Shown here: in pieces, positions 1-64,000 of the stretch
Layout: every line of letters begins with the position of its first letter
How positions within the stretch are numbered: position 1 is the stretch's first letter
Source: Pseudalkalibacillus salsuginis
Lineage (GTDB): Bacteria > Bacillota > Bacilli > Bacillales > Fictibacillaceae
Reading direction: 5' to 3'
NCBI RefSeq assembly: GCF_021646685.1
Contig: NZ_JAKJHW010000001.1
Span: 806,001-870,000 of the forward strand
DNA length: 64,000 nucleotides
The notes under the pieces: model-generated
Databases searched by the model: none
Told to the model about the DNA's origin: nothing
Seen by the model: the letters and a program-made list of their open reading frames with translations, nothing else
Position numbers and translations under genes: made by a program

Positions 1-41
1 GAACGGTAGTGATGTAGAGGTAAGCAAGTAAAGGAGGGTTT

Positions 42-350
42 ATGCAATCCTTCAGTAATTTAGTCCAAAGTGTGAAGTATGGTAATGATGGCGAGAAAAT
101 AATTTAAAAACATAAAGACAAGGCGTTAGAAATTGTTGGTGAGGGAAGAAGTGCTTTTGCAAAAGTTTGAACAACGAATAAAGTGTTAAAAGTCTTTTTC
201 CCTCCATTTAGTCATCTGGCAAAGGAAGCAGCTGATATATACAGATGTTTACAAGACAATCCATTCTATCCTTGTATAAAACAACCTTTTATGCAAAAAA
301 TAAATGAGAATTTATATAAACTTCTTAGTTTTCAAATATTTCGGAGGTAG
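42..350 (+). pseudogene. remnant of a small serine/threonine-kinase-like protein
   Basis: A good ribosome binding site (AAGGAGGG) precedes an ATG at 42. One reading frame stays recognisable up to a TAG at 348-350 but is broken by in-frame stops at 105-107 (TAA) and 168-170 (TGA). Between and after the stops the frame reads IVGEGRSAFAKV and then KVLKVFFPPFSHLAKEAADIY. That resembles the glycine-rich loop and first beta strands of short kinase-like proteins of Bacillus (YrzF type). The catalytic lobe is absent. The same frame survives across both stops, so nonsense mutation of a once-functional N-terminal piece is likelier than chance. The family assignment is from memory of the motif and is tentative. 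Confidence 0.45.
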
Positions 351-356
351 GTCTGG

Positions 357-488
357 TTGGCAATAGAATTAATAGTACTAGGTGTGTTTATTATTCTAAA
401 TGCTTTTTTTGCAGCGTCAGAAATTGCATTAATTTCGTTAAATGATAACAAAGTGAAAAAGATGGCAGAGGAGGTATTTCTGACCTAA
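357..488 (+). pseudogene. N-terminal remnant of a CNNM/CorC (hemolysin C-like) membrane protein
   Basis: A TTG start at 357, just behind CGGAGGTAGG, opens a 43-codon frame. It reads AIELIVLGVFIILNAFFAAS followed by EIALISLNDNKV, and ends at TAA 486-488. This is the characteristic first transmembrane helix and FFAASEIALI motif of DUF21/CNNM-domain transporters (HlyC/CorC family, normally about 430 residues). Everything after the first helix is missing, so this is a truncated relic. It sits directly behind another relic, so the left edge of the window looks like decayed or rearranged DNA. Confidence 0.6.
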
Positions 489-567
489 GAAATTTCACTT
501 CTCCTTCTTGAAGAAATGCACCCGTTTGTGGAAGAAAGAAAGCTGTCGTACATACAGCTTCTTATTA

Positions 568-1056
568 TTAGGTGTTTACCATGATATTAGCTTGAAACCA
601 AGCTCTGAGTTTTTCGGCAAACACTAAACGTTCAGAGGGATCACTTAAACTACCATGAGTCAGATAAAGATTATCATTGAAATATCTAGGATATACGTGC
701 AGGTGATAATGCCAAACATCCTGACTTCCACCTGGTTCATTGTGTTGTCTTGTTGAGATACCATCACATCCGTAACACTCTTTGAGTGCGAAAGAGACCT
801 GCTGTGATAATTTATGTATCCTTGTGGCTATCTCTAATGGTAAATCAAATATATTCTCATAGTGATTATTCGGTATGATAATCACATGACCTTTATTATT
901 GGGCCACCATAAAGTTGCAATCAATGCAGTTACGTGTTCATCATTATAAATTATATCTTGCTGCTTCGTTTGAACTAATTTGTTTTGTTCGTCCTCTACA
1001 CCTTTAACTACCAGACAAAAAGGACAAGAATAACCAAAAGGCATATGCTTATACAT
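568..1056 (-). CDS. HIT (histidine triad) family protein
   Basis: 162 residues, ATG at 1056 behind TTAGGAGGGAAAATTA. The C-terminal half carries the histidine triad signature WHYHLHVYPRY (about residues 115-125), and the middle carries the family's strand GHVIIIPNNHYENIFDL. A CPFC pair near residue 11 could bind metal, as in some HIT proteins. HIT proteins hydrolyse or transfer nucleotidyl groups, usually on purine nucleotide substrates; the substrate here is unknown. The final HIT residues read H-Y-H-L-H-V-Y, so the triad is complete. It is an intact gene flanked by pseudogenes and not in an obvious operon. Confidence 0.85.
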   Translation of the reverse strand: MYKHMPFGYSCPFCLVVKGVEDEQNKLVQTKQQDIIYNDEHVTALIATLWWPNNKGHVIIIPNNHYENIFDLPLEIATRIHKLSQQVSFALKECYGCDGISTRQHNEPGGSQDVWHYHLHVYPRYFNDNLYLTHGSLSDPSERLVFAEKLRAWFQANIMVNT

Positions 1057-1185
1057 TAATTTTCCCTCCTAAAGTAATATGCTAGTTAAGCTTTCGACAG
1101 TATTTTGCTACTACGGAACAAAGGACGTAATCCAATATTCTTGAATTGAGCCCTTTAGCTGAAGATTATTAAATTAGGGTTTTCT

Positions 1186-1623
1186 TTACAACGGCAAACT
1201 CATAGTAACTGTTCTTACATTAAAGCCCATTTTTTCGTACAACTTAATAGCTTTGTTCCCCGCAAAAGCACTTAAACGCACTTCAGAGTATCCATCTTGC
1301 TTTAAATGGTCAATCGCTGTTTTCATTAAACGTTTAGAAATTCCATATCCCCTAAATTCTTCTATAACAAATAGTTCATAAATAAATCCATTCAATTTAT
1401 CAGTAAACTGGTCTTTACTTTCCCCTAAAAGAATCCAGCCCATTAATTTATCGCCTACTGCTGCTATTAAGTAATAGCTTCCCTTATTCAGAAGTGGTTT
1501 AACTAGTTATTCGATTTTTTCATTAGTAGGTTTTACTTCACCTAATGTGCCATCAAAAACTGCTTCTGGAGAAAGTGTCAAAACCTTTTTAAGTTCCGAA
1601 TCGGTAGGTTTTCGAAAATCCAT
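1186..1623 (-). pseudogene. GNAT acetyltransferase with internal stop
   Basis: From the ATG at 1623 the frame reads MDFRKPTDSELKKVLTLSPE and onward to a TAA at 1507-1509. It resumes in the same frame as ...LLNKGSYYLIAAVGDKLMGW and runs to the end at 1186. The second part holds the acetyl-CoA binding segment (EEFRGYGISKRLMKTAIDHL) and the typical end of GNAT domains (NKAIKLYEKMGF). The intact length would be about 145 residues. A single nonsense codon is the only lesion seen, so a sequencing error cannot be excluded, but the neighbours are also broken. An internal ATG at 1443 would start inside the domain and lack its first strands. Confidence 0.75.
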
Positions 1624-1725
1624 TAATTGAATCAGTCCTTTCAATATCCTTTACCAGTTTAGCATAATATCCAAGACAATATATTCCATTCTCACTCAAC
1701 TAAACGGCCCTAAAATGAAAAGTAA

Positions 1726-1753
1726 GCGCTTATCCTTGTTCCAGGATAGCGCC
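1726..1753. terminator. hairpin between decayed genes
   Basis: GCGCTTATCC and GGATAGCGC flank an 8-base loop, forming a stable stem in an otherwise empty stretch. No long T run follows on either strand, so it may be a relic of a terminator or of a short palindromic repeat rather than an active terminator. Confidence 0.35.
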
Positions 1754-1842
1754 CGATTATTGAAGAACCTATTTAGACAATAGTGTTGTTCTCCTTTTTA
1801 CTGAATAGTACGGATGTAAAGTAAGACAGTTTCTAGTGGTTA

Positions 1843-2061
1843 CTAAATAGGACCCATGGGACCAGTTTTTGTTCTTTTCTTTCTATTTTTATCAAAAATA
1901 ATGGTTGTAAAAAACCCAAGAAAACCTATCCCTAAACAATAAAAGGGGAAATATGAACTCAATGGTGATATAACTTTGATTTCAAAAATATCAAGTATGA
2001 TATATCCAGCAAATCCAATACAACCAAGATAAAACATAAGAATTCCTAACTTACATATCAA
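1843..2061 (-). CDS. small two-helix membrane protein, unrecognised
   Basis: 72 residues from a TTG at 2061. Two hydrophobic segments (about residues 7-25 and 38-54) are joined by a short polar loop, and the tail is basic (KNRKKRTKTGPMGPI). I do not recognise the family. The frame stays open upstream for about 20 codons (ESRDSYCEFEDLKEYKKLP) without an ATG or a convincing ribosome binding site, so the start is uncertain and the gene may be a truncated piece of something longer. It lies in the decayed region. Confidence 0.3.
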   Translation of the reverse strand: MICKLGILMFYLGCIGFAGYIILDIFEIKVISPLSSYFPFYCLGIGFLGFFTTIIFDKNRKKRTKTGPMGPI

Positions 2062-2245
2062 AGGTAACTTCTTATATTCCTTTAAATCTTCAAATTCGCA
2101 GTAGGAGTCTCTTGATTCAAATCATGGGTAACTTACTTATTATTCATAGCATGGACTTAAAAACACTTGAATTTAATAAATATGCTTCTTCAACAGTCTG
2201 GCCAGATCGTCCTACCCCGGCTACTCTCATTAAACCATTAAAAAT

Positions 2246-2283
2246 GGTCAATCAGAAAAGAATCTGATTGACCTTATAATACG
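2246..2283. terminator. hairpin with a tail repeated at the other end of the window
   Basis: GGTCAATCAG and CTGATTGACC form a perfect 10-bp stem around AAAAGAAT, followed by TTATAATACGA. The right arm plus tail recurs almost exactly at 62885-62905. It probably acts as a terminator or is part of a short dispersed repeat; no gene ends immediately before it. Confidence 0.45.
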
Positions 2284-2381
2284 ACCGGGCCAGATTAAGG
2301 AATAGGAAACGATTTTGAGCATAAGAAAAGAATTTAATTCAGATGTATGTTCTTCGCGTTTGAAAGAATTTTATTTAAAAC

Positions 2382-2412
2382 TTGACCCTTACGTGACGTA
2401 ATGGTGTATATA
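2382..2412 (+). promoter_or_regulatory. MerR-type promoter with long spacer and palindromic operator
   Basis: A -35 box TTGACC (2382-2387) and a -10 box TATATA (2407-2412) are separated by 19 bp, longer than the usual 17. The spacer contains the near-perfect palindrome TTACGTGACGTAA (2389-2401). A long spacer with the dyad between the two boxes is the hallmark of promoters activated by MerR-family regulators. A frameshifted MerR gene begins 40 bases downstream, consistent with autoregulation. This element looks intact although the regulator is not. Confidence 0.7.
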
Positions 2413-2453
2413 TTATAGTAACCGGTACAAAATAAATCGCGCGAAATGAGGGG

Positions 2454-2964
2454 GTGATCATTGCAGGTGAAAAGTACTGGAAAGTTGGCGAACTTGCCAG
2501 GTTATCTGGGTTAACGATTCGGACCTTAAGATATTATGATCAAATTGGATTGTTCTCACCATCAGGATATTCTGTTGCTGGATACAGGTTATATAACGAA
2601 TCTGATATTTTCACGCTTGCATCAAATCTTGGCATTAAAGGATCTTGACTTATCCCTTGAAGAAATTAAATCGATTCTATGTGATGACGATTACAATCCA
2701 TTCGAAGTTATATCGATTCAAATGAAGCGCCTTAAAGAAAAAATCAAGATGCAACAGAAGCTTTTAAAAGAATTACAAAATGTATCAAGCTTAATGGAAA
2801 TGGAAGAGTCATCTGTTGAGGATTTAACAAAATTATTAGGGATGATGAAACAGAGACATGAAAAATATTTTATTGAACGGCGAACAAGTATGGAGCACCA
2901 TCTCGAAAAGCTTGGCGACTTCCTCGATAAGCACACGAAAAATCAATGCAAAGAAGAGGAGTAA
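2454..2964 (+). pseudogene. MerR-family regulator (BmrR/TipA-like) disrupted by a frameshift
   Basis: The first frame (GTG at 2454) encodes the winged helix: WKVGELARLSGLTIRTLRYY, then QIGLF and GYRLYNESDIFTL. At about 2619 the natural continuation (HQILALKDLDLSLEEIKSIL) is in the next frame, so one extra G is present around CTTGCATCAA. The second frame runs on as a coiled-coil dimerisation helix (MKRLKEKIKMQQKLLKELQ) to 2964. Joined, the protein would be about 170 residues with a short C-terminal effector region. It overlaps by a few bases the following AHSA1-type gene, a common pairing of MerR regulators with small ligand-binding proteins. Either a real pseudogene or a single-base read error; the broken neighbour favours decay. 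Confidence 0.75.
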
Positions 2965-3291
2965 ATGATGAATAAACGATTTGTAACACACGATACATTT
3001 GTCATTGAAAGGACATATGACGCCTCACCTGCATAGGTGTTCGCTGCTTGGTCCAATCGTGAAACCAAGAAAAATTGGTTTCAGAAGGCTAACGAGTTCG
3101 ATTTTCGAGTTGGCGGGCGAGAGAGCATGAAGATTGGACCACCCGGCGGACCGATCTTCACTTTTGCAGCCCGTTATCAGGAAATCGTTCCTGATCAGCG
3201 TATTGTCTATTCCTATACCATGGATTTGGATGAAATACGGATATTGGCTTCCATGACAACAGTGGAGTTCAAACATAGTAGCGGTTTCCGT
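2965..3291 (+). pseudogene. AHSA1/SRPBCC-type protein with internal stop and lost C-terminus
   Basis: From ATGATG at 2965 the frame reads NKRFVTHDTFVIERTYDASP, an alanine codon, then TAG (3034-3036). It resumes as VFAAWSNRETKKNWFQKANE, FRVGGRES, FTFAARYQEIVPDQRIVYSY and MTTVEFKHSSG. This is the classic order of AHSA1 (activator of Hsp90 ATPase homologue) proteins of the START-like fold. After about 3290 the recognisable C-terminal helix is missing and the frame runs to an unrelated stop at 3358-3360. It directly follows the MerR remnant and probably formed an operon with it before decay. Confidence 0.75.
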
Positions 3292-3377
3292 TATGATCCC
3301 CCGCTGGATTTAATATGCAGTCCATGGCCGGTTGCCCCTTATCGTTCGGGCATTTTTTGATATGAAAATCAGGGTAG

Positions 3378-3554
3378 ATTGGTCATAAAGCTCGTTCATT
3401 TATTGGTGAGTTCACTCGTATAGATCAGGGCTTTCAATTTAATCCCTTATATTTTCTGGATATTGAAAAAGGAAAACAAAAAACAAAAGAAATGCGTAAA
3501 CTTCCTAAAGATTTGAAAAGAACTGAGACTTCGGTCCGTAAGGAGGAAAAACAT
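3378..3554 (+). pseudogene. unrecognised C-terminal gene fragment fused in frame to peptidase E
   Basis: A frame opens right after a TAG at 3375-3377 and stays open into the peptidase gene. It encodes GHKARSFIGEFTRIDQGFQF followed by LYFLDIEKGKQKTKEMRKLP. The composition looks like real protein rather than noise, and it has no start of its own except an ATG at 3492 within it. I do not recognise the family. It is probably the tail of a lost gene joined at a rearrangement point beside the AHSA1 remnant. Translation of the peptidase most likely starts at 3555 instead. Confidence 0.35.
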
Positions 3555-4271
3555 ATGTCGCATAATTATTTGGAGGATTCCAAGTCCTCGGAGACGTTTG
3601 GAATGAAATTTCTGCTAACTTCCGCGGGCGTCAATAACTCGACTATCCACAACGAGCTGGTTGACATGCTGGGCAAGCCGATCGCCGACTCCAACGCTCT
3701 GTGCATACCTACCGCGATGTACGGACACCCCTGGGTCGGTCCCGGCGTCAAAGCCTGGCAGTTCATCAGCGGGAATTCCGAGAATCCCATGGTCGACCTG
3801 GGCTGGAAGTCTGTCGGCGTTCTAGAGCTCACAGCGCTGCCAAGCATCGACGAAGACCGTTGGGTGCCTCTTGTCCGGGAGACGGACGTCCTGCTGGTGG
3901 CGGGAGGCGACGCCCTCTACCTGTACCACTGGATGCGGCAATCCGGGCTGGCAGACCTCTTGCCATCACTGGATGCAGTCTATGTGGGAATGAGCGCTGG
4001 GAGCATGGTGATGGCCCCGAATATCGGTGAAGAATTCGTAGGCTGGCGTCCGCCCACAGGGGGAGATAAAACACTTGGGCTGGTGGATTTTGCGTTGTTT
4101 CCTCACCTAGATCACGAGATGTTACCGGACAATACCTTGGCCAATGCAGAAAAGTGGGCAGCCGGTGTCTCAGTGCCAGGGTACGCGATTGACGATCAGA
4201 CGGCCATCAAAGTGACCGATGGGGCCGTTGAAGTTGTTTCCGAGGGGCAATGGAAGCTGTTCACCCCTTAA
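3555..4271 (+). CDS. peptidase E-like protein (family S51)
   Basis: 238 residues from ATG 3555, chosen because AAGGAGG lies eight bases upstream; an upstream in-frame ATG at 3492 has no such site. The protein opens with FLLTSAGVNN. It carries DVLLVAGGDALYLY and the nucleophile elbow GMSAGSMVM, the serine motif of S51 dipeptidase E enzymes, which cleave N-terminal aspartyl dipeptides in the cytoplasm. The stretch from about 3600 to 4270 is visibly GC-rich with G/C third positions, unlike the A/T-rich neighbours, while its first ~20 codons look local. That suggests recent acquisition from a higher-GC donor. A strong terminator lies downstream (4415-4460). Confidence 0.85.
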   Translation: MSHNYLEDSKSSETFGMKFLLTSAGVNNSTIHNELVDMLGKPIADSNALCIPTAMYGHPWVGPGVKAWQFISGNSENPMVDLGWKSVGVLELTALPSIDEDRWVPLVRETDVLLVAGGDALYLYHWMRQSGLADLLPSLDAVYVGMSAGSMVMAPNIGEEFVGWRPPTGGDKTLGLVDFALFPHLDHEMLPDNTLANAEKWAAGVSVPGYAIDDQTAIKVTDGAVEVVSEGQWKLFTP

Positions 4272-4414
4272 TACCGATAGGGTCAGCCGATTCGCTCGCG
4301 GTCTTTCCTTTGTGACTGAAATGGGGTGGAGCTGAAGAGTTAATCAAAGTTTAGATTCAAACTGGGGTATCACCAGCAAAACGCGAATTTACAACGTTAA
4401 GGAAATTTCAAAAT

Positions 4415-4461
4415 AAAAAGCCCAATTTTTCAGCATTAAAATTGAGAAATTGGGCTTTTTC
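4415..4461. terminator. bidirectional terminator
   Basis: AAAAAGCCCAATTT and AAATTGGGCTTTTT form a long perfect stem with A run on one side and T run on the other. It lies between the peptidase E gene (+) and the methyltransferase gene (-), so it can stop both convergent transcripts. The rest of the 4272-4584 gap holds nothing else I can see. Confidence 0.85.
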
Positions 4462-4584
4462 GTTACTCAAGAAAAGCGCCCTATTACGGAAGATTGAAAA
4501 TGCGAATGAGCTGTAAAATGGCTTCTAAGTTATTTCACTAACGTTCTCCGTTAGCTTAACGATGAAAAGCCGTTATCTCCATTG

Positions 4585-5391
4585 TCAATCTATTCGACGG
4601 GCGACATGGAGAACAGCGCCCCAGTGGCGGCGAACCGACTTTTCTGGACGACTATTAAGGCGAACTCGGATTTCGTTGAAGAGTTTGTCGCGTTTCCGTT
4701 CCTCCATAAGTATGTGCCCGGAGAAAGTTTCAAGGAGTTTAATGTACTCGTCAACATGATAAATGCGCTCCCAATCGAAATGTCGTATGTGAACAACCTC
4801 AAAAAGGCCGCTTTTCACAATCTCATCTCTTTGCTCGTGAAGTTCCCCTGGTCTTGTCCAATCGTTGTTGTCTACCGATATACCTTCGCCGATCTCATAG
4901 TAAACGGTTTGAATTTCACGGAAGAATGGGTCTCCATCGTCTGGAAAAACGTGATCTGCGTTCCAAAATGCCAGGTGTCCTCCGGGACGAAGGACCTGCC
5001 ATGCCTTAATGTACCGAACTTCGGGATCAACCCATTTCCAAGCGGTTGCAGCGAATATCAGATCAAACCTCTTCTCCGCCTCCGGTTGCCAGTCTTCGAA
5101 GCTCACGTTGATTATGTCAACGTCCATTCCGACAAGGTTTTGACGGGCAACTGCAGCGAGCTCAGCGCCAAGTTCTATGCACGTGATTTTAAATCCGCGC
5201 TTGGCTAACGGGAGAGTAGCCTTTCCTGTAGCACAACCCACTTCCAACAAACGATCACCTGGATTCAAATTTGTCGCATGGATTAAATCATCGAACAATT
5301 CTTCCGGGTAATCCGGACGCGCCTGCTGATAAATATTCGCGGCTTGTTCAAATGACTCACGCAATTTTTTATTATCATTCTTCGAGTTCAT
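4585..5391 (-). CDS. class I SAM-dependent methyltransferase
   Basis: 268 residues, ATG at 5391 behind AAGGAGGTATT. The Rossmann motif I is clear at about residues 48-56 (LLEVGCATGKAT), followed by CIELGAELAAVARQNL (motif II acidic end) and FDLIFAATAWKWVDPE (motif IV region). This is the layout of type 11/12 small-molecule methyltransferases, with a C-terminal substrate-lid region (DWTRPGELHEQRDEIV). The substrate cannot be read from the sequence. It is a single gene; upstream (5392-5936) there is no divergent partner. Confidence 0.85.
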   Translation of the reverse strand: MNSKNDNKKLRESFEQAANIYQQARPDYPEELFDDLIHATNLNPGDRLLEVGCATGKATLPLAKRGFKITCIELGAELAAVARQNLVGMDVDIINVSFEDWQPEAEKRFDLIFAATAWKWVDPEVRYIKAWQVLRPGGHLAFWNADHVFPDDGDPFFREIQTVYYEIGEGISVDNNDWTRPGELHEQRDEIVKSGLFEVVHIRHFDWERIYHVDEYIKLLETFSGHILMEERKRDKLFNEIRVRLNSRPEKSVRRHWGAVLHVARRID

Positions 5392-5678
5392 AATACCTCC
5401 TTATACTCAACTTCATTTTGGATAACTTTGGGTTTCACGATATAAAGTAATTCTGCTCTGCGTTGTAATTAGGGTATCCTGCTTCGTTAGTTAAGTGTAA
5501 CACTTCACAAACAATCTTAAATCAGTATTCTTACACTTCCTGTTTCCTCAAAAATATGACCCTTTTCTGGAACAACATAGAAATTCAATATGCACCCTTC
5601 AAAACCCTTTTTCACTTAGCAGTATGATTCTTTGTATATAAATAATGAGTTTTTCTTATATCTTTGTACTGCATTAAA

Positions 5679-5705
5679 AAGACGAACAAAGAGTTCGTCT
5701 TAATA
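5679..5705 (-). terminator. terminator downstream of liaR
   Basis: AAGACGAAC and GTTCGTCTT form a perfect 9-bp stem with a 5-base loop. On the - strand it is followed by TTTTT. It lies about 235 bases beyond liaR and is the nearest good terminator. A weaker pair, ACCGATCC/GGATCGGT (about 5832-5873), lies in between with a long loop. Nothing else is evident in 5392-5936. Confidence 0.55.
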
Positions 5706-5936
5706 AAAATGAATTTGAGTTGGCACAAATTTGGCACGAAGCAAAATTCACAAAAATAACCCTCGGAATAATCATTGTTATACCAAGGGTTATTGGATGT
5801 CATCCGATTGAACCTTCCATCTTTTAAATAATAGACCGATCCAGACACAGAATGATTTCAATGTCCCGGATCGGTTTTTCCATATGAATGGTTGCCTTTG
5901 TTGCGATAATTTCCAATCTTATCGTAATTACAAAAT

Positions 5937-6599
5937 TCACAACAGCCCCTTCCCTCCATCACCTGAAAGGTTGTGGCGATTCGCGTAAATAGCTGCCAGT
6001 GTACGGTCTGAGACATCAAGTTTACTGAGGACGTTACTGACGTGGGTTTTGACCGTCTTGATTCCGATAAATAACGTATCCCCGATTTCTTGATTGGTTT
6101 TCCCTTCCCCAATTAGCGATAGCACTTCAAGCTCTCTTTTCGTCAACTCATGGTGAGGGAGAGATTCCTTTGATCGGAACCTATTCATCATTTTCTGAGC
6201 GACCTTGGATTCAATCACTGATTCACCAGCATAAGCTTTTTTGATCGTCTTGGTAATTTCATCTGCTGAAGCGGTTTTCAAAACGTAACTGAATGCACCT
6301 GCTTCAATAGCCGGAAAGACCTGTTCGTCATCATAAAAACTTGTAAGAATGATAATTTTACAATCCGGATGAAGTTTGATGACTTCCTTTGTCGCTTCAA
6401 TTCCGTTCCCATTCTCCATGATCAGGTCCATCAGGACGATATCTGGCTCCAGATCTTTCAACTTTTTAACCGCTTCACTTCCGCTTGCTGCTTCACCAAT
6501 GATTTCAAATGATGGATCCGTCAACAAATAAGAGATCAATCCCCTTCTTACCATTTCATGATCATCTACTAAAAAAAGTTTAATTTGACTGTCCAACAT
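5937..6599 (-). CDS. liaR: two-component response regulator LiaR (NarL family)
   Basis: 220 residues. The receiver domain starts KLFLVDDHEMVRRGL, with acidic pocket D12-D13 and phospho-acceptor D58 in IVLMDLIM, and K about 108 in VLKTASADEI. The C-terminal LuxR-type helix-turn-helix reads LTKRELEVLSLIGEGKTNQE and IKTVKTHVSNVL. Start chosen at ATG 6599 because AAAGGGG lies six bases before it, inside the end of liaS; the overlap implies translational coupling. In Bacillus LiaR activates the response to lipid II-interacting antibiotics and other envelope stress. The target genes liaIH are not in this window. Confidence 0.88.
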   Translation of the reverse strand: MLDSQIKLFLVDDHEMVRRGLISYLLTDPSFEIIGEAASGSEAVKKLKDLEPDIVLMDLIMENGNGIEATKEVIKLHPDCKIIILTSFYDDEQVFPAIEAGAFSYVLKTASADEITKTIKKAYAGESVIESKVAQKMMNRFRSKESLPHHELTKRELEVLSLIGEGKTNQEIGDTLFIGIKTVKTHVSNVLSKLDVSDRTLAAIYANRHNLSGDGGKGLL

Positions 6600-7641
6600 G
6601 TTCATCCCCTTTACCAATTGGAACCCTGACGTCAATAGCAGTCCCTTGCCCTTTAGCAGTTGTAATCGAAAAAGTTCCGCCGATGTCATCACAGCGCTCC
6701 TGCATCGTTTTCAGTCCGTAAGAAGTCTTTTTCTTTTGGTTCAGATCGAAGCCAACCCCGTTATCACGTAAATGTATACGGATATGTTTCTGAATGCTAT
6801 CTAGTTTGACTGTAATTTTACTTGCTTGAGAGTGTCGGAGCGCATTTGCAAGACCTTCTTGCATCAACCTGAAAAGATGGTCTTCAATTCCGCGTGATAC
6901 ATCAGGGATCTCATCGATTTCCGAATGGATTTCAATCCCCGATTTTTGTTGAAGCTCATTCACCAGTTCCTGGATTCCACTATGTAATTTTTCCCCTGAC
7001 AGGTCGATCGGCCGTAAATGAAGAAGCAGCGCCCTCATTTCTCCCTGGGCTTTGTTGGCCATTTCAACGACTTGTTCCAACTGACTTTTTGCCCGGCCAG
7101 GGTGTCTTTCAAATAACTTCAATGCTGCTGAGGACATCATATTCAAAGCGAACAACTGCTGACTAACAGCATCATGCAGATCCCGTGCCAGACGTTGTCG
7201 CTCTTCAATCGTTGCAGCTGTATGGGCTTTTTCGGCATACTCAGCCTTTTCGTTAGCAAGCTTTTGTAAGGATTGGACTTGTTTTTTGATCTTATCAGAA
7301 AGCTGATTGATTTCTGCAGAAATGATCCCTACCTCATCATCCTCTCCATCACTGATCCGATAATCATAATTTCCGCGGGATAGTTTAGTAATTCCTACTG
7401 AAATCTCATTCAAACGATTGATCAGGGTTTGCCCTTTTCGTAAACTGAAGTAGATCCCTAACATGAAAGAAAGGACAAATACACCAATAGAGACCAAGAG
7501 GCTGATCACGATCCGATCAGCCGCCGGGTAAAGAATATAGAGGATTTGAAAAAGGATGAAGATTAAGACGGTCGTATAGACCGAGTTCAATAAATGTGTT
7601 CGATAAAACAGTCTCCTGATTCCATTCTGGTTCTGGCTCAT
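6580..7641 (-). CDS. liaS: sensor histidine kinase LiaS
   Basis: 353 residues. Two membrane helices (about 20-40 and 46-66) bound a short extracytoplasmic loop, as in intramembrane-sensing kinases. A HAMP region follows (about 68-120), then the HisKA_3 box with phospho-acceptor H156 in ERQRLARDLHDAVSQQLFAL. The HATPase domain has EGLANALRHSQAS (N box) and LRDNGVGFD (G1). It follows liaF by 13 bases and overlaps liaR by about 20. LiaS senses cell-envelope perturbation with LiaF as its inhibitor. I see no missing catalytic residues. Confidence 0.88.
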   Translation of the reverse strand: MSQNQNGIRRLFYRTHLLNSVYTTVLIFILFQILYILYPAADRIVISLLVSIGVFVLSFMLGIYFSLRKGQTLINRLNEISVGITKLSRGNYDYRISDGEDDEVGIISAEINQLSDKIKKQVQSLQKLANEKAEYAEKAHTAATIEERQRLARDLHDAVSQQLFALNMMSSAALKLFERHPGRAKSQLEQVVEMANKAQGEMRALLLHLRPIDLSGEKLHSGIQELVNELQQKSGIEIHSEIDEIPDVSRGIEDHLFRLMQEGLANALRHSQASKITVKLDSIQKHIRIHLRDNGVGFDLNQKKKTSYGLKTMQERCDDIGGTFSITTAKGQGTAIDVRVPIGKGDEHVGQSN

Positions 7642-7654
7642 AACGATCGTCTCC

Positions 7655-8395
7655 CTAGACCCGGTTAATTTTCAAATCCAACACTTGGAACCTGAAGTCG
7701 AAAGTCAGCTTCCTCGTTGCCTCGTCATAACCTTCTGTCTTATACTTCGCTTCCTTCATCAAACCGTCCTTTTTATAGTTACCAATCTTGATATCCCCAA
7801 CCTTCGTGTTAGACGTTACAGAAAACTCGACATCCTCAGGAATCAAGATCTTTATATCACCTACCCAGCCCGATAATTGAATGATCGTTTCTTTATCAGG
7901 TATGAAGGCCCTGGTATAATCAAAATCAAAATCAGCGACACCATTCCATTCATCCAAATCTTCAACATGCCAATTATCATGCTTCATGGAGACATCGGTG
8001 ACGAAATTACTCTTCGAATGTTTTTTTTTCTTTTTTATCGTTGCTCCCGGCCTTCTTCCCCAAAGCATCCGGATTCCGATATAGACCAATAATAATGGCC
8101 ATAAATTGATAATTTGTTCAAACTGGAAATCCATGAATCCCAACCGATCACTGACAAGCAATCCACCAATAACAGATAGGAACAAGCCCATAAACCAACT
8201 GCCCCGACGTCCTCTTGTAAAAACAGCCTCCAGTAACCATTTTAATCCTAACAATAAGATGACAAATGGATATAAAAAGAAAAATGCTTCATTTACATTC
8301 ATTGAAACAATTCCTAAATTGACAAGCAGCAACATGACCCCTATCAACACGAAGATCACTGCTACTACAAATTGGCCACCAGATTTCAACTTCAT
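7655..8395 (-). CDS. liaF: LiaF-type negative regulator, cell-wall stress sensing
   Basis: 246 residues from ATG 8395; a GTG four codons upstream is possible, but AAAGGTG is better placed for the ATG. The N-terminal half has about four hydrophobic helices (FVVAVIFVLIGVMLLLVNLG; FFFLYPFVILLLGLKWLL; GLFLSVIGGLLVS; LWPLLLVYIGIRML). The C-terminal cytoplasmic domain carries the family's DFDYTRAFIPDKETIIQLSG and VGDIKILIPEDVEFS pattern (DUF2154/LiaF). In Bacillus LiaF keeps LiaS in check until envelope stress. It is the first gene of liaF-liaS-liaR. A 16-bp palindrome lies 85 bp upstream (8477-8492). Confidence 0.85.
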   Translation of the reverse strand: MKLKSGGQFVVAVIFVLIGVMLLLVNLGIVSMNVNEAFFFLYPFVILLLGLKWLLEAVFTRGRRGSWFMGLFLSVIGGLLVSDRLGFMDFQFEQIINLWPLLLVYIGIRMLWGRRPGATIKKKKKHSKSNFVTDVSMKHDNWHVEDLDEWNGVADFDFDYTRAFIPDKETIIQLSGWVGDIKILIPEDVEFSVTSNTKVGDIKIGNYKKDGLMKEAKYKTEGYDEATRKLTFDFRFQVLDLKINRV

Positions 8396-8476
8396 CTGAC
8401 CACACACCTTTGACTTTATCTTTTTTGAAAGGTCACCTCAAAAAATTAGACATGTATTGGGTTATCCCTTCTTTAT

Positions 8477-8492
8477 CTACTATTAATAGTAG
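8477..8492. promoter_or_regulatory. perfect palindrome upstream of liaF
   Basis: CTACTATTAATAGTAG is a perfect 16-bp palindrome about 85 bp upstream of the liaF start. It contains ACT and AGT half-sites, which LiaR/VraR regulators are reported to use, although the spacing here (six bases) is longer than I remember for VraR. A candidate autoregulatory operator only. Confidence 0.3.
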
Positions 8493-8690
8493 AATACCGC
8501 GCATCCAAGAAAGCTGGAACAATCCTGGGAATGTATTGTTCTCCGACTCAAGACGGAGATTCCAATATAGAAAACATGGGCTTTGCCAAGCCTTGGCGAA
8601 GGCAGAGCCTTAGCTGTACTTTTACTTCGTTCGTAAACTTTTTTGCTAAGTCGGTTAGCTACATCGCTGAAAAGTTATACTTTCTTAACG

Positions 8691-9094
8691 TATAAGAAAA
8701 GCGCAAACACCCTGATCAACCACGAAGGTCACCGGACGTCCAACGAGGAGTTTCTAAAGATCGGTTTTTCGCGTTGTAAGTGCTTCATAAAGGTCTTATG
8801 AGTACCTTAAGATCCGTTTTTCGCGTTGTAAGTGCTCCATAAAGGTCTTATGAGTACCTTAAGATCCGTTTTTCGCGTTGTAAGTGCTCCATAAAGGTCT
8901 TATGAGTACCTTAAGATCGGTTTTTTGCATTGCAAGTGCTCTATAAAGGTCTTATGAACCAAACAAAGTTCCGGTTCTGCGCGGGTAACACTTCGACCTA
9001 AATCAATGTGTCGACCGCCACAGGAGGACGAAGTGATTCAAGTGGTTGGGTGTTGGAGCTAGACATTCCTTCATCGAAACGAAATTTTCACACT
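8691..9094 (+). repeat. dispersed intergenic repeat, copy A (interrupted)
   Basis: Left part: AAGAAAAGCGCAAACACCCT, then GATCAACCACGAAGGTCACC up to CCAACGAGGAG at about 8750. The right part resumes at ACCAAACAAAGTTCCGGTTC (about 8957) and runs through CAATGTGTCGACCGCCACAG, GGAGCTAGACATTCC and GAAATTTTCACACTT. The two parts match copies C, D and E, in which they are separated by only GCTCGA. Here about 210 bp of tandem repeat replaces those six bases. No coding frame is conserved. Confidence 0.85.
8758..8955 (+). repeat. 52-bp tandem repeat, about 3.8 units
   Basis: Units start at 8758, 8810, 8862 and 8914, each beginning AGATC(C/G)GTTTTTCGCG, continuing TTGTAAGTGCTCCATAAAGG and ending TCTTATGAGTACCTTA; the last is truncated and more diverged. 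Each unit contains a small stem, AAGGT/ACCTT. The array sits inside copy A of the dispersed repeat. The units are contiguous without unique spacers, so this is not a CRISPR array. Confidence 0.9.
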
Positions 9095-9155
9095 TAAAAA
9101 GGATGGCCTTAAAAGTACCATCCTCATGTACAATCGATATTCATAATATGATGAA

Positions 9156-9518
9156 TCAAGTCAAAAGGACAATCCAAAAAACAACGAATCCTAAGTTCAA
9201 TACGAACCATGACCAGTACCATACTCTTGAGTAAGTGTTCCGGTCTTTATTGACATGCAAAAACATACCAGGTATTACCATCCAAATAACAAAAAGAAAA
9301 ATACCTAATAGAAACTGAACAATGGATGTAAAATTGAATTGATCAAAAGCCACAATCAATAAGTATGTTGGGACAAATTGTATGAACGGTACAAAAATGC
9401 TCCAAATCCATGCTCTTACCCGGTACATCTCAAAATACGTCCGATTCTCTTCCAAATATTTCCGTGTGTCACTCTGGATACTACTGAACGGAGCAGGTAT
9501 TTTACTTGATAACTCCAT
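9156..9518 (-). CDS. hypothetical membrane protein, three predicted helices
   Basis: 120 residues, ATG at 9518 behind AGGGGGCGATCCA. After a polar N-terminus of about 36 residues there are three hydrophobic segments (about 37-58, 66-88, 99-119). The last ends at the C-terminus, with aromatic-rich RVWYWSWFVLNLGF. I do not recognise the family. It stands alone between the dispersed repeat and the divergent YdjO-like gene. The good ribosome binding site and protein-like composition support a real gene. Confidence 0.6.
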   Translation of the reverse strand: MELSSKIPAPFSSIQSDTRKYLEENRTYFEMYRVRAWIWSIFVPFIQFVPTYLLIVAFDQFNFTSIVQFLLGIFLFVIWMVIPGMFLHVNKDRNTYSRVWYWSWFVLNLGFVVFWIVLLT

Positions 9519-9658
9519 TGGATCGCCCCCTACACATGATATTTATGTATGGCAAAGACTAACTCATGACCATTTTCACATAATTCCAGAACATAGAAAC
9601 TATATTATTAGGCAAAATTGGGTATAATAGAGATACTAAGATAAAGAGGGTGGAAGCA

Positions 9659-9844
9659 ATGGCATTTTTCTCAAAGAATCAACAAGAACCAATCCCCGAG
9701 GTTGAAACGAAAGTTTGGAGTTGCACGAGCCAGAACTGTTCTGGATGGATGAGAGAAGGGTTGACGTTTGATTCTGAACCAGCTTGTCCACTCTGTAATG
9801 CACCTATGAAACCAGAAGTCCGAGTATTACCGGAGCTATCATAA
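9659..9844 (+). CDS. cold-inducible YdjO-family zinc-ribbon-like small protein
   Basis: 61 residues from ATG 9659, preceded by AAAGAGGGTGG; an in-frame GTG at 9650 overlaps that site and is less likely. The protein has a WSCTSQNCSGWMREGL block and a CPLCNAPM block. That gives four cysteines spaced as a small metal knuckle, matching the Bacillus YdjO family, which is induced by cold; its molecular function is unknown. A TATAAT box lies at 9623-9628. A terminator follows at 9855-9902, so it is a single-gene unit. Confidence 0.7.
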   Translation: MAFFSKNQQEPIPEVETKVWSCTSQNCSGWMREGLTFDSEPACPLCNAPMKPEVRVLPELS

Positions 9845-9854
9845 TATCGTTTAC

Positions 9855-9902
9855 AGGAAGGACGAGATCTCCTAAATGGATCCGCCTTCCTTTATTTTTT
9901 AC
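9855..9902 (+). terminator. terminator of the YdjO-like gene
   Basis: AGGAAGG and CCTTCCT close a stem that continues with inner GATC pairing, then TTTATTTTTT. It lies ten bases after the stop codon. Confidence 0.7.
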
Positions 9903-9935
9903 CTTTAATATACTTCAGGGTTGATGTTGATTCTG

Positions 9936-10115
9936 GAGAAAATGCGACATCGCCCTGATTAACCACGAGGGGCACTGGAAGCCCAACGAGGAGGCTCGAA
10001 CCAAAAAAAGTTCGGTTCTGCGCGGGTAAACCTTTCGATCTAAATCAATGTGTCAGCCGCCGTAGGGGGCTGGTGGTTCGGCGACGGAGCTGGACATCAC
10101 TTCTCTGCATCTCAA
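9936..10115 (+). repeat. dispersed intergenic repeat, copy B
   Basis: Same order of blocks as the other copies: CGCCCTGATTAACCACGAGG, CACTGGAAGCCCAACGAGGA, GGCTCGAACC, GTTCGGTTCTGCGCGGGTAA, AAATCAATGTGTCAGCCGCC, and GGAGCTGGACATCACTTC. It is more diverged in its 3' third than copies C and D. It lies between the YdjO-like gene and hup, both on the + strand. The rest of 9903-10300 holds only A/T-rich promoter-like sequence before hup. Confidence 0.8.
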
Positions 10116-10300
10116 CTCTCGCCAGGCTCGCTTGGACTATTGCCTAAAAAATGGCCAAAGAAAGAACACAGTGTTTAGGAGCCTATTTTTTGAAGCGGCG
10201 ATAAAAAGAATTTTTAAAAAATGGATGTATATATAATTCAAAACCGGTAAGAATGGTAGATACATAAGGTTCCATCGAATAATATCAAGGAGGAATAAAC

Positions 10301-10576
10301 GTGAACAAACGTGATTTAATCCAACAAGTTGCTGAACAAACCGGTTTATCAAAAAAACACTCGACAACAGCTGTCAATGCAGTTATTGATGCAATTACTC
10401 AAAGACTTACGAATGGTGAAAATGTACAATTGATCGGGTTTGGTAGTTTTGAAGTTCGCGAACGCCAAGCAAGAAAAGGACGCAATCCTCAGACTGGTCA
10501 AGTCATTCAAATTCCAGCTACTCGTACACCTGCCTTCAAGCCGGGTAAACAGCTGAAAGAAGCAGTAAGAGCATAG
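10301..10576 (+). CDS. hup: HU family DNA-binding protein
   Basis: 91 residues with GTG start at 10301 behind AAGGAGGA. The sequence is typical HU throughout: [19 protein letters not shown] at the N-terminus, [20 protein letters not shown] before the DNA-binding arm, and the arm tip [22 protein letters not shown] is the main nucleoid protein of Bacillus, bending and compacting DNA non-specifically. It is a monocistronic unit with a terminator at 10596-10630. The length is the family standard (90-92). Confidence 0.95.
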
Positions 10577-10595
10577 TTTAAGTCTATAAGAAACT

Positions 10596-10630
10596 AAAGG
10601 GACTACCAATCCGGCAAGTCCCTTTTCTCT
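10596..10630. terminator. terminator between hup and the convergent SDR gene
   Basis: AAAGGGACT and AGTCCCTTT form a 9-bp stem with a 12-base loop followed by T-rich sequence (TTTTCTCTTTTC). It can serve both convergent transcripts. Confidence 0.75.
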
Positions 10631-10638
10631 TTTCATTA

Positions 10639-11436
10639 TCACATGACGCTTCCGCCAGAAATTTTCACTGACTCCCCAATAATATTTGGCGCAGCATCAG
10701 TGAGCAAGTACGCAATCGTATTAGCCACTTCTTCTGGCTGAGTCAATTTCCCTGAAGGATATTCTTTTTTGATCGCCTTCCATTGTTCTTCGAATGAAAT
10801 CCCGTTTCGTTCTGCCCTTTTTTCTATAGCTTTAATACCCATCGGTGTATTCACATACCCCGGGCAAACCGCATTGACCCTGACTCCATTTTCAATGGCT
10901 TCAAATGCAAAGGAATGGGTAAACCCAATCAGGGCAAACTTAGACCCCGAATATGCTGTATTCCCATATGTTCCTCTCACCCCTGATAATGAGGATACAT
11001 TGACGATGACCCCTCGTTGCTGTTTTTTCATGCATTGATAAACCAGTTTTGTCAACATTACCGCGGAGGTAAAATTCAGATCCATGATGAATTCAAGCTC
11101 TTCTTTTGAGGTATCATCAATGATCCCACCGCCACTGATCCCAGCACAATTCACTAATCCATAAACAGGTCCAAGCTTGTCAATTGCTTTTTTAACTAGG
11201 TTGATTTGTTCTTCCTCAACCGTCAAATCGGCTATATGTACATATACGTTATCGGCAGGGGTAAATTCGGCTATTTCTTGCTTCAGCAAGTTCAATTTTT
11301 TTTCGTCTCTTGCTGTGATTGTCACTTTTCCACCCATTTTGACCACTGCTTTAGCCGTATCACTTCCGATTCCTCCGCTTGCACCAGTTACGATGACATG
11401 CCGGTTTTCAAGTGCATCAAAGGAAAAAACGTTCAT
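10639..11436 (-). CDS. short-chain dehydrogenase/reductase (FabG-like)
   Basis: 265 residues, ATG at 11436 behind AAAGGAGCGG. Classical SDR motifs are all present: TGASGGIGSD for NAD(P) binding (about 18-27), NCAGISG (about 96-102), the catalytic Ser region VNVSSLSGVRG, and the YSGSKFA catalytic Tyr/Lys (about 162-168). The C-terminus ISGGSVM is FabG-like. It reduces or oxidises an alcohol/ketone using a nicotinamide cofactor; the substrate is not readable. Transcription may come from upstream of the MFS gene or from its own promoter; a small RNA-like module lies 280 bp upstream. Confidence 0.88.
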   Translation of the reverse strand: MNVFSFDALENRHVIVTGASGGIGSDTAKAVVKMGGKVTITARDEKKLNLLKQEIAEFTPADNVYVHIADLTVEEEQINLVKKAIDKLGPVYGLVNCAGISGGGIIDDTSKEELEFIMDLNFTSAVMLTKLVYQCMKKQQRGVIVNVSSLSGVRGTYGNTAYSGSKFALIGFTHSFAFEAIENGVRVNAVCPGYVNTPMGIKAIEKRAERNGISFEEQWKAIKKEYPSGKLTQPEEVANTIAYLLTDAAPNIIGESVKISGGSVM

Positions 11437-11714
11437 CGCGGCCGCTCCTTTACCTTTTAAGAACTAAAAAATTATGATTTCTTTATTTTAAAGTAGATGG
11501 ACTCAACTAAAAAAAGACAGACCCCTCGTTTCAAGAAGATTTGAGGTTCATTGCATTGGTTTGACAACGCCGTTATTTATATCAACTTACCCTTAGTTCC
11601 ATTCATGTAAACTAATGTTTATTCCATTTTACCAAAAATGTTCACTTTCCACCGAATATAGTTGACATTTCAATGAGAACATCATACGAATTGAACTCAG
11701 TAGGCTTTTTAAAC

Positions 11715-11788
11715 AAAAAAAGGGTGCAAGCTACTTTAGCTTGCACCAAAAAGGTATGGGCGGTGTCAGAGTTTTAAGGGGATTGTCT
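11715..11788 (-). ncRNA. putative small RNA or leader module, copy 1
   Basis: Read on the - strand, TATACT (11794-11799) is followed about seven bases later by a segment near-identical to the copy at 13347-13421: GTAGACAATCCCCTTAAAAC, then TCTGACACCGCCCATACC. It ends in a perfect terminator, GGTGCAAGCT-loop-AGCTTGCACC (11723-11747), with TTTTTTT. The single-stranded part is C-rich and could pair with AAGGGG-type ribosome binding sites, as trans-acting regulatory RNAs of Firmicutes do. Stem changes relative to copy 2 are compensatory. It lies 280 bp upstream of the SDR gene, so a cis leader is the alternative. Confidence 0.6.
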
Positions 11789-11793
11789 ACTTT

Positions 11794-11832
11794 AGTATAA
11801 CACGGCACTAAAGGGTTTGTTATTGGGAAAAC
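11794..11832 (-). promoter_or_regulatory. promoter of the small RNA module, copy 1
   Basis: TATACT at 11794-11799 (- strand) with an upstream block TTTTCCCAATAAC that is also conserved at copy 2. The bases between the two blocks differ between copies, which is how a promoter spacer behaves. No good TTGACA is present, so an alternative sigma factor is possible; the sigma factor is not determined. Confidence 0.45.
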
Positions 11833-11959
11833 AACCGAAAAACAACCGAAAAAAACGTAGTTGTCAATCAAAGATTTTCCCAACTTTTCCTACCCACATA
11901 AAAACGATGCGACCTTTCTCTTTTATAATCATTTTGTACTACTTACGGACATTTGCATA

Positions 11960-13216
11960 TTAACTTGCCGCCCTCTCTTTATTCTTCTGTCTCAGTTTTT
12001 TAACATCGGCTTGGATAAGGATGGATACGACCAGCGCCACTAAAAAAGCTGCTGCAAAAATATAAAGAGTCAGTGTATAACTTTGGGTAGTCTCACGTAA
12101 CCATGAAACGAGAATCGGTCCTACAAGACCAGCTGCAGCCCAGGCCGTCAAGATATAACCGTGGATAGCCCCAAGTTGTTTCGTGCCAAACAAATCTCCG
12201 ATATAAGCTGGTATGGAAGCGAAACCTCCACCATAACAAGATAAGATAAAAAAAATGGAAACTTGGAATAACAGGGAAGCTGTAGTAATTGGTAACAGGA
12301 TGAACAGTACGATCTGGATAGCAAAAAAAGCAGTATACACATTCGGTCTGCCAATGTAATCTGACAGTGATGCCCAGCCAATACGCCCTAATCCGTTGAA
12401 CAGTCCCATAATTCCGACCATCGTCGCTGCTGCTGCTGCACTTAAACCAGCTATTTCTTGGGCCATAGGGGAAGCGACTGAAATGATGGCGATCCCGCAA
12501 GTGACATTGATGAACAACATCAACCATAGGTACCAGAATCGTCTGGTTTTCGAAGCTTCATTAGCTGTAAGCTGTGAGAGATCCTGCGGTTTATGCTTTC
12601 TTTTTTCCATGCTCTCATCATAACCCTTTGGTTTCCATCCTACAGGTGGTGGTGACAGGTAAGAGGATGAGAGGAGCATAATTGCTAAATATACAATCCC
12701 TAAAATATAGAACGTCCCAGCAATGCCGACCAGATTAATCAGTGAATTGATCACAGGGCTGGCAATTAAAGAGGCGAAACCAAAGCCCATGATCGCAAGG
12801 CCGGTCGCAAGTCCTCTCCGGTCAGGAAACCACTTTACCAATGTAGATACCGGAGCGATATATCCTATTCCTAACCCGATTCCGCCAAACACGCCGTATG
12901 CAACATATAGTAAGGTCAGAGATTCTGCATTGATTGCCAAACCGGAACCTAAAAGACCGACCCCAAAAAATGATGCTGATATGATTCCTGATTTCCTCGG
13001 CCCATGCTTTTCAACAAAATGGCCCATGAAAGCAGCTGCAAGGCCTAAAAAAAGAATGGCGATACTGAATGTCCAAGAGACTCTGCTTAAACTCCAGCCA
13101 TATTCGTTCATCAATGGTTTTGTAAAAACACTCCAAGAGTATACCGAACCAATCGATAAATGAATCCCGACCCCACAAGCGGCAATCAACCAGCGATTTT
13201 TCACCTTATCCGACAC
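11960..13216 (-). CDS. MFS transporter, oxalate/formate antiporter-like
   Basis: 418 residues from the GTG at 13216, preceded by GAGGAGAGATAAT; translating further upstream would run through the small RNA module. About twelve membrane helices are visible. Family features are RWLIAACGVGIHLSIGSVYS in helix 1, FMGHFVEKHGPRKSG in the helix 2-3 loop, and the second-half repeat GLGRIGWASLSDYIGR. This matches the OxlT group of major facilitator proteins, which exchange dicarboxylates or monocarboxylates such as oxalate and formate. The real substrate is unknown. Proximity to fdhD and moaA, needed for molybdenum formate dehydrogenases, makes formate or oxalate attractive, but this is inference. Confidence 0.8.
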   Translation of the reverse strand: MSDKVKNRWLIAACGVGIHLSIGSVYSWSVFTKPLMNEYGWSLSRVSWTFSIAILFLGLAAAFMGHFVEKHGPRKSGIISASFFGVGLLGSGLAINAESLTLLYVAYGVFGGIGLGIGYIAPVSTLVKWFPDRRGLATGLAIMGFGFASLIASPVINSLINLVGIAGTFYILGIVYLAIMLLSSSYLSPPPVGWKPKGYDESMEKRKHKPQDLSQLTANEASKTRRFWYLWLMLFINVTCGIAIISVASPMAQEIAGLSAAAAATMVGIMGLFNGLGRIGWASLSDYIGRPNVYTAFFAIQIVLFILLPITTASLLFQVSIFFILSCYGGGFASIPAYIGDLFGTKQLGAIHGYILTAWAAAGLVGPILVSWLRETTQSYTLTLYIFAAAFLVALVVSILIQADVKKLRQKNKERAAS

Positions 13217-13346
13217 ATTATCTCTCCTCACGTTTATTATTTGAGAAGCTCTTGGTGTCCTTGCTTGTTTCAAAACTAAAGATGATTTTTTGAAATAATA
13301 CCATGAAAGCGCATTCATTAACAAACCATACGATTGATCTATGATA

Positions 13347-13421
13347 AAAAAAAGAGTGCAAGCAACAAGTGCTTGCACTGAAAAAGGTATGGGCGGTGTC
13401 AGAGTATTAAGGGGATTGTCT
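13347..13421 (-). ncRNA. putative small RNA or leader module, copy 2
   Basis: Second copy of the module at 11715-11788. Promoter-like TATACT lies at 13427-13432, then GTAGACAATCCCCTTAATAC and TCTGACACCGCCCATACC. The terminator stem AGTGCAAGCA-loop-TGCTTGCACT (13355-13379) is followed by TTTTTTTT. Compared with copy 1 the linear C-rich part has only one or two changes, whereas the stem differs on both arms in a way that keeps pairing. It lies 130 bp upstream of the MFS start, in the same direction. A trans-acting small RNA or an attenuating leader both fit. Confidence 0.6.
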
Positions 13422-13624
13422 ACTTCAGTATAACATGGGATCCATGTCTTCGTTATTGGGAAAATCAAGCTTTTTATCGTTTAAAATTTGATATGTTGAT
13501 AGAATAATTTTCCCAATATCACCATTCCCTCTACCCTCCACTCTCCTCAAGTACGAACAACATGAAACTTCGAAATAAGATATAATGAGTAAAAGGGAAT
13601 TCGACGTACGGAATGAGGGATACG

Positions 13625-14416
13625 ATGGAAGATTTCATCAAAACAAAAAGAAAAATCATTTCCTATCAGGATGGAAAAATAACAGAAACAGAGGATACCA
13701 TAGTGACTGAGTTTCCTCTTACCATTATGCTGAATGGCAATGAATTTGCTACAATGGTATGTACACCTACACATATTGAGGAAATGGCAATCGGTTTTCT
13801 TGCATCAGAAGGAATCATCCGTTTTTATAACCGAGACATTTCATCGATTTCCATAGATAGAGATAAAGGGTTCGCTTATATCGAGACCGTAAAAAAAATC
13901 ACGCCTTCCATTCATGACCACACAAAACGATTCATAGGCTCATGTTGCGGAAAAAGCCGACAATCCTTTTATTTTCAGAACGATGTAAAAACGGCTAAAT
14001 CATCCATGTCCAAAGTCCAGGTCACTTTTCAACAATGCATTGACCTGATGAGTGACCTGCAATCTTCAAGTAATACGTTCAGAGAGACTGGCGGCGTCCA
14101 TAATGCCGCGATCTGTACCCCTGATGGCGTGATCGTTTCCCGTACCGATATCGGACGGCATAATGCACTTGATAAACTTTATGGACATTGCTTGATGAAT
14201 AACATCAACGTTCATGATAAAATCCTTGTTTTCAGCGGCAGGATCTCTTCTGAAATTCTTTTGAAGGCTGCGAAAATCGGGGTAGGCATATTCCTTTCAA
14301 AGGCTGCCCCGACTGAACTGGCCCTCCAGGCTGCTGAAGACTTGAATATCACCACCGCAGGCTTCATCCGCGGGAACAAGGTGAATGTATACACCCACGC
14401 AGAACGGATTATATGA
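13625..14416 (+). CDS. fdhD: FdhD, sulfurtransferase for formate dehydrogenase
   Basis: 263 residues from ATG 13625, with GAGGGA six bases upstream; the ATG at 13613 overlaps that site. Family blocks are TIVTEFPLTIMLNGNEFATM, THIEEMAIGFLASEGII, the FTGGVH-like RETGGVHNAA, SRTDIGRHNALDKLYG, and ISSEILLKAAKIGV. A CC pair in FIGSCCGKS corresponds to the catalytic cysteine loop. FdhD transfers sulfur from IscS to the molybdenum cofactor of formate dehydrogenase. No formate dehydrogenase gene is in the window. It is co-directional with moaA, 31 bases away, and has a TATAAT box at 13581-13586. Confidence 0.92.
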   Translation: MEDFIKTKRKIISYQDGKITETEDTIVTEFPLTIMLNGNEFATMVCTPTHIEEMAIGFLASEGIIRFYNRDISSISIDRDKGFAYIETVKKITPSIHDHTKRFIGSCCGKSRQSFYFQNDVKTAKSSMSKVQVTFQQCIDLMSDLQSSSNTFRETGGVHNAAICTPDGVIVSRTDIGRHNALDKLYGHCLMNNINVHDKILVFSGRISSEILLKAAKIGVGIFLSKAAPTELALQAAEDLNITTAGFIRGNKVNVYTHAERII

Positions 14417-14447
14417 CTAACCTTTTCAAGGAGGTGACTGACCGATT

Positions 14448-15455
14448 ATGAACGTCTACGACCAACTGAAACGTCCGCTTCGGGATCTGCGGATTTCTGT
14501 AACAGACCGTTGTAATTTCCGGTGTCATTACTGTATGCCTGCTGATATATTCGGACCTGAATATGAATTTCTCAAAAAAAATATGCTTTTGAGCTTCGAA
14601 GAGATTACAAGATTAGCTCAATTGTTCCAAGACACTTCCGGAATCAAGAAAATCCGACTAACAGGCGGTGAACCGCTGATGAGAAGGGATATGCCGAATC
14701 TAGTCCGGATGCTCTCTAAAATCGATCATATCGAAGACATTGCCATGACAACCAACGGTTCACTTTTGCCAAAATATGCTGAACAATTGAAAGCTGCCGG
14801 GATGCATCGTGTCACAATCAGCTTGGATACCCTTGATGAGGAACGTTTCAAGAAAATCAACGGACGAGATATATCTGTTTCTACGGTGTTAAAAGGAGTA
14901 CAGGCAGCCCGGGATGCAGGACTAGGAATCAAGATGAACATGGTCGTCCAAAAAGGCGTCAATGATCAAGACATCGTGCCGATGGCCAGGTATTTCCGAG
15001 AACAGGGGATCATCATCCGGTTCATTGAGTACATGGATGTAGGGAATACGAACGGCTGGAAGATGGATGATGTCTTCCCTAAAAAAGCGATTATTGAGCG
15101 GATCAATGAAGAAATGCCGATTGAACCGATAGAGCCGAATTATAAAGGTGAGGTTGCAACAAGGTACCGGTACAAAGGTTCAAAGGAAGAAATCGGTATC
15201 ATCTCATCTGTAACTGACGCATTCTGTTCAACATGCAATCGGGCAAGGCTTTCAGCAGAAGGAAAACTGTTCACCTGTTTATTCTCTTCGAAAGGTCATG
15301 ATTTAAGAGGTCCTATGCGAAATGGCGCTGATGATGATGAAATGAAGGAAATCATCAAAGGAATTTGGACAAATCGACACGATCGGTATTCAGAAAACAG
15401 GACTGCTCAAACGAAAAGAACGTCAAAAGTTGAAATGTCACATATCGGAGGATGA
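14448..15455 (+). CDS. moaA: GTP 3',8-cyclase MoaA (molybdopterin biosynthesis)
   Basis: 335 residues. The radical-SAM cluster motif CNFRCHYC (C22, C26, C29) is followed by [13 protein letters not shown] and TTNGSLL. The C-terminal second cluster reads [11 protein letters not shown] ... LFTCLF, and the substrate-binding RARLSAEGK region is intact. The final GG tail, required in MoaA for radical formation, is present (HIGG). It catalyses the first step of molybdenum cofactor synthesis from GTP. Second gene of fdhD-moaA; AAGGAGGTG lies 13 bases before the ATG. A strong terminator overlaps the stop codon. Confidence 0.95.
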
Positions 15456-15480
15456 CTGATACAATCAGTCATCCTTTTTT
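15450..15480 (+). terminator. terminator of fdhD-moaA
   Basis: GGATGACTGAT and ATCAGTCATCC form an 11-bp stem around a short loop and are followed by six T. The stem begins within the last codons of moaA. Confidence 0.85.
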
Positions 15481-15498
15481 GATGTTTGACACAACAAA

Positions 15499-15530
15499 GA
15501 GAGCGACCATAATTTAATTGCCGCTCTCCC
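15499..15530 (-). terminator. terminator of the Ohr gene
   Basis: GAGAGCG and CGCTCTC enclose a long A/T-rich loop. On the - strand the stem is followed by TTTGTTGTG. It is weaker than its neighbour but well placed, 50 bases after the Ohr stop. Confidence 0.55.
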
Positions 15531-15578
15531 TCTTTTCCAACTGCTAGGTTACATTAAGTGTAGCTTTTGGACGCAGTG

Positions 15579-15998
15579 TTAAACGACTTTCGTATTCAGC
15601 CTAACGTCCACATTACCCCGTATGGCTTTAGAATACGGGCAAAATTCATGAGCCTTCCTAACCAGCTCTTCGGCATCCTCTTGGCTTACCCCATTCACTT
15701 CTACATTTAAAGTTACACCGATCTTGAAACCATTGTCGCTTGAATCCTTCATGAAACTTACATCAGCTGTCACACTTGATTCGATTTCTTTTTTCTGTTT
15801 TGTAGCAACCAGATTGAGTGCCCCATCAAAGCATGCTGAATATCCAGATGCAAATAATTCTTCAGGGTTTGTACCTTTCTTATCCGTATCATCAGTAGGC
15901 ATTACAAGATCATGATCGATTTGGCCGGTATCAGATTTCACATGACCTTTCCTTCCACCTTTTGCTGTCGCATGTGCAGTAAATAATACATCATTCAT
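15579..15998 (-). CDS. organic hydroperoxide resistance protein (Ohr/OsmC family)
   Basis: 139 residues, ATG at 15998 behind AGGAGGAGTTAAAGA. The two redox cysteines are C56 in SGYSACFDGAL and C120 in HEFCPYSKAIRGNV, with the conserved glutamate in TNPEELFASGYS. Ohr reduces lipid and organic hydroperoxides using lipoylated or small-thiol reductants in the cytoplasm. Length and motifs match OhrA/OhrB of Bacillus; which paralogue cannot be decided. No OhrR gene is adjacent. An imperfect palindrome TTACACATATGTAG lies at 16038-16050 upstream and could be an operator. Confidence 0.9.
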   Translation of the reverse strand: MNDVLFTAHATAKGGRKGHVKSDTGQIDHDLVMPTDDTDKKGTNPEELFASGYSACFDGALNLVATKQKKEIESSVTADVSFMKDSSDNGFKIGVTLNVEVNGVSQEDAEELVRKAHEFCPYSKAIRGNVDVRLNTKVV

Positions 15999-16098
15999 TC
16001 TTTAACTCCTCCTTCAGCCTTTAAAGTTATCAAATCTTACACATATGTAGTTCCTGCTATTCGATTTTTTAAAACACTATATTGGCCTATGTATTCTG

Positions 16099-16518
16099 TC
16101 AGACTGTTCCTTGAAATATATATGGAACAGAATTTTCAAGAAATCCCTCAATTCCTTCAGAATGATAAGGCATCCATCCATTGGCTGTTGGAATATCCAT
16201 CCATTTTACATCTGAAATGGTTTCCGTATCTTGAATCGAGATCTCTCCGTTGACAATCCGGGCTTTGAAGGTAATGAAAATAGCGTGGTGATCATTTTCC
16301 TTCATGAATGCTTCATTTACACATACGAGGTTTTCAATTTCAATTGTCAATCCTGTTTCTTCTCTAGCTTCTCGAATGGCAGCCTCCATCAATGTCTCAC
16401 CTTCTTCTACTGCTCCACCAGGCATGGACCAATTATCATATTTCGTATTATGTACCATCAAAATCTTATCCTTTTCTTTATCATAAATAAGTGAATATAC
16501 CACATTGACTCGTTTCAT
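16099..16518 (-). CDS. Nudix hydrolase
   Basis: 139 residues, ATG at 16518 behind AAAAAGGAGCGATGAG. The Nudix box is complete: GGAVEEGETLMEAAIREARE followed by ETGL (about residues 35-57), with the metal-binding REAREE glutamates. Such enzymes cleave nucleoside diphosphates linked to another group; MutT/NudG-like sanitising of oxidised nucleotides is possible, but the substrate cannot be read. It is a single gene; the gap of about 100 bases to Ohr has no clear terminator. Confidence 0.88.
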   Translation of the reverse strand: MKRVNVVYSLIYDKEKDKILMVHNTKYDNWSMPGGAVEEGETLMEAAIREAREETGLTIEIENLVCVNEAFMKENDHHAIFITFKARIVNGEISIQDTETISDVKWMDIPTANGWMPYHSEGIEGFLENSVPYIFQGTV

Positions 16519-16692
16519 CTCATCGCTCCTTTTTCTTAATTGGAAGATTTTCTACAAGATTTAAATTCCATAAAAATATCCTAACTCCTTCTAAATTTGA
16601 TAAATGCGATTGCTGGACCACAGAGTATTCGTTTTCCATTTAAGAAAAAATACAAATAGAGCCCAGGCTAACCCAGACTCTTTCTGATCTTA

Positions 16693-18027
16693 CTATTTGA
16701 CTCTCATTTTGAACGGGTCGATTATGCGATTCGGATAATCAGTGATTTTAAGAATAATTTCTTTCGTATTTTCAGGATTGTATACAGTATAGGTATTTAT
16801 TAGGATTGGTGGATGTTCACCGGAAATAGAAAGACTTGTTTGAGCCCTTTTACCACTCTGTTCCAGGTTGACAGGTAGAGTATCAAATATCTCGTAGTGA
16901 TGATCTTCATCTTGTTCGTCCATAGTAACCGAAAATTCGAATTGTACATAATCGCCTTCACGATTGACTTTATCCAATTGAATCCGGTCATCCCTTGGAG
17001 CCTGCTCCAACCTTTCTTCTTGCACGTTAACCACAACCTCTTGCTCGTCTTTATTGATCGCACGTATCGAACTCCCTGATAAATAAAGTTCCTTCGGTTG
17101 TCGAAAATAATTGCTTTGGAAGAAGAGGATGATTTCATCTTCGGATCCAAAACTGATTACGCCATCATTGATGGTTTCCCATACTTCTCCCCGGTCATCG
17201 ACAAGTTTCAAGTCATCAAATCTGAATAACTGCATGTCATTGGACTGAGCATATTTGATATGGATGGCAATCAAAGTCGGATCAATGACAGCCTTTTCGA
17301 AATGGATTTTTTGATTTTTCATCACTAACGTTTTATCAATCGCAATGGTTTCCCTGGTATTTTCGTACCACTTTTTCTCAATCGGAATATCCAAGTTCCA
17401 TTCAGAGTCAAGTGTCTTCGCTTCGCTATGGAGGGATGTCGGTGTGTCGGCATCCTGTAATTTAGCTTTAATGGTGACGGATTCTGGAACTGCCATGTCC
17501 TCAACAAATGTGACAGTAATTTTCCCATTCATCTGATTTTCCTCTTGTAGATTGACACTTTCTGCAGGATCACTATAGGCGACACTTCCTTGTATTGTTT
17601 CACCCTCTTCATCCAATAAATCTATATCATGCAATCGTAAATATTCATGGTCACCAGTTGTTGCAATTGAATAAAAAATGACCATTCGAGCTTGATCGAT
17701 AATGATTCTCTCCAGAGACATGGTGACACCTTCGTGGGTTTCCTTCCTATTTATCTCATGAATAAAATCATTCGAAATTGCATCCTCTAATCCTTGGTCA
17801 CCTTGTATCATATCAACGATTATCTGCATTCCTGGTAAAGCCTTTACTGTATCCGCAAAAGCAGATGAAATTCGCACACTGGTTACAAAGAGAAAGATTA
17901 GGAATAATGAACTTACCAAACTGATGACGGATTTTCTTTGATACTTTTTATAACGTTTCCCTTTTTGGACTCCGTTCTGGATATAGTCATCAATTGACTC
18001 GGGTATATGTATTTGTTTATCGCTCAT
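16693..18027 (-). CDS. DUF4179-type anti-sigma factor, membrane anchored
   Basis: 444 residues from ATG 18027, which has GAAGGTG eight bases upstream within the end of the sigma gene; an ATG three codons earlier is less well placed. A short cytoplasmic N-terminus (about 30 residues) is followed by one membrane helix (about 36-55) and a large extracytoplasmic part with beta-rich repeats, the layout of DUF4179 proteins. These are found next to ECF sigma factors and are thought to hold them at the membrane. It overlaps the sigma gene by 11 bases, so coupled expression and partnership are likely. The signal sensed is unknown. Confidence 0.75.
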   Translation of the reverse strand: MSDKQIHIPESIDDYIQNGVQKGKRYKKYQRKSVISLVSSLFLIFLFVTSVRISSAFADTVKALPGMQIIVDMIQGDQGLEDAISNDFIHEINRKETHEGVTMSLERIIIDQARMVIFYSIATTGDHEYLRLHDIDLLDEEGETIQGSVAYSDPAESVNLQEENQMNGKITVTFVEDMAVPESVTIKAKLQDADTPTSLHSEAKTLDSEWNLDIPIEKKWYENTRETIAIDKTLVMKNQKIHFEKAVIDPTLIAIHIKYAQSNDMQLFRFDDLKLVDDRGEVWETINDGVISFGSEDEIILFFQSNYFRQPKELYLSGSSIRAINKDEQEVVVNVQEERLEQAPRDDRIQLDKVNREGDYVQFEFSVTMDEQDEDHHYEIFDTLPVNLEQSGKRAQTSLSISGEHPPILINTYTVYNPENTKEIILKITDYPNRIIDPFKMRVK

Positions 18028-18541
18028 CAGCAGCACCTTCTTTCTCCATCTGTTGGCGCAATTGTTTCAAACCTTTATAAACCCATGTTTTGATCGTACT
18101 CTCCGGTTTATCAAGAATTTGAGCAATCTCTTTCGTCGTAAACCCTTGATAATATTTTAAAAGAATCACCTTTTGTAGGTTTCTCTTCAGGTCAAAGATT
18201 CTGTTTTTCAAGTCGATACTGACATTAAGGTCGAGTTCCCCTGTTATTTCTTCTTTTTCTAAAAACCATCCATTCGTTATGGTACGTTTCTTTTTCCGGA
18301 TTTCATTCAGGCAATAATTCGTTAAAATCTTCAGTAACCATGATTTTGCTGATGATGGGTCCTTAAGTTTTCGAATAGAACGATATGCTCGATAGGTAGT
18401 TTCTTGAATTGCTTCGAGTGCATCATGTTCATTTTGGAAATATCTAAAAGCGATATGATATAGCAGTTTTTTATGCGTATATATGATCTCCATAAAGGCA
18501 TCTTCATCACCTTTTTTAGCTTTCTTTACAAGTTCCTCCAT
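18017..18541 (-). CDS. ECF-type RNA polymerase sigma factor
   Basis: 174 residues, ATG at 18541 behind AGGGGGAAACC. Sigma region 2 is MEIIYTHKKLLYHIAFRYFQ and ALEAIQETTYRAYRSIRKLK. Region 4 helix-turn-helix is QKVILLKYYQGFTTKEIAQI and LDKPESTIKTWVYKGLKQL. The two domains are linked by a short stretch, as in ECF sigma factors (SigV/YlaC-like size). It pairs with the DUF4179 anti-sigma gene that follows. Its own promoter is not evident to me in the A/T-rich 130-base gap upstream (18542-18669). Confidence 0.88.
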   Translation of the reverse strand: MEELVKKAKKGDEDAFMEIIYTHKKLLYHIAFRYFQNEHDALEAIQETTYRAYRSIRKLKDPSSAKSWLLKILTNYCLNEIRKKKRTITNGWFLEKEEITGELDLNVSIDLKNRIFDLKRNLQKVILLKYYQGFTTKEIAQILDKPESTIKTWVYKGLKQLRQQMEKEGAADER

Positions 18542-18669
18542 GGTTTCCCCCTATTTCTAACATCTCTTGAATATAAGACACCTCACTAAACTAAAAAGTT
18601 TTATAAAACTATAATCCAAAACATTTTATCATCAATTGTAAACATAAATGTGATAATGAAACGTGTGAA

Positions 18670-19125
18670 TTAAGCTTTTATTATCAAGTCTTTTATAATG
18701 CTTTCTGATGAGATGTATTCATTCTGATAGACTTCATGTAACATTTCCTGTAACCACCGGAACCTTCCTACCGTAAGCCCATCTGCAAGCGGGTAACATT
18801 CAGAGTAATTGATTGCAACTGTGGAAGGGGCGACCTCTTCAACCATCGATTTCAATACTTCATCGAGATCCCCTTTATACGTTCTCACTTCATCAAACAA
18901 ACCGCATTCTTCGATATCCTGCGCGTCAATTGTACTGCATACCGCCAGTTTTCCGTGATTTTTCGTAATGAGGAACGCCCCTGGTCCAACCGTTTTTACT
19001 CCGGTTACAAAAGGGAGACACGGGTCACTGCCTTCGCTTGTGAAAATGATCCATAAATCGATTTGCTGTTCGTTTAGAAGCTTGATTGATCTTCTCAAAT
19101 TTTCCTTTTGAAGGTTATATCTCAT
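18670..19125 (-). CDS. stand-alone creatinase/prolidase N-terminal domain protein
   Basis: 151 residues. It starts LQKENLRRSIKLLNEQQIDL and contains WIIFTSEGSDPCLPFVTGVK, the same fold as the N-terminal domain of the M24 peptidase just upstream (WLILTRESNDPSLPFVTDIR). It stops before any metal-binding catalytic domain. The ATG follows the upstream stop directly (TAAATG), with AAAGGGG inside the upstream gene. This is a partial paralogue arising by tandem duplication and loss of the catalytic half, or a deliberate partner subunit. There is no internal damage, so it may be functional. Confidence 0.7.
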   Translation of the reverse strand: MRYNLQKENLRRSIKLLNEQQIDLWIIFTSEGSDPCLPFVTGVKTVGPGAFLITKNHGKLAVCSTIDAQDIEECGLFDEVRTYKGDLDEVLKSMVEEVAPSTVAINYSECYPLADGLTVGRFRWLQEMLHEVYQNEYISSESIIKDLIIKA

Positions 19126-20334
19126 TTACTTAACCCCTTTGTATGGAATTGTAATCAATTCAAGCTGCCGTTCACTTAATATGTCGGGTCCTTCATCTGT
19201 TACGAGGACATTCTCTTCGACCAATATGCAAGGAAGTCCATGATCTTGAATAACAGTCGGTTCGATAGCGTAAATCTCTCCCGATTGAATGAGCCCTTCA
19301 ACCTGCGGGCGCGGGGGTGTCCTCCTAGGACCGAGGATGGTTCCTCCATCATGCGTCGCCCTGCCCACTTGATGGCCGACAGAATGCCGAACTGTCGGAT
19401 ACCCATGTCCTTCAATGCAAACACGGCCAACTGCATCTATCTCGTAACCCAGTTTTCCAGGCTGCAATGCTTCAATTGATTTTGTAATTCCGTCTACAGC
19501 AGCATCAAATGCTTTCTGCACATCTTCTGGAGGCCCGGCTTCCCCTTCTTTTAAAAAGTAACAGGTCCGTGCAATGTCCGAAACATACCCTTCACACCGT
19601 AAACTGAAATCAATGATTACGATGTCTCCGGGTTCAACCTTATGATCACCAGGCTTCCGATGGGCCAGGCCACACCTTACGATACAGACAAGCGGTAAAT
19701 CATAAGGATCTCCCAGCCCATTCGTAACGCCTCTCTTCTTCATTCCATCTACAAAAAGCTGTCCGATCTCCTTTTCCGTCATCCCGGCTTCCATTTTTGC
19801 GAATGCTTCCTCAAAAATATCTGTTGTATGGTTGATCGACTTCTTCACCATTTCAATTTCGACTGCTGATTTTATACATCTCAACTGTTGTAAAATCGGT
19901 TCACTCGTCACTTCCATTTCGCCTAATTTGTTTGACCCGATTAATCTCTCAAGCCATTTGTAAAGGCCTAAAGATAATCCATCATACAAATGGTCATAAT
20001 GTGAGATGTTCAAAGCCAACTTTTTTGGTGCAAGCATATGGAATACTTTCAGAAAAGCCTCTTCTATGTGGGTATCATATGTGATTACATCGGAAAAGAC
20101 TTCTGTCAGCTTGAATGTTTCATAGTCCTCTTTCGAAACGATTGCTTGATGGGAACCGCTTTTATTGATAAAAATAGCGGTTATATCGTATGTTCTTATA
20201 TCTGTTACGAATGGTAAACTAGGATCATTGCTTTCCCTTGTTAAAATAAGCCACGTGTCTACGTTATGTACTCTAAGTAGCTTGACGGCCGCCACCAATT
20301 TCTCATGTACAATTTGAGCCTTTGCAACTGTCAT
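19126..20334 (-). CDS. M24 family metallopeptidase (Xaa-Pro peptidase-like)
   Basis: 402 residues, ATG at 20334 behind GTAGGGGGGATTGGT. The N-terminal creatinase-like domain (about 1-150) is followed by the pita-bread catalytic domain. The five metal ligands are visible: D in VIIDFSLRCEG, D in YVSDIARTC, H in RHSVGHQVG, E in YAIEPTV and E in LVEENVLVTD. Such enzymes cleave Xaa-Pro bonds or act on creatine-like amides; a RHSVGH motif favours prolidase-type chemistry. It forms a two-gene unit with the N-domain-only paralogue that follows without a gap. Confidence 0.85.
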   Translation of the reverse strand: MTVAKAQIVHEKLVAAVKLLRVHNVDTWLILTRESNDPSLPFVTDIRTYDITAIFINKSGSHQAIVSKEDYETFKLTEVFSDVITYDTHIEEAFLKVFHMLAPKKLALNISHYDHLYDGLSLGLYKWLERLIGSNKLGEMEVTSEPILQQLRCIKSAVEIEMVKKSINHTTDIFEEAFAKMEAGMTEKEIGQLFVDGMKKRGVTNGLGDPYDLPLVCIVRCGLAHRKPGDHKVEPGDIVIIDFSLRCEGYVSDIARTCYFLKEGEAGPPEDVQKAFDAAVDGITKSIEALQPGKLGYEIDAVGRVCIEGHGYPTVRHSVGHQVGRATHDGGTILGPRRTPPRPQVEGLIQSGEIYAIEPTVIQDHGLPCILVEENVLVTDEGPDILSERQLELITIPYKGVK

Positions 20335-20447
20335 ACCAATCCCCCCTACTATACATTTAATTAGATAGGTATGGAGAACACTCCTGCATTGATTGGTAGA
20401 AATAACGTCTAAGAAAGGTAAAAGGGCGAACTCCTGTTACGTCCACC

Positions 20448-20792
20448 CTAACTTGTTTGCAGTAATTCAATCACTTCTCCGCTTGGTCCTATGATGAAGG
20501 CGGATTGCCATCCATTTTCAAAAGCATATGGCCCTTCATATAAAATGAACTCGTGATGTCGTTCCAGCATTTCATCAAGGTTTTCTACTTCAAAGGCGAT
20601 ATGTTTATTAGGGGTCAACTTTACGTCTTCTTCTACCAAAACGAGCTCAAGTCGAAACCCATCAAGCATCATGAAAATGATCTTCTCTCCTAATAACTCG
20701 ATTTCAGATTCAAATAGGAAACCCAGTTTTTTATAGAATTGTACCGCTCTTCCCAATCGATTTGTTTCAATTGCGACATGATGAAAAGTCAT
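20448..20792 (-). CDS. VOC (glyoxalase/bleomycin resistance) family protein
   Basis: 114 residues. It starts MTFHHVAIETNRLGRAVQFY with KKLGF next, continues LELVLVEED and ends AFIIGPSGEVIELLQ, a single vicinal-oxygen-chelate domain of two beta-alpha-beta-beta-beta units with likely ligands H5 and E about 108. Members are lyases, isomerases or dioxygenases. The ATG overlaps the stop of the QueA-like gene (ATGA), so it is translationally coupled to it as the third gene of an SDR/QueA-like/VOC operon. Confidence 0.8.
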   Translation of the reverse strand: MTFHHVAIETNRLGRAVQFYKKLGFLFESEIELLGEKIIFMMLDGFRLELVLVEEDVKLTPNKHIAFEVENLDEMLERHHEFILYEGPYAFENGWQSAFIIGPSGEVIELLQTS

Positions 20793-21853
20793 ATGATTTC
20801 CCCTGATATGATAAGGTTCATATCTCCAAATTCATGCCATAAGTACTTTTCCTTTATCGCATTATGATAGGCCGCCTTTAAAAGCATCGGAGGGACGAAT
20901 GCAGACAACATATCGAGATGACTCGCTTCCGGTTCATGAAAACCGGTGATCAATGCATCGACAACCTTCAAGGAAAAATCTTCATGGATATGCAGATTGG
21001 TCCAGCCTTTTTTCGCTACAGGCATCCCTTGAGAATCCACCGCAGATTCGAGAGCACGGACAACGGTAGTCCCTACAGCGACAACTTTCCCACCACCCTC
21101 TTTTGTTGCCTTGATTTTACGGATTGTTTCGCCTGGTACCTCATATTCTTCCAGACTATCAACTGGACCAATTTCCCACTGGTCATTCAAGAAATAGCTC
21201 AACCCAGTATGGAGGGTGATCCTTGCAATCTGCACCCCTTTTTTCTTTAACCGAAGCAGTATCTCCCAACTGAATGCTCTTCCTGCCGAGGCCATTTCGA
21301 CAGATCCAGGGACGGTTCCGTAAGCTGTTTGATAGTGTTCCAGACTCCATTCCCCGTTTATATACTCATAACGGATCGGCTCGCCCAATCTATATAACTG
21401 GTCATAGAGCTCATTCCCCCTTGCAGAAAAGCAGACTTTCACAAGCGGTTCATTACGATTTACCGCCCTTACAAAGCCTGTCAAGCTCGGTGAAAAGAGA
21501 AGGACATCGCTTTGTTGGACCTTTGCGTCTACGACCAGGACCTTCCAAACTGAATTGCTCTTCCTTTGTGCAAGACGGATTTCGACGTTCTCTTGAATGA
21601 TCTTACAGCCTCTTCTTATGTTCACTTTAAAAGAAGCGGGAAGTGTCCTGCTGATATTCAATACAAGAAGATCGCCTTTATTCAAGTAATTCTCCAGGTT
21701 TTTAAACTGGTCGTGTTTTGTTTTTCCATTTTCACGGTCCAAAACCAACATTCTGACATGATCACGCCTTTTTCCTCTTGCCTCCGGTGGGTTTGAAGCA
21801 TTCAACCCTTCTGGCAAATAGAACTTCATCGGCTTTTTTGCTGCTAATCCCAT
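20789..21853 (-). CDS. QueA-like protein, divergent (SAM:tRNA ribosyltransferase-isomerase fold)
   Basis: 354 residues from ATG 21853 (GAGGAGAGG eight bases upstream; a GTG three codons earlier sits on that site). The order of motifs follows QueA: RGKRRDHVRMLVLDR, GDLLVLNISRTLPASF, YQTAYGTVPGSVEMASAGRA, ARITLHTGLSYF and a C-terminal LLKAAYHNAI. QueA adds the epoxycyclopentane to preQ1 in tRNA wobble guanine. Here the usual TAGLHFT and HVGxGTF blocks are changed to SAGRAFS and HTGLSYF. There is no tgt or ruvB neighbour. It is probably a paralogue with an altered reaction, encoded with SDR and VOC enzymes. Confidence 0.75.
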   Translation of the reverse strand: MGLAAKKPMKFYLPEGLNASNPPEARGKRRDHVRMLVLDRENGKTKHDQFKNLENYLNKGDLLVLNISRTLPASFKVNIRRGCKIIQENVEIRLAQRKSNSVWKVLVVDAKVQQSDVLLFSPSLTGFVRAVNRNEPLVKVCFSARGNELYDQLYRLGEPIRYEYINGEWSLEHYQTAYGTVPGSVEMASAGRAFSWEILLRLKKKGVQIARITLHTGLSYFLNDQWEIGPVDSLEEYEVPGETIRKIKATKEGGGKVVAVGTTVVRALESAVDSQGMPVAKKGWTNLHIHEDFSLKVVDALITGFHEPEASHLDMLSAFVPPMLLKAAYHNAIKEKYLWHEFGDMNLIISGEII

Positions 21854-21858
21854 CTTAA

Positions 21859-22584
21859 TCACCTCTCCTCTACGACAAAGCTTTGTGCTTCTAATCGTTT
21901 TCCGTTTACATGCTTTGATTCATCTGAAGCAAGATAAAGGAATACCTCCGTCAAATCTTCAGGCTCTGCAAGCTCATAATCACAATCCGGAATAGCGAGC
22001 TCATGCATTTCGGTATTCATCTCACCAGGGTCTACCATGTTGATCCGGACGCCGGTATCTGCCATTTCATCCGCCCAAATCTCTGTCAATCCTTCCAATG
22101 CGAACTTGGAAACTCCGTATGCCCCCCAACCGGCATACCCGACATTCCCTGCTTCAGAAGTCACATTGATGATCGAACCAGACTCACGTTCCAACATGCC
22201 CGGTAAGACTCGTTTGGTCAGCCTGAAAGGGCCATCCGCATTGACCCGTAAAACATCAAGGAACTCTTCACTTGGGTAATCTGTAAGATAAGGCATCGGA
22301 CTGGGTCCTAATCGGGATGCGTTGTTGATCAACACATCAATTTTTCCGAAATTTGATTCGGCCAAGGATACGAATCGCTCAATATCCCTCGGTTCCGATG
22401 CATCCGCCGGAACTGCTAAAACCTCTGCGCCGAACGCCTCTAATTCTTTTGCAACTTCTTTCAAGTTCATCTCGCCACGTGCGCAAATGGCAAGATTCGC
22501 TCCAATCTTCGCAAATCCCCTTGCAACCGCTCTTCCTAATCCCTTTGAAGCTCCAGTAATCATGACAACTTGTTTTTCCTTCAT
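21859..22584 (-). CDS. short-chain dehydrogenase/reductase
   Basis: 241 residues, ATG at 22584 behind AAGGAGTTGTCATAA. Motifs are VMITGASKGLGRAVARG, INNASRLG, INVTSEAGNVG (catalytic Ser replaced in the usual position by S-E-A-G context), and YGVSKFALEG (catalytic Tyr and Lys). It is the first gene of the operon with the QueA-like and VOC genes, and its stop is immediately before the next start. The substrate is unknown. The arrangement suggests a small biosynthetic or repair pathway rather than canonical queuosine synthesis, which uses different genes. Confidence 0.85.
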   Translation of the reverse strand: MKEKQVVMITGASKGLGRAVARGFAKIGANLAICARGEMNLKEVAKELEAFGAEVLAVPADASEPRDIERFVSLAESNFGKIDVLINNASRLGPSPMPYLTDYPSEEFLDVLRVNADGPFRLTKRVLPGMLERESGSIINVTSEAGNVGYAGWGAYGVSKFALEGLTEIWADEMADTGVRINMVDPGEMNTEMHELAIPDCDYELAEPEDLTEVFLYLASDESKHVNGKRLEAQSFVVEER

Positions 22585-22690
22585 TTATGACAACTCCTTA
22601 ATTGTTGGATTTCTTAGTTCCAGTTTATTGAATAAGGAGTTCCTTTTCGTCAGAATGATGATTGAATTTCCCATACCTAATTGGACCGAT

Positions 22691-22728
22691 AAAAAATCTA
22701 CATCCCATCTAAGACCATGGATGTAGAT
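22691..22728 (-). terminator. terminator downstream of the FAD oxidoreductase
   Basis: ATCTACATCC and GGATGTAGAT form a 10-bp stem. On the - strand it is followed by TTTTTT. It lies about 80 bases after the oxidoreductase stop and before the SDR operon. The rest of 22585-22810 holds only a degenerate GGCTGTCCC palindrome (22746-22795). Confidence 0.7.
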
Positions 22729-22745
22729 AAATTTTAAAAATAGAT

Positions 22746-22795
22746 GAGGCTGTCCCGTAAGTCTCTGGCACTACTGTTTTGGGAGAACCCCATCC
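22746..22795. repeat. degenerate GGCTGTCCC-type palindrome, copy 1
   Basis: GAGGCTGTCCCGTAAGTCTC, a TGGCACTACTG core and TTTTGGGAGAACCCC share layout and words with the sequences at 25753-25800 and 26406-26457. It is a short dispersed palindrome that appears to double as a terminator. Confidence 0.45.
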
Positions 22796-22810
22796 TTTCA
22801 TCTTTTCAAT

Positions 22811-23935
22811 TCAAATTCTTTTTTCCATCGCTCCTGAAACGTCATAGTCATGAAGATCAAGTTCAAGCGGGTGACCGAGCGCAAGTTTCGCAAGTTCCGA
22901 CCCCAGATAGGGTCCACTTGTAAGACCTGAAGCTCCGAGACCATTTGCAATCAGCAATCCCTTTACGCCTGGAACCGGGCCGATGATCGGGAGAAATCCA
23001 GGGGTGAACGGTCGAAAGCCGACTTTGATTTCATGTATGGTACTCTCGGACAGCCCCGGTGCAATTTGCAATGCCTTGTCTAAAATCTCGTGAACACCAC
23101 CTGCTGTGACCCGGAAATCGAACCCTACATCATCTTCATGTGTCGCCCCGACGACCACTCTTCCCCCTCCAAAACTAAGCAGGTAATGGTTATTCGGCGG
23201 CATTACGACAGGCCATTCACCCGTATCTGCATCTGGTATTTCAAGGTGTACGATCTGGGCTCTTTGAGAAGAGAGCTTGAATTCCCATCCTAAAGGTTGT
23301 AGAAGTTCTTTCGACCATGCACCTGTGGTAAGGATCACTTTATCTGCCTCAATTGTATTCCCACCGTATTCAATACCGGTTACACAGGTTTCTCGCTGAA
23401 CAAGCCTGGCATCCCCTTCCAGAAAATTCACCCCATTCTTTTTGGCAGCATTGATCAGAGCCTTCCGTAATGCACTTCCATTGACACGAGCCGCCCCGCT
23501 GATATGTACGGATGCATAATCCTCAGCCAACGGTGGAAAAAGTGCTTTTGTTTCATCAGCAGACAAGCGTGTTACTTCTCCGATTTCAGGAGCATCCTCC
23601 CGGCGTTTCAGGGCACGCTCGACCATCTTTTCCAGCTTCTTCTCATCCGTATGCAGACTGATCGCTCCAATACGCCTATACCCCGTATCCATCTCTCCAG
23701 CAGCTTCCAGTTCTTTAATCAGGACTGGGTAATATCTCGCCCCGCCTTTAACCAGACGGTACCAAGCCTTATTCCGGCGCTGAGAAAGCCAGGGACAAAC
23801 GATTCCAGCCGCAGCCTCAGTCGCTTGGCCATTGTCTTTCCGGTCCACCACAGTCACCTCTGCCCCAGCTTCAGACAGATGATAAGCTGTCGAAACACCG
23901 AGAATCCCACCGCCTACGACAATGAATTTTTCCAT
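22811..23935 (-). CDS. FAD-dependent amine/amino-acid oxidoreductase (DAO family)
   Basis: 374 residues, ATG at 23935. The dinucleotide fold IVVGGGILGVSTAYHLSEAG opens the protein. VVDRKDNGQATEAAAGIVCP follows, with the DAO-type AAGI motif. The C-terminus has GFRPFTPGFLPIIGPVPGVK, LLIANGLGASGLTSGP, the FAD-contacting end seen in glycine oxidase and D-amino-acid dehydrogenase. It oxidises an amino acid or secondary amine in the cytoplasm or at the membrane; which one cannot be told. It is a single gene, divergent from alaR. Confidence 0.85.
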   Translation of the reverse strand: MEKFIVVGGGILGVSTAYHLSEAGAEVTVVDRKDNGQATEAAAGIVCPWLSQRRNKAWYRLVKGGARYYPVLIKELEAAGEMDTGYRRIGAISLHTDEKKLEKMVERALKRREDAPEIGEVTRLSADETKALFPPLAEDYASVHISGAARVNGSALRKALINAAKKNGVNFLEGDARLVQRETCVTGIEYGGNTIEADKVILTTGAWSKELLQPLGWEFKLSSQRAQIVHLEIPDADTGEWPVVMPPNNHYLLSFGGGRVVVGATHEDDVGFDFRVTAGGVHEILDKALQIAPGLSESTIHEIKVGFRPFTPGFLPIIGPVPGVKGLLIANGLGASGLTSGPYLGSELAKLALGHPLELDLHDYDVSGAMEKRI

Positions 23936-24069
23936 CTATAACACCTATTTTCAATCGTTTTACAGCTATTTTACATGACTGATTTTTACGATACAATTTG
24001 TAGTGTTTCAGTTCCTTCGAAAATACTGTTAGAATGGTTCATATGTAAAAATAAAAAGTAGGTGTGACA

Positions 24070-24567
24070 ATGAAAGGAATCGAAATAGACATATTAAAAT
24101 TAATTGAGAAGAACGCTAATTTGGAAGTAGAAAAAATCGCGAAGTTACTTGGTAAAAGTATAGAGGAAATCCAGGAGCTGATTGATAGTCTTGAGAAGAA
24201 GAAAGTCATTCTCGGCTATTCGACGCTTATTGATTGGGCAAAGGTTCTGGATGTGGAAGAGGTTACGGCCATGGTAGATGTAAAGGTGACTCCCGCTCGT
24301 GGTGTCGGTTTTGACAAAGTGGCTGAGCGCATTTATCGTTTTCCAGAAGTCAAAGCTGTATATTTAATGTCCGGTGCTTATGATCTGTCCGTTTCGGTGA
24401 AAGGAGACACGATGACAGAAATCGGCCACTTCATTTCTGAAAAATTATCTACGCTCGATTCTGTACTATCAACCACAACCCATTTTGTGTTGAAAAGATA
24501 TAAGCATGACGGCATCATCTTACAGGATTCAGACGAAGATGATAAAAGAATTGTGGTATCACCATGA
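24070..24567 (+). CDS. alaR: Lrp/AsnC-family regulator AlaR
   Basis: 165 residues from ATG 24070 (AGGTG five bases upstream; a GTG two codons earlier overlaps it). The N-terminal helix-turn-helix reads DILKLIEKNANLEVEKIAKL and LGKSIEEIQELIDSLEKKKV. The C-terminal RAM domain reads AMVDVKVTPARGVGFDKVAE and VYLMSGAYDLSVSVKGD, binding an amino-acid effector. It overlaps the aminotransferase gene by four bases. The pair corresponds to alaR-alaT (yugG-yugH) of Bacillus subtilis, where AlaR controls alanine metabolism. The call rests on the arrangement plus family match. Confidence 0.8.
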   Translation: MKGIEIDILKLIEKNANLEVEKIAKLLGKSIEEIQELIDSLEKKKVILGYSTLIDWAKVLDVEEVTAMVDVKVTPARGVGFDKVAERIYRFPEVKAVYLMSGAYDLSVSVKGDTMTEIGHFISEKLSTLDSVLSTTTHFVLKRYKHDGIILQDSDEDDKRIVVSP

Positions 24568-25730
24568 GCCAAATGTCATACGTATCGAAGCAAGTAAAGG
24601 ATTTAAAGCCATCTGGTATCCGACGCTTTTTTGATCTGGCTGCTCAGATGGAGGATGTCATTTCTCTCGGCGTAGGTGAGCCTGATTTTGTAACGCCGTG
24701 GAACTTTATCGAACAAAGCTTCCATGCTCTTGAACAAGGCTACACTTCCTATACTGAAAATGCGGGTATGATAGAACTACGTAGGGAGATCAGCGCATAT
24801 TTAAGTAGAAATTTTCACTTGTCATATGACCCAAGTGAACAGGTAATTGTTTCGGTTGGAGCAAGTCAGGCAATTGATCTAGCACTCCGGGCGGTAATCG
24901 ATCCTGGAGATGAAGTCATCGTTGTAGAACCGAGCTTTGTTGCTTATGTGCCGACAGTAAAGCTCGCTGGAGGAATACCCGTCACGATCCAAACGAAAGC
25001 GGAAAATGCGTTTAAACTCAAACCTGAAGAAATTGAAGAAGCCATAACACCGAAAACAAAAGCGATCTTGATATGTAATCCGAATAATCCGACTGGAACC
25101 TTTTTATTGCAAGAAGAACTGGAACCACTGGCGTCAGTTATTAAAAAACATGACCTGCTCGTTCTATCCGATGAGATATACGCTGAGCTAACCTATGACG
25201 ATGATTACACGAGCTTCGCTGCCATCACTGGAATGGAGGAGCGGACGCTCCTCATCAGCGGGTTCTCGAAGGCATTTGCGATGACAGGCTGGCGACTCGG
25301 CTATGCGGCAGGACCGGCTGAATTAATTGCAGCTATGGTTAAAATTCATCAGTATACGATGATGTGTGCCCCTACGATGGCACAGCATGCTGCCTTAGAG
25401 GCCCTGAAAAATGGAAGACAAAGTGTCGAGGATATGTTTGAAAGCTACAAACAAAGAAGGAATTTTATCGTCAGCAGCTTGAATGAAATCGGATTGACAT
25501 GTCCACATCCAGGCGGGGCTTTTTATGCATTCCCATCCATTGAGGCAACCGGGTTAACTTCAAATGAGTTTGCAGAACAGCTGTTGCAAGAAGAACAAGT
25601 TGCTGTCGTACCTGGGAATGTATTCGGAGCCAATGGTGAAGGGTATATCCGCTGCTCCTATGCGACATCCATCAAGCAGCTTGATGAAGCTATGAAACGT
25701 ATGAAACGATTTGTGGAAAAACGAATATAA
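24564..25730 (+). CDS. alaT: alanine-type aminotransferase AlaT
   Basis: 388 residues, class I/II fold. Visible motifs are SLGVGEPDFVTPWNF near the N-terminus, NPNNPTG with the PLP-ring asparagine, LSDEIYAEL, and the Schiff-base lysine in SGFSKAFAMTGWRLGYAAG. An arginine in GYIRCSYAT binds the substrate carboxylate. It transfers amino groups between alanine and a keto acid. Start overlaps alaR (ATGA), so both genes form an operon. A degenerate palindrome terminator lies at 25753-25800. Confidence 0.85.
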   Translation: MSQMSYVSKQVKDLKPSGIRRFFDLAAQMEDVISLGVGEPDFVTPWNFIEQSFHALEQGYTSYTENAGMIELRREISAYLSRNFHLSYDPSEQVIVSVGASQAIDLALRAVIDPGDEVIVVEPSFVAYVPTVKLAGGIPVTIQTKAENAFKLKPEEIEEAITPKTKAILICNPNNPTGTFLLQEELEPLASVIKKHDLLVLSDEIYAELTYDDDYTSFAAITGMEERTLLISGFSKAFAMTGWRLGYAAGPAELIAAMVKIHQYTMMCAPTMAQHAALEALKNGRQSVEDMFESYKQRRNFIVSSLNEIGLTCPHPGGAFYAFPSIEATGLTSNEFAEQLLQEEQVAVVPGNVFGANGEGYIRCSYATSIKQLDEAMKRMKRFVEKRI

Positions 25731-25752
25731 ATTTTTTATAATGTAAAAGATT

Positions 25753-25800
25753 GGGCTGTTCCATAAGTGTCTGACACGATTGTTTCAGAACTGCCCTATC
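25753..25800 (+). repeat. GGCTGTCCC-type palindrome, copy 2 (terminator of alaRT)
   Basis: GGGCTGTTCCATAAGTGTCT, then GACACGATTG and TTTCAGAACTGCCC, form an imperfect stem with one mismatch, followed by a T-rich stretch. Same word order as the copies at 22746 and 26406. Confidence 0.55.
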
Positions 25801-25929
25801 TTTATTTCTTTAAAGCTCCTTTTATATTAATCCCGTCACCCCCTGCCCCGCCACTCTCCTTTAAAGACCACCATAGCTATTCTAAATGTAAGATTTCTCC
25901 TATCAATTTTTCGATCATGAATAAAACCG

Positions 25930-25946
25930 TGTCAGAAAATCTGACA
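25930..25946 (+). promoter_or_regulatory. TnrA box upstream of tnrA
   Basis: TGTCAGAAAATCTGACA matches the TnrA consensus TGTNA-N7-TNACA exactly. With the TATAAT box at 25975-25980 the site centres near -49, the position from which TnrA activates promoters. Autoactivation under nitrogen limitation, as in Bacillus subtilis, is therefore expected. Confidence 0.88.
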
Positions 25947-25974
25947 TTGCTTTTGGTATCTTCTAAAAATAGTG

Positions 25975-25980
25975 TATAAT
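25975..25980 (+). promoter_or_regulatory. -10 box of the tnrA promoter
   Basis: TATAAT, with only a weak -35 (TTTGGT, 25952-25957) at 17 bp. A poor -35 behind an activator box is typical for an activator-dependent promoter. Confidence 0.65.
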
Positions 25981-26074
25981 TACGTAATAAGCAAACTCTC
26001 AGTGTAAAGAAATTTAACATTTGCTTTTGACTAGTTAAAGGATAAGATTTTTCTATTCAAAAGAGGTGAAACAG

Positions 26075-26398
26075 ATGTCAACTGACAAAAAATCTTATAA
26101 AGATAAAAAAGTAATGTCCATCGGAATCATAAGTAAAATAACAGGATTATCCGAGCGTAAAATTCGATATTACGAAGAAAGAAAATTAATATTCCCGGAA
26201 AGGACAGAGCGAGGTACGCGAAAATACTCCTTTTCTGATGTTGAAATCCTGATGGAAATTGCAAATCAAATTGAAGATGGGGTCCAGACCTATGAAATAA
26301 AAAAAGAAATGTCTAAAAAACAAAAGACCCAAACAAAGGATGAAATCAACAAAATGATTCGAGGCCAATTAAACGCACATTTCCATTTGAGAAAATAG
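26075..26398 (+). CDS. tnrA: nitrogen regulator TnrA (MerR family)
   Basis: 107 residues from ATG 26075 (AGAGGTG six bases upstream; a GTG three codons earlier lies on that site). The winged helix is [20 protein letters not shown] followed by [20 protein letters not shown], the GlnR/TnrA signature. The C-terminus [11 protein letters not shown] is the tail by which TnrA is captured by feedback-inhibited glutamine synthetase. That tail identifies TnrA rather than GlnR. It activates nitrogen-scavenging genes when glutamine is low. Its own promoter and the nearby amtB promoter carry matching boxes. Confidence 0.92.
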
Positions 26399-26405
26399 AA
26401 TAATA

Positions 26406-26457
26406 GGGCTGCCCTATAATTGTTTGACACAATTGACTTGGGACAGCCCCTTTTTTC
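26406..26457. terminator. GGCTGTCCC-type palindrome, copy 3 (tnrA / exonuclease terminator)
   Basis: GGGCTGCCC and GGGACAGCCCC enclose ATAATTGTTTGACACAATTG and are followed by six T. It separates tnrA (+) from the convergent exonuclease gene (-). The inner ATTGTTTGACACAAT is itself palindromic. Related to the copies at 22746 and 25753. Confidence 0.75.
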
Positions 26458-26483
26458 TTACTGTGCAGATAAAATGTAATCTA

Positions 26484-27218
26484 TTAAAACTTATTCGAAA
26501 GCCCCACATACAAATCGTTCAGGGTGTTGTATCCTAGATTTTGAATTTTATTCAGATATAAACTCCATAATTGTGCAGTCAATTTTGCATCCCCTAATGC
26601 GTGATGGCGTTCAACTACAGGGATTCCACAATGTTCACAACACTCTTCCAATCGGACCAGATTGATAGTCGGTTCTGCAATCTTTAATAAAAATGACGTA
26701 TCGACAATCCGGTGGTTGAATTGCGATCGGAACAGCTTCCGGTTTGTGTGCTGGAGGAAATTTTTCTCATGATTAGAATGATGGGCCACAAGTACATCCC
26801 CTCTTACAAAATCATAAAATTCGATAAGTACTTGTTGAAGTTCGGGAGCCTCTTTCAAATTATCGTCAGTTATTCCTGTCAGCTCTATTATTTCAGTTGA
26901 AAGTTTACGCTCGGAGCGTACAAGGGAATAATAGGTTTCATTGTGTTGAATGATATCACCCTTCACTTTTATCGCGCCTATCGAAATAATTTCATCACCT
27001 TGATCAGGGTAGAAACCTGTAGTTTCTAAATCGAATACAACGACGTTCAAGTCTTTCAAAGGAATGGATAAACTTTCCCCAGCTTTCCTTTCTTTTTCCA
27101 ATTGTCTTAAAAAGGCAAGGTGCTGCGGATTGGTTTGTCCTTGCAGTGGTGCATAAATACTTGAACCCACCTTACCCTGTACCTGTTTCATAAACTGAAT
27201 AATCGGATCAATTTTCAT
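26484..27218 (-). CDS. DnaQ-type 3'-5' exonuclease (DEDDh)
   Basis: 244 residues from ATG 27218 (AAAGGATG upstream, inside the preceding gene). An extra N-terminal segment of about 70 residues precedes the exonuclease domain. Exo I is VVFDLETTGFYPDQGDEIIS, Exo II lies around HSNHEKNFLQ, and Exo III is HHALGDAKLTAQL with the DEDDh histidine and aspartate. It overlaps the DUF294 gene by 11 bases. This DUF294-DnaQ pair recurs in other bacteria, from memory, beside acetate or other solute transporters. Its role in an ammonium-transport operon is unknown. Confidence 0.82.
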   Translation of the reverse strand: MKIDPIIQFMKQVQGKVGSSIYAPLQGQTNPQHLAFLRQLEKERKAGESLSIPLKDLNVVVFDLETTGFYPDQGDEIISIGAIKVKGDIIQHNETYYSLVRSERKLSTEIIELTGITDDNLKEAPELQQVLIEFYDFVRGDVLVAHHSNHEKNFLQHTNRKLFRSQFNHRIVDTSFLLKIAEPTINLVRLEECCEHCGIPVVERHHALGDAKLTAQLWSLYLNKIQNLGYNTLNDLYVGLSNKF

Positions 27219-28206
27219 TTTCCAACATCCTTTTGATGACGGTGCCAGTATAATCCTGCAGTTTTTTACCATTCAACAAGATCTGTTTAATTTCATTTCT
27301 ATCCTTCTTGTCGAGCTTTTTTACATCAAGATAGTGAACATCATCATACAATTCTGAAGCTTGGTGTTGTTGCAGCCGGAAATTCAATAACTTTTCAAAG
27401 TCAACTGTGCAGCCCTCCAACTTCTTGTATTCAGGAAACCCACAAAGCTTCTCAAGTCTAGACAATGTAGAAGTGTCATTGATGTTTTCTTTGATCGCCA
27501 ATAAACGGATCGCATTGATATAAGGGAAGAATCCTGAATGTTTCAAATCAACATACCCAGCGTGCGATCCATGTGATTCGGTCAGTATTTGACGGAATAC
27601 GCCAACCGCTTTCTTAACATGCCTGGTATTTTCAAATAACCGGTATAAAAAATAAGGCCTTTTCTCAATATGATGATGCAATTGCTGTTTTAAGCGGGTA
27701 ATGCCATGCTCTTCACCAGCTAAAACCCTAGCATCATAAAAAATCAATAAAAAACGGATGGACTCAAAACTTTCTTCTTCCAACCACTTATCAATTTGCA
27801 TCTCCCACTCTTCGTTCGATTTACACCATAACGGATTAGAACTCATTACATCTCCATCACAATAAGGGTATCCAATCTCATATAAACCAAAAGAGATTTC
27901 TTTCCCCAATTCACGGAAATACTCCCTCGATTTCTCGTTTGATTCTTGATAAACCAGACCATGATCCTGGTCGCTGATGATCGCTTGTTCAAACCTACCC
28001 GCACTCCCCATGACAAACCAGGAAAACTGGCAAGGCGGAGGTCCTAATTTCTCCTTGACTTCTCTTAAGGCAATATCAAATAGATTTTGCATGACCTGGT
28101 CATGAAAATGATTCAACTCACTTATGCTCGTTTGATGATTTTCTATATGGCTCTCACGCCAAATTTTCAATGTGTCATATGGTCCCATAGGTTCAGGTTC
28201 ATTCAT
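27208..28206 (-). CDS. DUF294 nucleotidyltransferase-like protein (GlnD-type NTase fold)
   Basis: 332 residues, ATG at 28206 behind GAAGGAGATG. A helical N-terminus of about 70 residues precedes the nucleotidyltransferase core. The motif GSAGRFEQAIISDQDHG has the two aspartates that would bind metal, as in GlnD. The C-terminal helical part (about 180-332) matches the DUF294_C type, with GYVDLKHSGFFPYINAIRLL. CBS domains, often fused to this family, are absent. GlnD modifies PII signalling protein; no PII gene is here. The position 67 bases after amtB under TnrA control suggests a link to nitrogen signalling, which is inference. Confidence 0.75.
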   Translation of the reverse strand: MNEPEPMGPYDTLKIWRESHIENHQTSISELNHFHDQVMQNLFDIALREVKEKLGPPPCQFSWFVMGSAGRFEQAIISDQDHGLVYQESNEKSREYFRELGKEISFGLYEIGYPYCDGDVMSSNPLWCKSNEEWEMQIDKWLEEESFESIRFLLIFYDARVLAGEEHGITRLKQQLHHHIEKRPYFLYRLFENTRHVKKAVGVFRQILTESHGSHAGYVDLKHSGFFPYINAIRLLAIKENINDTSTLSRLEKLCGFPEYKKLEGCTVDFEKLLNFRLQQHQASELYDDVHYLDVKKLDKKDRNEIKQILLNGKKLQDYTGTVIKRMLENEN

Positions 28207-28228
28207 TTAAACATCTCCTTCAACCTTT

Positions 28229-28262
28229 AAAAGGAGGTGACCTTTTAAGTCAACCTCCTTGT
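28229..28262 (-). terminator. attenuating hairpin between amtB and the DUF294 gene
   Basis: AAGGAGGTTGAC and GTCACCTCCTT pair with one mismatch; on the - strand a short TTTT follows. It may act as a partial terminator that lowers expression of the downstream genes. Confidence 0.5.
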
Positions 28263-28273
28263 TCAACCAAAGA

Positions 28274-29542
28274 TCAGCTGCTGATCTTCTTCTCCTTTGT
28301 CAAAAAGGCTTCTGGATATCCATAGGATCCATGTTCACTTATGTCTAAGCCCATAATCTCTTCTTCTTCAGTGACACGTAATCCATTCATGGTCTTCTTC
28401 ATGATATATAAGAGTACAAATGATATCACAAAAGCGTAAGCACCTGACACCCCGACACCCATGGCTTGCACGCCAAGCTGCGTGAATCCGCCACCGTAAA
28501 ATAGTCCAGGCTGTCCAACAGTCGCCAATTCTGGTGTAGCAAACAATCCAGTAGACAATGTCCCCCATACCCCGGCAGCACCATGAACGGACAGTGCATA
28601 AATCGGATCATCCACTTTAAGCCTTTCGAAAAGCTTCATACTGTAAAAAACAAGTACGCCTGCAACTAAACCGATCACGACCGCTGCCCACGTTTCAACA
28701 AACGCACAGGATGCTGTTATGGCTACGAGCCCTGCCAATCCACCATTCAACATCGTCGGTATATCTGATTTCCCAAGAACCATCCAGGAAATGATCAAAG
28801 CCGAAATCGCCCCAGCACCAGCTGCTAAATTGGTATTCAAAGCAACAAATCCGAAAAATCCATCATCGACGACAAATGTACTTCCGGCATTAAATCCGAA
28901 CCAGCCAATCCATAAAACGAGGACACCTAAGGCGGTGAAAACTTGATTGTGCCCATATAAATTGTTCGCCGTTCCATTTTTGTTAAATTTCCCCATCCTC
29001 GGTTTCAAAAGGATCGTTGCAGCAAAAGCAGCCATCGCTCCAGTTAAATGGACAACAGTAGAACCTGCAAAGTCTTGCTTTCCATGTTCTCCCAACCAGC
29101 CGCCTCCCCAAATCCAATGTGCCACTACAGGATAAACGAGAGCAGAAAACAGGATGGCGAAAATAACATATACAGAAAGTTTAGCTCGCTCCGCAAATCC
29201 TCCAAACGCAATCGTCAGTGAAATGCCAGCAAAAGCAAGCTGGAACATAAAGTAAGCTGCTGTCGAATAATCCATTCCCTCTATTTCATAACCAGAGTAG
29301 AAAAAATCAGACAACCCGACTAGAAAGTTTCCATTTTCCCCAAAAATGAATCCATACCCTAATGCCCAAAACACGATAGAAGATATTCCGAACGTAAAGA
29401 TGGTTTTCCCTGCAATATGTCCTGCATTTTTCATGCGGGTGGACCCTGCTTCAAGTAAAATAAACCCGCCTTGCATAAAGATGACTAAAATAGCACCTAG
29501 GATCAACCAAACACTATTTAACGAAAACATGATGTCTTCCAT
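28274..29542 (-). CDS. amtB: ammonium transporter AmtB/NrgA
   Basis: 422 residues from ATG 29542 (AGGGGGATTACTC upstream); longer readings from upstream codons lack a ribosome binding site. Eleven membrane helices are visible. The family signature AGGDFAGSTVVHLTGA-like stretch appears as KQDFAGSTVVHLTGAMAAFA. Pore histidines are found in VVHLTG and in ALSVHGAAGVWG. It conducts ammonium at low concentration. In Bacillus it is normally followed by a PII gene (nrgB/glnK); here that gene is replaced by a DUF294 protein. Expression is very likely TnrA-dependent (box at 29647-29663). Confidence 0.93.
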   Translation of the reverse strand: MEDIMFSLNSVWLILGAILVIFMQGGFILLEAGSTRMKNAGHIAGKTIFTFGISSIVFWALGYGFIFGENGNFLVGLSDFFYSGYEIEGMDYSTAAYFMFQLAFAGISLTIAFGGFAERAKLSVYVIFAILFSALVYPVVAHWIWGGGWLGEHGKQDFAGSTVVHLTGAMAAFAATILLKPRMGKFNKNGTANNLYGHNQVFTALGVLVLWIGWFGFNAGSTFVVDDGFFGFVALNTNLAAGAGAISALIISWMVLGKSDIPTMLNGGLAGLVAITASCAFVETWAAVVIGLVAGVLVFYSMKLFERLKVDDPIYALSVHGAAGVWGTLSTGLFATPELATVGQPGLFYGGGFTQLGVQAMGVGVSGAYAFVISFVLLYIMKKTMNGLRVTEEEEIMGLDISEHGSYGYPEAFLTKEKKISS

Positions 29543-29614
29543 GAGTAATCCCCCTATGTCAGATTTATTGGCAGCTGATGTTATATAATCTAACATCAAC
29601 CTTGTTGTGTTTAT

Positions 29615-29620
29615 TTTATA
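29615..29620 (-). promoter_or_regulatory. -10 box of amtB
   Basis: TATAAA on the - strand, about 35 bases from the centre of the TnrA box to the -10. No convincing -35, again as expected for an activated promoter. Confidence 0.55.
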
Positions 29621-29646
29621 CACTAGAACATTACATGCAACTTCTA

Positions 29647-29663
29647 TGTAAGAAAATCTGACA
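29647..29663 (-). promoter_or_regulatory. TnrA box upstream of amtB
   Basis: TGTAAGAAAATCTGACA fits TGTNA-N7-TNACA exactly and differs from the box upstream of tnrA at a single base. Its centre is near -47 to -49 relative to the probable start of transcription. Direct activation of amtB by the TnrA encoded 3 kb away is expected. Confidence 0.88.
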
Positions 29664-29693
29664 TACTTTTCTCGTTTTTATGAATTTTCTTTA

Positions 29694-29886
29694 TGATAAG
29701 AAAAGCGAAAATGCCCTGATCAGCCACGAAGGTCACTAGAAGTCCGACGAGGAGGCTCGAACCAAACAAAGTTCGGTTCTGCGCGGGTAAACACTTCGAC
29801 CTAAAGCAATGTGTTGCCGCCGCAGTAGGTCTGAAGTGATCCAAGTGGTTGGGCATTGGAGCTAGACATTACTACATCGAATTTAA
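29694..29886 (+). repeat. dispersed intergenic repeat, copy C
   Basis: Begins GATAAGAAAAGCGAAAATGC and CCTGATCAGCCACGAAGGTC, with GTCCGACGAGGAGGCTCGAA in the middle, then CCAAACAAAGTTCGGTTCTG. It continues CAATGTGTTGCCGCCGCAG and ends GGAGCTAGACATTAC. It lies between the amtB promoter and the SSS terminator, both - strand units. This copy and copy D are the best preserved. Internal pairs include GAACC/GGTTC. Confidence 0.88.
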
Positions 29887-29926
29887 CAAAAAGCGCAGGG
29901 GAACATTAGAACCCCCCTGCGTCTTC
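29886..29926 (-). terminator. terminator of the amidohydrolase/symporter operon
   Basis: GCGCAGGGG and CCCCTGCGT form a strong stem. On the - strand TTTTTG follows. It lies 35 bases after the symporter stop and abuts the right end of repeat copy C. Confidence 0.8.
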
Positions 29927-29957
29927 GTGTGTGATTCAAATCGTTTATAAATTGATT

Positions 29958-31424
29958 TTACCCAATATTCCGATATTCTGTAGCGATCTTCACGTCTTTT
30001 ACTTGTGTGAGTGTACTGACGACGATAACGATGATGACGTTACAGATCAGTCCGAGGATCCCCGCATGGATATCAAAAGGTGTCACCGGGGCGACTAGCT
30101 GATAGTAGTAGTTGACGACTGTGCCGACAATTAAACCGGTGATGATTGCAGGGGCTGTAGCACGTTTCGAATATAACGCGCCATAGACACCAGGGGCGAA
30201 CTGTACAATTGAACCATAAGCTCCTAAAAGCAAAGCAATCAGCCCTTGGCCTCCAAATACGGTTATGAAATAGGCGAGTGCACCAATGACAAATACGCCG
30301 ATCCGCATGATCAAAAGCGTACTTTTATCAGAAATGTCAGCCTTTATATTTTTGATGACACCGTCCGTAAACTCCAGAGAAGCGCTATGGGTGATAGCAT
30401 CAGCCGTCGACATGGCAGCAGCTAGAGCACCTGCCCCAACAAGCCCATAAACCCAACCTGGTAGACTTAGTGCCGTCGTAATCAAATAGGGAAGAATTTC
30501 ATCTGGTGATCCAAGTTCAGAAGAATTGACTACATTAACAGCTGCAAACCCTACAAGCAATAGCGGAATCAAAAATAGGGCGAATACCGGGTAAATCAAA
30601 ACCGTTTTTTTGATGGTACGGGCATTTGACGCATACGATTTCGAAAACAAATGCGGCCACATCAAGAAACCGATCAATGAAACGAGGATGGTGGTCGTAT
30701 AAGCCATTGGGGACATCGTCGAACCGGCATTTCCGATTTCAAGAAAGCCTGGATTCGATTCAATGAGTTCATTAAACATACTTGAAATACTATTATGAAG
30801 CTGATTAACGATAGCCAGCCCAACTACCCATGAGATGATGATCATCAAAAGTCCCTGAAAGACATCAGACCAGGCAGCAGCTCGCAGCCCTCCCGTGGCT
30901 ACATATACGACAACGATTCCATACGATAATAAAGCACCAAGCCAAAATGGAATCCTGCCTTCCGTCATGATGTTGAAGATATAAGCCATCCCTTTCATCT
31001 GTGTAGCAAGGTATTGGATAGAGGCGAGCAGGGCTATCAATCCGATTAAAATCGGAAGCACCCTCCCCCCGAATCTTTTCTTCAAAAACCCTGAGACGGT
31101 ATAAATGTTATACTTTCTTCCGATTTTCCCGATTTTCGGACCGATGATATACCAGGGTAGGATTGCAAATGCGGTATAAGTCAAAATATAAAGGGCAGGA
31201 GCACCTTGTGAATATGCCCAACCTGGAGCCCCAAGAAATGAAAAGGCACTGAACACTGCTCCACCCATCAGGAACCACATGACGATGAGTCCGAGCTTTC
31301 CGCCTGCCACTGCAAATTCATTCAATGAGCCTTTATCCTGGCCCCTTCCAGCCATCACACCGATCACTAAGGCAACAATTAAATACCCAACCATCATCAC
31401 CATCGCAATTTGCCAATCAGCCAT
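29958..31424 (-). CDS. sodium:solute symporter (SSS family)
   Basis: 488 residues, ATG at 31424 behind CGGAGGGGAACTAA. About thirteen membrane helices. Family words include GRGQDKGSLNEFAVAGGKLG, FSAFSFLGAPGWAYSQG, GGLRAAAWSDVFQGLLM (the SSS signature region), and GALAAAMSTADAITHSASLE with the sodium-site serines. It would import an organic solute with sodium. It is the last gene of a four-gene operon with a DUF3311 protein, a YtcJ-like amidohydrolase and an M20-family amidohydrolase, so the imported solute is probably their substrate. The gap to the preceding gene is zero bases. Confidence 0.88.
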   Translation of the reverse strand: MADWQIAMVMMVGYLIVALVIGVMAGRGQDKGSLNEFAVAGGKLGLIVMWFLMGGAVFSAFSFLGAPGWAYSQGAPALYILTYTAFAILPWYIIGPKIGKIGRKYNIYTVSGFLKKRFGGRVLPILIGLIALLASIQYLATQMKGMAYIFNIMTEGRIPFWLGALLSYGIVVVYVATGGLRAAAWSDVFQGLLMIIISWVVGLAIVNQLHNSISSMFNELIESNPGFLEIGNAGSTMSPMAYTTTILVSLIGFLMWPHLFSKSYASNARTIKKTVLIYPVFALFLIPLLLVGFAAVNVVNSSELGSPDEILPYLITTALSLPGWVYGLVGAGALAAAMSTADAITHSASLEFTDGVIKNIKADISDKSTLLIMRIGVFVIGALAYFITVFGGQGLIALLLGAYGSIVQFAPGVYGALYSKRATAPAIITGLIVGTVVNYYYQLVAPVTPFDIHAGILGLICNVIIVIVVSTLTQVKDVKIATEYRNIG

Positions 31425-31646
31425 TTAGTTCCCCTCCGTTTCATCTTTATCTGGGTCGATTCGATATAATGCTAATACAATCAGGAAAGCGATGATGATC
31501 CATAGAATCACCCAAAAAACGGAAAAGGGAAGCCCGATGACCATCGGAGTAGAACGATTCCCTAGCGAAAACAACGGAAACAGCAATAACAATAACGGAA
31601 TAAGAAGGGACAGACAGTATATCGTAGTGAATTTCTTTTTACTCAT
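31425..31646 (-). CDS. DUF3311 small membrane protein
   Basis: 73 residues, ATG at 31646 behind AGGGAGGCTGTTAG. Two membrane helices (about 8-27 and 37-61) with GLPFSVFWVILWI between them, the hallmark of DUF3311. These proteins nearly always precede an SSS symporter, as here, and are taken to be its accessory subunit. It overlaps the amidohydrolase gene by four bases and abuts the symporter gene. Confidence 0.8.
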   Translation of the reverse strand: MSKKKFTTIYCLSLLIPLLLLLFPLFSLGNRSTPMVIGLPFSVFWVILWIIIAFLIVLALYRIDPDKDETEGN

Positions 31647-33256
31647 CTAACAGCCTCCCTGGAAGAATTGGACACGACGATTTCACCATCAAGGACAGTC
31701 ATTTCAACTTGTAAATCTTTTAATCGATCGGGTTTGCTTTCAAGGATCGAATTACTCAAAACGACAAAGTCAGCAAGCTTCCCCACTTCAATGCTGCCTT
31801 TGAGGTGATCTTCATTGCTGGCATACGCTCCATACCAGGTATAGGCTTTGATCGCTTCCTGAACAGTGATTTTCTGTGTATCGCCCACCAGGCTGCCGGA
31901 TTTACTTCGGCGATTGACTGCCGCATGGATACCATAAAGGGGATTGACTGTCGTAATAGGACTATCAGAGCCTATCGCAAACGGAATCCCACTTTCAGCA
32001 AAACTTTTCAGGGGAAATATCGTATGGATCCGTTCTCCATAATCTTTGATATATCCGTCGCCGAATTCATAGATGAATGCAGGATTAGGAATAGGGACGA
32101 CTTCCAAAGCTTTTATTTTCTCTACTAGATCCGGAGGCGCCATTCCGGCATGCTCGATCCGGTGCCTGTGATCTGTTCTAGGATTCCTTTTAAGCGCTCT
32201 ATGGATCGACTTGATCATCATCTCTACTGCCTGGTCGCCTATCGCATGTGCAGTAACCTGCCAGCCCTTTTCGTGTGCTTTTCCGAGAATGGAATCAAGT
32301 TCTTCTTGGTTGAGATATAAAATACCGGAATCCTTTGGATTGCTTGTATAAGGGGCTCTTGTTCTGGCAGTTGGCCCGCTGCTGCTTCCATCAATGAAAA
32401 CTTTTGCAGGGCCGATCTTGAACCACTCATCCCCGAGACCAGTCATCATTCCGCTCTCCAGACCTTTTCGCACCATATCAGGTGAGTCCTTGAGAGAACC
32501 GTAAAGAGCATAGACCCGTTGCTTGACCTTATTATCCTGTACAGCTGTTTGAAGATAGCGGATATGATCCGGTCCGTATCCACCCGCATCATGCACGCTG
32601 GTGATCCCCATAGTGAGATAGTCTTGTGAAGCAAGTTCCAATCCCTTTAAAATCTCCGCTTCTGAGTAATTTGCGAAAAGGAACATATTCATGTGGGCTG
32701 CTTCCAGAAGCAGTCCAGTTAACTTACCATTTTCTCTGACATATTTCCCTCCAGGAGGATCTGCCGGACTGTTATTAATTCCAGCCAGTTCAAGAGCTTT
32801 TGAATTTACACAGGAAATATGCCCGCAAGTCCGGACAACAATGATCGGATGTTCGGTGGAAACTTCATCGAGGTCCCAACGTGACAGATGTCTTCCTTCA
32901 GCCAAATTGTTCTGGTTATATCCCCACCCGCGTATCCATTCTCCCCGAGGAGTCATTTGAGCGGCATCCTTCAGTTTCTCTTGTAGCTCATGGATGTCTT
33001 CAACCTCTTTCCCGTTCACCCCTAACAGATTCGTCCCATAAAGCTCAAGATGGGCATGAGCATCGATGAAACCGGGCAATAGACTTTTCCCCTCCAAGTC
33101 GATAATCTCCGTATTCTCATCGGTTGTAGCCAGGATCTTTTCATTCGTCCCCACAGAAAGGATATGGTTTTCATATACGGCTACAGCTTCATGTACCGAG
33201 AATTGGGGATCCACGGTTATGACTTCTCCGTTAAAAAATGCCTTTGTTGCTTTCAA
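31643..33256 (-). CDS. YtcJ-like amidohydrolase
   Basis: 537 residues from a TTG at 33256 with AGGGGTG five bases upstream; a GTG three codons earlier is possible. Amidohydrolase family 3 features are present: SLLPGFIDAHAHLELYG (HxH metal ligands), TSVHDAGGYG, VTAHAIGDQAVE, HRIEHAGMAPP, FAIGSDSPITTVNPLYGIHA and GSIEVGKLADFVVLS. These enzymes hydrolyse amide or imide bonds of small molecules; many are cytoplasmic. The substrate is unknown. Nine bases separate it from the M20 enzyme upstream. Confidence 0.85.
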   Translation of the reverse strand: MKATKAFFNGEVITVDPQFSVHEAVAVYENHILSVGTNEKILATTDENTEIIDLEGKSLLPGFIDAHAHLELYGTNLLGVNGKEVEDIHELQEKLKDAAQMTPRGEWIRGWGYNQNNLAEGRHLSRWDLDEVSTEHPIIVVRTCGHISCVNSKALELAGINNSPADPPGGKYVRENGKLTGLLLEAAHMNMFLFANYSEAEILKGLELASQDYLTMGITSVHDAGGYGPDHIRYLQTAVQDNKVKQRVYALYGSLKDSPDMVRKGLESGMMTGLGDEWFKIGPAKVFIDGSSSGPTARTRAPYTSNPKDSGILYLNQEELDSILGKAHEKGWQVTAHAIGDQAVEMMIKSIHRALKRNPRTDHRHRIEHAGMAPPDLVEKIKALEVVPIPNPAFIYEFGDGYIKDYGERIHTIFPLKSFAESGIPFAIGSDSPITTVNPLYGIHAAVNRRSKSGSLVGDTQKITVQEAIKAYTWYGAYASNEDHLKGSIEVGKLADFVVLSNSILESKPDRLKDLQVEMTVLDGEIVVSNSSREAVR

Positions 33257-33273
33257 AAAAATCACCCCTATTA

Positions 33274-34509
33274 TTAGGACTGTGAAATACGTAACGCTGT
33301 CTGATAAAGTAATTGGACTCCTTTTTCAATGTCATCCATTTCAGCAAATTCCAATGGATTGTGACTGATTCCTTTTTCACAACGTACAAAGATCATTCCG
33401 TAATCACTGATATAAGACATGAAAAGCGCATCATGGAACGGACCGCTCATCAATACTGGTGAATCAAACCCCAGCTTGGCATCTTCCTCTTTCATGATAT
33501 CCTTGATCCAATCTGCACAATATCTTGGATCGCTTCGTGTATCTTCGCTTATATTGACTTCAAGGTTTTTTTCAGCGACTGTTTTTTCAATGATTTGATA
33601 CAGTTGTTTTTCGATTGCTGAACGCCTTTCAAGCTCAATATCCCGAAGATCGATTGTAAACGTGACTTTTTCAGGTATGATGTTTCGGGAATTCGGGAAA
33701 ACGGTCAAATTCCCTACTGTACCAACAGTTGTCTCTGCTCCTTCTTTTTTCACCAGATCATTGAATTGACTAATGATCTCCGAAGCTCCGACCAAAGCAT
33801 CCTGCCGTAAGTTCATCGGAACGGATCCAGCATGACCTGCAAAGCCCTGGACAGTCACCGTCAGCCAGATTGGGCCGGAGATACCTGATACGATCCCTAC
33901 AGGTTTCCCTAGAGCTTCGAGGACTGGACCTTGCTCAATATGCAGTTCAAGGAACGCTGCGATTTCCCCCTTTTGATAGACAGGGCTCGCTGAAAGGTCA
34001 GGTTCGACACCGAATTCTTTCAAAGCTTCACGCCTTGTCATCCCGTTCTGATCTTTCCGGTCGAGCTCTCCTTTTTCCAATAACCCGGTCAATGCCCGGA
34101 CCCCGAATACACCCTTGTTGAACCGGCAACCCTCTTCATCTGAGAAACAAATGACTTCAATCGTCCTTTCAGGAACGATTCCTTTCTCTTTCATCGTATG
34201 TACAACTTCAATCGCCCCGAGCGATCCAGCAGTACCGTCAAAACGGCCACCATAAGGCTGTGAATCGATGTGGGAACCTAGAATAAGGATCGGCTTCTCC
34301 TTATCTCGTCCCTCAATACGGCCGATCAGGTTGCCAAATCCATCAATCCTGGTCGACAATCCCGCTTCTTCCATCCAACCTTTCACAACCTCTACTGCAT
34401 GCCGGTCTTCTTTGGAATGTGCCAACCGGCATACACCCGTTTCACCGATTTTTCCTATTTCAGCTAGTTTGTTGAGACGGCTGCTTAAACGTTCACGATA
34501 AATCGGCAT
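33274..34509 (-). CDS. Zn-dependent amidohydrolase (allantoate amidohydrolase / N-carbamoyl-amino-acid hydrolase type)
   Basis: 411 residues, ATG at 34509 behind GAAGGGGTGAAGGT. M20 family layout: LILGSHIDSQPYGGRFDG (H and D ligands), ICFSDEEGCRFNKGVFGVRA (catalytic and ligand glutamates), LELHIEQGPVLEALGKPVGI, GFAGHAGSVPMNLRQDALVG in the dimerisation lid, and a C-terminal SGPFHDALFMS ligand histidine. It removes carbamoyl or ureido groups. First gene of the operon leading to the SSS symporter; this pairing suggests import and stepwise hydrolysis of a ureide, hydantoin-like or N-carbamoyl compound. Confidence 0.85.
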   Translation of the reverse strand: MPIYRERLSSRLNKLAEIGKIGETGVCRLAHSKEDRHAVEVVKGWMEEAGLSTRIDGFGNLIGRIEGRDKEKPILILGSHIDSQPYGGRFDGTAGSLGAIEVVHTMKEKGIVPERTIEVICFSDEEGCRFNKGVFGVRALTGLLEKGELDRKDQNGMTRREALKEFGVEPDLSASPVYQKGEIAAFLELHIEQGPVLEALGKPVGIVSGISGPIWLTVTVQGFAGHAGSVPMNLRQDALVGASEIISQFNDLVKKEGAETTVGTVGNLTVFPNSRNIIPEKVTFTIDLRDIELERRSAIEKQLYQIIEKTVAEKNLEVNISEDTRSDPRYCADWIKDIMKEEDAKLGFDSPVLMSGPFHDALFMSYISDYGMIFVRCEKGISHNPLEFAEMDDIEKGVQLLYQTALRISQS

Positions 34510-34617
34510 ACCTTCACCCCTTCAATCTGAAAAATCGATAAATAAACTGAATTTTCATTATTTTCATCAATCATACCTGACCTCTTTCAGAAGTTCTATA
34601 TTACTTTTGTCTGTAAA

Positions 34618-34653
34618 CAAAAAATAAGAGTTTCTTAGCATGAAGAAACTCTC
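34618..34653 (-). terminator. hairpin in the gap upstream of the M20 amidohydrolase
   Basis: GAGTTTCTT and AAGAAACTC form a perfect 9-bp stem around AGCATG. On the - strand TTATTTTTTG follows. It lies 110 bp upstream of the operon start, so it could be an attenuator in the leader or a second stop for the upstream operon. Confidence 0.55.
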
Positions 34654-34737
34654 ACACAAGCAAACTTTTATAGTAAAAAAGATTGGGTTAACCAGTTAAT
34701 TTCATCCTAGAAAATTACGATGTTAGAAATTTTTCAG

Positions 34738-34952
34738 TTATTCTAGGAAAGCGGAATCGCCCTGATCAGCCACGAAGGTCACTGGAAGTCCGATGAGGAG
34801 GCTCGAACCAAACAAAGTTCGGTTCTGCGTGGGTAAACGCTTCTTTTTAAATCAATGTGTCGACCGCCACAGGAGGACTGAAGTGATCCAAGTGGTTGGG
34901 GGTGGAGCTAGACATCACTTCAACAAAACGAAATTTTTATACCTTCTTATCG
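34738..34952 (+). repeat. dispersed intergenic repeat, copy D
   Basis: The most complete copy. It runs from GGAAAGCGGAATCGCCCTGA through TCAGCCACGAAGGTCACTGG, GTCCGATGAGGAGGCTCGAA, CAATGTGTCGACCGCCACAG and GGAGGACTGAAGTGATCC to ACGAAATTTTTATACCTTCT and TATC. GAAGTGATCC and GGAGCTAGACATCACTTC contain complementary GAAGTGAT/ATCACTTC arms. The right end TTCTTATC is the inverse of the left end GATAAGAA seen in copy C. It lies between two - strand operons and abuts a terminator. Confidence 0.88.
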
Positions 34953-34955
34953 CAT

Positions 34956-34996
34956 AAAAAAAAGAGGACCTGAACAGAAGTCAGAAACCTCTTAAA
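34956..34996 (-). terminator. terminator of the FAD oxidase/BASS operon
   Basis: AAGAGG and CCTCTT close a stem with a 20-base loop; on the - strand eight T follow. It lies ten bases after the BASS gene stop. Confidence 0.65.
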
Positions 34997-35005
34997 AACA
35001 AAGGA

Positions 35006-35992
35006 TTATTTGCCTGTATTTTGCACCGGAATGTCCGATGCTACGGTTGCAGTTGAGTCTTTATCTGTGACCGGTTTCTTTGACCAAAAAGTGGCAAGAA
35101 CCGGTCCGGAAATATTGTGCCAGACTGCTGCGATGACATTCGGTAGCGCTGCCAAAGGACCGAAGTGAGCAGTAGCTAAAGCGACACCGAGCCCAGAATT
35201 CTGCATGCCGACCTCAATTGAAATTGCACGCCTCTTACTTTCATCCAGCCTCATTGCCCATGCTGTCATATATCCGAGCGTCAAACCTATCAAATTATGA
35301 AGCATGACCGCAGAGAAGATAACAAGACCAGAAGTTGCTATACTTTCAACATTGGCAGAAACAACCGCAGACACGATGACAATGATCGCTATAACTGAAA
35401 TCAATGGGATAACCGTTGCACTCTTATGGACAGCTGCAGGAAAGACCTTTCGTATAATAAGCCCCAGTGTAACCGGTACAATGATCACTTGAACGATTGA
35501 AATGAACATAGCCACCGGGTCGACCGGCAACCATTGTCCTGCAAGTCCCAGAAGGATGAGCGGCGTCAAAATCGGGGCAAGCATCGTAGACAAGGAGGTC
35601 ATCGCAACAGAAAGGGCGAGATTCCCTTTAGCCAAGTAAACCATCACATTCGATGCTGTACCGCCGGGAACGGAGCCAAGCAATACCAGCCCAGCTGCCA
35701 ATTCTGCAGGAAGATTCATTGCATATGCAAGCGCCAAGGCAATCAACGGCATGATCATGAATTGAGCTGCTACTCCTAGGATGACTGGGAGCGGTTTCTT
35801 AAGCACCAATTTGAAATCGACCGGTTTCAAGGTCAGTCCCATCCCGAACATGACAACGCCTAATAGAATTGTGATATAACTTCCTAACCCTAGAAATGGA
35901 GTTGGAATGAAATATGCAAGTACGGCAATAGCAATTACCCAGACGGCAAAGTATTTTCCTGCTAAACTACTGATCGATTCTAGTAACTTCAT
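35006..35992 (-). CDS. bile acid:sodium symporter family transporter (YocS-like)
   Basis: 328 residues, ATG at 35992 overlapping the stop of the oxidase gene by four bases (ATGA), with AAGGAGGAGAGACCG upstream. About nine to ten membrane helices. BASS signature stretches are GVVMFGMGLTLKPVDFKLVL and LLGSVPGGTASNVMVYLAKG with the crossover motif, and SIEVGMQNSGLGVALATAHF. Bacterial members move organic acids such as pantoate or keto acids with sodium. The coupling with a GlcD-type oxidase suggests a 2-hydroxy or 2-keto acid, which is inference. Confidence 0.85.
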   Translation of the reverse strand: MKLLESISSLAGKYFAVWVIAIAVLAYFIPTPFLGLGSYITILLGVVMFGMGLTLKPVDFKLVLKKPLPVILGVAAQFMIMPLIALALAYAMNLPAELAAGLVLLGSVPGGTASNVMVYLAKGNLALSVAMTSLSTMLAPILTPLILLGLAGQWLPVDPVAMFISIVQVIIVPVTLGLIIRKVFPAAVHKSATVIPLISVIAIIVIVSAVVSANVESIATSGLVIFSAVMLHNLIGLTLGYMTAWAMRLDESKRRAISIEVGMQNSGLGVALATAHFGPLAALPNVIAAVWHNISGPVLATFWSKKPVTDKDSTATVASDIPVQNTGK

Positions 35993-37383
35993 CGGTCTCT
36001 CCTCCTTGTATGCACAAGTTTATTCGGATTCATAAGTTCATGCGGGTCAAGCGCTAATTTGATTTTTTCCATGACATGAAACGCTTTCCCGTGTTCACGC
36101 TGCTGGTATTTCATCTTACCGATCCCGACACCATGCTCCCCTGTACAAGTGCCCCCGCGCTGAAGGGCATATTCTACGATTTCCTCATTGAACTGCTCTG
36201 CCCTTTTCACTTCTTCGGGGTCATCCATGTCTATCATCAATGAAGTATGATAATTCCCATCTCCGACATGGCCAAGAATCCCCCCTTGAAGGCCTAGCTC
36301 TTCAATCCGTTTTCTTGCAAATTTGATTGCACTTGCCAGTTTAGTGATCGGCACACACACATCAGTAACCATATGTTTCTTGCTAGGGTTTAAGTGCATA
36401 TAAGCGTAAGCAAGGTTGTGACGTGCTTCCCACAGTTTATTGCGGGCAGCGTTGTCCTTTTCAAAATGGACCTCCTCACATCCATGGTCATCCACGATTT
36501 CTTTTGTAAATTCAACATCATGATTAAGTCCTGGTTCATTACCGTGAAATTCTAAAAATAAAGTCGGTTTTTCCAAATAATCCGTATCACTGTATCGGTT
36601 GACTTGTCTGACCGAAGGTTCATCAACAAGTTCAACACGCGCGATCGGGATGCCAGCCTGTAGGATCGAAACGACTGCTTCAACCGCATCATCGACCGTT
36701 GGAAATGCAGCCCTTGCAGCCACAATATGTTCTGGAATGCCGTACACCCGGAGCGTCAACTCGGTAATACACCCTAGCGTACCTTCCGAACCGACAAAAA
36801 GGCTGTTCAAGTTATAACCTGACGAGGATTTTTGCGCTAAACTGCCCGTATGAATGATTTCCCCATCAGGAAGGACCACCTCCAAATCACGGACTTGGTC
36901 ACGCATGACCCCATACTTTACCGAAGTCGTACCACTAGCATTAGTTGCTGCCATACCACCGAGGGTTGCATCTGCGCCCGGATCTACTGTAAAGAATAAA
37001 CCGTATTTTTTCAGTTCTCTATTCAATTGATTACGCGTTACACCGGGCTGGACTTTAACGAGAAAGTCCTTCTCCCTCACTTCAAGCACCTTATTCATGA
37101 GGGTGAAATCAATCGTAATCCCTTTGTCATAGGGGATTACATGTCCTTCCAAGCTGGAACCTATCCCGAACGGAACGATGGGTGTCCCATGCTTGTCCGC
37201 CACTTGGATAATCGCACTCACCTGATCGGCTGTTTCAGGGAATACGACGATATCCGGAGAGCTTGGTGTATGGTAGGATTCATCCTTGCTGTGCTGCTCT
37301 AGTATCGTTTCATTCATCGAAACCTGGTGATCACCCAGGAAAACGTTAAGTTCATCATATACTGTATCGATTGTCGTCTTCAT
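35989..37383 (-). CDS. FAD-linked oxidase (GlcD / D-lactate dehydrogenase type)
   Basis: 464 residues from ATG 37383 (GGGGAGAGATACAT upstream; longer readings start in the repeat-rich gap). PCMH-type FAD domain: IVVFPETADQVSAIIQVADK, PIVPFGIGSSLEGHVIPYDK, and LGGMAATNASGTTSVKYGVM. The C-terminal oxidase domain has ILGHVGDGNYHTSLMID (substrate and metal histidines) and CTGEHGVGIGK. It oxidises D-2-hydroxy acids (glycolate, D-lactate or similar) to keto acids. GlcE and GlcF subunits are not present, so it resembles the stand-alone D-lactate dehydrogenase subgroup. First gene of a two-gene operon with the BASS transporter. Confidence 0.88.
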   Translation of the reverse strand: MKTTIDTVYDELNVFLGDHQVSMNETILEQHSKDESYHTPSSPDIVVFPETADQVSAIIQVADKHGTPIVPFGIGSSLEGHVIPYDKGITIDFTLMNKVLEVREKDFLVKVQPGVTRNQLNRELKKYGLFFTVDPGADATLGGMAATNASGTTSVKYGVMRDQVRDLEVVLPDGEIIHTGSLAQKSSSGYNLNSLFVGSEGTLGCITELTLRVYGIPEHIVAARAAFPTVDDAVEAVVSILQAGIPIARVELVDEPSVRQVNRYSDTDYLEKPTLFLEFHGNEPGLNHDVEFTKEIVDDHGCEEVHFEKDNAARNKLWEARHNLAYAYMHLNPSKKHMVTDVCVPITKLASAIKFARKRIEELGLQGGILGHVGDGNYHTSLMIDMDDPEEVKRAEQFNEEIVEYALQRGGTCTGEHGVGIGKMKYQQREHGKAFHVMEKIKLALDPHELMNPNKLVHTRRRDR

Positions 37384-37478
37384 ATGTATCTCTCCCCGTC
37401 CACTTTTGATGATAAGAATAGACTGTTGCATCGAATTATACATAATAATCAAAATTTTTCAACCACAATATTTCCCAT

Positions 37479-37656
37479 TTAGAAAAGCGCAAACGCCTGT
37501 TAAAACACGAAGATTATTGGAAGTACGATTGAGGAGGCTCAAACCAAACAAAGTTCGGTTCTGCGCGGGGTAAACTCTTCGTTAAATCAATGTGTCGCCC
37601 CCGCAGGAGGGCTGAAGTGATCCAAGTGGTTCAGCGATGGACATTCCTTTACTGCA
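37479..37656 (+). repeat. dispersed intergenic repeat, copy E
   Basis: TAGAAAAGCGCAAACGCCTG, CACGAAGATTATTGGAAGTA, GAGGAGGCTCAAACCAAACA, AAGTTCGGTTCTGCGCGGGG, TAAATCAATGTGTCGCCCCC and GGGCTGAAGTGATCCAAGTG follow in the family order, ending GCGATGGACATTCC. Several short deletions are visible. It fills most of the gap between two - strand units (37384-37684). Confidence 0.82.
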
Positions 37657-37684
37657 CCATATAAGAATCACCCCCTTGAACATT

Positions 37685-38743
37685 TCATTCGATTTTCACT
37701 TTGATTTTTTCTATCGCATTATACCCGTATCCTTTCCGGTTCCAAAAAGGAGTGTCCGGCTGAACTCGATTAGTAGAATCGGTTGCTTTCGCTAAGATCG
37801 TATACTCTCCTTTTTTCGCTGCCAGCCATTGATAAACCCATTTGACCCATCCATAGCCGTTTTCAGTATCACTTGAAAATTTCGTTTCAGACCAGTTTTC
37901 TCCATTATTCGTGCTGATTTCTACTTTCGTGATATACCCTCCCCCTGTCCAGGCAATTCCTTCAATCTTATGTTTTCCTGTATCCAGGACGGCCATATCC
38001 AAAGGTTTTTGAATCGTCGAATTCACATTCATGGTCGTAACTGGAAAGGCTCCTTCAGTATTCTCTTTATTTGGATAATAAACATAATCTACGGTCTGGA
38101 ACGGGCCTTCAAAACTGGATTCAATCACCCGGATTTGCCTGATCCATTTTACAGATGCCATTGCATACCATTGCGGAACGATCAACCTTAATGGAAAGCC
38201 GTGTTTAAAAGTGAGCGGCCTACCGTTATATTCATAGGCGACAATTGTATCCTGATGGAGGGCCTTATCTATCGGTATGCTTCTTGTAAAAGAATGAATC
38301 GAATCGGTGTCTGTCCTCTTTCCAAAATCATGACCCTCAACAACCACCTCTTTGGCTCCTTCTCGGATACCTGCCTGTTCTAAAAGTACCCTTAAAGGTA
38401 CACCCTTCCAATAACCCTGGCTGATCGCCCCTTTGCCCCATTGTTCTCCAAATACTTTCGGTTCGAAATATCTGCGTTTGTCTCCTGCACATTCAAGAAC
38501 TGCCTTGACCGTCTTTGACGGCATCTTCATCAAGTCCCGGAGAGAAACCCATTGTGGGGACAAAACGAAGCCTTTTATAGGAAGCCAATAGTTTAAATTA
38601 CTGATTGGAGGGTATGAAAAATGATTTCTTCTAAAAAATAACTGGTCATCCACTGTTCCATTTATAAAATGGATCGGAGTCTCCTGATTTTCAGGTGTCA
38701 AACTAAGCGTCGTCAAATATGGTCTTTTCATCGGAGAGCTCAT
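37685..38743 (-). CDS. sulfite oxidase-family molybdoenzyme (YuiH-like)
   Basis: 352 residues; ATG 38743 preferred over the adjacent ATG 38746 because of spacing to AAAGGAGG. The molybdopterin domain has KAVLECAGDKRRYFEPKV, where the cysteine would bind molybdenum, plus GYWKGVPLRVLLEQAG, VEGHDFGKRTD and LTFKHGFPLRLIVPQWYAMA. The C-terminal dimerisation domain reads GIAWTGGGYITKVEISTNNG. No heme domain and no signal peptide are visible, so it is probably cytoplasmic; its electron acceptor and substrate are unknown. It fits with moaA and fdhD as evidence that this organism uses molybdenum enzymes. Confidence 0.85.
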   Translation of the reverse strand: MSSPMKRPYLTTLSLTPENQETPIHFINGTVDDQLFFRRNHFSYPPISNLNYWLPIKGFVLSPQWVSLRDLMKMPSKTVKAVLECAGDKRRYFEPKVFGEQWGKGAISQGYWKGVPLRVLLEQAGIREGAKEVVVEGHDFGKRTDTDSIHSFTRSIPIDKALHQDTIVAYEYNGRPLTFKHGFPLRLIVPQWYAMASVKWIRQIRVIESSFEGPFQTVDYVYYPNKENTEGAFPVTTMNVNSTIQKPLDMAVLDTGKHKIEGIAWTGGGYITKVEISTNNGENWSETKFSSDTENGYGWVKWVYQWLAAKKGEYTILAKATDSTNRVQPDTPFWNRKGYGYNAIEKIKVKIE

Positions 38744-38881
38744 CATTTCCTCCTTTTGAATGCAGCATTTATAGAAACTATGCTCATTTTTTGTTTTTTA
38801 TCCGCTCGGCTCTATTCTAGCAATTAACTCAGGAATAATTTACCGGTTTCATTGATTCCTAGAATTTGTAATACTTTTGGT

Positions 38882-39505
38882 ATGAAAACGTTCACAAAGA
38901 TTTGCCTCACCCTTTTGTTGTCAGTCACTTTAGTCGCCGAATTTAATTCAGAAGCATCTGCTTCTACTTCACACACTGTTCAATACGGAGATACGATGTG
39001 GAAAATCGCTATGCGTTATAAGATTGGAACCTCTGAAATCATCAACGCAAATCCCCAGGTTGACAATCCTAATTGGATCTATCCAGGACAGCGGTTGAAC
39101 ATCCCAACGATCAACACAGTAAAATCAGTCGAAGCTCAAATTGTCGATCTCGTCAACCAGGAACGAGCAAAGCATGGTTTGCATCCGTTAAAAGCAAATT
39201 GGGAATTGGCACGTGTAGCAAGATATAAATCGAAGGATATGCTACAAAACAATTATTTCAGCCACACATCTCCAACATACGGAAGTCCTTTTACAATGAT
39301 GAGGAACTTCGGTATCTCCTATCGAACAGCTGGTGAAAATATCGCAGCAGGACAACCGACTGCACAAGCAGTGATGAAGGCGTGGATGAACAGTGACGGC
39401 CACCGTAAAAACATTCTTTCAAACAACTTTTATGAAATCGGGGTCGGTTATGCTGAAGGAGGGAGCTACGGTCATTACTGGACACAAATGTTCATCACCC
39501 GCTAA
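38882..39505 (+). CDS. secreted LysM-CAP domain protein
   Basis: 207 residues from ATG 38882, which gives a proper signal peptide (MKTFTKICLTLLLSVTLVAE then FNSEASAS). There is no clear ribosome binding site for it, and a TTG at 38852 is the alternative. A LysM domain follows (HTVQYGDTMWKIAMRYKIGT ... YPGQRLNIP, about 32-76). Then comes a CAP/SCP domain (IVDLVNQERAKHGLHPLKAN, SHTSPTYGSPFTMM, AGENIAAGQ, SDGHRKNILS, YGHYWTQMF, about 86-206). LysM binds peptidoglycan, so the protein sits in the wall or spore envelope. The CAP domain's activity is unknown. It resembles YkwD-type proteins of Bacillus. Confidence 0.85.
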   Translation: MKTFTKICLTLLLSVTLVAEFNSEASASTSHTVQYGDTMWKIAMRYKIGTSEIINANPQVDNPNWIYPGQRLNIPTINTVKSVEAQIVDLVNQERAKHGLHPLKANWELARVARYKSKDMLQNNYFSHTSPTYGSPFTMMRNFGISYRTAGENIAAGQPTAQAVMKAWMNSDGHRKNILSNNFYEIGVGYAEGGSYGHYWTQMFITR

Positions 39506-39510
39506 TTCCA

Positions 39511-39546
39511 AAAGGGCTACCCAACAAGGATTGGGGAGCCCTTTAT
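39511..39546 (+). terminator. terminator of the LysM-CAP gene
   Basis: AAAGGGCTACCCAA and TTGGGGAGCCCTTT form a long stem with one bulge, six bases after the stop codon. Confidence 0.75.
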
Positions 39547-39728
39547 CTATTGTAGAGGTTATTTTGTGTTTTTATCAGACATCTGTTCCGTTTACTCAGT
39601 CCTGAAAAGGTGCTTTATCCTATACTTTTTCGAATTAAGCGCTCTGGTGTTTTTACAGAGATAAGGTCTCCTGTGTCCGCTAATGGTAGTCATTATGATG
39701 TACAGGAGTCTTTTTTTAAAGTTTACCG

Positions 39729-40958
39729 TTATACTTCCTTCGCCCAATTTTCCAGTGTTCCATCCTTTGGTAGAAGTATCGTAAACAATCCAAGCAACGG
39801 TAAAAAGCTCACTGCCAACATCGTGAATGAGATGCTCGTGACGTCTGCCATTTTACCAAGCAAGACGGATCCTAATGCGCCCATCCCAAAAGCTAAACCG
39901 ACAATAAGTCCTGACACCATACCGATCCGCCCTGGCACCAATTCTTGAGCATAGACGACAGTGACAGAAAAGCTCGTATTAAGGATGAAGCCGATCAAGA
40001 AGAAAAGCGGGATGACAAGCAATAAACTGACATGCGGCAGAACCAATGCAAGGGGCGCAGTTCCTGCCAATGACCAAAAAATCATATTTCGTTTCCCAAG
40101 TTTGTCGGCTAATGGTCCGCCGAAAAATGTCCCTAAGACACCTGCCACCAAGAAAATAAAAAGGTAGATTTGAGCTTGCCTGATCGACAAACCGTAATCA
40201 TCCATCAAGTAGAATTGATAGTAATTCCCAATCCCCGAAAAATACCAGGAACGTGCAAATACTAAGAATACCAAAACAATCATCGCAAAAATGACCTGCT
40301 TTTTCCGTGTTACCGTCACGTTTTTCTTTTGTATAACCTTTGGTACTCGAGGAAAATTCACCAGTTGTCTGCTGTACCAACCCGATACATACAACAAAAC
40401 AAAGATGGCGATCGCAGCAAATGAGGTGAACCAGACCGCACCGAATTGTCCAAGCGGAACAAAGACAAGTGCTGTCATGATTGGTGCGAGAGACGTTCCG
40501 GTATTCCCTCCGACTTGATAGATGGACTGTGCTAGGCCCCTTCTATGTCCTGCCGCCATATAAGCGACCCGTGAACCTTCTGGATGGAAAACGGCTGAAC
40601 CAAGACCGATACCGATCACTGATAAAATAATAGAGGGAAACGAATCGGCAAATGCGATCCCAAGCATGCCGACTAAACTCGCACACATCCCCAGTGGCAA
40701 TAGATAGGGTGAAGTCGAGCGATCAGTATACCATCCAACGACAGGCTGCATAATTGATGAAGTGATGTTAAGTGTGAAGGCGATCCATCCCAATTGTGTA
40801 AACGAGAGGCCCATCGACTGCTCCAGAATGGGGAAGATCGCTGGGATGACCGCTTGCATCGAGTCATTCAACAAGTGGACGAACCCAATCATGAAAAGTA
40901 TTGAATACATGGTCGCTGCAGGCTTTTGTGCAGAAACCTTTACTGTCCCAACCGCCAT
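39729..40958 (-). CDS. MFS transporter of the fosmidomycin resistance (Fsr) group
   Basis: 409 residues, ATG at 40958 behind AGAAGGAAAGCAT. Twelve membrane helices. The group's words are SILFMIGFVHLLNDSMQAVI in helix 1, GWYTDRSTSPYLLPLGM in the helix 2-3 loop, SAVFHPEGSRVAYMA, and GGPLADKLGKRNMI in the second half. Fsr proteins export fosmidomycin and other small drugs by proton antiport. The natural substrate is unknown. It is a single gene; an imperfect hairpin (CTCCTGT/ACAGGAG, about 39668-39711) with a T run on the + strand lies downstream. Confidence 0.85.
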   Translation of the reverse strand: MAVGTVKVSAQKPAATMYSILFMIGFVHLLNDSMQAVIPAIFPILEQSMGLSFTQLGWIAFTLNITSSIMQPVVGWYTDRSTSPYLLPLGMCASLVGMLGIAFADSFPSIILSVIGIGLGSAVFHPEGSRVAYMAAGHRRGLAQSIYQVGGNTGTSLAPIMTALVFVPLGQFGAVWFTSFAAIAIFVLLYVSGWYSRQLVNFPRVPKVIQKKNVTVTRKKQVIFAMIVLVFLVFARSWYFSGIGNYYQFYLMDDYGLSIRQAQIYLFIFLVAGVLGTFFGGPLADKLGKRNMIFWSLAGTAPLALVLPHVSLLLVIPLFFLIGFILNTSFSVTVVYAQELVPGRIGMVSGLIVGLAFGMGALGSVLLGKMADVTSISFTMLAVSFLPLLGLFTILLPKDGTLENWAKEV

Positions 40959-41115
40959 ATGCTTTCCTTCTTTCCTCCATTATCCATATGGAAATTAGCA
41001 TACCACTTTTTTGCGGTGATTGGTAAAAAAACGTAGCAAAGCTATTGCAAGGTATTATAGTTTGTGCACTTACTGAGTAAAAGATCTATCCTTTATTCAT
41101 GTGTAAAAGAACGTT

Positions 41116-41469
41116 TCAATTTATAGTGATGGATAGTTGAATAGGCTTTATGGATTGTTCAGAGTTATATTTGACTTGTTCATCAAGGTGTTGCAATTGC
41201 ATTTTCAAATCTTCTTCATCAAAAGGAAAATCATCAATTTCGTCCAATTGCTGGAGAAAGGTTTTGTGGAGTTTATTGTAACCAGCCCATTTCTTTTTAT
41301 CAGCTTGCTCGACTAATGCAGAAAGAGTAGCCAGGCATTTGGCAAGCGGCTTGTTGTCACCCTCAATCAGCATTTCCCTGCTGATATGATGACACTCGAC
41401 GTAATCCATCTTTTCATTGAACATCCTCATATAATCATGGATTCTGACTTGTTGATCTCTGTTCTTCAT
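41116..41469 (-). CDS. hypothetical soluble helical protein
   Basis: 117 residues from ATG 41469 (GGAGG seven bases upstream; a TTG just before is possible). Mostly helical by composition, acidic in its C-terminal third (DEIDDFPFDEEDLKMQLQHL), with H and C residues in YVECHHISREM. I do not recognise the family. It stands alone between the Fsr transporter and the alanine symporter. The ribosome binding site and clean frame support a real gene. Confidence 0.6.
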   Translation of the reverse strand: MKNRDQQVRIHDYMRMFNEKMDYVECHHISREMLIEGDNKPLAKCLATLSALVEQADKKKWAGYNKLHKTFLQQLDEIDDFPFDEEDLKMQLQHLDEQVKYNSEQSIKPIQLSITIN

Positions 41470-41585
41470 CAAGGTCCCTCCGTAGTTCTACTATTCTTTT
41501 ATATAAAGATTCTATTTATCATACAAGCTAGAGCAGTTCAAAAGTGATGTTTGGCTGAGTCCTATAAAAACATATTCCATAAGGA

Positions 41586-41618
41586 GAAAAGCTGGCCGAA
41601 TTGCCGTCGACCAGCTCC
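41586..41618 (-). terminator. terminator of the alanine symporter gene
   Basis: AGCTGG and CCAGCT flank a CGAATTGCCGTCG loop that can pair internally; on the - strand TTTTC follows. It lies 15 bases after the stop. Confidence 0.7.
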
Positions 41619-41631
41619 CTTATTGGACATT

Positions 41632-43074
41632 TCACTGCCCCTTTCCCTCTTTCTGATAAAATTCGCGTTCTTCATCCCAGATTTCTGTGTTCTTAAGCCC
41701 GATTGTTCTTGGATTGAATATTGGATTTACACCGGTACGTTTTTGAGTAACGTAATCCTGCAAGGCATTGAACGCAATTTTACCAAGCATAGCAATTGCA
41801 ATCAAGTTGACCAGTGCCATTGTTGCCATGAAGAGATCGGCTAAACTCCACACAATCGCAACTTGTGCAACAGAACCGAACATGACCATCCCTACTACCG
41901 CCAGACGGTAAATGAAGACCCAGCTTTTTTTTTCGGGATTGATGAATTCGATATTTGTTTCGCCGTAATAATAATTTCCGACGACTGAACTGAAGGCGAA
42001 CAGGAAAATAAAGACTGCAACCATAAAGCCTGCCCAATCACCCACATGGAAGGCAAGAGCTTGCTGGGTCAACTGGATTCCATCCTCCGAACCAGTATAC
42101 TGACCTGAGAGGATTATCATCATCGCTGTTGCGGTACAGATCAGCAACGTATCAGTGAATACACTCAACGTTTGGATCAGACCTTGCTTTACAGGGTGTG
42201 AAACGTTGGCAGTTGCTGCTGCGTTCGGTGCACTACCCATACCAGCTTCGTTCGAGAATAATCCACGTTTGATTCCATTCATCAAAGCAGCCCCAAGTCC
42301 ACCTCCGATTGCTTCTTCCAACCCGAAGGCACTTTTGACAATCAACGTAATGACTGAGGGTATTTCAGTTATGTTAACAACTAATACATAAAGAGCTAAT
42401 AATAAGTATAAAACTGCCATCGCAGGTACGATTGCTTCTGCCACACGAGCAATCCGCTTAATTCCGCCAAAGATGATGATGGCAACGATGGTGCTTAATA
42501 GTATTCCGAATACAACCCTGTTGAGGCCGAAGGAATTCTCCAATGCTAGTGAGATTGTGTTTGCTTGTACGGAATTGAATACGAGACCGAATGTAAATGT
42601 AATAAGAACAGCAAACAGAATCCCCATCCACCGTTTATTAAGCCCTTTTTCCATATAATAGGCGGGTCCACCCCGGAAACCGAAGTCATCTTTCACTTTA
42701 TAGATTTGTGCGAGCGTACTTTCAACAAATGCAGTCGCTGCTCCGATCAATGCAATGATCCACATCCAGAAGACTGCTCCAGGACCACCTAATGAAATCG
42801 CTAAGGCTACACCTGCCAGGTTCCCTGTACCAACACGTGACGCTGTACTGATACTGAAAGCCTGGAAGGAGGACACACCCCTTTTCTTCTTATCCTTTGA
42901 AACAGTCGCTCCTTCACCTAAGAGCTTCACCATGTCTTTAAGCATGGTGAATTGTACAAATTTAGTCCGGATGGAGAAATAAACACCTAGAATAAGTAAG
43001 AGTGCAATTAGGACGTACGTCCATAAAATATCATTCCCCCATCCGACGATGGTTTCTAACCAAGACAAAAGCAT
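41632..43074 (-). CDS. alanine/sodium symporter (AGCS family)
   Basis: 480 residues; start near 43074 (ATG) with AGAGG very close, and a TTG two codons later is better spaced, so the first residues are uncertain. AGCS signatures are VGTGNLAGVALAISLGGPGA, FRGGPAYYMEKGLNKRWMG, GGLGAALMNGIKRGLFSNEA and GMGSAPNAAATANVSHPVKQ. About ten membrane helices. It imports alanine or glycine with sodium. It stands alone; alaT elsewhere in the window would use the alanine. Confidence 0.9.
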   Translation of the reverse strand: MLLSWLETIVGWGNDILWTYVLIALLLILGVYFSIRTKFVQFTMLKDMVKLLGEGATVSKDKKKRGVSSFQAFSISTASRVGTGNLAGVALAISLGGPGAVFWMWIIALIGAATAFVESTLAQIYKVKDDFGFRGGPAYYMEKGLNKRWMGILFAVLITFTFGLVFNSVQANTISLALENSFGLNRVVFGILLSTIVAIIIFGGIKRIARVAEAIVPAMAVLYLLLALYVLVVNITEIPSVITLIVKSAFGLEEAIGGGLGAALMNGIKRGLFSNEAGMGSAPNAAATANVSHPVKQGLIQTLSVFTDTLLICTATAMMIILSGQYTGSEDGIQLTQQALAFHVGDWAGFMVAVFIFLFAFSSVVGNYYYGETNIEFINPEKKSWVFIYRLAVVGMVMFGSVAQVAIVWSLADLFMATMALVNLIAIAMLGKIAFNALQDYVTQKRTGVNPIFNPRTIGLKNTEIWDEEREFYQKEGKGQ

Positions 43075-43280
43075 CACCTCTTCTGTTTTTATTAAGCATA
43101 CAGTTCCTTATTGTATTACACTCGGTACTTCCTGTCATTGGATGAGGCTGGTAATCCAATAGGACATGCTATAATTTGGGAATACCCTTTTTACGAATAG
43201 AAATAACTTGTTATAAACAAAATGCCAGCTCGCTCGTTCTCGGAATATCACGATTTTCGCTAAAAAACTATTTTTAAGCG

Positions 43281-44045
43281 TTATTTGTTTAAAAACGCTT
43301 GAATGCGTCTCTGGTGTTCCAGCGTTTTTCTCATTTTGCCTTGAGCCACATTTTCCATATCCAACGTTTTGATCAGTTCAGTCACATTCAATGAATTGAA
43401 AATCATTTTTGTTTCAATTAAAGCTTCGATCGGCTGCTTAAGGAATTGTTTCGCAATCTCTTCAGCATGGGTGAACGGTTGGTCGGCAACGACTTTGTCG
43501 ATCAGACCGAGCTGAAAAGCTTCTTCTGCATTGAACGTCCTGCCATTCAAAATCGCCTGCTTCGCTACCTGATCCCCAAGCTTGTTTTTTAAAAGATAAT
43601 GGCAACCGCCATCCGCGACAAGCCCAATCTTTATGAAATTCAACCCGAAACTTGCATCCTCAGAAGCAACAATGTAATCAGAAGCAAGAGACAGGCTGAA
43701 ACCAAGGCCTGCTGCGGGTCCATGGACGGCAGAAATCACGACCTTGGGCAAGGTATAAACTTTTACAATCATCTCCTTTACTTGCTCCATGATTTCAGTG
43801 AAACGTGTTTCCGAAATGTCCTCGTTCATTGAAGTGATGTCTCCACCAGAAGAAAACCCAGCTCCTGCGCCAAATACCAGGATAATTTTCGATTCATGAT
43901 CAGTAACTGAGACCAGCTTTTCGTTCAATTGTTCGATCAATTCAACATTCATTGCATTCAATACGTGTGGTCGGTTCAATTCGATATGAATGATCTGATC
44001 TTTAAACTCTATTCGTATTGGTTCACTAGAACTTGTTGCTTTCAT
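43281..44045 (-). CDS. enoyl-CoA hydratase/isomerase
   Basis: 254 residues, ATG at 44045 behind GAGAGGAGTTCATAA. Crotonase motifs: HIELNRPHVLNAMNVELIEQ, AGFSSGGDITSMNEDI (first oxyanion-hole segment), VHGPAAGLGFSLSLASDYIV (second), and ASFGLNFIKIGLVADGGCHY. In this family the catalytic glutamates usually lie in the last segment; here the second position reads GLVADGG, so pure hydratase activity is not certain. Last gene of the six-gene beta-oxidation operon; 59 bases separate it from the thiolase gene. Confidence 0.85.
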   Translation of the reverse strand: MKATSSSEPIRIEFKDQIIHIELNRPHVLNAMNVELIEQLNEKLVSVTDHESKIILVFGAGAGFSSGGDITSMNEDISETRFTEIMEQVKEMIVKVYTLPKVVISAVHGPAAGLGFSLSLASDYIVASEDASFGLNFIKIGLVADGGCHYLLKNKLGDQVAKQAILNGRTFNAEEAFQLGLIDKVVADQPFTHAEEIAKQFLKQPIEALIETKMIFNSLNVTELIKTLDMENVAQGKMRKTLEHQRRIQAFLNK

Positions 44046-44104
44046 TTATGAACTCCTCTCCATACTAAAAACGTGACCTGTAATCTTCCGTTTCATCCAT
44101 AAAG

Positions 44105-45256
44105 TCATAGCCTCTCAATAATAGCGGCGGTCGCCATTCCATGGCCGATACATACCGTCAGCAGTCCGTATTTGCCGTCTATCCGTTCGAGTTCGTGGAC
44201 CAAAGTTGTGATCAACTTAGCTCCGGTTGCACCTAAAGGGTGGCCGAGCGCTATTGCCCCACCATTTACATTTACCCGATCAAGCGTACCACCGATTTCT
44301 TTTTCCCATGCTAAGACAACCGGGGCAAAAGCTTCGTTAATTTCCACCCGGTCGATGTCCTCTATCGATAGACCTGCCTTGTTCAGCACTTTCCATGTCG
44401 CTGGTATGATGCCATCGAGCATCATTGTCGGGTCTGAACCGACGACTACCCGTTCAACAATCCGAGCACGTGGTTTAATACCCAGCGATTCCGCTTTCTT
44501 TTTTTCCATCAACAAAACAGCAGCTGCGCCATCACTCATCTGGCTCGCATTGCCTGCGGTAACGACACCGTCCGGCTTGAAGACAGGTTTCAAACTTGCA
44601 AGGGCTTCCAGAGATGTATCCTTTCGAGGTCCTTCATCTTGCAACACTGAAATCAGATTCCCGTCTATGTCTTCACCAGAAACAGGCAGAATTTCCCGAT
44701 CGAACCTCCCTTTCTGTTGGGCATTCAAAGCCCTCTGGTGGCTTTCAAAGGCATACTGGTCGAGCTCCTTTCTTGTCATATCATATTTATCAGCAATCAA
44801 TTCTGCGGAAACACCTTGGTGGATGAAATTATATTTTTCCTTTAAAGAATCCGGGATCGTCCGTTCATTCCCATCACTCAAAATCGGAACCATCGTCATA
44901 TTTTCCACACCTGCGGCAATGGTGATGTCCATATCACCAGCCAATATTTCTTGTGCAGCAAAATGCAACGCTTGCTGGCCTGACCCGCACATCCTGTTGA
45001 TCTGTACAGATGGGACTTCAACTGGAAATCCTGAGTCGAGCGCTGCAAGCCGTCCGATATTGAACCCTTGCTCTGAATGTGGAGTAACACATCCCATGAC
45101 AATATCTTCAATCAGATGTTTTTCAATATTTGCCCTTTTCGTCACTTCATCCAAAACCGCTCCAGCCAAATGGACCGGGTGAGTATTACGGAAAACACCT
45201 TTTCGCTTACCGACTGCCGTCCGAACGGCTTCCACAATTACAACTTCCCTATTCAT
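44105..45256 (-). CDS. acetyl-CoA acyltransferase (thiolase)
   Basis: 383 residues, ATG at 45256 behind CGGAGGGGACCGTAC. Catalytic cysteine in QINRMCGSGQQALHFAAQEI (about residue 90), then the NVNGGAIALGHPLGATGAKL signature and CIGHGMATAAI with the second catalytic cysteine. It cleaves 3-ketoacyl-CoA with coenzyme A, the last step of beta-oxidation. The long open frame on the opposite strand inside this gene is a shadow. Part of the fatty-acid operon between the hydroxyacyl-CoA dehydrogenase and enoyl-CoA hydratase genes. Confidence 0.92.
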   Translation of the reverse strand: MNREVVIVEAVRTAVGKRKGVFRNTHPVHLAGAVLDEVTKRANIEKHLIEDIVMGCVTPHSEQGFNIGRLAALDSGFPVEVPSVQINRMCGSGQQALHFAAQEILAGDMDITIAAGVENMTMVPILSDGNERTIPDSLKEKYNFIHQGVSAELIADKYDMTRKELDQYAFESHQRALNAQQKGRFDREILPVSGEDIDGNLISVLQDEGPRKDTSLEALASLKPVFKPDGVVTAGNASQMSDGAAAVLLMEKKKAESLGIKPRARIVERVVVGSDPTMMLDGIIPATWKVLNKAGLSIEDIDRVEINEAFAPVVLAWEKEIGGTLDRVNVNGGAIALGHPLGATGAKLITTLVHELERIDGKYGLLTVCIGHGMATAAIIERL

Positions 45257-45284
45257 GTACGGTCCCCTCCGTTTACTGTTCTAA

Positions 45285-46133
45285 TCAATCGTAAGTGTAA
45301 AAACCACGTCCTGTTTTGACGCCATAATGCCCTGCTTCAACCAACTTTCTCAGGATCTGCGGTGGACGGAACCGGTCTCCATACGCCTCCAGCATACCTT
45401 CACAAACGAACAACATTGTATCTAATCCTACATAATCCGCGAGTTGCAAGGGTCCCATCGGATAATTCAGCCCTAACCGGATCGCTTTATCAACATCACC
45501 AATAGAAGCGACACCCTCTTCATAAATGCGCATACATTCAAGCATATGAGCAGCTAATGCCCGTGTTGTAACGAATCCTTGCGTATCTTTCACAACAACC
45601 GTCTCTTTACCGATTTCTTCAGACACCAGTTCGATTACTTTGACCGTTTCATCACTCGTATCGATTCCTGTTACGATTTCAATCAGTTTCATGATCGGAG
45701 CAGGGTTAAACCAATGCATACCGATCACTCTTCCAGGACGTTCAGTGGCGGAGGCGATGGCTGTGACGCTAAGTTCAGAAGTATTGGTGGCGAGAATGGC
45801 ATCTTTCGGGGCAAACTCATCCAGTTGTTTGAAGACGGCTTTTTTCAAGTCTAGATTCTCGGGCACAGCTTCGATGATCAGATCACTCTCAGAGCATGCT
45901 GAGTATAGCTCAAGTGTAGTAGAAATATTAGCGATGGCATTCGCTGCGTCCTGTGTTGAAAGATGACCCGACTTCTGTAATCGTCCCAAACTTTTCTGGA
46001 TTTTTTCCATCCCTTTCTTCAGTGCATCCTCTGTGATATCCTGCATAATGACTTTTTTGCCTTTCATGGCCAGGACTTGGGCGATCCCATTTCCCATCAG
46101 CCCCGCACCGATGACCCCCACTTTTTTGATCAT
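45285..46133 (-). CDS. 3-hydroxyacyl-CoA dehydrogenase (3-hydroxybutyryl-CoA type)
   Basis: 282 residues, ATG at 46133. NAD-binding IGAGLMGNGIAQVLAMKGKK at the N-terminus, then TNTSELSVTAIASATERPGR, GMHWFNPAPIMKLIEIVTGI with the catalytic histidine, and the C-terminal dimerisation domain RLGLNYPMGPLQLADYVGLD ending GRGFYTYD. It oxidises 3-hydroxyacyl-CoA to 3-ketoacyl-CoA with NAD+. The single-domain form of about 282 residues is typical of Hbd/MmgB enzymes. Fourth gene of the operon; ribosome binding site GAGG is rather far from the start. Confidence 0.9.
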   Translation of the reverse strand: MIKKVGVIGAGLMGNGIAQVLAMKGKKVIMQDITEDALKKGMEKIQKSLGRLQKSGHLSTQDAANAIANISTTLELYSACSESDLIIEAVPENLDLKKAVFKQLDEFAPKDAILATNTSELSVTAIASATERPGRVIGMHWFNPAPIMKLIEIVTGIDTSDETVKVIELVSEEIGKETVVVKDTQGFVTTRALAAHMLECMRIYEEGVASIGDVDKAIRLGLNYPMGPLQLADYVGLDTMLFVCEGMLEAYGDRFRPPQILRKLVEAGHYGVKTGRGFYTYD

Positions 46134-46150
46134 ATTTTTACATATCCTCT

Positions 46151-47773
46151 CTATTTAGAAGTCGTTTCTAAATAATCCTTCAGCTGATCTCGTAATGTGC
46201 GTTTTAAGAACTTACCGACTGACGTCTTCGGAATTTCATCAAGGAAAACGATATCATCAGGAAGCCACCATTTAGCAAATTGAGGTCGTAAAAATTCCAT
46301 CAGTTCATCTTTCGTCACTTTATCTTTCATCTCATCCTTCAATACGACGCATGCCAGTGGTCTTTCCTGCCATTCTCTATGGGGTACAGCAATGACGGTC
46401 GCCTCAAATACCGTCTCATGGGCCATCAATGCATTTTCGAGATCCACCGAGGAAATCCATTCCCCGCCACTCTTGATCAGGTCTTTCGTACGATCGATGA
46501 TCTTGACGTTCCCTTCTTGATCGACCGTGGCCACATCCCCTGTATAGAGCCAACCATCTCGGAATGCTTCCTTTGTACGCTCATCCTTGTAATATTCATC
46601 GGCCACCCAATTGCCGCGAAGCAACAGTTCACCCATTTCCTTACTGTTCCATTCGACCTCACCGTCTTTACCGATTACCTTCATTTCGACACCTGGGACG
46701 ACGTAACCCTGTTTACTACGAATATCGAGACGAACATCTTCAGGGCAGGATTCCTGGTAGCTTTTCAGGCGTGACAACGTTACCAGCGGGGTAGATTCCG
46801 TCATACCATAGGCGTGAATGAACGGAACTTTGTATTTCTCCTCAAATGTATGGATCATCGACTTAGGTGCGGCAGATCCCCCACATAAAATCCCTCTTAA
46901 GCTGCTCGTATCATAACTTCCATTTTCCAGTTCTTTTAAGAGCGCAATCCATATGGTTGGAACACCAGCTGCCAGTGTTACACGGTGATCATCAATCAAT
47001 TCTGCTAAAATGGCTGGAGTCGGCATCGGCCCCGGAAGCACTTGTTCCGCTCCAAACCATACCGAAGCGAAAGGCAGCCCCCACGCATTCACATGAAACA
47101 TCGGTACGACCGGCATCATCACATCAGATTCAGAGATTGCTGTACTGTCAGCAAGACCGAGTGCCATACTATGAAGGACGATGCCACGATGAGAATAGAC
47201 AACACCCTTTGGATTGCCGGTTGTTGCCGAAGTAAAACACATACCTGCTGGATCATTCTCATCGATATCCTTCACAAATTCGAAGTTTTCGTCACCATTT
47301 ACGAGGAATTCTTCATAATGATAGACATTACGCAGTTTTGTTTCAGGAAGTACATCCTCATCTGTCATGATGATGAAGGCTTGTACCGTCTTCAGCTTGG
47401 GCTGGACTTTTTCAATGAGTGGTACTAATTCGGCATCAATAAGGAGGACCTTGTCTTCAGCATGGTTGATGATATAGGAGATATGCTCTGAAGAAAGTCG
47501 GATGTTGATCGTATGCAGCACTCCTCCCATACCTGGGATTCCAAAATAGGCTTCAAGATGTCGGTGGTGATTCCATGCGAAAGTACCTACCCGATCACCT
47601 TTCCTCAAACCTAACTGTTTTAAAGCGCTGGACAATCTTCTAGTACGTACTGCCACTTCAGCATACGTAAGATTAGAAGTTACTTTGGCAGTCCTTGATG
47701 TTATTTCCTTTTGAGAGAAATACTTTTCGGCATGCTCTAGCATCCCTGGTACAGTCAATGGAATGTTCATCAT
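46151..47773 (-). CDS. long-chain fatty acid-CoA ligase
   Basis: 540 residues, ATG at 47773 behind AAGGGAGGAATTAAT. Adenylate-forming motifs: MCFTSATTGNPKGVVYSHRG (P loop), HAYGMTESTPLV (A5), DGWLYTGDVATVDQEGNVKI (A7), DRTKDLIKSGGEWISSVDLE (A8) and KTSVGKFLKR with the C-terminal catalytic lysine. It activates medium- or long-chain fatty acids to CoA thioesters, entering beta-oxidation. One of two CoA ligases in the same operon, which suggests different chain-length or substrate ranges. Confidence 0.9.
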   Translation of the reverse strand: MMNIPLTVPGMLEHAEKYFSQKEITSRTAKVTSNLTYAEVAVRTRRLSSALKQLGLRKGDRVGTFAWNHHRHLEAYFGIPGMGGVLHTINIRLSSEHISYIINHAEDKVLLIDAELVPLIEKVQPKLKTVQAFIIMTDEDVLPETKLRNVYHYEEFLVNGDENFEFVKDIDENDPAGMCFTSATTGNPKGVVYSHRGIVLHSMALGLADSTAISESDVMMPVVPMFHVNAWGLPFASVWFGAEQVLPGPMPTPAILAELIDDHRVTLAAGVPTIWIALLKELENGSYDTSSLRGILCGGSAAPKSMIHTFEEKYKVPFIHAYGMTESTPLVTLSRLKSYQESCPEDVRLDIRSKQGYVVPGVEMKVIGKDGEVEWNSKEMGELLLRGNWVADEYYKDERTKEAFRDGWLYTGDVATVDQEGNVKIIDRTKDLIKSGGEWISSVDLENALMAHETVFEATVIAVPHREWQERPLACVVLKDEMKDKVTKDELMEFLRPQFAKWWLPDDIVFLDEIPKTSVGKFLKRTLRDQLKDYLETTSK

Positions 47774-47819
47774 ATTAATTCCTCCCTTAAAATGTCTTTC
47801 CTATTAGACAAAGCGGGTT

Positions 47820-48965
47820 TCATATCCCCATTTCCTTCGCAATGATTGTTTTCATGATTTCATTTGTTCCTGCATAAATGGATGAAACCGGGATGTCCCT
47901 GTATCTTCTCGCAATCTCGTATTCTTCCATATATCCATAACCGCCATGAAGCTGCATACATTGGGCAGCGACATTCCGGGCCATCTCCGTCGTCCAATAT
48001 TTGGCCATTGATACTTTCTTGACTACATTCTTTTTTTGGATATGCTGCTCGATAAGGTCGTCTAAGAATGTTCTGCCGATCTCCACCTCAGTAGCCATTT
48101 CTGCTAAACGAAACTGGACAGTTTGAAAATCACTGACCTTTCTACCAAAAGCATTTCTGTTCTTTACATATTCGATCGTCTGTTTTAGCATCACTTCCGC
48201 TGCTGTCACAGCTTCAATCGCTACAACCAGACGCTCCTGCTGAAGGTGTTGCATGAGGTAATAGAAGCCTTTCCCAGGTTCACCAAGCAAGTTGACTGCC
48301 GGAACCTTTGCATCTTCAAAAATCAACTCAGCCGTATCCTGACTGTGAAGCCCTACTTTGTCGAGCTTTTTCCCACGCTTGAACCCAACCGTATCCCGTT
48401 CAACAACAATCAGGCTGATCCCCTTGTGTGGCGGCTTAACTGTCGTATCAGTTTTACATACAACCATAATGAGATCAGCATGGATACCATTGGTGATGAA
48501 GGTTTTCTCTCCTTTTAAAATATAATGATCGCCGTCTTTCTGCGCTGTCATCCTGATTCCTGCGAGATCCGACCCTGCACCTGGTTCTGTCATGGCGATC
48601 GCCGTGATGATTTCACCGGTAATACACTTGGGCAGCCAGCAGTTCTTCTGTTCTTCAGTCCCGTATCCTTCAAGGTAAGGAATGACGATATCATTATGCA
48701 GCCCAATTCCGACCAGGCTTGACCCTACACGCTCCAATTCCTCTAAAATGACAACGGAGTAGGCAAAATCAGCATTCAAACCACCGTATGATTCGTCCAC
48801 CCCTGGACCGAGGAAACCGTTCTCCCCCATCTTCTCCCAAAAACTTCGTGGAATGAGGCGATCCTTTTCCCAATCGTCATAAAAAGGGTACGCCTCCTTC
48901 AGTAGAAATTTCCGGAAAGCTTCCCGGAATATTTGGTGTTCATCTTGTAAATATCGTGCTGTCAT
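47820..48965 (-). CDS. acyl-CoA dehydrogenase
   Basis: 381 residues, ATG at 48965 behind GAAAGGGGGATTTGA. Family signatures: ITAIAMTEPGAGSDLAGIRM (first), GEKTFITNGIHADLIMVV, and MQLHGGYGYMEEYEIARRYR (second, near the C-terminus), ending AGTNEIMKTIIAKEM. It introduces the trans-2 double bond into acyl-CoA with FAD, passing electrons to electron-transfer flavoprotein; ETF genes are not in this window. Second gene of the operon. Confidence 0.92.
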   Translation of the reverse strand: MTARYLQDEHQIFREAFRKFLLKEAYPFYDDWEKDRLIPRSFWEKMGENGFLGPGVDESYGGLNADFAYSVVILEELERVGSSLVGIGLHNDIVIPYLEGYGTEEQKNCWLPKCITGEIITAIAMTEPGAGSDLAGIRMTAQKDGDHYILKGEKTFITNGIHADLIMVVCKTDTTVKPPHKGISLIVVERDTVGFKRGKKLDKVGLHSQDTAELIFEDAKVPAVNLLGEPGKGFYYLMQHLQQERLVVAIEAVTAAEVMLKQTIEYVKNRNAFGRKVSDFQTVQFRLAEMATEVEIGRTFLDDLIEQHIQKKNVVKKVSMAKYWTTEMARNVAAQCMQLHGGYGYMEEYEIARRYRDIPVSSIYAGTNEIMKTIIAKEMGI

Positions 48966-48987
48966 TCAAATCCCCCTTTCAACTGTA

Positions 48988-50556
48988 TTAAGGCATCTGT
49001 GTTTCAGCATCCCGGTTATATTGCTTTCTAAGCAGGTACTTTTGAATCTTACCGCTCGCATTCCGCGGCAATTCCTTTACGAAAATGTAGTTTCTCGGGC
49101 GTTTGAAGTCAGCAAGAGCTGTACTTGATTTGCAAAATTGCTCGAGTTCACCGTCGGTCAGACGCTCATCTTTTTTCACTATGACAGCGGTTACACGCTC
49201 GCCCCACTTTTCATCCGGGGTACCGAGTACAGCTACATCCAGAACCCCTTCATGTTCATAAAGCACATCTTCCACTTCTCTCGGGTAGACATTCTCACCA
49301 CCTGTAATGATCATGTCATCTACCCGGTCAGCTACATAGAGATAACGATCCTCATCCATATAACCCAGGTCGCCAGAATGATACCATCCCTTATACATCG
49401 CCTTTTCCGTTGCTTCTTCGCGGTTGAAGTACCCGACCATCATGCTCGGTCCCCTGACGATGATTTCACCAACTTCACCAGGTGGCAGGATCTCTTCAGG
49501 CTCTGATGGTCCATGCTCATTTGGGCGTACTACACGGACCTCATGATTCAAACAAGCCCTCCCGGCAGAACCAGCCTTTGAAATTTGCTCGGCATTCGAT
49601 AGAAACGTGATGGCTGGCCCCATCTCCGTCATTCCATATGCTTGTATGAGATCGATCCCTAATTTCTCTTTACATGCTCTGACGAGGGCAGGTGCCATAG
49701 GAGCAGCACCATATAAACCGAGACGCAGACTGCTGATGTCATAGGAAGTAAGATCTTGCTGAAGGATCATGTTCCACATGGTAGGAGCACCAAAAAACAC
49801 TGAGATCTTTTCTTGATTGATGACTTGAAGGGCTTGTTGAGGCTTGAAATGATGGATGATGACATTGGTTGCCCCGACATGGACTCTTGGGAGGAAGCAA
49901 CAATGAAGTTCTGCACAGTGGAACATCGGGGCTGCCACCAGTCCGCGGTCATTTTCAGTCAATTGCTTTACAGCAGCACAGACAATACTCTGCTCGACCA
50001 TATCGCGATGCCGGTGCATGACGCCTTTTGGCCGCCCTGTGGTCCCACTCGTGTACATGATCGCATATAAGTCGTTTTCCCCAACTTCCACTTCCGGTGC
50101 TTTTGTCGAATATTCACGTACTCTATCATGATAATCAACCGCATAGGACGGACAATTATTGCTGATGCACCAAAAAGAGGTATCTGCTGCATGTTCATAA
50201 ATGGCAGCAACATGCGGTTCGAGCATTTCTTCGAACAGGAAGACTGCCGGTTTTGCATCTTCAATGATATAGACTACCTCTTGTGCTTTTAGACGAAAAT
50301 TGATCGGATTCAGTATTGCGCCAATTTTAGCGCATGCGAAAAATGCTGTTGCAAGCTCAGTTGTATTGAATAAGAAGGTTGAAACGCGATCACCCTTGCG
50401 TACACCTGACCCTATCAGAGCGTTTGCAAGTCGATTGACATTTTCATCCCATTCCTTATATGTCCACCTTTGATTGGTTGTAGTATCTACAAGTGCTTCT
50501 TTGTTCGGAAATTTTTGTACAGTCAATTCGAATAATTTCCCAATCGTTACATACAT
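48988..50556 (-). CDS. acyl-CoA synthetase (FadD3/medium-chain type)
   Basis: 522 residues, ATG at 50556 behind AAGAGGAGGAACGACTTT. Motifs: AIMYTSGTTGRPKGVMHRHR (P loop), IQAYGMTEMGPAI, GWYHSGDLGYMDEDRYLYVA, DRVDDMIITGGENVYPREVE and PRNASGKIQKYLLRK with the catalytic lysine. It activates a carboxylic acid to its CoA ester. First gene of the operon, so the promoter and any FadR control act here. The substrate range cannot be deduced. Confidence 0.9.
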   Translation of the reverse strand: MYVTIGKLFELTVQKFPNKEALVDTTTNQRWTYKEWDENVNRLANALIGSGVRKGDRVSTFLFNTTELATAFFACAKIGAILNPINFRLKAQEVVYIIEDAKPAVFLFEEMLEPHVAAIYEHAADTSFWCISNNCPSYAVDYHDRVREYSTKAPEVEVGENDLYAIMYTSGTTGRPKGVMHRHRDMVEQSIVCAAVKQLTENDRGLVAAPMFHCAELHCCFLPRVHVGATNVIIHHFKPQQALQVINQEKISVFFGAPTMWNMILQQDLTSYDISSLRLGLYGAAPMAPALVRACKEKLGIDLIQAYGMTEMGPAITFLSNAEQISKAGSAGRACLNHEVRVVRPNEHGPSEPEEILPPGEVGEIIVRGPSMMVGYFNREEATEKAMYKGWYHSGDLGYMDEDRYLYVADRVDDMIITGGENVYPREVEDVLYEHEGVLDVAVLGTPDEKWGERVTAVIVKKDERLTDGELEQFCKSSTALADFKRPRNYIFVKELPRNASGKIQKYLLRKQYNRDAETQMP

Positions 50557-50583
50557 AAAGTCGTTCCTCCTCTTAATTTACAT

Positions 50584-50600
50584 TGAATCAATTACATTCT
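50584..50600. promoter_or_regulatory. candidate FadR-type operator
   Basis: TGAATCAATTACATTCT resembles the Bacillus FadR site, whose half-sites are TGAATGA and TCATTCA; the halves match 6 of 7 and 5 of 7, with one base less between them. It lies 28-44 bases upstream of the first gene of the beta-oxidation operon. No fadR gene is in the window. The rest of the 50557-50878 gap shows only a short GCCGGC palindrome (near 50815). Confidence 0.35.
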
Positions 50601-50878
50601 GCCTGCGCACAGCTGTAAACCCGCAGACTTACCTCCTTTTCATACTATCTTCATTCCTTATATTCATTTCGTGATTTTTAAGCTATATCCTACTATTTTT
50701 TGAATTTTCACATAACAGAAAGGAAAAATTTATTTTAAAAAGGATTAATTGTCGAATGAACGGGGTACTAACTTTATAAACAAAACACTAGATAGTCTAT
50801 AGCTCTTTTAAAAAGGCCGGCTTTTTTACTACAAAAAAATAATCGATAAACCAAACATTTGGATGGGAGGAATCTGAA

Positions 50879-51220
50879 ATGAGTAGCCTAAAGCTACCTG
50901 TTTTCCACAATGGAGATTGGGTCAAGGGGAAAACGATCAATGATGAGATGATTCAAGGATTTATTCATTCGATTCATCCTGCAAACGGAACAGTAAAAAT
51001 CACAGTTACGCAATCTGACAATAATCAAATCCTTGGAAAAGATATCGAAACATTTATTCACCGTATCACTCCGTTGACAGTGACAATCGATGATCAGGAG
51101 GTATTCCTTCAAAACCTCATTGACATTGCCCTATTGACGAAAGATAGAGAATGGTTCATGGAGATCTGGGATCGACTTGATGAACTCCGCAAAAACAAAG
51201 AACAAACATTACCATGCTAA
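50879..51220 (+). CDS. IDEAL-domain protein
   Basis: 113 residues, ATG at 50879 behind GGGAGGAATCTGAA. The C-terminal segment LQNLIDIALLTKDREWFMEI matches the IDEAL domain of Bacillus proteins such as YpiB and ComK-inhibitor-like factors, where it mediates protein binding. The N-terminal part is beta-rich (HNGDWVKGKTINDEMIQGFI, NGTVKITVTQS) and I do not recognise it. It is a single gene with a terminator at 51227-51263. The function is unknown. Confidence 0.65.
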   Translation: MSSLKLPVFHNGDWVKGKTINDEMIQGFIHSIHPANGTVKITVTQSDNNQILGKDIETFIHRITPLTVTIDDQEVFLQNLIDIALLTKDREWFMEIWDRLDELRKNKEQTLPC

Positions 51221-51226
51221 AAGAAG

Positions 51227-51263
51227 ACAGACAGACCTTCTAAGGAAAGGCTGTCTGTTTTTT
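51227..51263 (+). terminator. terminator of the IDEAL-domain gene
   Basis: ACAGACAG and CTGTCTGT pair over eight bases with inner CCTT/AAGG pairing, followed by six T. Confidence 0.85.
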
Positions 51264-51298
51264 ATGTAGTTGACTAAACTTTGTTTCTAAATAGAATA

Positions 51299-51327
51299 GA
51301 GGCTGTCCTACTCGGCAGCCTCTTTCC
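51299..51327 (+). terminator. second hairpin, GGCTGTCC-like
   Basis: GAGGCTGTCC and GGCAGCCTC form a stem around TACTC, followed by TTTCC. It stands alone 36 bases after another terminator, and its arm shares GGCTGTCC with the short palindromes near 22.7-26.4 kb. Confidence 0.55.
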
Positions 51328-51494
51328 TCTCTTTCACTTAAACTTTACTACGATTCCCTCCCCACAACCCTTTTCCATCAATATCCCTCTTTTCACTTCA
51401 GCCGCTTACTCCTTCTATTTTTTAGAATAAACTAATGAAGGATAACTTAGGTATCAAAGAGAATGTATTACTCAGCCTTTTAAGGAGGACTTGA

Positions 51495-52208
51495 ATGAAA
51501 ACGAACAAACTAGAACCTTTGAAAGCGGCGGCAGAGTTCCTTAACGTCCATTTTCCAGATTGCGATGCTGCTCTCTTGGCTGGAAGTGTTGTACGTGGAG
51601 AGGCTACTGAAACATCTGACCTTGATATTGTCATATTCGACCATAGCATCCCTTCCTCTTATCGACAATCGCTTATTGAATTTGGGTGGCCGATTGAAGT
51701 GTTCGTCCACAATTTGACCTCGTATGAACAATTCTTTAAGAGTGATTATGAACGGGCTAGACCTTCCATGCAAAGGATGATTTCAGAAGGTGTCATTTTA
51801 AAAGGGGACCCTATCATCGAACCGCTCAAAAAAGAAGCCCGAAGGATTTTGGATGATGGTCCAGAGGAATGGACAGAAGAGACGATCAAGTTCAAACGTT
51901 ATTTCATAACCGATGCGCTGGAAGATTTCATCGGAAGTTCCAATAGAGCGGAAGAGATTTTTATTGCCAACACGTTAGCAGAATTAGTGAGTGAATTCGT
52001 ATTAAGGACAAATCGGGAATGGATAGGCTCATCTAAGTGGATTGTCCGCGCATTGAATCAATATGACGAAGCCTTTACGATCCGGCTTATCGAAGCCTTT
52101 GATACCTTCTATAAAAAGGGGGATAAAAAACACGTCATTCAACTGGTTGATGATGTGTTGAAACCATTCGGCGGACGCTTGTTTGAAGGTTTCTCTTTGG
52201 GTAGGTAG
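51495..52208 (+). CDS. nucleotidyltransferase-domain protein
   Basis: 237 residues, ATG at 51495 behind AAGGAGGACTTGA. The NTase motif is LLAGSVVRGEATETSDLDIV with both metal aspartates in DLDIVIFD, and a third acidic residue is plausible in PIEVFVH. The remainder is helical (KRYFITDALEDFIGS, EIFIANTLAELVSEFVLR), resembling the HEPN-like tail of aminoglycoside nucleotidyltransferases and related proteins. The acceptor molecule is unknown. It is followed by a GNAT gene 25 bases away, likely in the same operon. Confidence 0.75.
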   Translation: MKTNKLEPLKAAAEFLNVHFPDCDAALLAGSVVRGEATETSDLDIVIFDHSIPSSYRQSLIEFGWPIEVFVHNLTSYEQFFKSDYERARPSMQRMISEGVILKGDPIIEPLKKEARRILDDGPEEWTEETIKFKRYFITDALEDFIGSSNRAEEIFIANTLAELVSEFVLRTNREWIGSSKWIVRALNQYDEAFTIRLIEAFDTFYKKGDKKHVIQLVDDVLKPFGGRLFEGFSLGR

Positions 52209-52233
52209 ATCTAGACTTTAGGAGGAGTATGAA

Positions 52234-52809
52234 TTGTATGTACATATGAAAGGTGAAAAAGTGATTTTGCGAGATTTGACTTCAGATGATCTGGCGGATC
52301 TCTACTATTGGAAATATGAAGCCGAGGATCGGGAGCATTTGAAGTGGAACGGCCCTTATTACAAACTCCCAGAACTGGCGATGGACGAGTTTGCGAGTGG
52401 ATATGAGAAAGCACTGTGCAAAGTGGGAACGGAAGAACCTAGGCAAATTCTTGTCATTGAAACAGAAGGAAAGCTGATTGGAACCGTCAACTGGTATTGG
52501 GAGGATGAAATCACCAATTGGCTCTCAAATGGAATTGTCATTTTCGATTCTAAGTATTGGTCAGGAGGTTACGGTACAGAAGCTTTCAAGTTATGGACTG
52601 ACTATATTTTTAAAAGCATGGACGTTGTGAGGGTGGGAATATCCACATGGTCCGGGAACGTACGTATGATGAAACTGGCACGTAAAATAGGGATGATTGA
52701 AGAAGGACGGATTCGGAAAGCTCGGATTGTTGACGGTGAATATTATGATTCTATCAAAATGGGAATATTAAGAGAAGAATGGGAGCAACGACAGGAACCT
52801 GCTATATAA
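52234..52809 (+). CDS. GNAT N-acetyltransferase (RimJ/RimL-like)
   Basis: 191 residues from TTG 52234, six bases after AGGAGGAG; the ATG at 52246 is too far from that site. Typical RimJ-type GNAT with GEKVILRDLTSDDLADLYYW, GKLIGTVNWYWE, WSGGYGTEAFKLWTDYIF (acetyl-CoA loop) and GNVRMMKLARKIGMIEEGRI. It acetylates an amino group on a protein or small molecule; the substrate is unknown. Probably cotranscribed with the nucleotidyltransferase, though the two functions have no obvious link. Confidence 0.82.
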   Translation: MYVHMKGEKVILRDLTSDDLADLYYWKYEAEDREHLKWNGPYYKLPELAMDEFASGYEKALCKVGTEEPRQILVIETEGKLIGTVNWYWEDEITNWLSNGIVIFDSKYWSGGYGTEAFKLWTDYIFKSMDVVRVGISTWSGNVRMMKLARKIGMIEEGRIRKARIVDGEYYDSIKMGILREEWEQRQEPAI

Positions 52810-52967
52810 CACCTTGATTGTTGTTATTTTTATGTATCTCTAGAACCACTGCCACATCAACTTCGAAGTCTTCAAGACTATTGATCCGCCTCCGTTTCTA
52901 CGTTTGAAATTTACCAAAATCGGTAAAAAGAATAGTAGATTCAATATTTAGATTGGAGGCTTTGGTA

Positions 52968-53768
52968 ATGAGATTCTCCGAAAAACTGAATGATTTACAG
53001 CAAAAGCGAACAGCAGGATCACAAAAGATCCTATCCTTGTATTTGAATACAGATCGAAGCAGTGCTGACCAACAAGGTGGCGAATGGAAAATCAAACTGA
53101 AAAACGGTCTAAACAAATTTGAAGAATACATTGATGAGATGGGTAATGATCACGATGAATTGAAGGGCTATAGAGAGTTGAAAGATAAGGTTTATAAAAC
53201 GATTACCGGTCGAGAACGAGAACTGAAACGAAGCGTTGTTCTGTTTGCAACCCCTGATGAATCATTATGGGTTATGGAAGATTTGCAGGTACCGATCGAA
53301 ACGTCATTCCATTGGGAAAAGGAGCCCGTACTTGATCAGCTTGAAGACTTGCAAAGCAGCTATCCTTACAGCGGGATTGTTGTCATCAATAAAGAAGATG
53401 CAACAGTACTGGAAACCGAAATGGGCGTTCTAGTCGATGAATTCCATTACACGTTCGATCCGGATACAGAGGATTGGCGGGAACATCAAGGTCCATTTGA
53501 TGCCGCCATATCAGGCGCTAATACGAATAAAAGGGATGAATTCCAAGATCGCTTTGAGGCCAATCAGCAACGTTGGCTGAAGAACTTAAGTAATAAAGTC
53601 GAAAAAAAAGCGAAAAAGAATAAATGGCAGGAAACCTATTTAATGGGTGAAAAAGGGTACCTGAACGAATTTGAAAGCCAGTTATCGATTAAAAAAACGA
53701 AGAAGACAGGCAAAAACCCGAGCAAAATGGAACCAACTAAAATCATCGATCAAGTCATTGCTGGTTAA
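52968..53768 (+). CDS. VLRF1-type peptide-chain release-factor-like protein
   Basis: 266 residues from ATG 52968 (GGAGG eight bases upstream). It starts with a short helical segment, then KILSLYLNTDRSSADQQGGE with WKIKLKNGLNKFEEYI, SVVLFATPDESLWV, VPIETSFHWEKEPVLDQLED and SGIVVINKEDATVLETEMGV. The C-terminal third is basic (NKVEKKAKKNKWQE). This matches the bacterial VLRF1/aeRF1-like family, related to the Vms1/ANKZF1 hydrolases that free stalled nascent chains from tRNA. The family's catalytic glutamine loop cannot be confirmed by eye. It is a single gene. The 5' gap holds nothing else. Confidence 0.7.
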   Translation: MRFSEKLNDLQQKRTAGSQKILSLYLNTDRSSADQQGGEWKIKLKNGLNKFEEYIDEMGNDHDELKGYRELKDKVYKTITGRERELKRSVVLFATPDESLWVMEDLQVPIETSFHWEKEPVLDQLEDLQSSYPYSGIVVINKEDATVLETEMGVLVDEFHYTFDPDTEDWREHQGPFDAAISGANTNKRDEFQDRFEANQQRWLKNLSNKVEKKAKKNKWQETYLMGEKGYLNEFESQLSIKKTKKTGKNPSKMEPTKIIDQVIAG

Positions 53769-53802
53769 GCTCCAACCTTTGCTCCCCCTTAAGGTAAGAT
53801 AT

Positions 53803-53837
53803 AACGCGCAGGATTCCATTAAGGAACCTGCGCGGTT
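53803..53837. terminator. convergent hairpin after VLRF1 and before L,D-transpeptidase
   Basis: CGCGCAGG and CCTGCGCG form an 8-bp perfect stem extended inward by TTCC/GGAA. T runs are poor on both sides, so it may need Rho-independent pausing only. It touches the stop codon of the L,D-transpeptidase. Confidence 0.6.
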
Positions 53838-54171
53838 AATTATGGATCCAGACATTTGTACCAATCGGCACTAACCTGGACAATTCATTCACATCTTTGT
53901 TATACATTCTGATGCAGCCTTTTGAAACATCCTTTCCGATTGAAGATGGATCGTTTGTGCCATGAATGCCATAACCTGGCCTCGATAATCCCATCCACAT
54001 CGTCCCATATGGCCCCCCAGGGTTCGGATGTTTGTTAATGATCGTATATTCACCGGTCGGTGTCGGGGTAAGCATCTTTCCTACAGCAATGGGATATGAC
54101 TTGATGAGTTTACTAGCATCGAATAACTTCAATTGATGTTTCTTCAATGCAACATCAATCCAGTAAACCAT
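53836..54171 (-). CDS. L,D-transpeptidase (YkuD fold), short form
   Basis: 111 residues, ATG at 54171 behind AGGAGGGGCACAT. YkuD active site: [20 protein letters not shown] with the nucleophilic cysteine, and the family's [20 protein letters not shown]. No signal peptide and no LysM domain, unlike full-length YkuD (about 160 residues). It either acts after non-classical export, inside the spore-forming compartment, or is a truncated paralogue. In B. subtilis related enzymes cross-link peptidoglycan. The catalytic residues are complete. Confidence 0.8.
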
Positions 54172-54234
54172 ATGTGCCCCTCCTGTTTTTCCTATCTATA
54201 TGTTATGGAAAGGAGAATTATTTCTAGGAGGCAC

Positions 54235-54705
54235 TTAATAACTTCTTCTGACTGAAATAGCATATGTGAAAATCTGAATAAGAGGCATAACCAATATGAT
54301 AAGAATCGGGTAATAAGGCAACGCTTTCGAAACAAATGGGTAAAATAACATTAAACCTGTTACGATCGGCGTTCCGAACCACATGGCCAGATAGGAATTC
54401 CGGCAAGCTTTTCCGGTTATATACTTTTCACGCTCATCAGCTTCTTCAAGTTCAGGAGGTAATACCAATGCCTTCTTCCATGACTGGTGCTTCTTTTTAT
54501 TTACCTTATAGGAAACGAACGTTAGTATCCCGCCTATGACAATTGCTACAAGGATCGGGATTGCTGAAATCGTTATTTCCCAGGATGGTTCAGGATTCCT
54601 TACAATCTCAGCAAATTGCACCTGTGCCTCATATAGCGCGATCATCCCCCACCCGAACAAAATGATGACGATGGTCGTCATGATTGCATTTCGCCAAATG
54701 TTCAT
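54235..54705 (-). CDS. hypothetical membrane protein paired with an XRE regulator
   Basis: 156 residues, start overlapping the end of the regulator gene by four bases. Four hydrophobic segments (about 8-26, 44-66, 103-123, 130-150) and a charged cytoplasmic loop LPPELEEADEREKYITGKAC. It resembles small DUF2178-like membrane proteins that commonly follow YozG-type regulators, but I am not certain of the family. Coupled to the upstream HTH gene, so probably regulated by it. Confidence 0.6.
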   Translation of the reverse strand: MNIWRNAIMTTIVIILFGWGMIALYEAQVQFAEIVRNPEPSWEITISAIPILVAIVIGGILTFVSYKVNKKKHQSWKKALVLPPELEEADEREKYITGKACRNSYLAMWFGTPIVTGLMLFYPFVSKALPYYPILIILVMPLIQIFTYAISVRRSY

Positions 54706-54908
54706 TCATCTTCCTCCTCAAAAAAGATCTCTTCAATTGGTCGGTTAAAATACTTTGAGATTTTCATGGCTAAAAGCAATGAAGGAATATAACTTCCTTT
54801 TTCCAGTGCAGCAATCGTCTGTCTAGTGACATCAACCGCTTCCGCTAATTCTGACTGTGTGGTGTTGAACCTTGCCCGAAGCTCCTTTACTCGATTTGAA
54901 ATTGTCAT
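54702..54908 (-). CDS. small XRE-family transcriptional regulator
   Basis: 68 residues. A single Cro/C1-type helix-turn-helix: RVKELRARFNTTQSELAEAV, VTRQTIAALEKGSYIPSLLL, with KYFNRPIEEIFFEEED at the end, as in YozG/YgzD-type regulators that control a neighbouring membrane protein. No effector domain. It heads a two-gene unit with the membrane protein. A direct-repeat stretch TTAACTTAAC, AAGTCAACTTAACAT lies just upstream (54945-54985) and could be its operator. Confidence 0.8.
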   Translation of the reverse strand: MTISNRVKELRARFNTTQSELAEAVDVTRQTIAALEKGSYIPSLLLAMKISKYFNRPIEEIFFEEEDE

Positions 54909-55010
54909 TTTAAACCATCTTTTCTTTTATTTGATAACTGTATTGTAAGGTTAACTTAACATTTTGTCAAGTCAACTTAACATAAGTGTACAGGTAATTT
55001 GCGAAATCAT

Positions 55011-55101
55011 CGATATATTCCGCATTTGCACCGATAAATTTTTGATTTGCACCGAAATATTCTCCATTTGCTACGATATATTTCAAAATCGCACCGAAAT
55101 C
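55011..55101. repeat. 21-bp imperfect tandem repeat, four units
   Basis: Units start at 55011, 55032, 55053 and 55074, each CGA(T/A)A(T/A)ATT followed by a variable centre and ATTTGCAC, or close to it; a fifth partial unit follows. The 21-bp period equals seven codons, and one frame reads DIFRICT, DKFLICT, EIFSICY, DIFQNRT, but I see no start or ribosome binding site. It lies between the XRE unit and kynA. The rest of 54909-55167 holds the kynA terminator. Confidence 0.8.
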
Positions 55102-55121
55102 CCTTCTTCCCTTCCTCCATG

Positions 55122-55156
55122 CAAAAAAGCATGCAATCCAATGTGGATGGCATGCC
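55122..55156 (-). terminator. terminator of the kynU-kynA operon
   Basis: GCATGC-ATCC and GGAT-GCATGC form a stem with a short loop; on the - strand six T follow. It lies about 12 bases after the kynA stop. Confidence 0.8.
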
Positions 55157-55167
55157 CGTAAACTATA

Positions 55168-56022
55168 TTACAACTCTGTTCTGATGTCCCATAGTTCTGG
55201 GAAGAAACGGTGGTCCAGCACTTTTTTCAAATAGGATACTCCAGATGATCCCCCTGTTCCCATTTTATGGCCAATGATCCGTTCGACCGTTTTCATATGA
55301 CGGAATCGCCACTGCTGAAGCCAATCTTCAATATCAACCAATTTTTCTGCTAATTGATAAAGATTCCAATATTGATCTACATGACGGTATACTTCAACCC
55401 ATGCGGCTTTTACTGACAAGTCTCCTTCATAGGTCACAGAAAAATCCCGCTTCAACAATTCTGGATTGATATCAAACCCGGCCTTTGAGAGTTGTTGTAT
55501 CGCTACATCATAAATGCTCGGTGCTTCATACGCTTCCTTTAATCGGGAATGAAGCTCTGGGTCCTTCTGATAAATCCGCAGAACATGTGGTGTTTTATAT
55601 CCGAGCGCGAACTCGATCATCCGGTATTGGTAAGATTGGAATCCAGACGCTTGCCCAAGCTTCTCACGGAACTCCAGATATTCGCTCGGCGTAAGCGTCG
55701 ATAACACATCCCATGCCTGGATGATCTGTGATTGTACTTTTGAAACACGTGCGAGCATTTTAAAGGCAGGCTGTAACTCCCCTTCACGGATGGAATCAAT
55801 TGCTGCATTCAGTTCATGTAAAATCATTTTCATCCATAACTCACTGACCTGGTGGATGACAATGAACAGCATTTCATCATGATGTCCGGATAATCTGGTT
55901 TGACTGGATAATAGACGATCGAGCTGTAAGTACTCACCGTATGTCATGTTGTTATCAAAATTAGTATGAATCCCCTTTTCAGTTACATATTTCCCGTTTC
56001 CATCTTCAAAGTTGTTCCCCAT
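55168..56022 (-). CDS. kynA: tryptophan 2,3-dioxygenase
   Basis: 284 residues, ATG 56022 (GTG codons at 56028 and 56031 possible). The family sequence is unmistakable: [20 protein letters not shown] with [20 protein letters not shown] (substrate-binding and heme-proximal region), [20 protein letters not shown], and [20 protein letters not shown] near the C-terminus, with the heme-ligand histidine in [12 protein letters not shown]. It opens the indole ring of tryptophan to N-formylkynurenine. It follows kynU by 23 bases. The formamidase kynB that usually completes this operon is absent from the window. Confidence 0.93.
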
Positions 56023-56054
56023 ATTCACCACTCGCTTTCCCGTAAGATACTATA

Positions 56055-57341
56055 TTACGCTACGACACCGCGTTTATTTTCAAACTGTTTGTATTCTTCT
56101 CCATCCATGATCCGTTTCAATATTTGAATAGCATTCCACACTTCTTCAAAGGTGTTGTATAATGCTGCTGGAGTCAATCGGATACCATTCGGGTTACGGA
56201 AATCAGGCATCACTTTATTTACCTTCAATGCTTTACAGATACGTGCTGCTTCTGGATGCTCCAAATAGACATGCCCGCCTCTGCGATGATCTTCTAAAGG
56301 GTTCCCGATGATAAACCTATGATCGGCTAATTCGGAAGTGATAAGCTCCATCATGTACTCTGTTAATTGCAGGGATTTTTTACGCAGCCGTTCAATTCCT
56401 GCTTCCTGAAAAATTTCCAATGATCCTAACAATGGTGCCAAACTCAACATATGAGGTGTGCCGATTTGGAATGCCCCAGCCGATCGTGCTGGAGTCAATT
56501 GATGATCCATATCAAACTGCTTGTCTTTATCCGAGCTGAACCATCCAGTGAGTCCGGGCGTTTTCCCGACATGTTTTTCATTTATATAGATTCCAGCGAC
56601 ACTACCTGGCCCAGCATTGACATATTTATAATTGCACCAAAACGCAAAATCTGCTCCCCAATCATTCAAAGCATGAGGCATCGCCCCGACCGAATGGCAT
56701 AAATCGAATCCAATGATGATACCGCGTTTATGTGCTTCTGCTGTCAATCGCTTCATATCAAGCAATTGTCCACTACGATACATGACGCTCGGCAGCATGA
56801 TCAATGCTACTTCATCTGTCATTGCTTCGATGATGTCATCTTCTTCTACAATTCTCCCATCACGGCTTTTGACACGGACCAGATGTTCACCAGGATCATA
56901 CCCCTTCAATTTCAATTGGCTCTGGAGTGCAAAAATGTCAGAAGGGAAAGTCAGTTCATCGGCTAAAATTTTCGTCTTTTTTCCAGAAGGGTGATAAAAC
57001 GTTGAAACCAGTTGATGAAGGTTGACCGTCGTGGATCCTGTTGCAATTACTTCTTCAGGCTTTCCACCGACAAGCGGAGCCGACATTCCCCCTAATTTTT
57101 CAGACATGTAAAACCATGGTTGCTTCCCTTCGGTCCAACCATCAATCCCATATTCCTTCCAAGACTCAAGAATTTCAGCAAGGGCTGTTTCTGAACGCCT
57201 GGATAAAAGACCGAGTGAATTCCCAATAAAATAAATCGTATCTTCTTTTACATAAAATTCATCACGAAAGGATGAGAGCTCATCCTGTTGATCAAGCTTT
57301 TTCGCATAATCCAAAGAGATATCAAATGACTGATTGCCCAT
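56055..57341 (-). CDS. kynU: kynureninase
   Basis: 428 residues, ATG at 57341 behind AAAGGAGTCGATATCCT. PLP enzyme of the aminotransferase class V fold: [60 protein letters not shown], and the Schiff-base lysine in [20 protein letters not shown]. The C-terminus has [20 protein letters not shown]. It cleaves kynurenine to anthranilate and alanine. First gene of the operon, behind an operator shared with a divergent TetR gene. Confidence 0.93.
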
Positions 57342-57375
57342 AGGATATCGACTCCTTTAATAGGTTGTTAATTTT

Positions 57376-57447
57376 ACTATACCTTCATTAATGACAAAGT
57401 GTCAATGACATTATGTCATTGACAACATCTTCCCTAATGATTAGAAT
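57376..57447. promoter_or_regulatory. divergent promoters of kynU and the TetR gene
   Basis: For kynU (- strand), TTGACA (57400-57405) and TATAGT (57376-57381) are 18 bp apart. For the TetR gene (+ strand), TTGACA (57419-57424) and TAGAAT (57442-57447) are 17 bp apart. Both -35 boxes are the outer ends of one palindrome, so a repressor bound there would block both. Confidence 0.8.
57400..57424. promoter_or_regulatory. palindromic operator of the kyn divergon
   Basis: Arms TGTCAATGACA and TGTCATTGACA are perfect inverse complements separated by TTA. A further ATGACA half lies at 57391-57396. It is a textbook TetR-type operator and covers both -35 boxes. Confidence 0.85.
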
Positions 57448-57478
57448 AAAGGCACATAAAATAAAGGGATGAAATCGT

Positions 57479-58102
57479 ATGAATTTGAAGAACCAAGAAC
57501 TCACAAGCCGACAACATAGGTCGATCCAAACACGTAAAAACCTGCTGAAAGCTGCTGAATACATATTCATCGATCAGGGCTTTCAGAAAACGACCATCAC
57601 CCAAATCATCAGAAAAGCTGATACTGGCTATGGTACCGCTTATGTCCATTTCAAAAACAAAGATGACATCCTGGTTGAGCTCATGGAAGACGTCATGCAG
57701 AAGTTTCATGATATTGCAGAGCTTCCCTTCCAACCGGAATCTGTAGAAGAAGCAGAACAACTCATCCAAAAACAAACAGGAATGTTTTTAGAAATGGCCC
57801 AAAAAGCGGATCAGATTCTGAAGGTAGTCGAGGAAGCGATTGGTGCATCACTCCCTGTGCAAAACAAATGGAAGCAAATCCGGGAGCGTTTCATCAAAGG
57901 GATTACGAATGACATTACGTATACTCAACAAAAAGGGTTAGCCCGTAAAGATGTCGATGCAAATCTCGTAGCAAGAGGTTGGTTCTTTTCAAATGAGATG
58001 TATTTATGGGAAATCGTCCGCGGCGAAAATCAATCTTCCGTGAAAGAAATTGTTCATAACCTCACAGCGATGTATGTCAAAGGATTATATATCAGAAGCT
58101 AA
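57479..58102 (+). CDS. TetR-family repressor, probably of kynU-kynA
   Basis: 207 residues. The N-terminal helix-turn-helix is IQTRKNLLKAAEYIFIDQGF followed by QKTTITQIIRKADTGYGTAY and VHFKNKDDIL, TetR type. The helical C-terminus would hold the effector pocket; kynurenine or tryptophan are natural guesses. It is divergent from kynU, sharing the operator at 57400-57424, so it likely represses both and itself. A terminator follows at 58102-58138. Nothing in the protein looks damaged. Confidence 0.85.
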   Translation: MNLKNQELTSRQHRSIQTRKNLLKAAEYIFIDQGFQKTTITQIIRKADTGYGTAYVHFKNKDDILVELMEDVMQKFHDIAELPFQPESVEEAEQLIQKQTGMFLEMAQKADQILKVVEEAIGASLPVQNKWKQIRERFIKGITNDITYTQQKGLARKDVDANLVARGWFFSNEMYLWEIVRGENQSSVKEIVHNLTAMYVKGLYIRS

Positions 58103-58138
58103 AAAGAGCTAAGAATTGAACTTCTAAGCTCTTTTTTC
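58102..58138 (+). terminator. terminator of the TetR gene
   Basis: AAAAGAGCT-AAGAA and TTCT-AAGCTCTTTT form a long stem with six T after it, starting at the stop codon. Confidence 0.85.
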
Positions 58139-58212
58139 TATTTCTATCCTTTTTTCATTTTTCAAGAACTACTAGTCACGTAAAGAAGAAATTACAAAAA
58201 GAGTACCGCTAG

Positions 58213-58368
58213 AAAGTAATACAGTGGAACGATCCTTATATTGAACACGACAAGTGGGCTCACTTACCAGAGGCAGTGAAAACGAGGAATTCGAATTTCA
58301 ACCACCTGGCATTTTTTAAGGACTTGAAGGAACAGAAAAAGGTGGTATCATGTCTTATAAGAAAGTGA
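58213..58368 (+). pseudogene. unrecognised C-terminal remnant
   Basis: Directly after a TAG at 58210-58212 a frame reads VIQWNDPYIEHDKWAHLPEA, VKTRNSNFNHLAFFKDLKEQ and KKVVSCLIRK before TGA at 58366. The composition looks like a real protein, but no start codon is present and upstream frames are closed. I do not recognise it. The gap 58139-58578 otherwise holds only the small open frame below. Confidence 0.3.
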
Positions 58369-58460
58369 GTACAAAAATGGGACGGGGTGCCCCTGGTATC
58401 AGCCCTTTCGGGGACATGGTTCGGAACGATCTTTCATTGGGACTCACATTCATCAGCTAA
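58350..58460 (+). CDS. possible 36-residue protein
   Basis: ATG at 58350 has AAAGGTGG four bases upstream and opens 36 codons: MSYKKVSTKMGRGAPGISPF then GDMVRNDLSLGLTFIS. It overlaps the end of the remnant before it. There is no known family. The ribosome binding site is the only positive evidence; it could equally be part of the same decayed locus. Confidence 0.25.
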   Translation: MSYKKVSTKMGRGAPGISPFGDMVRNDLSLGLTFIS

Positions 58461-58578
58461 AAAGTAAATGTCCTTTTCATCATAAAGACCATTCTGGTGA
58501 TGAACATCAACACCTTTAGGGTTTTACGGTATTGCGCATAGGGAAATGAACAATATCGCCGAGACGGAGGTTATGGAT

Positions 58579-59430
58579 ATGAAGGGAATAGCAGTAGACA
58601 CCAGCATTCATTGTCATACAGAATACTCTACTCTAAAAAAAGTGCTTACGGTAAAACCGACCTTTATGAAGATTACAGAAACAATCAATGAAACTCAAAA
58701 ACACTATAAAGCATCGAACATCGATACTTCAATTGCTATACAACAACATGATGCGTTTATAAATGTGCTGAATGAACAGAATATTGAAGTCATCGCACTT
58801 CCTGCTAATCCCAAGCTGCATGAACAGGTCTTTACAAGGGACATTGCATTTGCAATTCAAGATCAGCTATTCGTCGGCTCGATGAGTGAACAGGTTCGCA
58901 AGGACGAAACAGCTATTCTTAAAACCTGGTTACAGGAGAACTCATTGACTTATCAAGAAGGACTTCCTAAGTCCATTGAAGGTGGCGATGTCATGATCGA
59001 CGGCTCAACCATCTGGGTTGGAAAGAGTGGGCGAACATCTTATGAATCAATCGAATATCTTCAAAGCCGTCTCCCTTCCTTCAACGTGGAATCCTTGACA
59101 CTACCGAGGGATATCCTCCACCTTGATTGTGTATTCAACATCATCAGTGAACATACCGCACTCCTTTATCCTCCTGCTTTTATACCGGAGGATTTGAAAA
59201 AAATCAAATCCCATTTCGATATCATCCCTGTTACGAAAGAAGAGCAATTTCACATGGGTCCGAACGTTCTTCCCATCGGTAATAGAAAAGTCATCAGCCT
59301 TTCCCAGAATGAAAGGTTGAACAAGATAATGGAATCAAAAGGATATCGAATTCTTCCAGTCGACTTCTCTGAAATCATCAAGTCAGGTGGATCGTTCAGA
59401 TGCTGTACCCTTCCACTAGAAAGAGAATAA
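58579..59430 (+). CDS. DDAH/arginine deiminase-fold amidinohydrolase
   Basis: 283 residues from ATG 58579 (GGAGG eight bases upstream; ATGs at 58546 and 58573 are worse placed). Fold features: CHTEYSTLKKVLTVKP, EQVFTRDIAFAI, SIEGGDVMIDGSTIWVGKSG, LHLDCVFNIISEHTALLYPP with the catalytic histidine, and GGSFRCCTLPL with the nucleophilic cysteine at the C-terminus. Dimethylarginine dimethylaminohydrolase or a related guanidine-modifying enzyme is likely; arginine deiminase proper is longer. No arginine operon surrounds it. Confidence 0.82.
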   Translation: MKGIAVDTSIHCHTEYSTLKKVLTVKPTFMKITETINETQKHYKASNIDTSIAIQQHDAFINVLNEQNIEVIALPANPKLHEQVFTRDIAFAIQDQLFVGSMSEQVRKDETAILKTWLQENSLTYQEGLPKSIEGGDVMIDGSTIWVGKSGRTSYESIEYLQSRLPSFNVESLTLPRDILHLDCVFNIISEHTALLYPPAFIPEDLKKIKSHFDIIPVTKEEQFHMGPNVLPIGNRKVISLSQNERLNKIMESKGYRILPVDFSEIIKSGGSFRCCTLPLERE

Positions 59431-59435
59431 TGAAA

Positions 59436-59475
59436 AAGACTCTCCCAAAAGCCTTACTTAGGAGAGTCTTATTTA
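59436..59475 (+). terminator. terminator of the DDAH-like gene
   Basis: AAGACTCTCC and GGAGAGTCTT form a 10-bp perfect stem, six bases after the stop codon, followed by ATTTATT. Confidence 0.8.
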
Positions 59476-59545
59476 TTGTATTGTGAAAATTGCTATGAAT
59501 GCTTACGGCTTTTCTGATTTTAATGATATGCCCTTAAATGGACTA

Positions 59546-59710
59546 TCAATTCCAAATGTCATCCAATTTATCACTATAGAAATTAATAGCTTTCTTGTAA
59601 TCTAAAATTTCCCTATTTCCAGTAGTTTCTATTAAGGTCTTTAGAAGGATCTCCATAGAACTTTTATGTTCTTTCAAGTTATACAGCCTCATTGAATAGA
59701 ATACTTGCAT
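59546..59710 (-). pseudogene. C-terminal fragment of a TPR-type protein
   Basis: Read from ATG 59710: MQVFYSMRLYNLKEHKSSME, ILLKTLIETTGNREILDYKK, AINFYSDKLDDIWN, then TGA. The helical-hairpin spacing and the FYSDKLDDIW end resemble the last repeats of Rap-like or HTH-TPR regulators. A TAA lies in frame about eight codons upstream of the ATG, and no ribosome binding site is seen, so it is probably a relic of a larger gene. Otherwise 59431-59745 holds only the terminator. Confidence 0.4.
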
Positions 59711-59745
59711 TGCTTTGTTGTTCGTATTTTAGTAGTAGAAGTTAT

Positions 59746-60207
59746 TTAAAGTTTCATTTTCAAACCCTCATGTGTTGCTTTAAAACCCAACCGCTCATAA
59801 AAACGCAAAGCATCTTTACGTTTTTTATCTGTTGTTAGTTGAACCAAGTGGCAACCACGTTCCTTTGCACGATTAATTGCCCATCTTATAAGTTCAGTTC
59901 CTATCCCTCTACCACGTTCAGAAGATGATGTTCTCACCCCTTCAATAGTAGCTCTCCATCCCCCTTGATGTGTTAAATACGGTGTAAATGTAATTTGTTG
60001 GACACCGATAATTTCATTTTCACAACAAGCTACTACCAACTCATTGTTAGGGTCAGATGAAATAGCATGAAACGCTTTTATGTAACAATTTGGAAGAGGT
60101 TGTTCGTAACGCTCCCTTTTACTACCTAAAGCATCATCAGCAAGCATTTCTACAATTCTTTCTAAATCCTGTTCAGTAGCTATTCTAAACTTTATTTCTC
60201 TATCCAA
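59746..60207 (-). CDS. GNAT N-acetyltransferase
   Basis: 153 residues from TTG 60207, with AAAGGGGGG seven bases upstream; no closer ATG fits. Features: FRIATEQDLERIVEMLADDA, NEIIGVQQITFTPYLTHQGG, RTSSSERGRGIGTELIRWAI (acetyl-CoA loop) and CHLVQLTTDKKRKDALRFYE with RLGFKATHEGLKM. Compact single-domain GNAT with unknown substrate. It lies 60 bases after the PPOX gene, with a strong hairpin in the gap, and may share its transcript. Confidence 0.85.
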   Translation of the reverse strand: MDREIKFRIATEQDLERIVEMLADDALGSKRERYEQPLPNCYIKAFHAISSDPNNELVVACCENEIIGVQQITFTPYLTHQGGWRATIEGVRTSSSERGRGIGTELIRWAINRAKERGCHLVQLTTDKKRKDALRFYERLGFKATHEGLKMKL

Positions 60208-60225
60208 TTATTTGCCCCCCTTTTA

Positions 60226-60262
60226 TCGGGGCGTAATTCAGATTATTGAATTACGCTCCGAG
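60226..60262. terminator. hairpin between PPOX and GNAT genes
   Basis: CGGGGCGTAATTCA and TGAATTACGCTCCG pair over 13 of 14 bases around GATTAT. On the - strand no T run follows but ATAAAAGGGGGG, the ribosome binding site of the GNAT gene. It may protect or attenuate the downstream message rather than end it. Confidence 0.6.
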
Positions 60263-60266
60263 TACT

Positions 60267-60710
60267 CTATATACTTGGAACAAAGGATTGATCCCGAACG
60301 ACTACAGTTTCTGGGGCAAATCTTATTAAAATATTACTGTTTCCTAAACCTTGAAACCTAGAGTCCCAGTTTTTTTCATCTGACCCTAGATAACGCTTCA
60401 GTAAGCGTGTTGCAATTCCTTTATCAAAAGCCTCTACTGTAGCCCGGCCTCTAAACCCTGCATGTAATACTTTTCCTGTTGCAGGGTCAAAATCCACTAC
60501 CCCAATTGCACATTCAGGGTTTTCTTCTATTCGACTTGGAAAGCTGTCTGAGGATGGGGTTCCTATAATATAAATACATTCATCCTCCCAATAGAACCAT
60601 ACAGGGGATTCCCTTGGCCCTTCCTTTGATAAAGTAGATAGGTGTGCAAACAAGGGTTTCTTAAGAAATTCATCTAAGTTAAAACTTCTAGTTCCTTCTA
60701 TAACCTTCAT
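60267..60710 (-). CDS. pyridoxamine 5'-phosphate oxidase-family protein
   Basis: 147 residues from ATG 60710 (AAAGGAAG upstream). PPOX/split-barrel flavin fold: FLKKPLFAHLSTLSKEGPRE, SPVWFYWEDECIYIIGTPSS, CAIGVVDFDPATG, RATVEAFDKGIATRLLKRYL and LIRFAPETVVVRDQS. These proteins bind FMN or F420 and reduce small substrates, often unknown. The gap of about 240 bases upstream (60729-60965) shows nothing I can identify. Confidence 0.8.
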   Translation of the reverse strand: MKVIEGTRSFNLDEFLKKPLFAHLSTLSKEGPRESPVWFYWEDECIYIIGTPSSDSFPSRIEENPECAIGVVDFDPATGKVLHAGFRGRATVEAFDKGIATRLLKRYLGSDEKNWDSRFQGLGNSNILIRFAPETVVVRDQSFVPSI

Positions 60711-60965
60711 TCCAGTACTTCCTTTCAAAATCTTAATAATACTCTTCTTATCATTAGGAAATATCGTCCACCTAATTTAATACCAATTATTTCAAATGTT
60801 CATGAATAGCTCAACTGTTTTTTTAAAACTAAAGATTCCATTAAAAGTTGTGGACAGCAGAAACCCTCTTCTACAGAGTTACTGGTGCAATTTAAAACGA
60901 TTAAATTAATATAATTATCAGGTTGATTTTATAGAGAATCAAAATATATTAATATTTATGATATA

Positions 60966-61859
60966 TCAACCAAATTTCTTTAGTAGTGGATTACTTTTAA
61001 AATTGTACGTATTCATAAAGATCCCTGCACAAATAAATAACGATCCGATAATAATACTAATTGTTATCTTCTCCCCAAGTTGCAACCATCCAAAAATAAT
61101 AGCCAATATAGGGACAAACATTAATGCCATAGATGCTTTTGATGCATCAATTTTAGTTAATATCCAAAACCAAACTACAAATGTAAAGGCAGTAGAAAAT
61201 AAACCATTAAAAACTACTGATAAGATTGCTTTATTAGACCATTCGATTGTATGGTTTGGTTCTAATATGATAGAGAAAATGAATAAAAATAGTGTTCCTA
61301 TAATAAGTTGCCAGGCATTCATATGAATAATATCTATATTTTTAAGCTTTAGTTTGCTAAAAACATTTGCTGATCCCCAACTAAGGGCCGAAATCAATAT
61401 TAATAACTCTCCAAATACTACTTTTGTATCAAACTTAATCACTTCTAATCCAATAATAAATAAAAGGCCGATAAGACCAAATATTAGCCCAATCATTTTA
61501 TAAGCATTAATTCTCTCATTCAATTTAAAATGGCTGATAATGGTGACAAAAATAGGCATGGTATATACCAAAACGGAAGTTTTTCCTGAATCTACAAATT
61601 GCATACCATAAGTTAATATCCCCATATAGCCTATAGCCATTAAAAAGCTTATAATCAAATAGTTTTTTAAATTCTCTTTACCTACAAAGAGTCTTTTTCT
61701 TTGTATCATGAGAATGATAAATAAAGGAAGCGCCCCTATTAATAAACGTAAAGATGAAAATAAAAACGGAGGGATGTCACTAATTGCTATTTTCATCGTA
61801 ACCCATGTATATCCCCAAACGAGAGTAACGGAAATGATTCCTAAGAAAACTTTGAACAT
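60966..61859 (-). CDS. EamA/DMT-family transporter
   Basis: 297 residues, ATG at 61859 behind GAAAGGGGATAATTTAT. Ten membrane helices in two repeated EamA halves (about 1-135 and 145-285), with GISVTLVWGYTWVTMKIAIS at the start and SALSWGSANVFSKLKLKNID opening the second half. Family members export amino acids or metabolites. It is divergent from a LysR regulator with a palindrome between them, a common arrangement for substrate-induced export. The region is markedly A/T-rich compared with its neighbours. Confidence 0.88.
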   Translation of the reverse strand: MFKVFLGIISVTLVWGYTWVTMKIAISDIPPFLFSSLRLLIGALPLFIILMIQRKRLFVGKENLKNYLIISFLMAIGYMGILTYGMQFVDSGKTSVLVYTMPIFVTIISHFKLNERINAYKMIGLIFGLIGLLFIIGLEVIKFDTKVVFGELLILISALSWGSANVFSKLKLKNIDIIHMNAWQLIIGTLFLFIFSIILEPNHTIEWSNKAILSVVFNGLFSTAFTFVVWFWILTKIDASKASMALMFVPILAIIFGWLQLGEKITISIIIGSLFICAGIFMNTYNFKSNPLLKKFG

Positions 61860-61898
61860 ATAAATTATCCCCTTTCACTTTATATAGGTTAACAATAT

Positions 61899-61916
61899 GT
61901 TATATTTATATATAAC
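61899..61916. promoter_or_regulatory. candidate LysR operator
   Basis: GTTATATTTATATATAAC is a near-perfect inverted repeat in the 90-bp gap between the divergent transporter and LysR genes. It contains T-N11-A spacing typical of LysR binding sites. Confidence 0.5.
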
Positions 61917-61950
61917 TGAAATACATTTTTTTCATAAAGGGGATAACCAA

Positions 61951-62838
61951 TTGGTTATGAATATGAACAACCTAAGGATATTTATGAAGGTCGCAGAAAA
62001 AATGAATATTACAGAAGCTTCTAAAGAGTTATTTATCTCACAACCAGCAGTAAGTAAGGCGATTAAAAATCTAGAAAAGTCCCTAAATATTAAATTGTTC
62101 ATCAGGGATAAACAAAATGGCTTAATACTTACTGAAGCGGGGAAAGAAGTTTTAATTTTGGCGAGGCAAATGGAGGTTATTGAGAACAAAATATATCAAG
62201 TTGCTGATCAAGAAAATAAACTTCTAAGGGGAAAGATCAAAGTAGGCTCTTTTCCTGCTGTATCAACCATTATTTTGCCCAAGACCATCTCATTATTCAG
62301 GTCAAAATATCCATTAATTAATATAGAATTAGTAGAAGGGACTTCTAACCAAATTAAAGAATGGGTCGAGGACCGAACTGTTGATATGGGTATCGTTGCA
62401 TCTCCCTTTGAACCGTATGAATTTGAAATATTGAACACTGATTATATGGTCGCAATTATTCCTGAAAATCATAGATTAAATCAAGAAAAAAAGATTGAAT
62501 TAGAAAAATATCAGAATGAAATTATTTTTTGTAAAGGTGGACACGAAATCGCGATATCAAAAACATTTCAAAAGAATAATATTGAGTTAAAAGAGAATCT
62601 GACAGTCCAAAATGCTGAAACTTTAATTAATATGGTCAAAAATAACCTAGGTATAGGTATTATTTCAAGTTTCACTCTGTCTTCAGTTACTCATAACCTA
62701 ATCATAAAAGATATCAATCCAAGAATAACTCGTGATATCGGTATAATCGCACATTCATTTGATGAAGTAACACCCGCAACAAAAGAATTCATTAACATCC
62801 TAAATCAAGTTCATAAATCTGAGCTTTTTCGGCCCTAG
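61951..62838 (+). CDS. LysR-family transcriptional regulator
   Basis: 295 residues from TTG 61951 (AAAGGGG eight bases upstream; ATG 61957 is two codons later). The helix-turn-helix reads NLRIFMKVAEKMNITEASKE and LFISQPAVSKAIKNLEKSL, then LLRGKIKVGSFPAVSTIILP opens the periplasmic-binding-protein-like effector domain with TVDMGIVASPF in its middle. It is divergent from the EamA transporter, which it probably controls in response to the exported compound. Length and order are standard. Confidence 0.9.
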   Translation: MVMNMNNLRIFMKVAEKMNITEASKELFISQPAVSKAIKNLEKSLNIKLFIRDKQNGLILTEAGKEVLILARQMEVIENKIYQVADQENKLLRGKIKVGSFPAVSTIILPKTISLFRSKYPLINIELVEGTSNQIKEWVEDRTVDMGIVASPFEPYEFEILNTDYMVAIIPENHRLNQEKKIELEKYQNEIIFCKGGHEIAISKTFQKNNIELKENLTVQNAETLINMVKNNLGIGIISSFTLSSVTHNLIIKDINPRITRDIGIIAHSFDEVTPATKEFINILNQVHKSELFRP

Positions 62839-62865
62839 AGATTTTAGAATCAACCAATGAAAAAG

Positions 62866-62910
62866 ACCAACCAGAATTAGATTTCTGATTGACCTTATAA
62901 TACGATGTCT
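62866..62910. repeat. second copy of the 2246-2283 element
   Basis: TTTCTGATTGACCTTATAAT followed by ACGA at 62882-62905 repeats 21 bases found at 2264-2284. The left arm has decayed to GACCAACCAGAA, so the stem is imperfect. It lies 30 bases after the LysR stop and may be its terminator. Confidence 0.55.
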
Positions 62911-63071
62911 TTATTAAATAGTACATTCGAATTCCAAAAGTTATCCAAGCCAACCAAGCTATTAAATCAAAAAAAAATGAAGTTCAGTCAGCTGTCTGAG
63001 CATATAAAAAATGAAATAGATGTATAATTGCCGAAATATCCTCCTCTCACTTTTAGCTCCTTTAGTACCTA

Positions 63072-63194
63072 CAGGACATCACTTCGAACTAAATCAATGT
63101 GTTGCCGCCACAGGAGGACTGAAGTGATCCAAGTGGTTGGGCGTTGGAGCTGGACATCACATCACCGCAACCAAAATTTTTATACTTTCTTATC
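63072..63194 (+). repeat. dispersed intergenic repeat, copy F (3' part only)
   Basis: Only the right half is present: CACTTCGAACTAAATCAATG, TGTTGCCGCCACAGGAGGAC, TGAAGTGATCCAAGTGGTTG and GGCGTTGGAGCTGGACATCA, ending TTTTTATACTTTCTTATC. It starts abruptly at a GGACATCACTTC block, so the left half is lost or was rearranged. It lies between the LysR gene and the convergent SRPBCC gene; the remainder of 62839-63310 shows nothing else. Confidence 0.85.
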
Positions 63195-63310
63195 CTCGAA
63201 CAAAGAGTGCAGCCCAATATTCTTGGATTGCACCCGATTTCCAGGCAAGTAGATCAATCATAGTTGGTTGGGGAGGTTCCGATTCATCGTGTACATCCCT
63301 TACCAAAGAC

Positions 63311-63772
63311 CTATAAACCTTCCCCAAAGTCTAAGGTTCTTCCTGTTTCCACCAAAGACTTTATGTTATTCAAAATCATCCACCAGGCCTTGTCGCTGTT
63401 CTCATAATGAGGATCACCTTCTTTCCACTGGTCATGGATAAGGGTCAATTTCGTGCATGAACCAACAGGCTCCAGATGATAAGAAATTCTTGACTCGAAT
63501 TTCTGATCATCTTTCATATATGCATTTCCGGTATAGTGTGTAAATCGAAGGACTTGATTCGGTTCATATTCCAATACATTTCCGTATACATGCACCGTCT
63601 CATTCCCGTCCACTCCAGGACCGACATATTCCAAGGGATCGCCCTCTTGAAATGTAGATCTGATGACGCTTCCATAAAAAATTTGTTTTGTACCCTCAGG
63701 AGAGACCAATGTCTTCCAAACGTCCTCTGGTGTACCTGCGATATAAAATTGATACTTCAAATCCTTCATCAT
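63311..63772 (-). CDS. SRPBCC (AHSA1-like) domain protein
   Basis: 153 residues, ATG at 63772 behind AGGAGGCACAAAA. START-like fold: KYQFYIAGTPEDVWKTLVSP, GTKQIFYGSVIRSTFQEGDP, VYGNVLEYEPNQVLRFTHYT, then SYHLEPVGSCTKLTLIHDQW and the C-terminal helix WWMILNNIKSLVETGRTLDF. It would bind a hydrophobic ligand. It is downstream of the end of a WYL-type regulator, a frequent pairing in which the regulator controls the SRPBCC gene. Unlike the relic at 2965-3291 it is intact. Confidence 0.85.
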   Translation of the reverse strand: MMKDLKYQFYIAGTPEDVWKTLVSPEGTKQIFYGSVIRSTFQEGDPLEYVGPGVDGNETVHVYGNVLEYEPNQVLRFTHYTGNAYMKDDQKFESRISYHLEPVGSCTKLTLIHDQWKEGDPHYENSDKAWWMILNNIKSLVETGRTLDFGEGL

Positions 63773-63814
63773 TTTTGTGCCTCCTATAAATTCTATTCCC
63801 TACATGTACATCAT

Positions 63815-63852
63815 AAAAAAACTTCACTGACAAATACGGTCAGTGAAGTTAA
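63815..63852 (-). terminator. terminator of the gene at the right edge
   Basis: AACTTCACTGAC and GTCAGTGAAGTT form a 12-bp perfect stem; on the - strand TTTTTTT follows. It separates the right-edge gene from the SRPBCC gene. Confidence 0.85.
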
Positions 63853-64000
63853 GTATTTTGGTAATGACTGAATAATTCAAAACTGATCGTCGCCAATTTT
63901 TCCTGTAATAAATTTGGTTCCAAAATAGTAATGGATTTACCATAGGGGAGGAGAAAGTAAGGTATCAAGGTGTTTATCGACTCTAAATCGACCTTAAAAT
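63850..64000 (-). CDS. C-terminal end of a WYL-domain (YafY-like) regulator, partial, probable frameshift
   Basis: On the - strand the sequence entering at 64000 reads KVDLESINTLIPYFLLPYGK, SITILEPNLLQE. It then continues naturally as KLATISFELFSHYQNT with TAA at 63850-63852 only if one A is added to the A run near 63896-63900. As written the frame instead runs on into the terminator stem and stops at 63825-63827. The YGKSITILEP...HYQ ending is that of WYL-domain regulators. Most of the gene lies beyond the window. The frameshift may be real or a homopolymer read error. Confidence 0.5.

Follow-up and report, generated by a model that had tools for sequence, protein, structure and literature searches.

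Intergenic hairpin repeats with replichore polarity beside gene ends in Pseudalkalibacillus salsuginis

Several families of small structured repeats have been described against which the present one can be set. BOX elements of Streptococcus pneumoniae combine outer boxA and boxC modules with a dispensable, variable inner boxB; in the passages cited here, boxB contributes little to how the remainder folds, and the length of the element differs among strains (PMC3049150). REP sequences and REPINs, associated with RAYT (TnpA-REP) enzymes, are high-copy intergenic imperfect palindromes that occur in clusters, and the relevant passages describe RAYT enzymes as acting on single-stranded DNA, with the lagging strand as an important supplier (PMC3733652, PMC6006769). 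A GTAG or CGTC tag at one end, named in the title of PMC3733652, is a further mark of these sequences. The Bacillus genomes contain the small stem-loop repeats bcr1 and Bhal-1, the latter listed at 74 bp and 36 copies and Bcr1 at 167 bp in the part of PMC2267715 drawn on here. Finally, the Bacillaceae-1 RNA carries the accession RF01690 (PMC2864571, PMC4333381, both cited from excerpts).

The window analysed here is a 64,000-nt stretch of P. salsuginis (GCF_021646685.1, NZ_JAKJHW010000001.1, positions 806,001–870,000 of the forward strand; the genome is G000 below). A preliminary description had reported six repeat copies in it, all on the plus strand and built from the same blocks. A block check and an alignment bear this out, and a profile built from 33 copies, used for both the window and the genome, recovers all six. 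Our main reading, to which we give a probability of about 0.55, is that the family is a non-autonomous hairpin repeat inserting at replication forks beside gene ends.

Architecture and fold of the repeat unit

One conserved 23-base module (≤3 mismatches) has 188 matches genome-wide against 0 for the reversed pattern, which excludes chance as the origin of the family. Units consist of modules H (60 nt), an optional apical A (54 nt) and T (60 nt). Some arrays have in addition a tail, X, as their 3′ end. Elsewhere in the genome the units come in two lengths, ~118 and ~174, and in head-to-tail arrays, neither of which is visible from the window. The window contains the following features:

8695..9094, plus strand: copy 1; H, followed by roughly four tandem 52-bp units inserted at the apex, and then by A, T and a partial X; the profile matches in two pieces
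9939..10119, plus strand: copy 2; H-A-T whose T has a small deletion and whose tail is degenerate; the site is occupied in the relative G005 too
29699..29886, plus strand: copy 3; full H-A-T; the G005 site holds a short unit and a partial unit
34745..34951, plus strand: copy 4; full H-A-T-X; the G005 site holds a short H-T-X form
34952..35000, no strand assigned: A-tract and flank behind copy 4, a T-tract on the minus strand, adjoining the 3′ end of a minus-strand ORF (35006–35992)
37481..37664, plus strand: copy 5; full but diverged H-A-T; A is present in G005 as well
63074..63195, plus strand: copy 6; 5′-truncated, covering model positions 89–211; T and X are present

The tandem 52-bp repeat that interrupts copy 1 at its apex also splits copies at C18:~35 kb and C19:~124.6 kb. 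Tail X adjoins an A-tract in G145 and G134 as well (2 of 16 sites displayed). The end inverted repeat first proposed, GATAAGAAA/TTTCTTATC, is not general: conservation begins sharply at AAGAAAAGCG, and 29 of the 96 solo copies have a T ahead of it. Conservation is also good at the 3′ tail, ACTTTCTTATC (68 copies). The candidate terminal inverted repeats amount to only ~7–8 nt, (T)AAGAAA / TTTCTTA, the bracketed T being the one present in those 29 copies. Short-form units happen to contain an open frame on the opposite strand.

That the element folds, as the preliminary description had proposed, is supported by compensatory base changes in the genus alignment and among distant units. In an alignment of 30 copies, most of them from the genus, 15 of 54 pairs are doubly changed. 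For the 31 distant short units, the share of paired cells is 97.9%, against 26–44% for slid controls, and because 20 of the 25 stem pairs there show compensatory changes, the fold is, judged from the aligned sequences, under selection. The structures were scored on the same alignments from which they were derived, and in neither alignment did any of 500 shuffles reach the observed compensatory-change values. The distant-unit alignment (A4) is one of short units, with L312 dropped and longer units (for example L290, L293, L313, L315 and L317) left out. Folded as RNA, the consensus hairpin reaches ~−68 kcal/mol. Wobble pairs in the distant units (21 G-U versus 4 A-C, a weak count from related rows) favour folding of the sense strand; the genus alignment has 92 G-U and 55 A-C cells, or 50 and 55 once two pairs that are usually G-U are excluded.

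Orientation, gene ends and replication

In G000 the sense strand points toward oriC at 102 of the 107 sites examined, a strand polarity of 95%. The sign flips at oriC on contig C17, between elements at 9.9 and 14.6 kb, in a region marked by dnaA, yidC, mnmE, mnmG, a DnaA-box cluster and the change in GC skew. The replication-linked orientation suggested by the six copies thus holds across this genome. Polarity is weaker in P. decolorationis (G002), where 14 of 73 listed matches are on the strand that is in the minority on their contig, is reversed at all 5 sites examined in the distant genome G415, and is mixed in other genomes. With polarity differing by species in this way, the universal replication or nucleoid signal that had also been entertained is unlikely.

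Elements in G000 are located just behind gene ends, and many adjoin an intrinsic terminator. The 3′-side gene is directed toward the element in 88 of 105 sites (a first count with a simpler gene caller, 81 of 93, is superseded), and 54 of those 88 genes end 18–76 nt from it. Of 105 cases, 52 have a terminator-like hairpin with a T-run that reads into the 3′ side; for the 5′ side the count is 9 or 5 of 105, depending on the reading, all counted at element-bearing sites only. Three of the five polarity exceptions in G000 lie behind a lagging-strand gene, the other two fitting neither a gene nor a replication rule, and 8 of 11 exceptions in G002 follow the adjacent gene, in stretches chosen to include minority-strand copies. 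The independence from transcription suggested at the outset finds, in the form given, no support in these observations. Its premise, flanking genes running in both directions, stands for copies 2 and 6; copies 1, 3, 4 and 5 have minus-strand ORFs on either side in the ORF list.

The 3′-side genes and most of the exceptions in G000 and G002 are what would be expected if orientation were set by the adjacent gene's terminator alone, replichore polarity being a by-product of the co-orientation of genes with replication. Convergent gene pairs argue otherwise. Because both neighbours converge on the element, gene direction cannot decide orientation there, yet with both ends available 25 elements follow replication and 3 do not (28 pairs in G000, p = 2.7e-5). 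Among sites whose two called neighbours are both lagging, 6 agree with replication and none with the genes, on crude gene calls, and the two unruly exceptions suit this explanation no better. We consider it unlikely. In the same convergent pairs the element is closer to the 3′-side gene in only 11 of 28, a count that speaks against our main reading.

Alternatively, elements may insert in both orientations and selection may purge the wrong one, for instance if a folded sense strand harmed fork progress or gene ends. The stability of the hairpin and the strict polarity of G000, with its few exceptions, would suit such a purge, but the many exceptions tolerated in G002 and the reversal in G415 fit poorly with a fixed physical penalty, and we think this account rather doubtful. 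A chromosomal polarity or nucleoid signal, or a 3′-end RNA stabiliser, selected at each site would agree with the strong structural conservation, the wobble asymmetry toward the sense strand in distant units, the location behind gene ends and the polarity toward oriC, but is improbable given the patchy copy number in the genus (3 to 174 pattern matches in seven congeners, diverged copies being undercounted), the rapid change in unit content, the reversed polarity of G415, and 77 of 199 genomes of the order in which the covariance model, under strict filters, detects no member.

Mobility and distribution

The family behaves like a mobile element. The MITE-like mobility first proposed is supported by site occupancy: of 18 comparable sites, the close relative G005 lacks the element at 4, which may be pre-insertion states or precise losses. 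No target duplication is visible at four filled/empty pairs compared by eye between G000 and G005 (0–1 nt, with a TA duplication possible at L031). Units differ at 9 of the 14 sites shared with G005, and the unit number and A content of head-to-tail arrays vary between close strains.

A transposase search of the genome with Y1_Tnp yielded no mobilising enzyme for the element. Its single match in G000 has in its neighbourhood a different repeat, GGTGCCAGGCAC, which may be that enzyme's own REP. The element copy near this gene is absent at the G005 ortholog, and by the genus profile just 1 of 12 Y1 loci from 11 other genomes (seven congeners) has the element, the 12 being a subset of the Y1 matches listed in other genomes. 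These observations speak against a RAYT as the mobiliser, short of absolute exclusion. The sense strand, the one whose folding the wobble count among distant units favours, is in conforming copies the leading-strand template, and an IS608-like mechanism expects the lagging one, which counts against that route. Spread by plasmids or phages was likewise set aside: blastn of copy 3 found no match in 72,556 plasmid and 50,697 phage records, a search that diverged relatives would escape.

If the family inserts at replication forks, copies would be moved in trans by an enzyme that recognises the hairpin and either acts on single strands (HUH-type) or depends on RNA. Such an enzyme would insert them at passing forks, with a preference for DNA next to terminator hairpins and T-tracts, and the replichore polarity of insertions would follow from exposure of the target strand chiefly to one side of the fork. 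Arrays may lengthen and shorten through recombination or through repeated insertions where T meets H. The hairpin apex may tolerate or attract inserts, namely the A module, the tandem repeat of 52 bp and, in other genera, the Bacillaceae-1 motif. Possible parallels in tandem hairpins and in insertion behind terminators were considered with integron attC sites and group II introns.

Distantly similar repeats had been suggested in other Bacillaceae, and a covariance model now places relatives in 122 of the 199 genomes from the order, in 63 of 97 genera. Rfam gave no match in the window at the gathering score, and down to E 10 the interval 34700–37700 gave three matches far below the cut-offs; a Drosophila rox1 match (E 0.29, 22 of 58 bits) overlaps the start of copy 5 and is taken as chance. 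In the open-access literature we met no description of this hairpin-repeat family. The element is a common source of intergenic structure in the order, unnamed by the Rfam searches run. More tentatively, and with the odds against it, we suggest a class of non-autonomous hairpin elements, spanning the order, whose members integrate next to gene ends by a fork-coupled single-strand or RNA-dependent route, with near-complete replichore polarity whose sign can switch between lineages and an apex that docks other small structured modules, the enzyme being of a new type or having an unrecognised activity.

A repeat of ~190 bp with 95% strand polarity could serve as a record of DNA exposure at replication forks. 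Its presence in dozens of genera makes the causes of polarity testable by comparison, with G000 strict, G002 loose and G415, at few sites, reversed.

Comparison with described systems

The likeness to BOX is one of architecture, the only aspect compared: both are small modular repeats with outer modules and an optional inner one. The element differs in its tandem whole units, its tail beside terminators and its replichore orientation, features unreported in the BOX passages of PMC3049150. With REP and REPINs, as the cited passages portray them, it shares high copy number, intergenic location, imperfect palindromes and clustering. Those repeats measure 20–40 bp and are often inverted pairs, whereas the element forms units of 118–174 nt in direct tandem; a REPtron, in which copies flank a Y1 transposase gene, was not seen for it, the G000 Y1 gene lying beside the other repeat. 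Likeness to bcr1 and Bhal-1, as small stem-loop repeats, was judged by their partial published descriptions and not by sequence.

Bacillaceae-1, which is frequent in the same order of bacteria, was rejected as the element itself, having no match in the window and lying mostly outside the element. Two distant units (L317 and L313) carry it near their middle, and a third first-found match is located 95 nt away from a called unit. The motif has the look of a passenger module, and larger repeats that carry it offer this orphan a possible context.

Anatomy, fold and distribution of the element

The preliminary description reported six structured repeat copies in a single orientation, at about 8691-9094, 9936-10115, 29694-29886, 34738-34952, 37479-37656 and 63072-63194. 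All six are present at these places, on the + strand. The host genome, G000, is a draft assembly of 4.29 Mb in 19 contigs. A profile of 213 positions, made from 33 aligned copies, comprises four modules.

Modules and internal features of the element
Module H: profile 1-60
Module A, the optional apex: profile 61-114
Module T: profile 115-175
Module X, the tail: profile 176-212
Apical 52-bp tandem repeat: window copy 1, 8748-8955; contig C18, ~35 kb; contig C19, ~124.6 kb (loci L092; L096)
Short-form units with an open frame on the opposite strand: L058:3913-4272; L058:1982-2209; L073:1982-2194

Where A is missing (the short form), the junction of H and T falls near 60|115. Units are arrayed head to tail with a period of about 118 or 174, and X, where present, lies at the array's 3′ end. 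Among 96 solo copies, the element has a sharp 5′ edge at AAGAAAAGCG. At its 3′ end, the tail AATTTTTATACTTTCTTATC precedes a T-rich spot and an A-tract in which A makes up 69-82% of six successive columns (68 copies). The 52-bp tandem repeat occupies the apex of three separate copies, with three to four recognisable units in each. In some short-form units the antisense strand carries an open frame, with similar translations in several arrays; this frame is probably a by-product.

A 54-pair structure derived from the consensus has 91.1% of cells paired among 30 copies of several species, and both partners have changed in 15 of its pairs (shuffle mean 6.4). A distant set of 31 short units was aligned without reference to structure and then folded by RNAalifold on the same alignment. 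Here, 97.9% of cells were paired versus 26-44% in slid controls, and 20 of 25 pairs were doubly changed (shuffle mean 11.7). G-U outnumbers A-C by 21 to 4 in these distant units, a hint that folding occurs on the sense strand. The genus alignment has 92 G-U versus 55 A-C cells; at its usually Watson-Crick pairs, the figures are 29 versus 28 types and 50 versus 55 cells.

Relatives at the blastn level were found in 8 of 40 genomes, namely G000 and all seven congeners. A covariance model of the element (R1) matched 33 of 34 genomes of the family (E<=0.01), 122 of 199 genomes and 63 of 97 genera of the order, which we take to be Bacillales (E<=0.001), and 26 of 250 genomes of the class (E<=1e-5). 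Of the class-level matches, 14 belong to the same order (G000 is one of them) and the other 12 to a single further family, f49. Tail X with its neighbouring A-tract also occurs in G145 and G134 (2 of 16 sites displayed).

Polarity toward the origin and position at gene ends

A 23-base module pattern matches G000 188 times (102 forward, 86 reverse). Orientation was scored in stretches around sites among 100 listed matches of the 188, plus some further stretches; contigs C6 and C14 were added since they looked exceptional. Replichores were assigned contig by contig from GC skew and oriC position. At 102 of the 107 sites with enough flank, the sense strand is opposite to the G-rich, leading strand. 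The origin lies on C17, marked by dnaA, yidC, mnmE, mnmG and a GC-skew change; of eight exact DnaA boxes, four fall within C17:11.8-12.0 kb. On this contig the element is on the + strand at positions 522, 8313 and 9742, and on the - strand at every later site seen, beginning with 14649. The strand flips across oriC, and the sense strand therefore points to the origin. The proposed replication-linked orientation is upheld in G000, where gene ends act as a second factor. A parS-like site (TGTTTCACGTGGAACA) adjoins an element copy near oriC (L007, about C17:25500).

For contigs bearing three or more listed matches, those on the minority strand make up 2 of 92 in G000, 1 of 19 in its congener G005 (Alkalihalobacillus sp. 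YIM B00296) and 14 of 73 in another congener, G002 (Pseudalkalibacillus decolorationis DSM 14890). For G002, 20 stretches were picked to include minority strands and judged by each stretch's own, at times weak, skew; 20 of their 31 sites conform and 11 do not. Eight of these 11 lie behind a lagging gene, and three of the five G000 exceptions lie directly behind a lagging-strand gene.

Polarity in other genomes, conforming/not, judged by local skew in stretches around listed copies
G349: 6/2
G219: 13/2
G145: 8/3
G134: 4/2
G388: 2/1
G001 (congener): 4/3
G415: 0/5

In G415 (L390-L393), all five sites seen have the reverse of the orientation that prevails in most other genomes, and at two the unit begins <=4 nt from the end of a same-direction ORF.

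Gene direction was assessed at 105 sites flanked on both sides by called genes; calls came from a simple codon-score script that misses small genes, such as 9156-9518 next to copy 1. The 3′-side gene is directed toward the element at 88 of the 105.

Direction of flanking genes relative to the element (5′ side/3′ side)
Opposite/opposite: 60
Same/opposite (convergent): 28
Opposite/same: 9
Same/same: 8

Gene direction carries no information on orientation in the 28 convergent pairs, of which 25 conform to replication (p=2.7e-5). Six of the eight same/same sites also conform; the remaining two obey neither rule.

At 52 of 105 sites, a terminator-like hairpin with a T-run reads into the 3′ side of the element, versus 9 and 5 for the two readings on the 5′ side and 21 for the other 3′ reading, a comparison among sides and readings of element sites rather than with element-free gene ends. 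The 3′-side genes directed toward the element end 18-76 nt off in 54 of 88 cases. Co-directional 5′-side genes end -1 to 15 nt from it in 18 of 36, a share possibly overestimated, since the element is able to provide the stop codon; for 5′-side genes of opposite direction the count is 0 of 69. The nearer gene is the 3′-side one at 44 of 60 opposite/opposite and 11 of 28 convergent sites. In loci L374, L397 and L401 from other genomes, units begin <=3 nt from an ORF end; stop codon and unit start apparently overlap in L397.

Turnover between related genomes

G000 and G005 could be compared at 18 distinct sites with matching flanks, 91-98% identical. Fourteen are occupied in both genomes and four are empty in G005. 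The empty-site junctions show, by eye, a repeat of <=1 nt, and all four adjoin a terminator-like hairpin; L054 has an additional flank difference of 12-13 nt, and L031 one of a few bases. At nine of the 14 sites occupied in both, among them window copies 1, 3 and 4, the two genomes differ in unit number, presence of A, or the 52-bp insert. Beyond the observed structure, turnover, position and polarity, we infer that the element is mobile: insertion coupled to the replication fork, carried out by some enzyme, would spread it.

Relation to known repeat families

An Rfam search of the whole window at the gathering score returned zero matches, and a recheck of 3 kb of it yielded hits below threshold alone. 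Bacillaceae-1 RNA (RF01690; PMC2864571, PMC4333381), an orphan Rfam motif, is present in 3 of 20 distant loci, within the element unit in two (L317:1599-1665, L313:1853-1918). Across the order, 102 of 199 genomes have it. Among 26 of its loci examined there, the element's 5′ motif lies <=110 nt away in four and both ends in one, versus a shuffle rate of about 1%. Within G000, none of 26 Bacillaceae-1 matches (C16:126074-126141, for example) is inside a called element unit, and a unit lies 1-33 nt from five. By eye, a different palindromic repeat encloses many of the G000 matches between its arms. Separately, copies of a GGTGCCAGGCAC palindrome (L031:1120-1285) adjoin the sole Y1 transposase match of G000; this palindrome may be the enzyme's cognate repeat.

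Small Bacillus repeats already described include bcr1 and Bhal-1 (excerpts of PMC2267715). We file the element with the small palindromic mobile repeats, as a distinct variant. Its architecture is like that of BOX (PMC3049150) and its habitat like that of REP (PMC3733652, PMC6006769), with no defining link to either.
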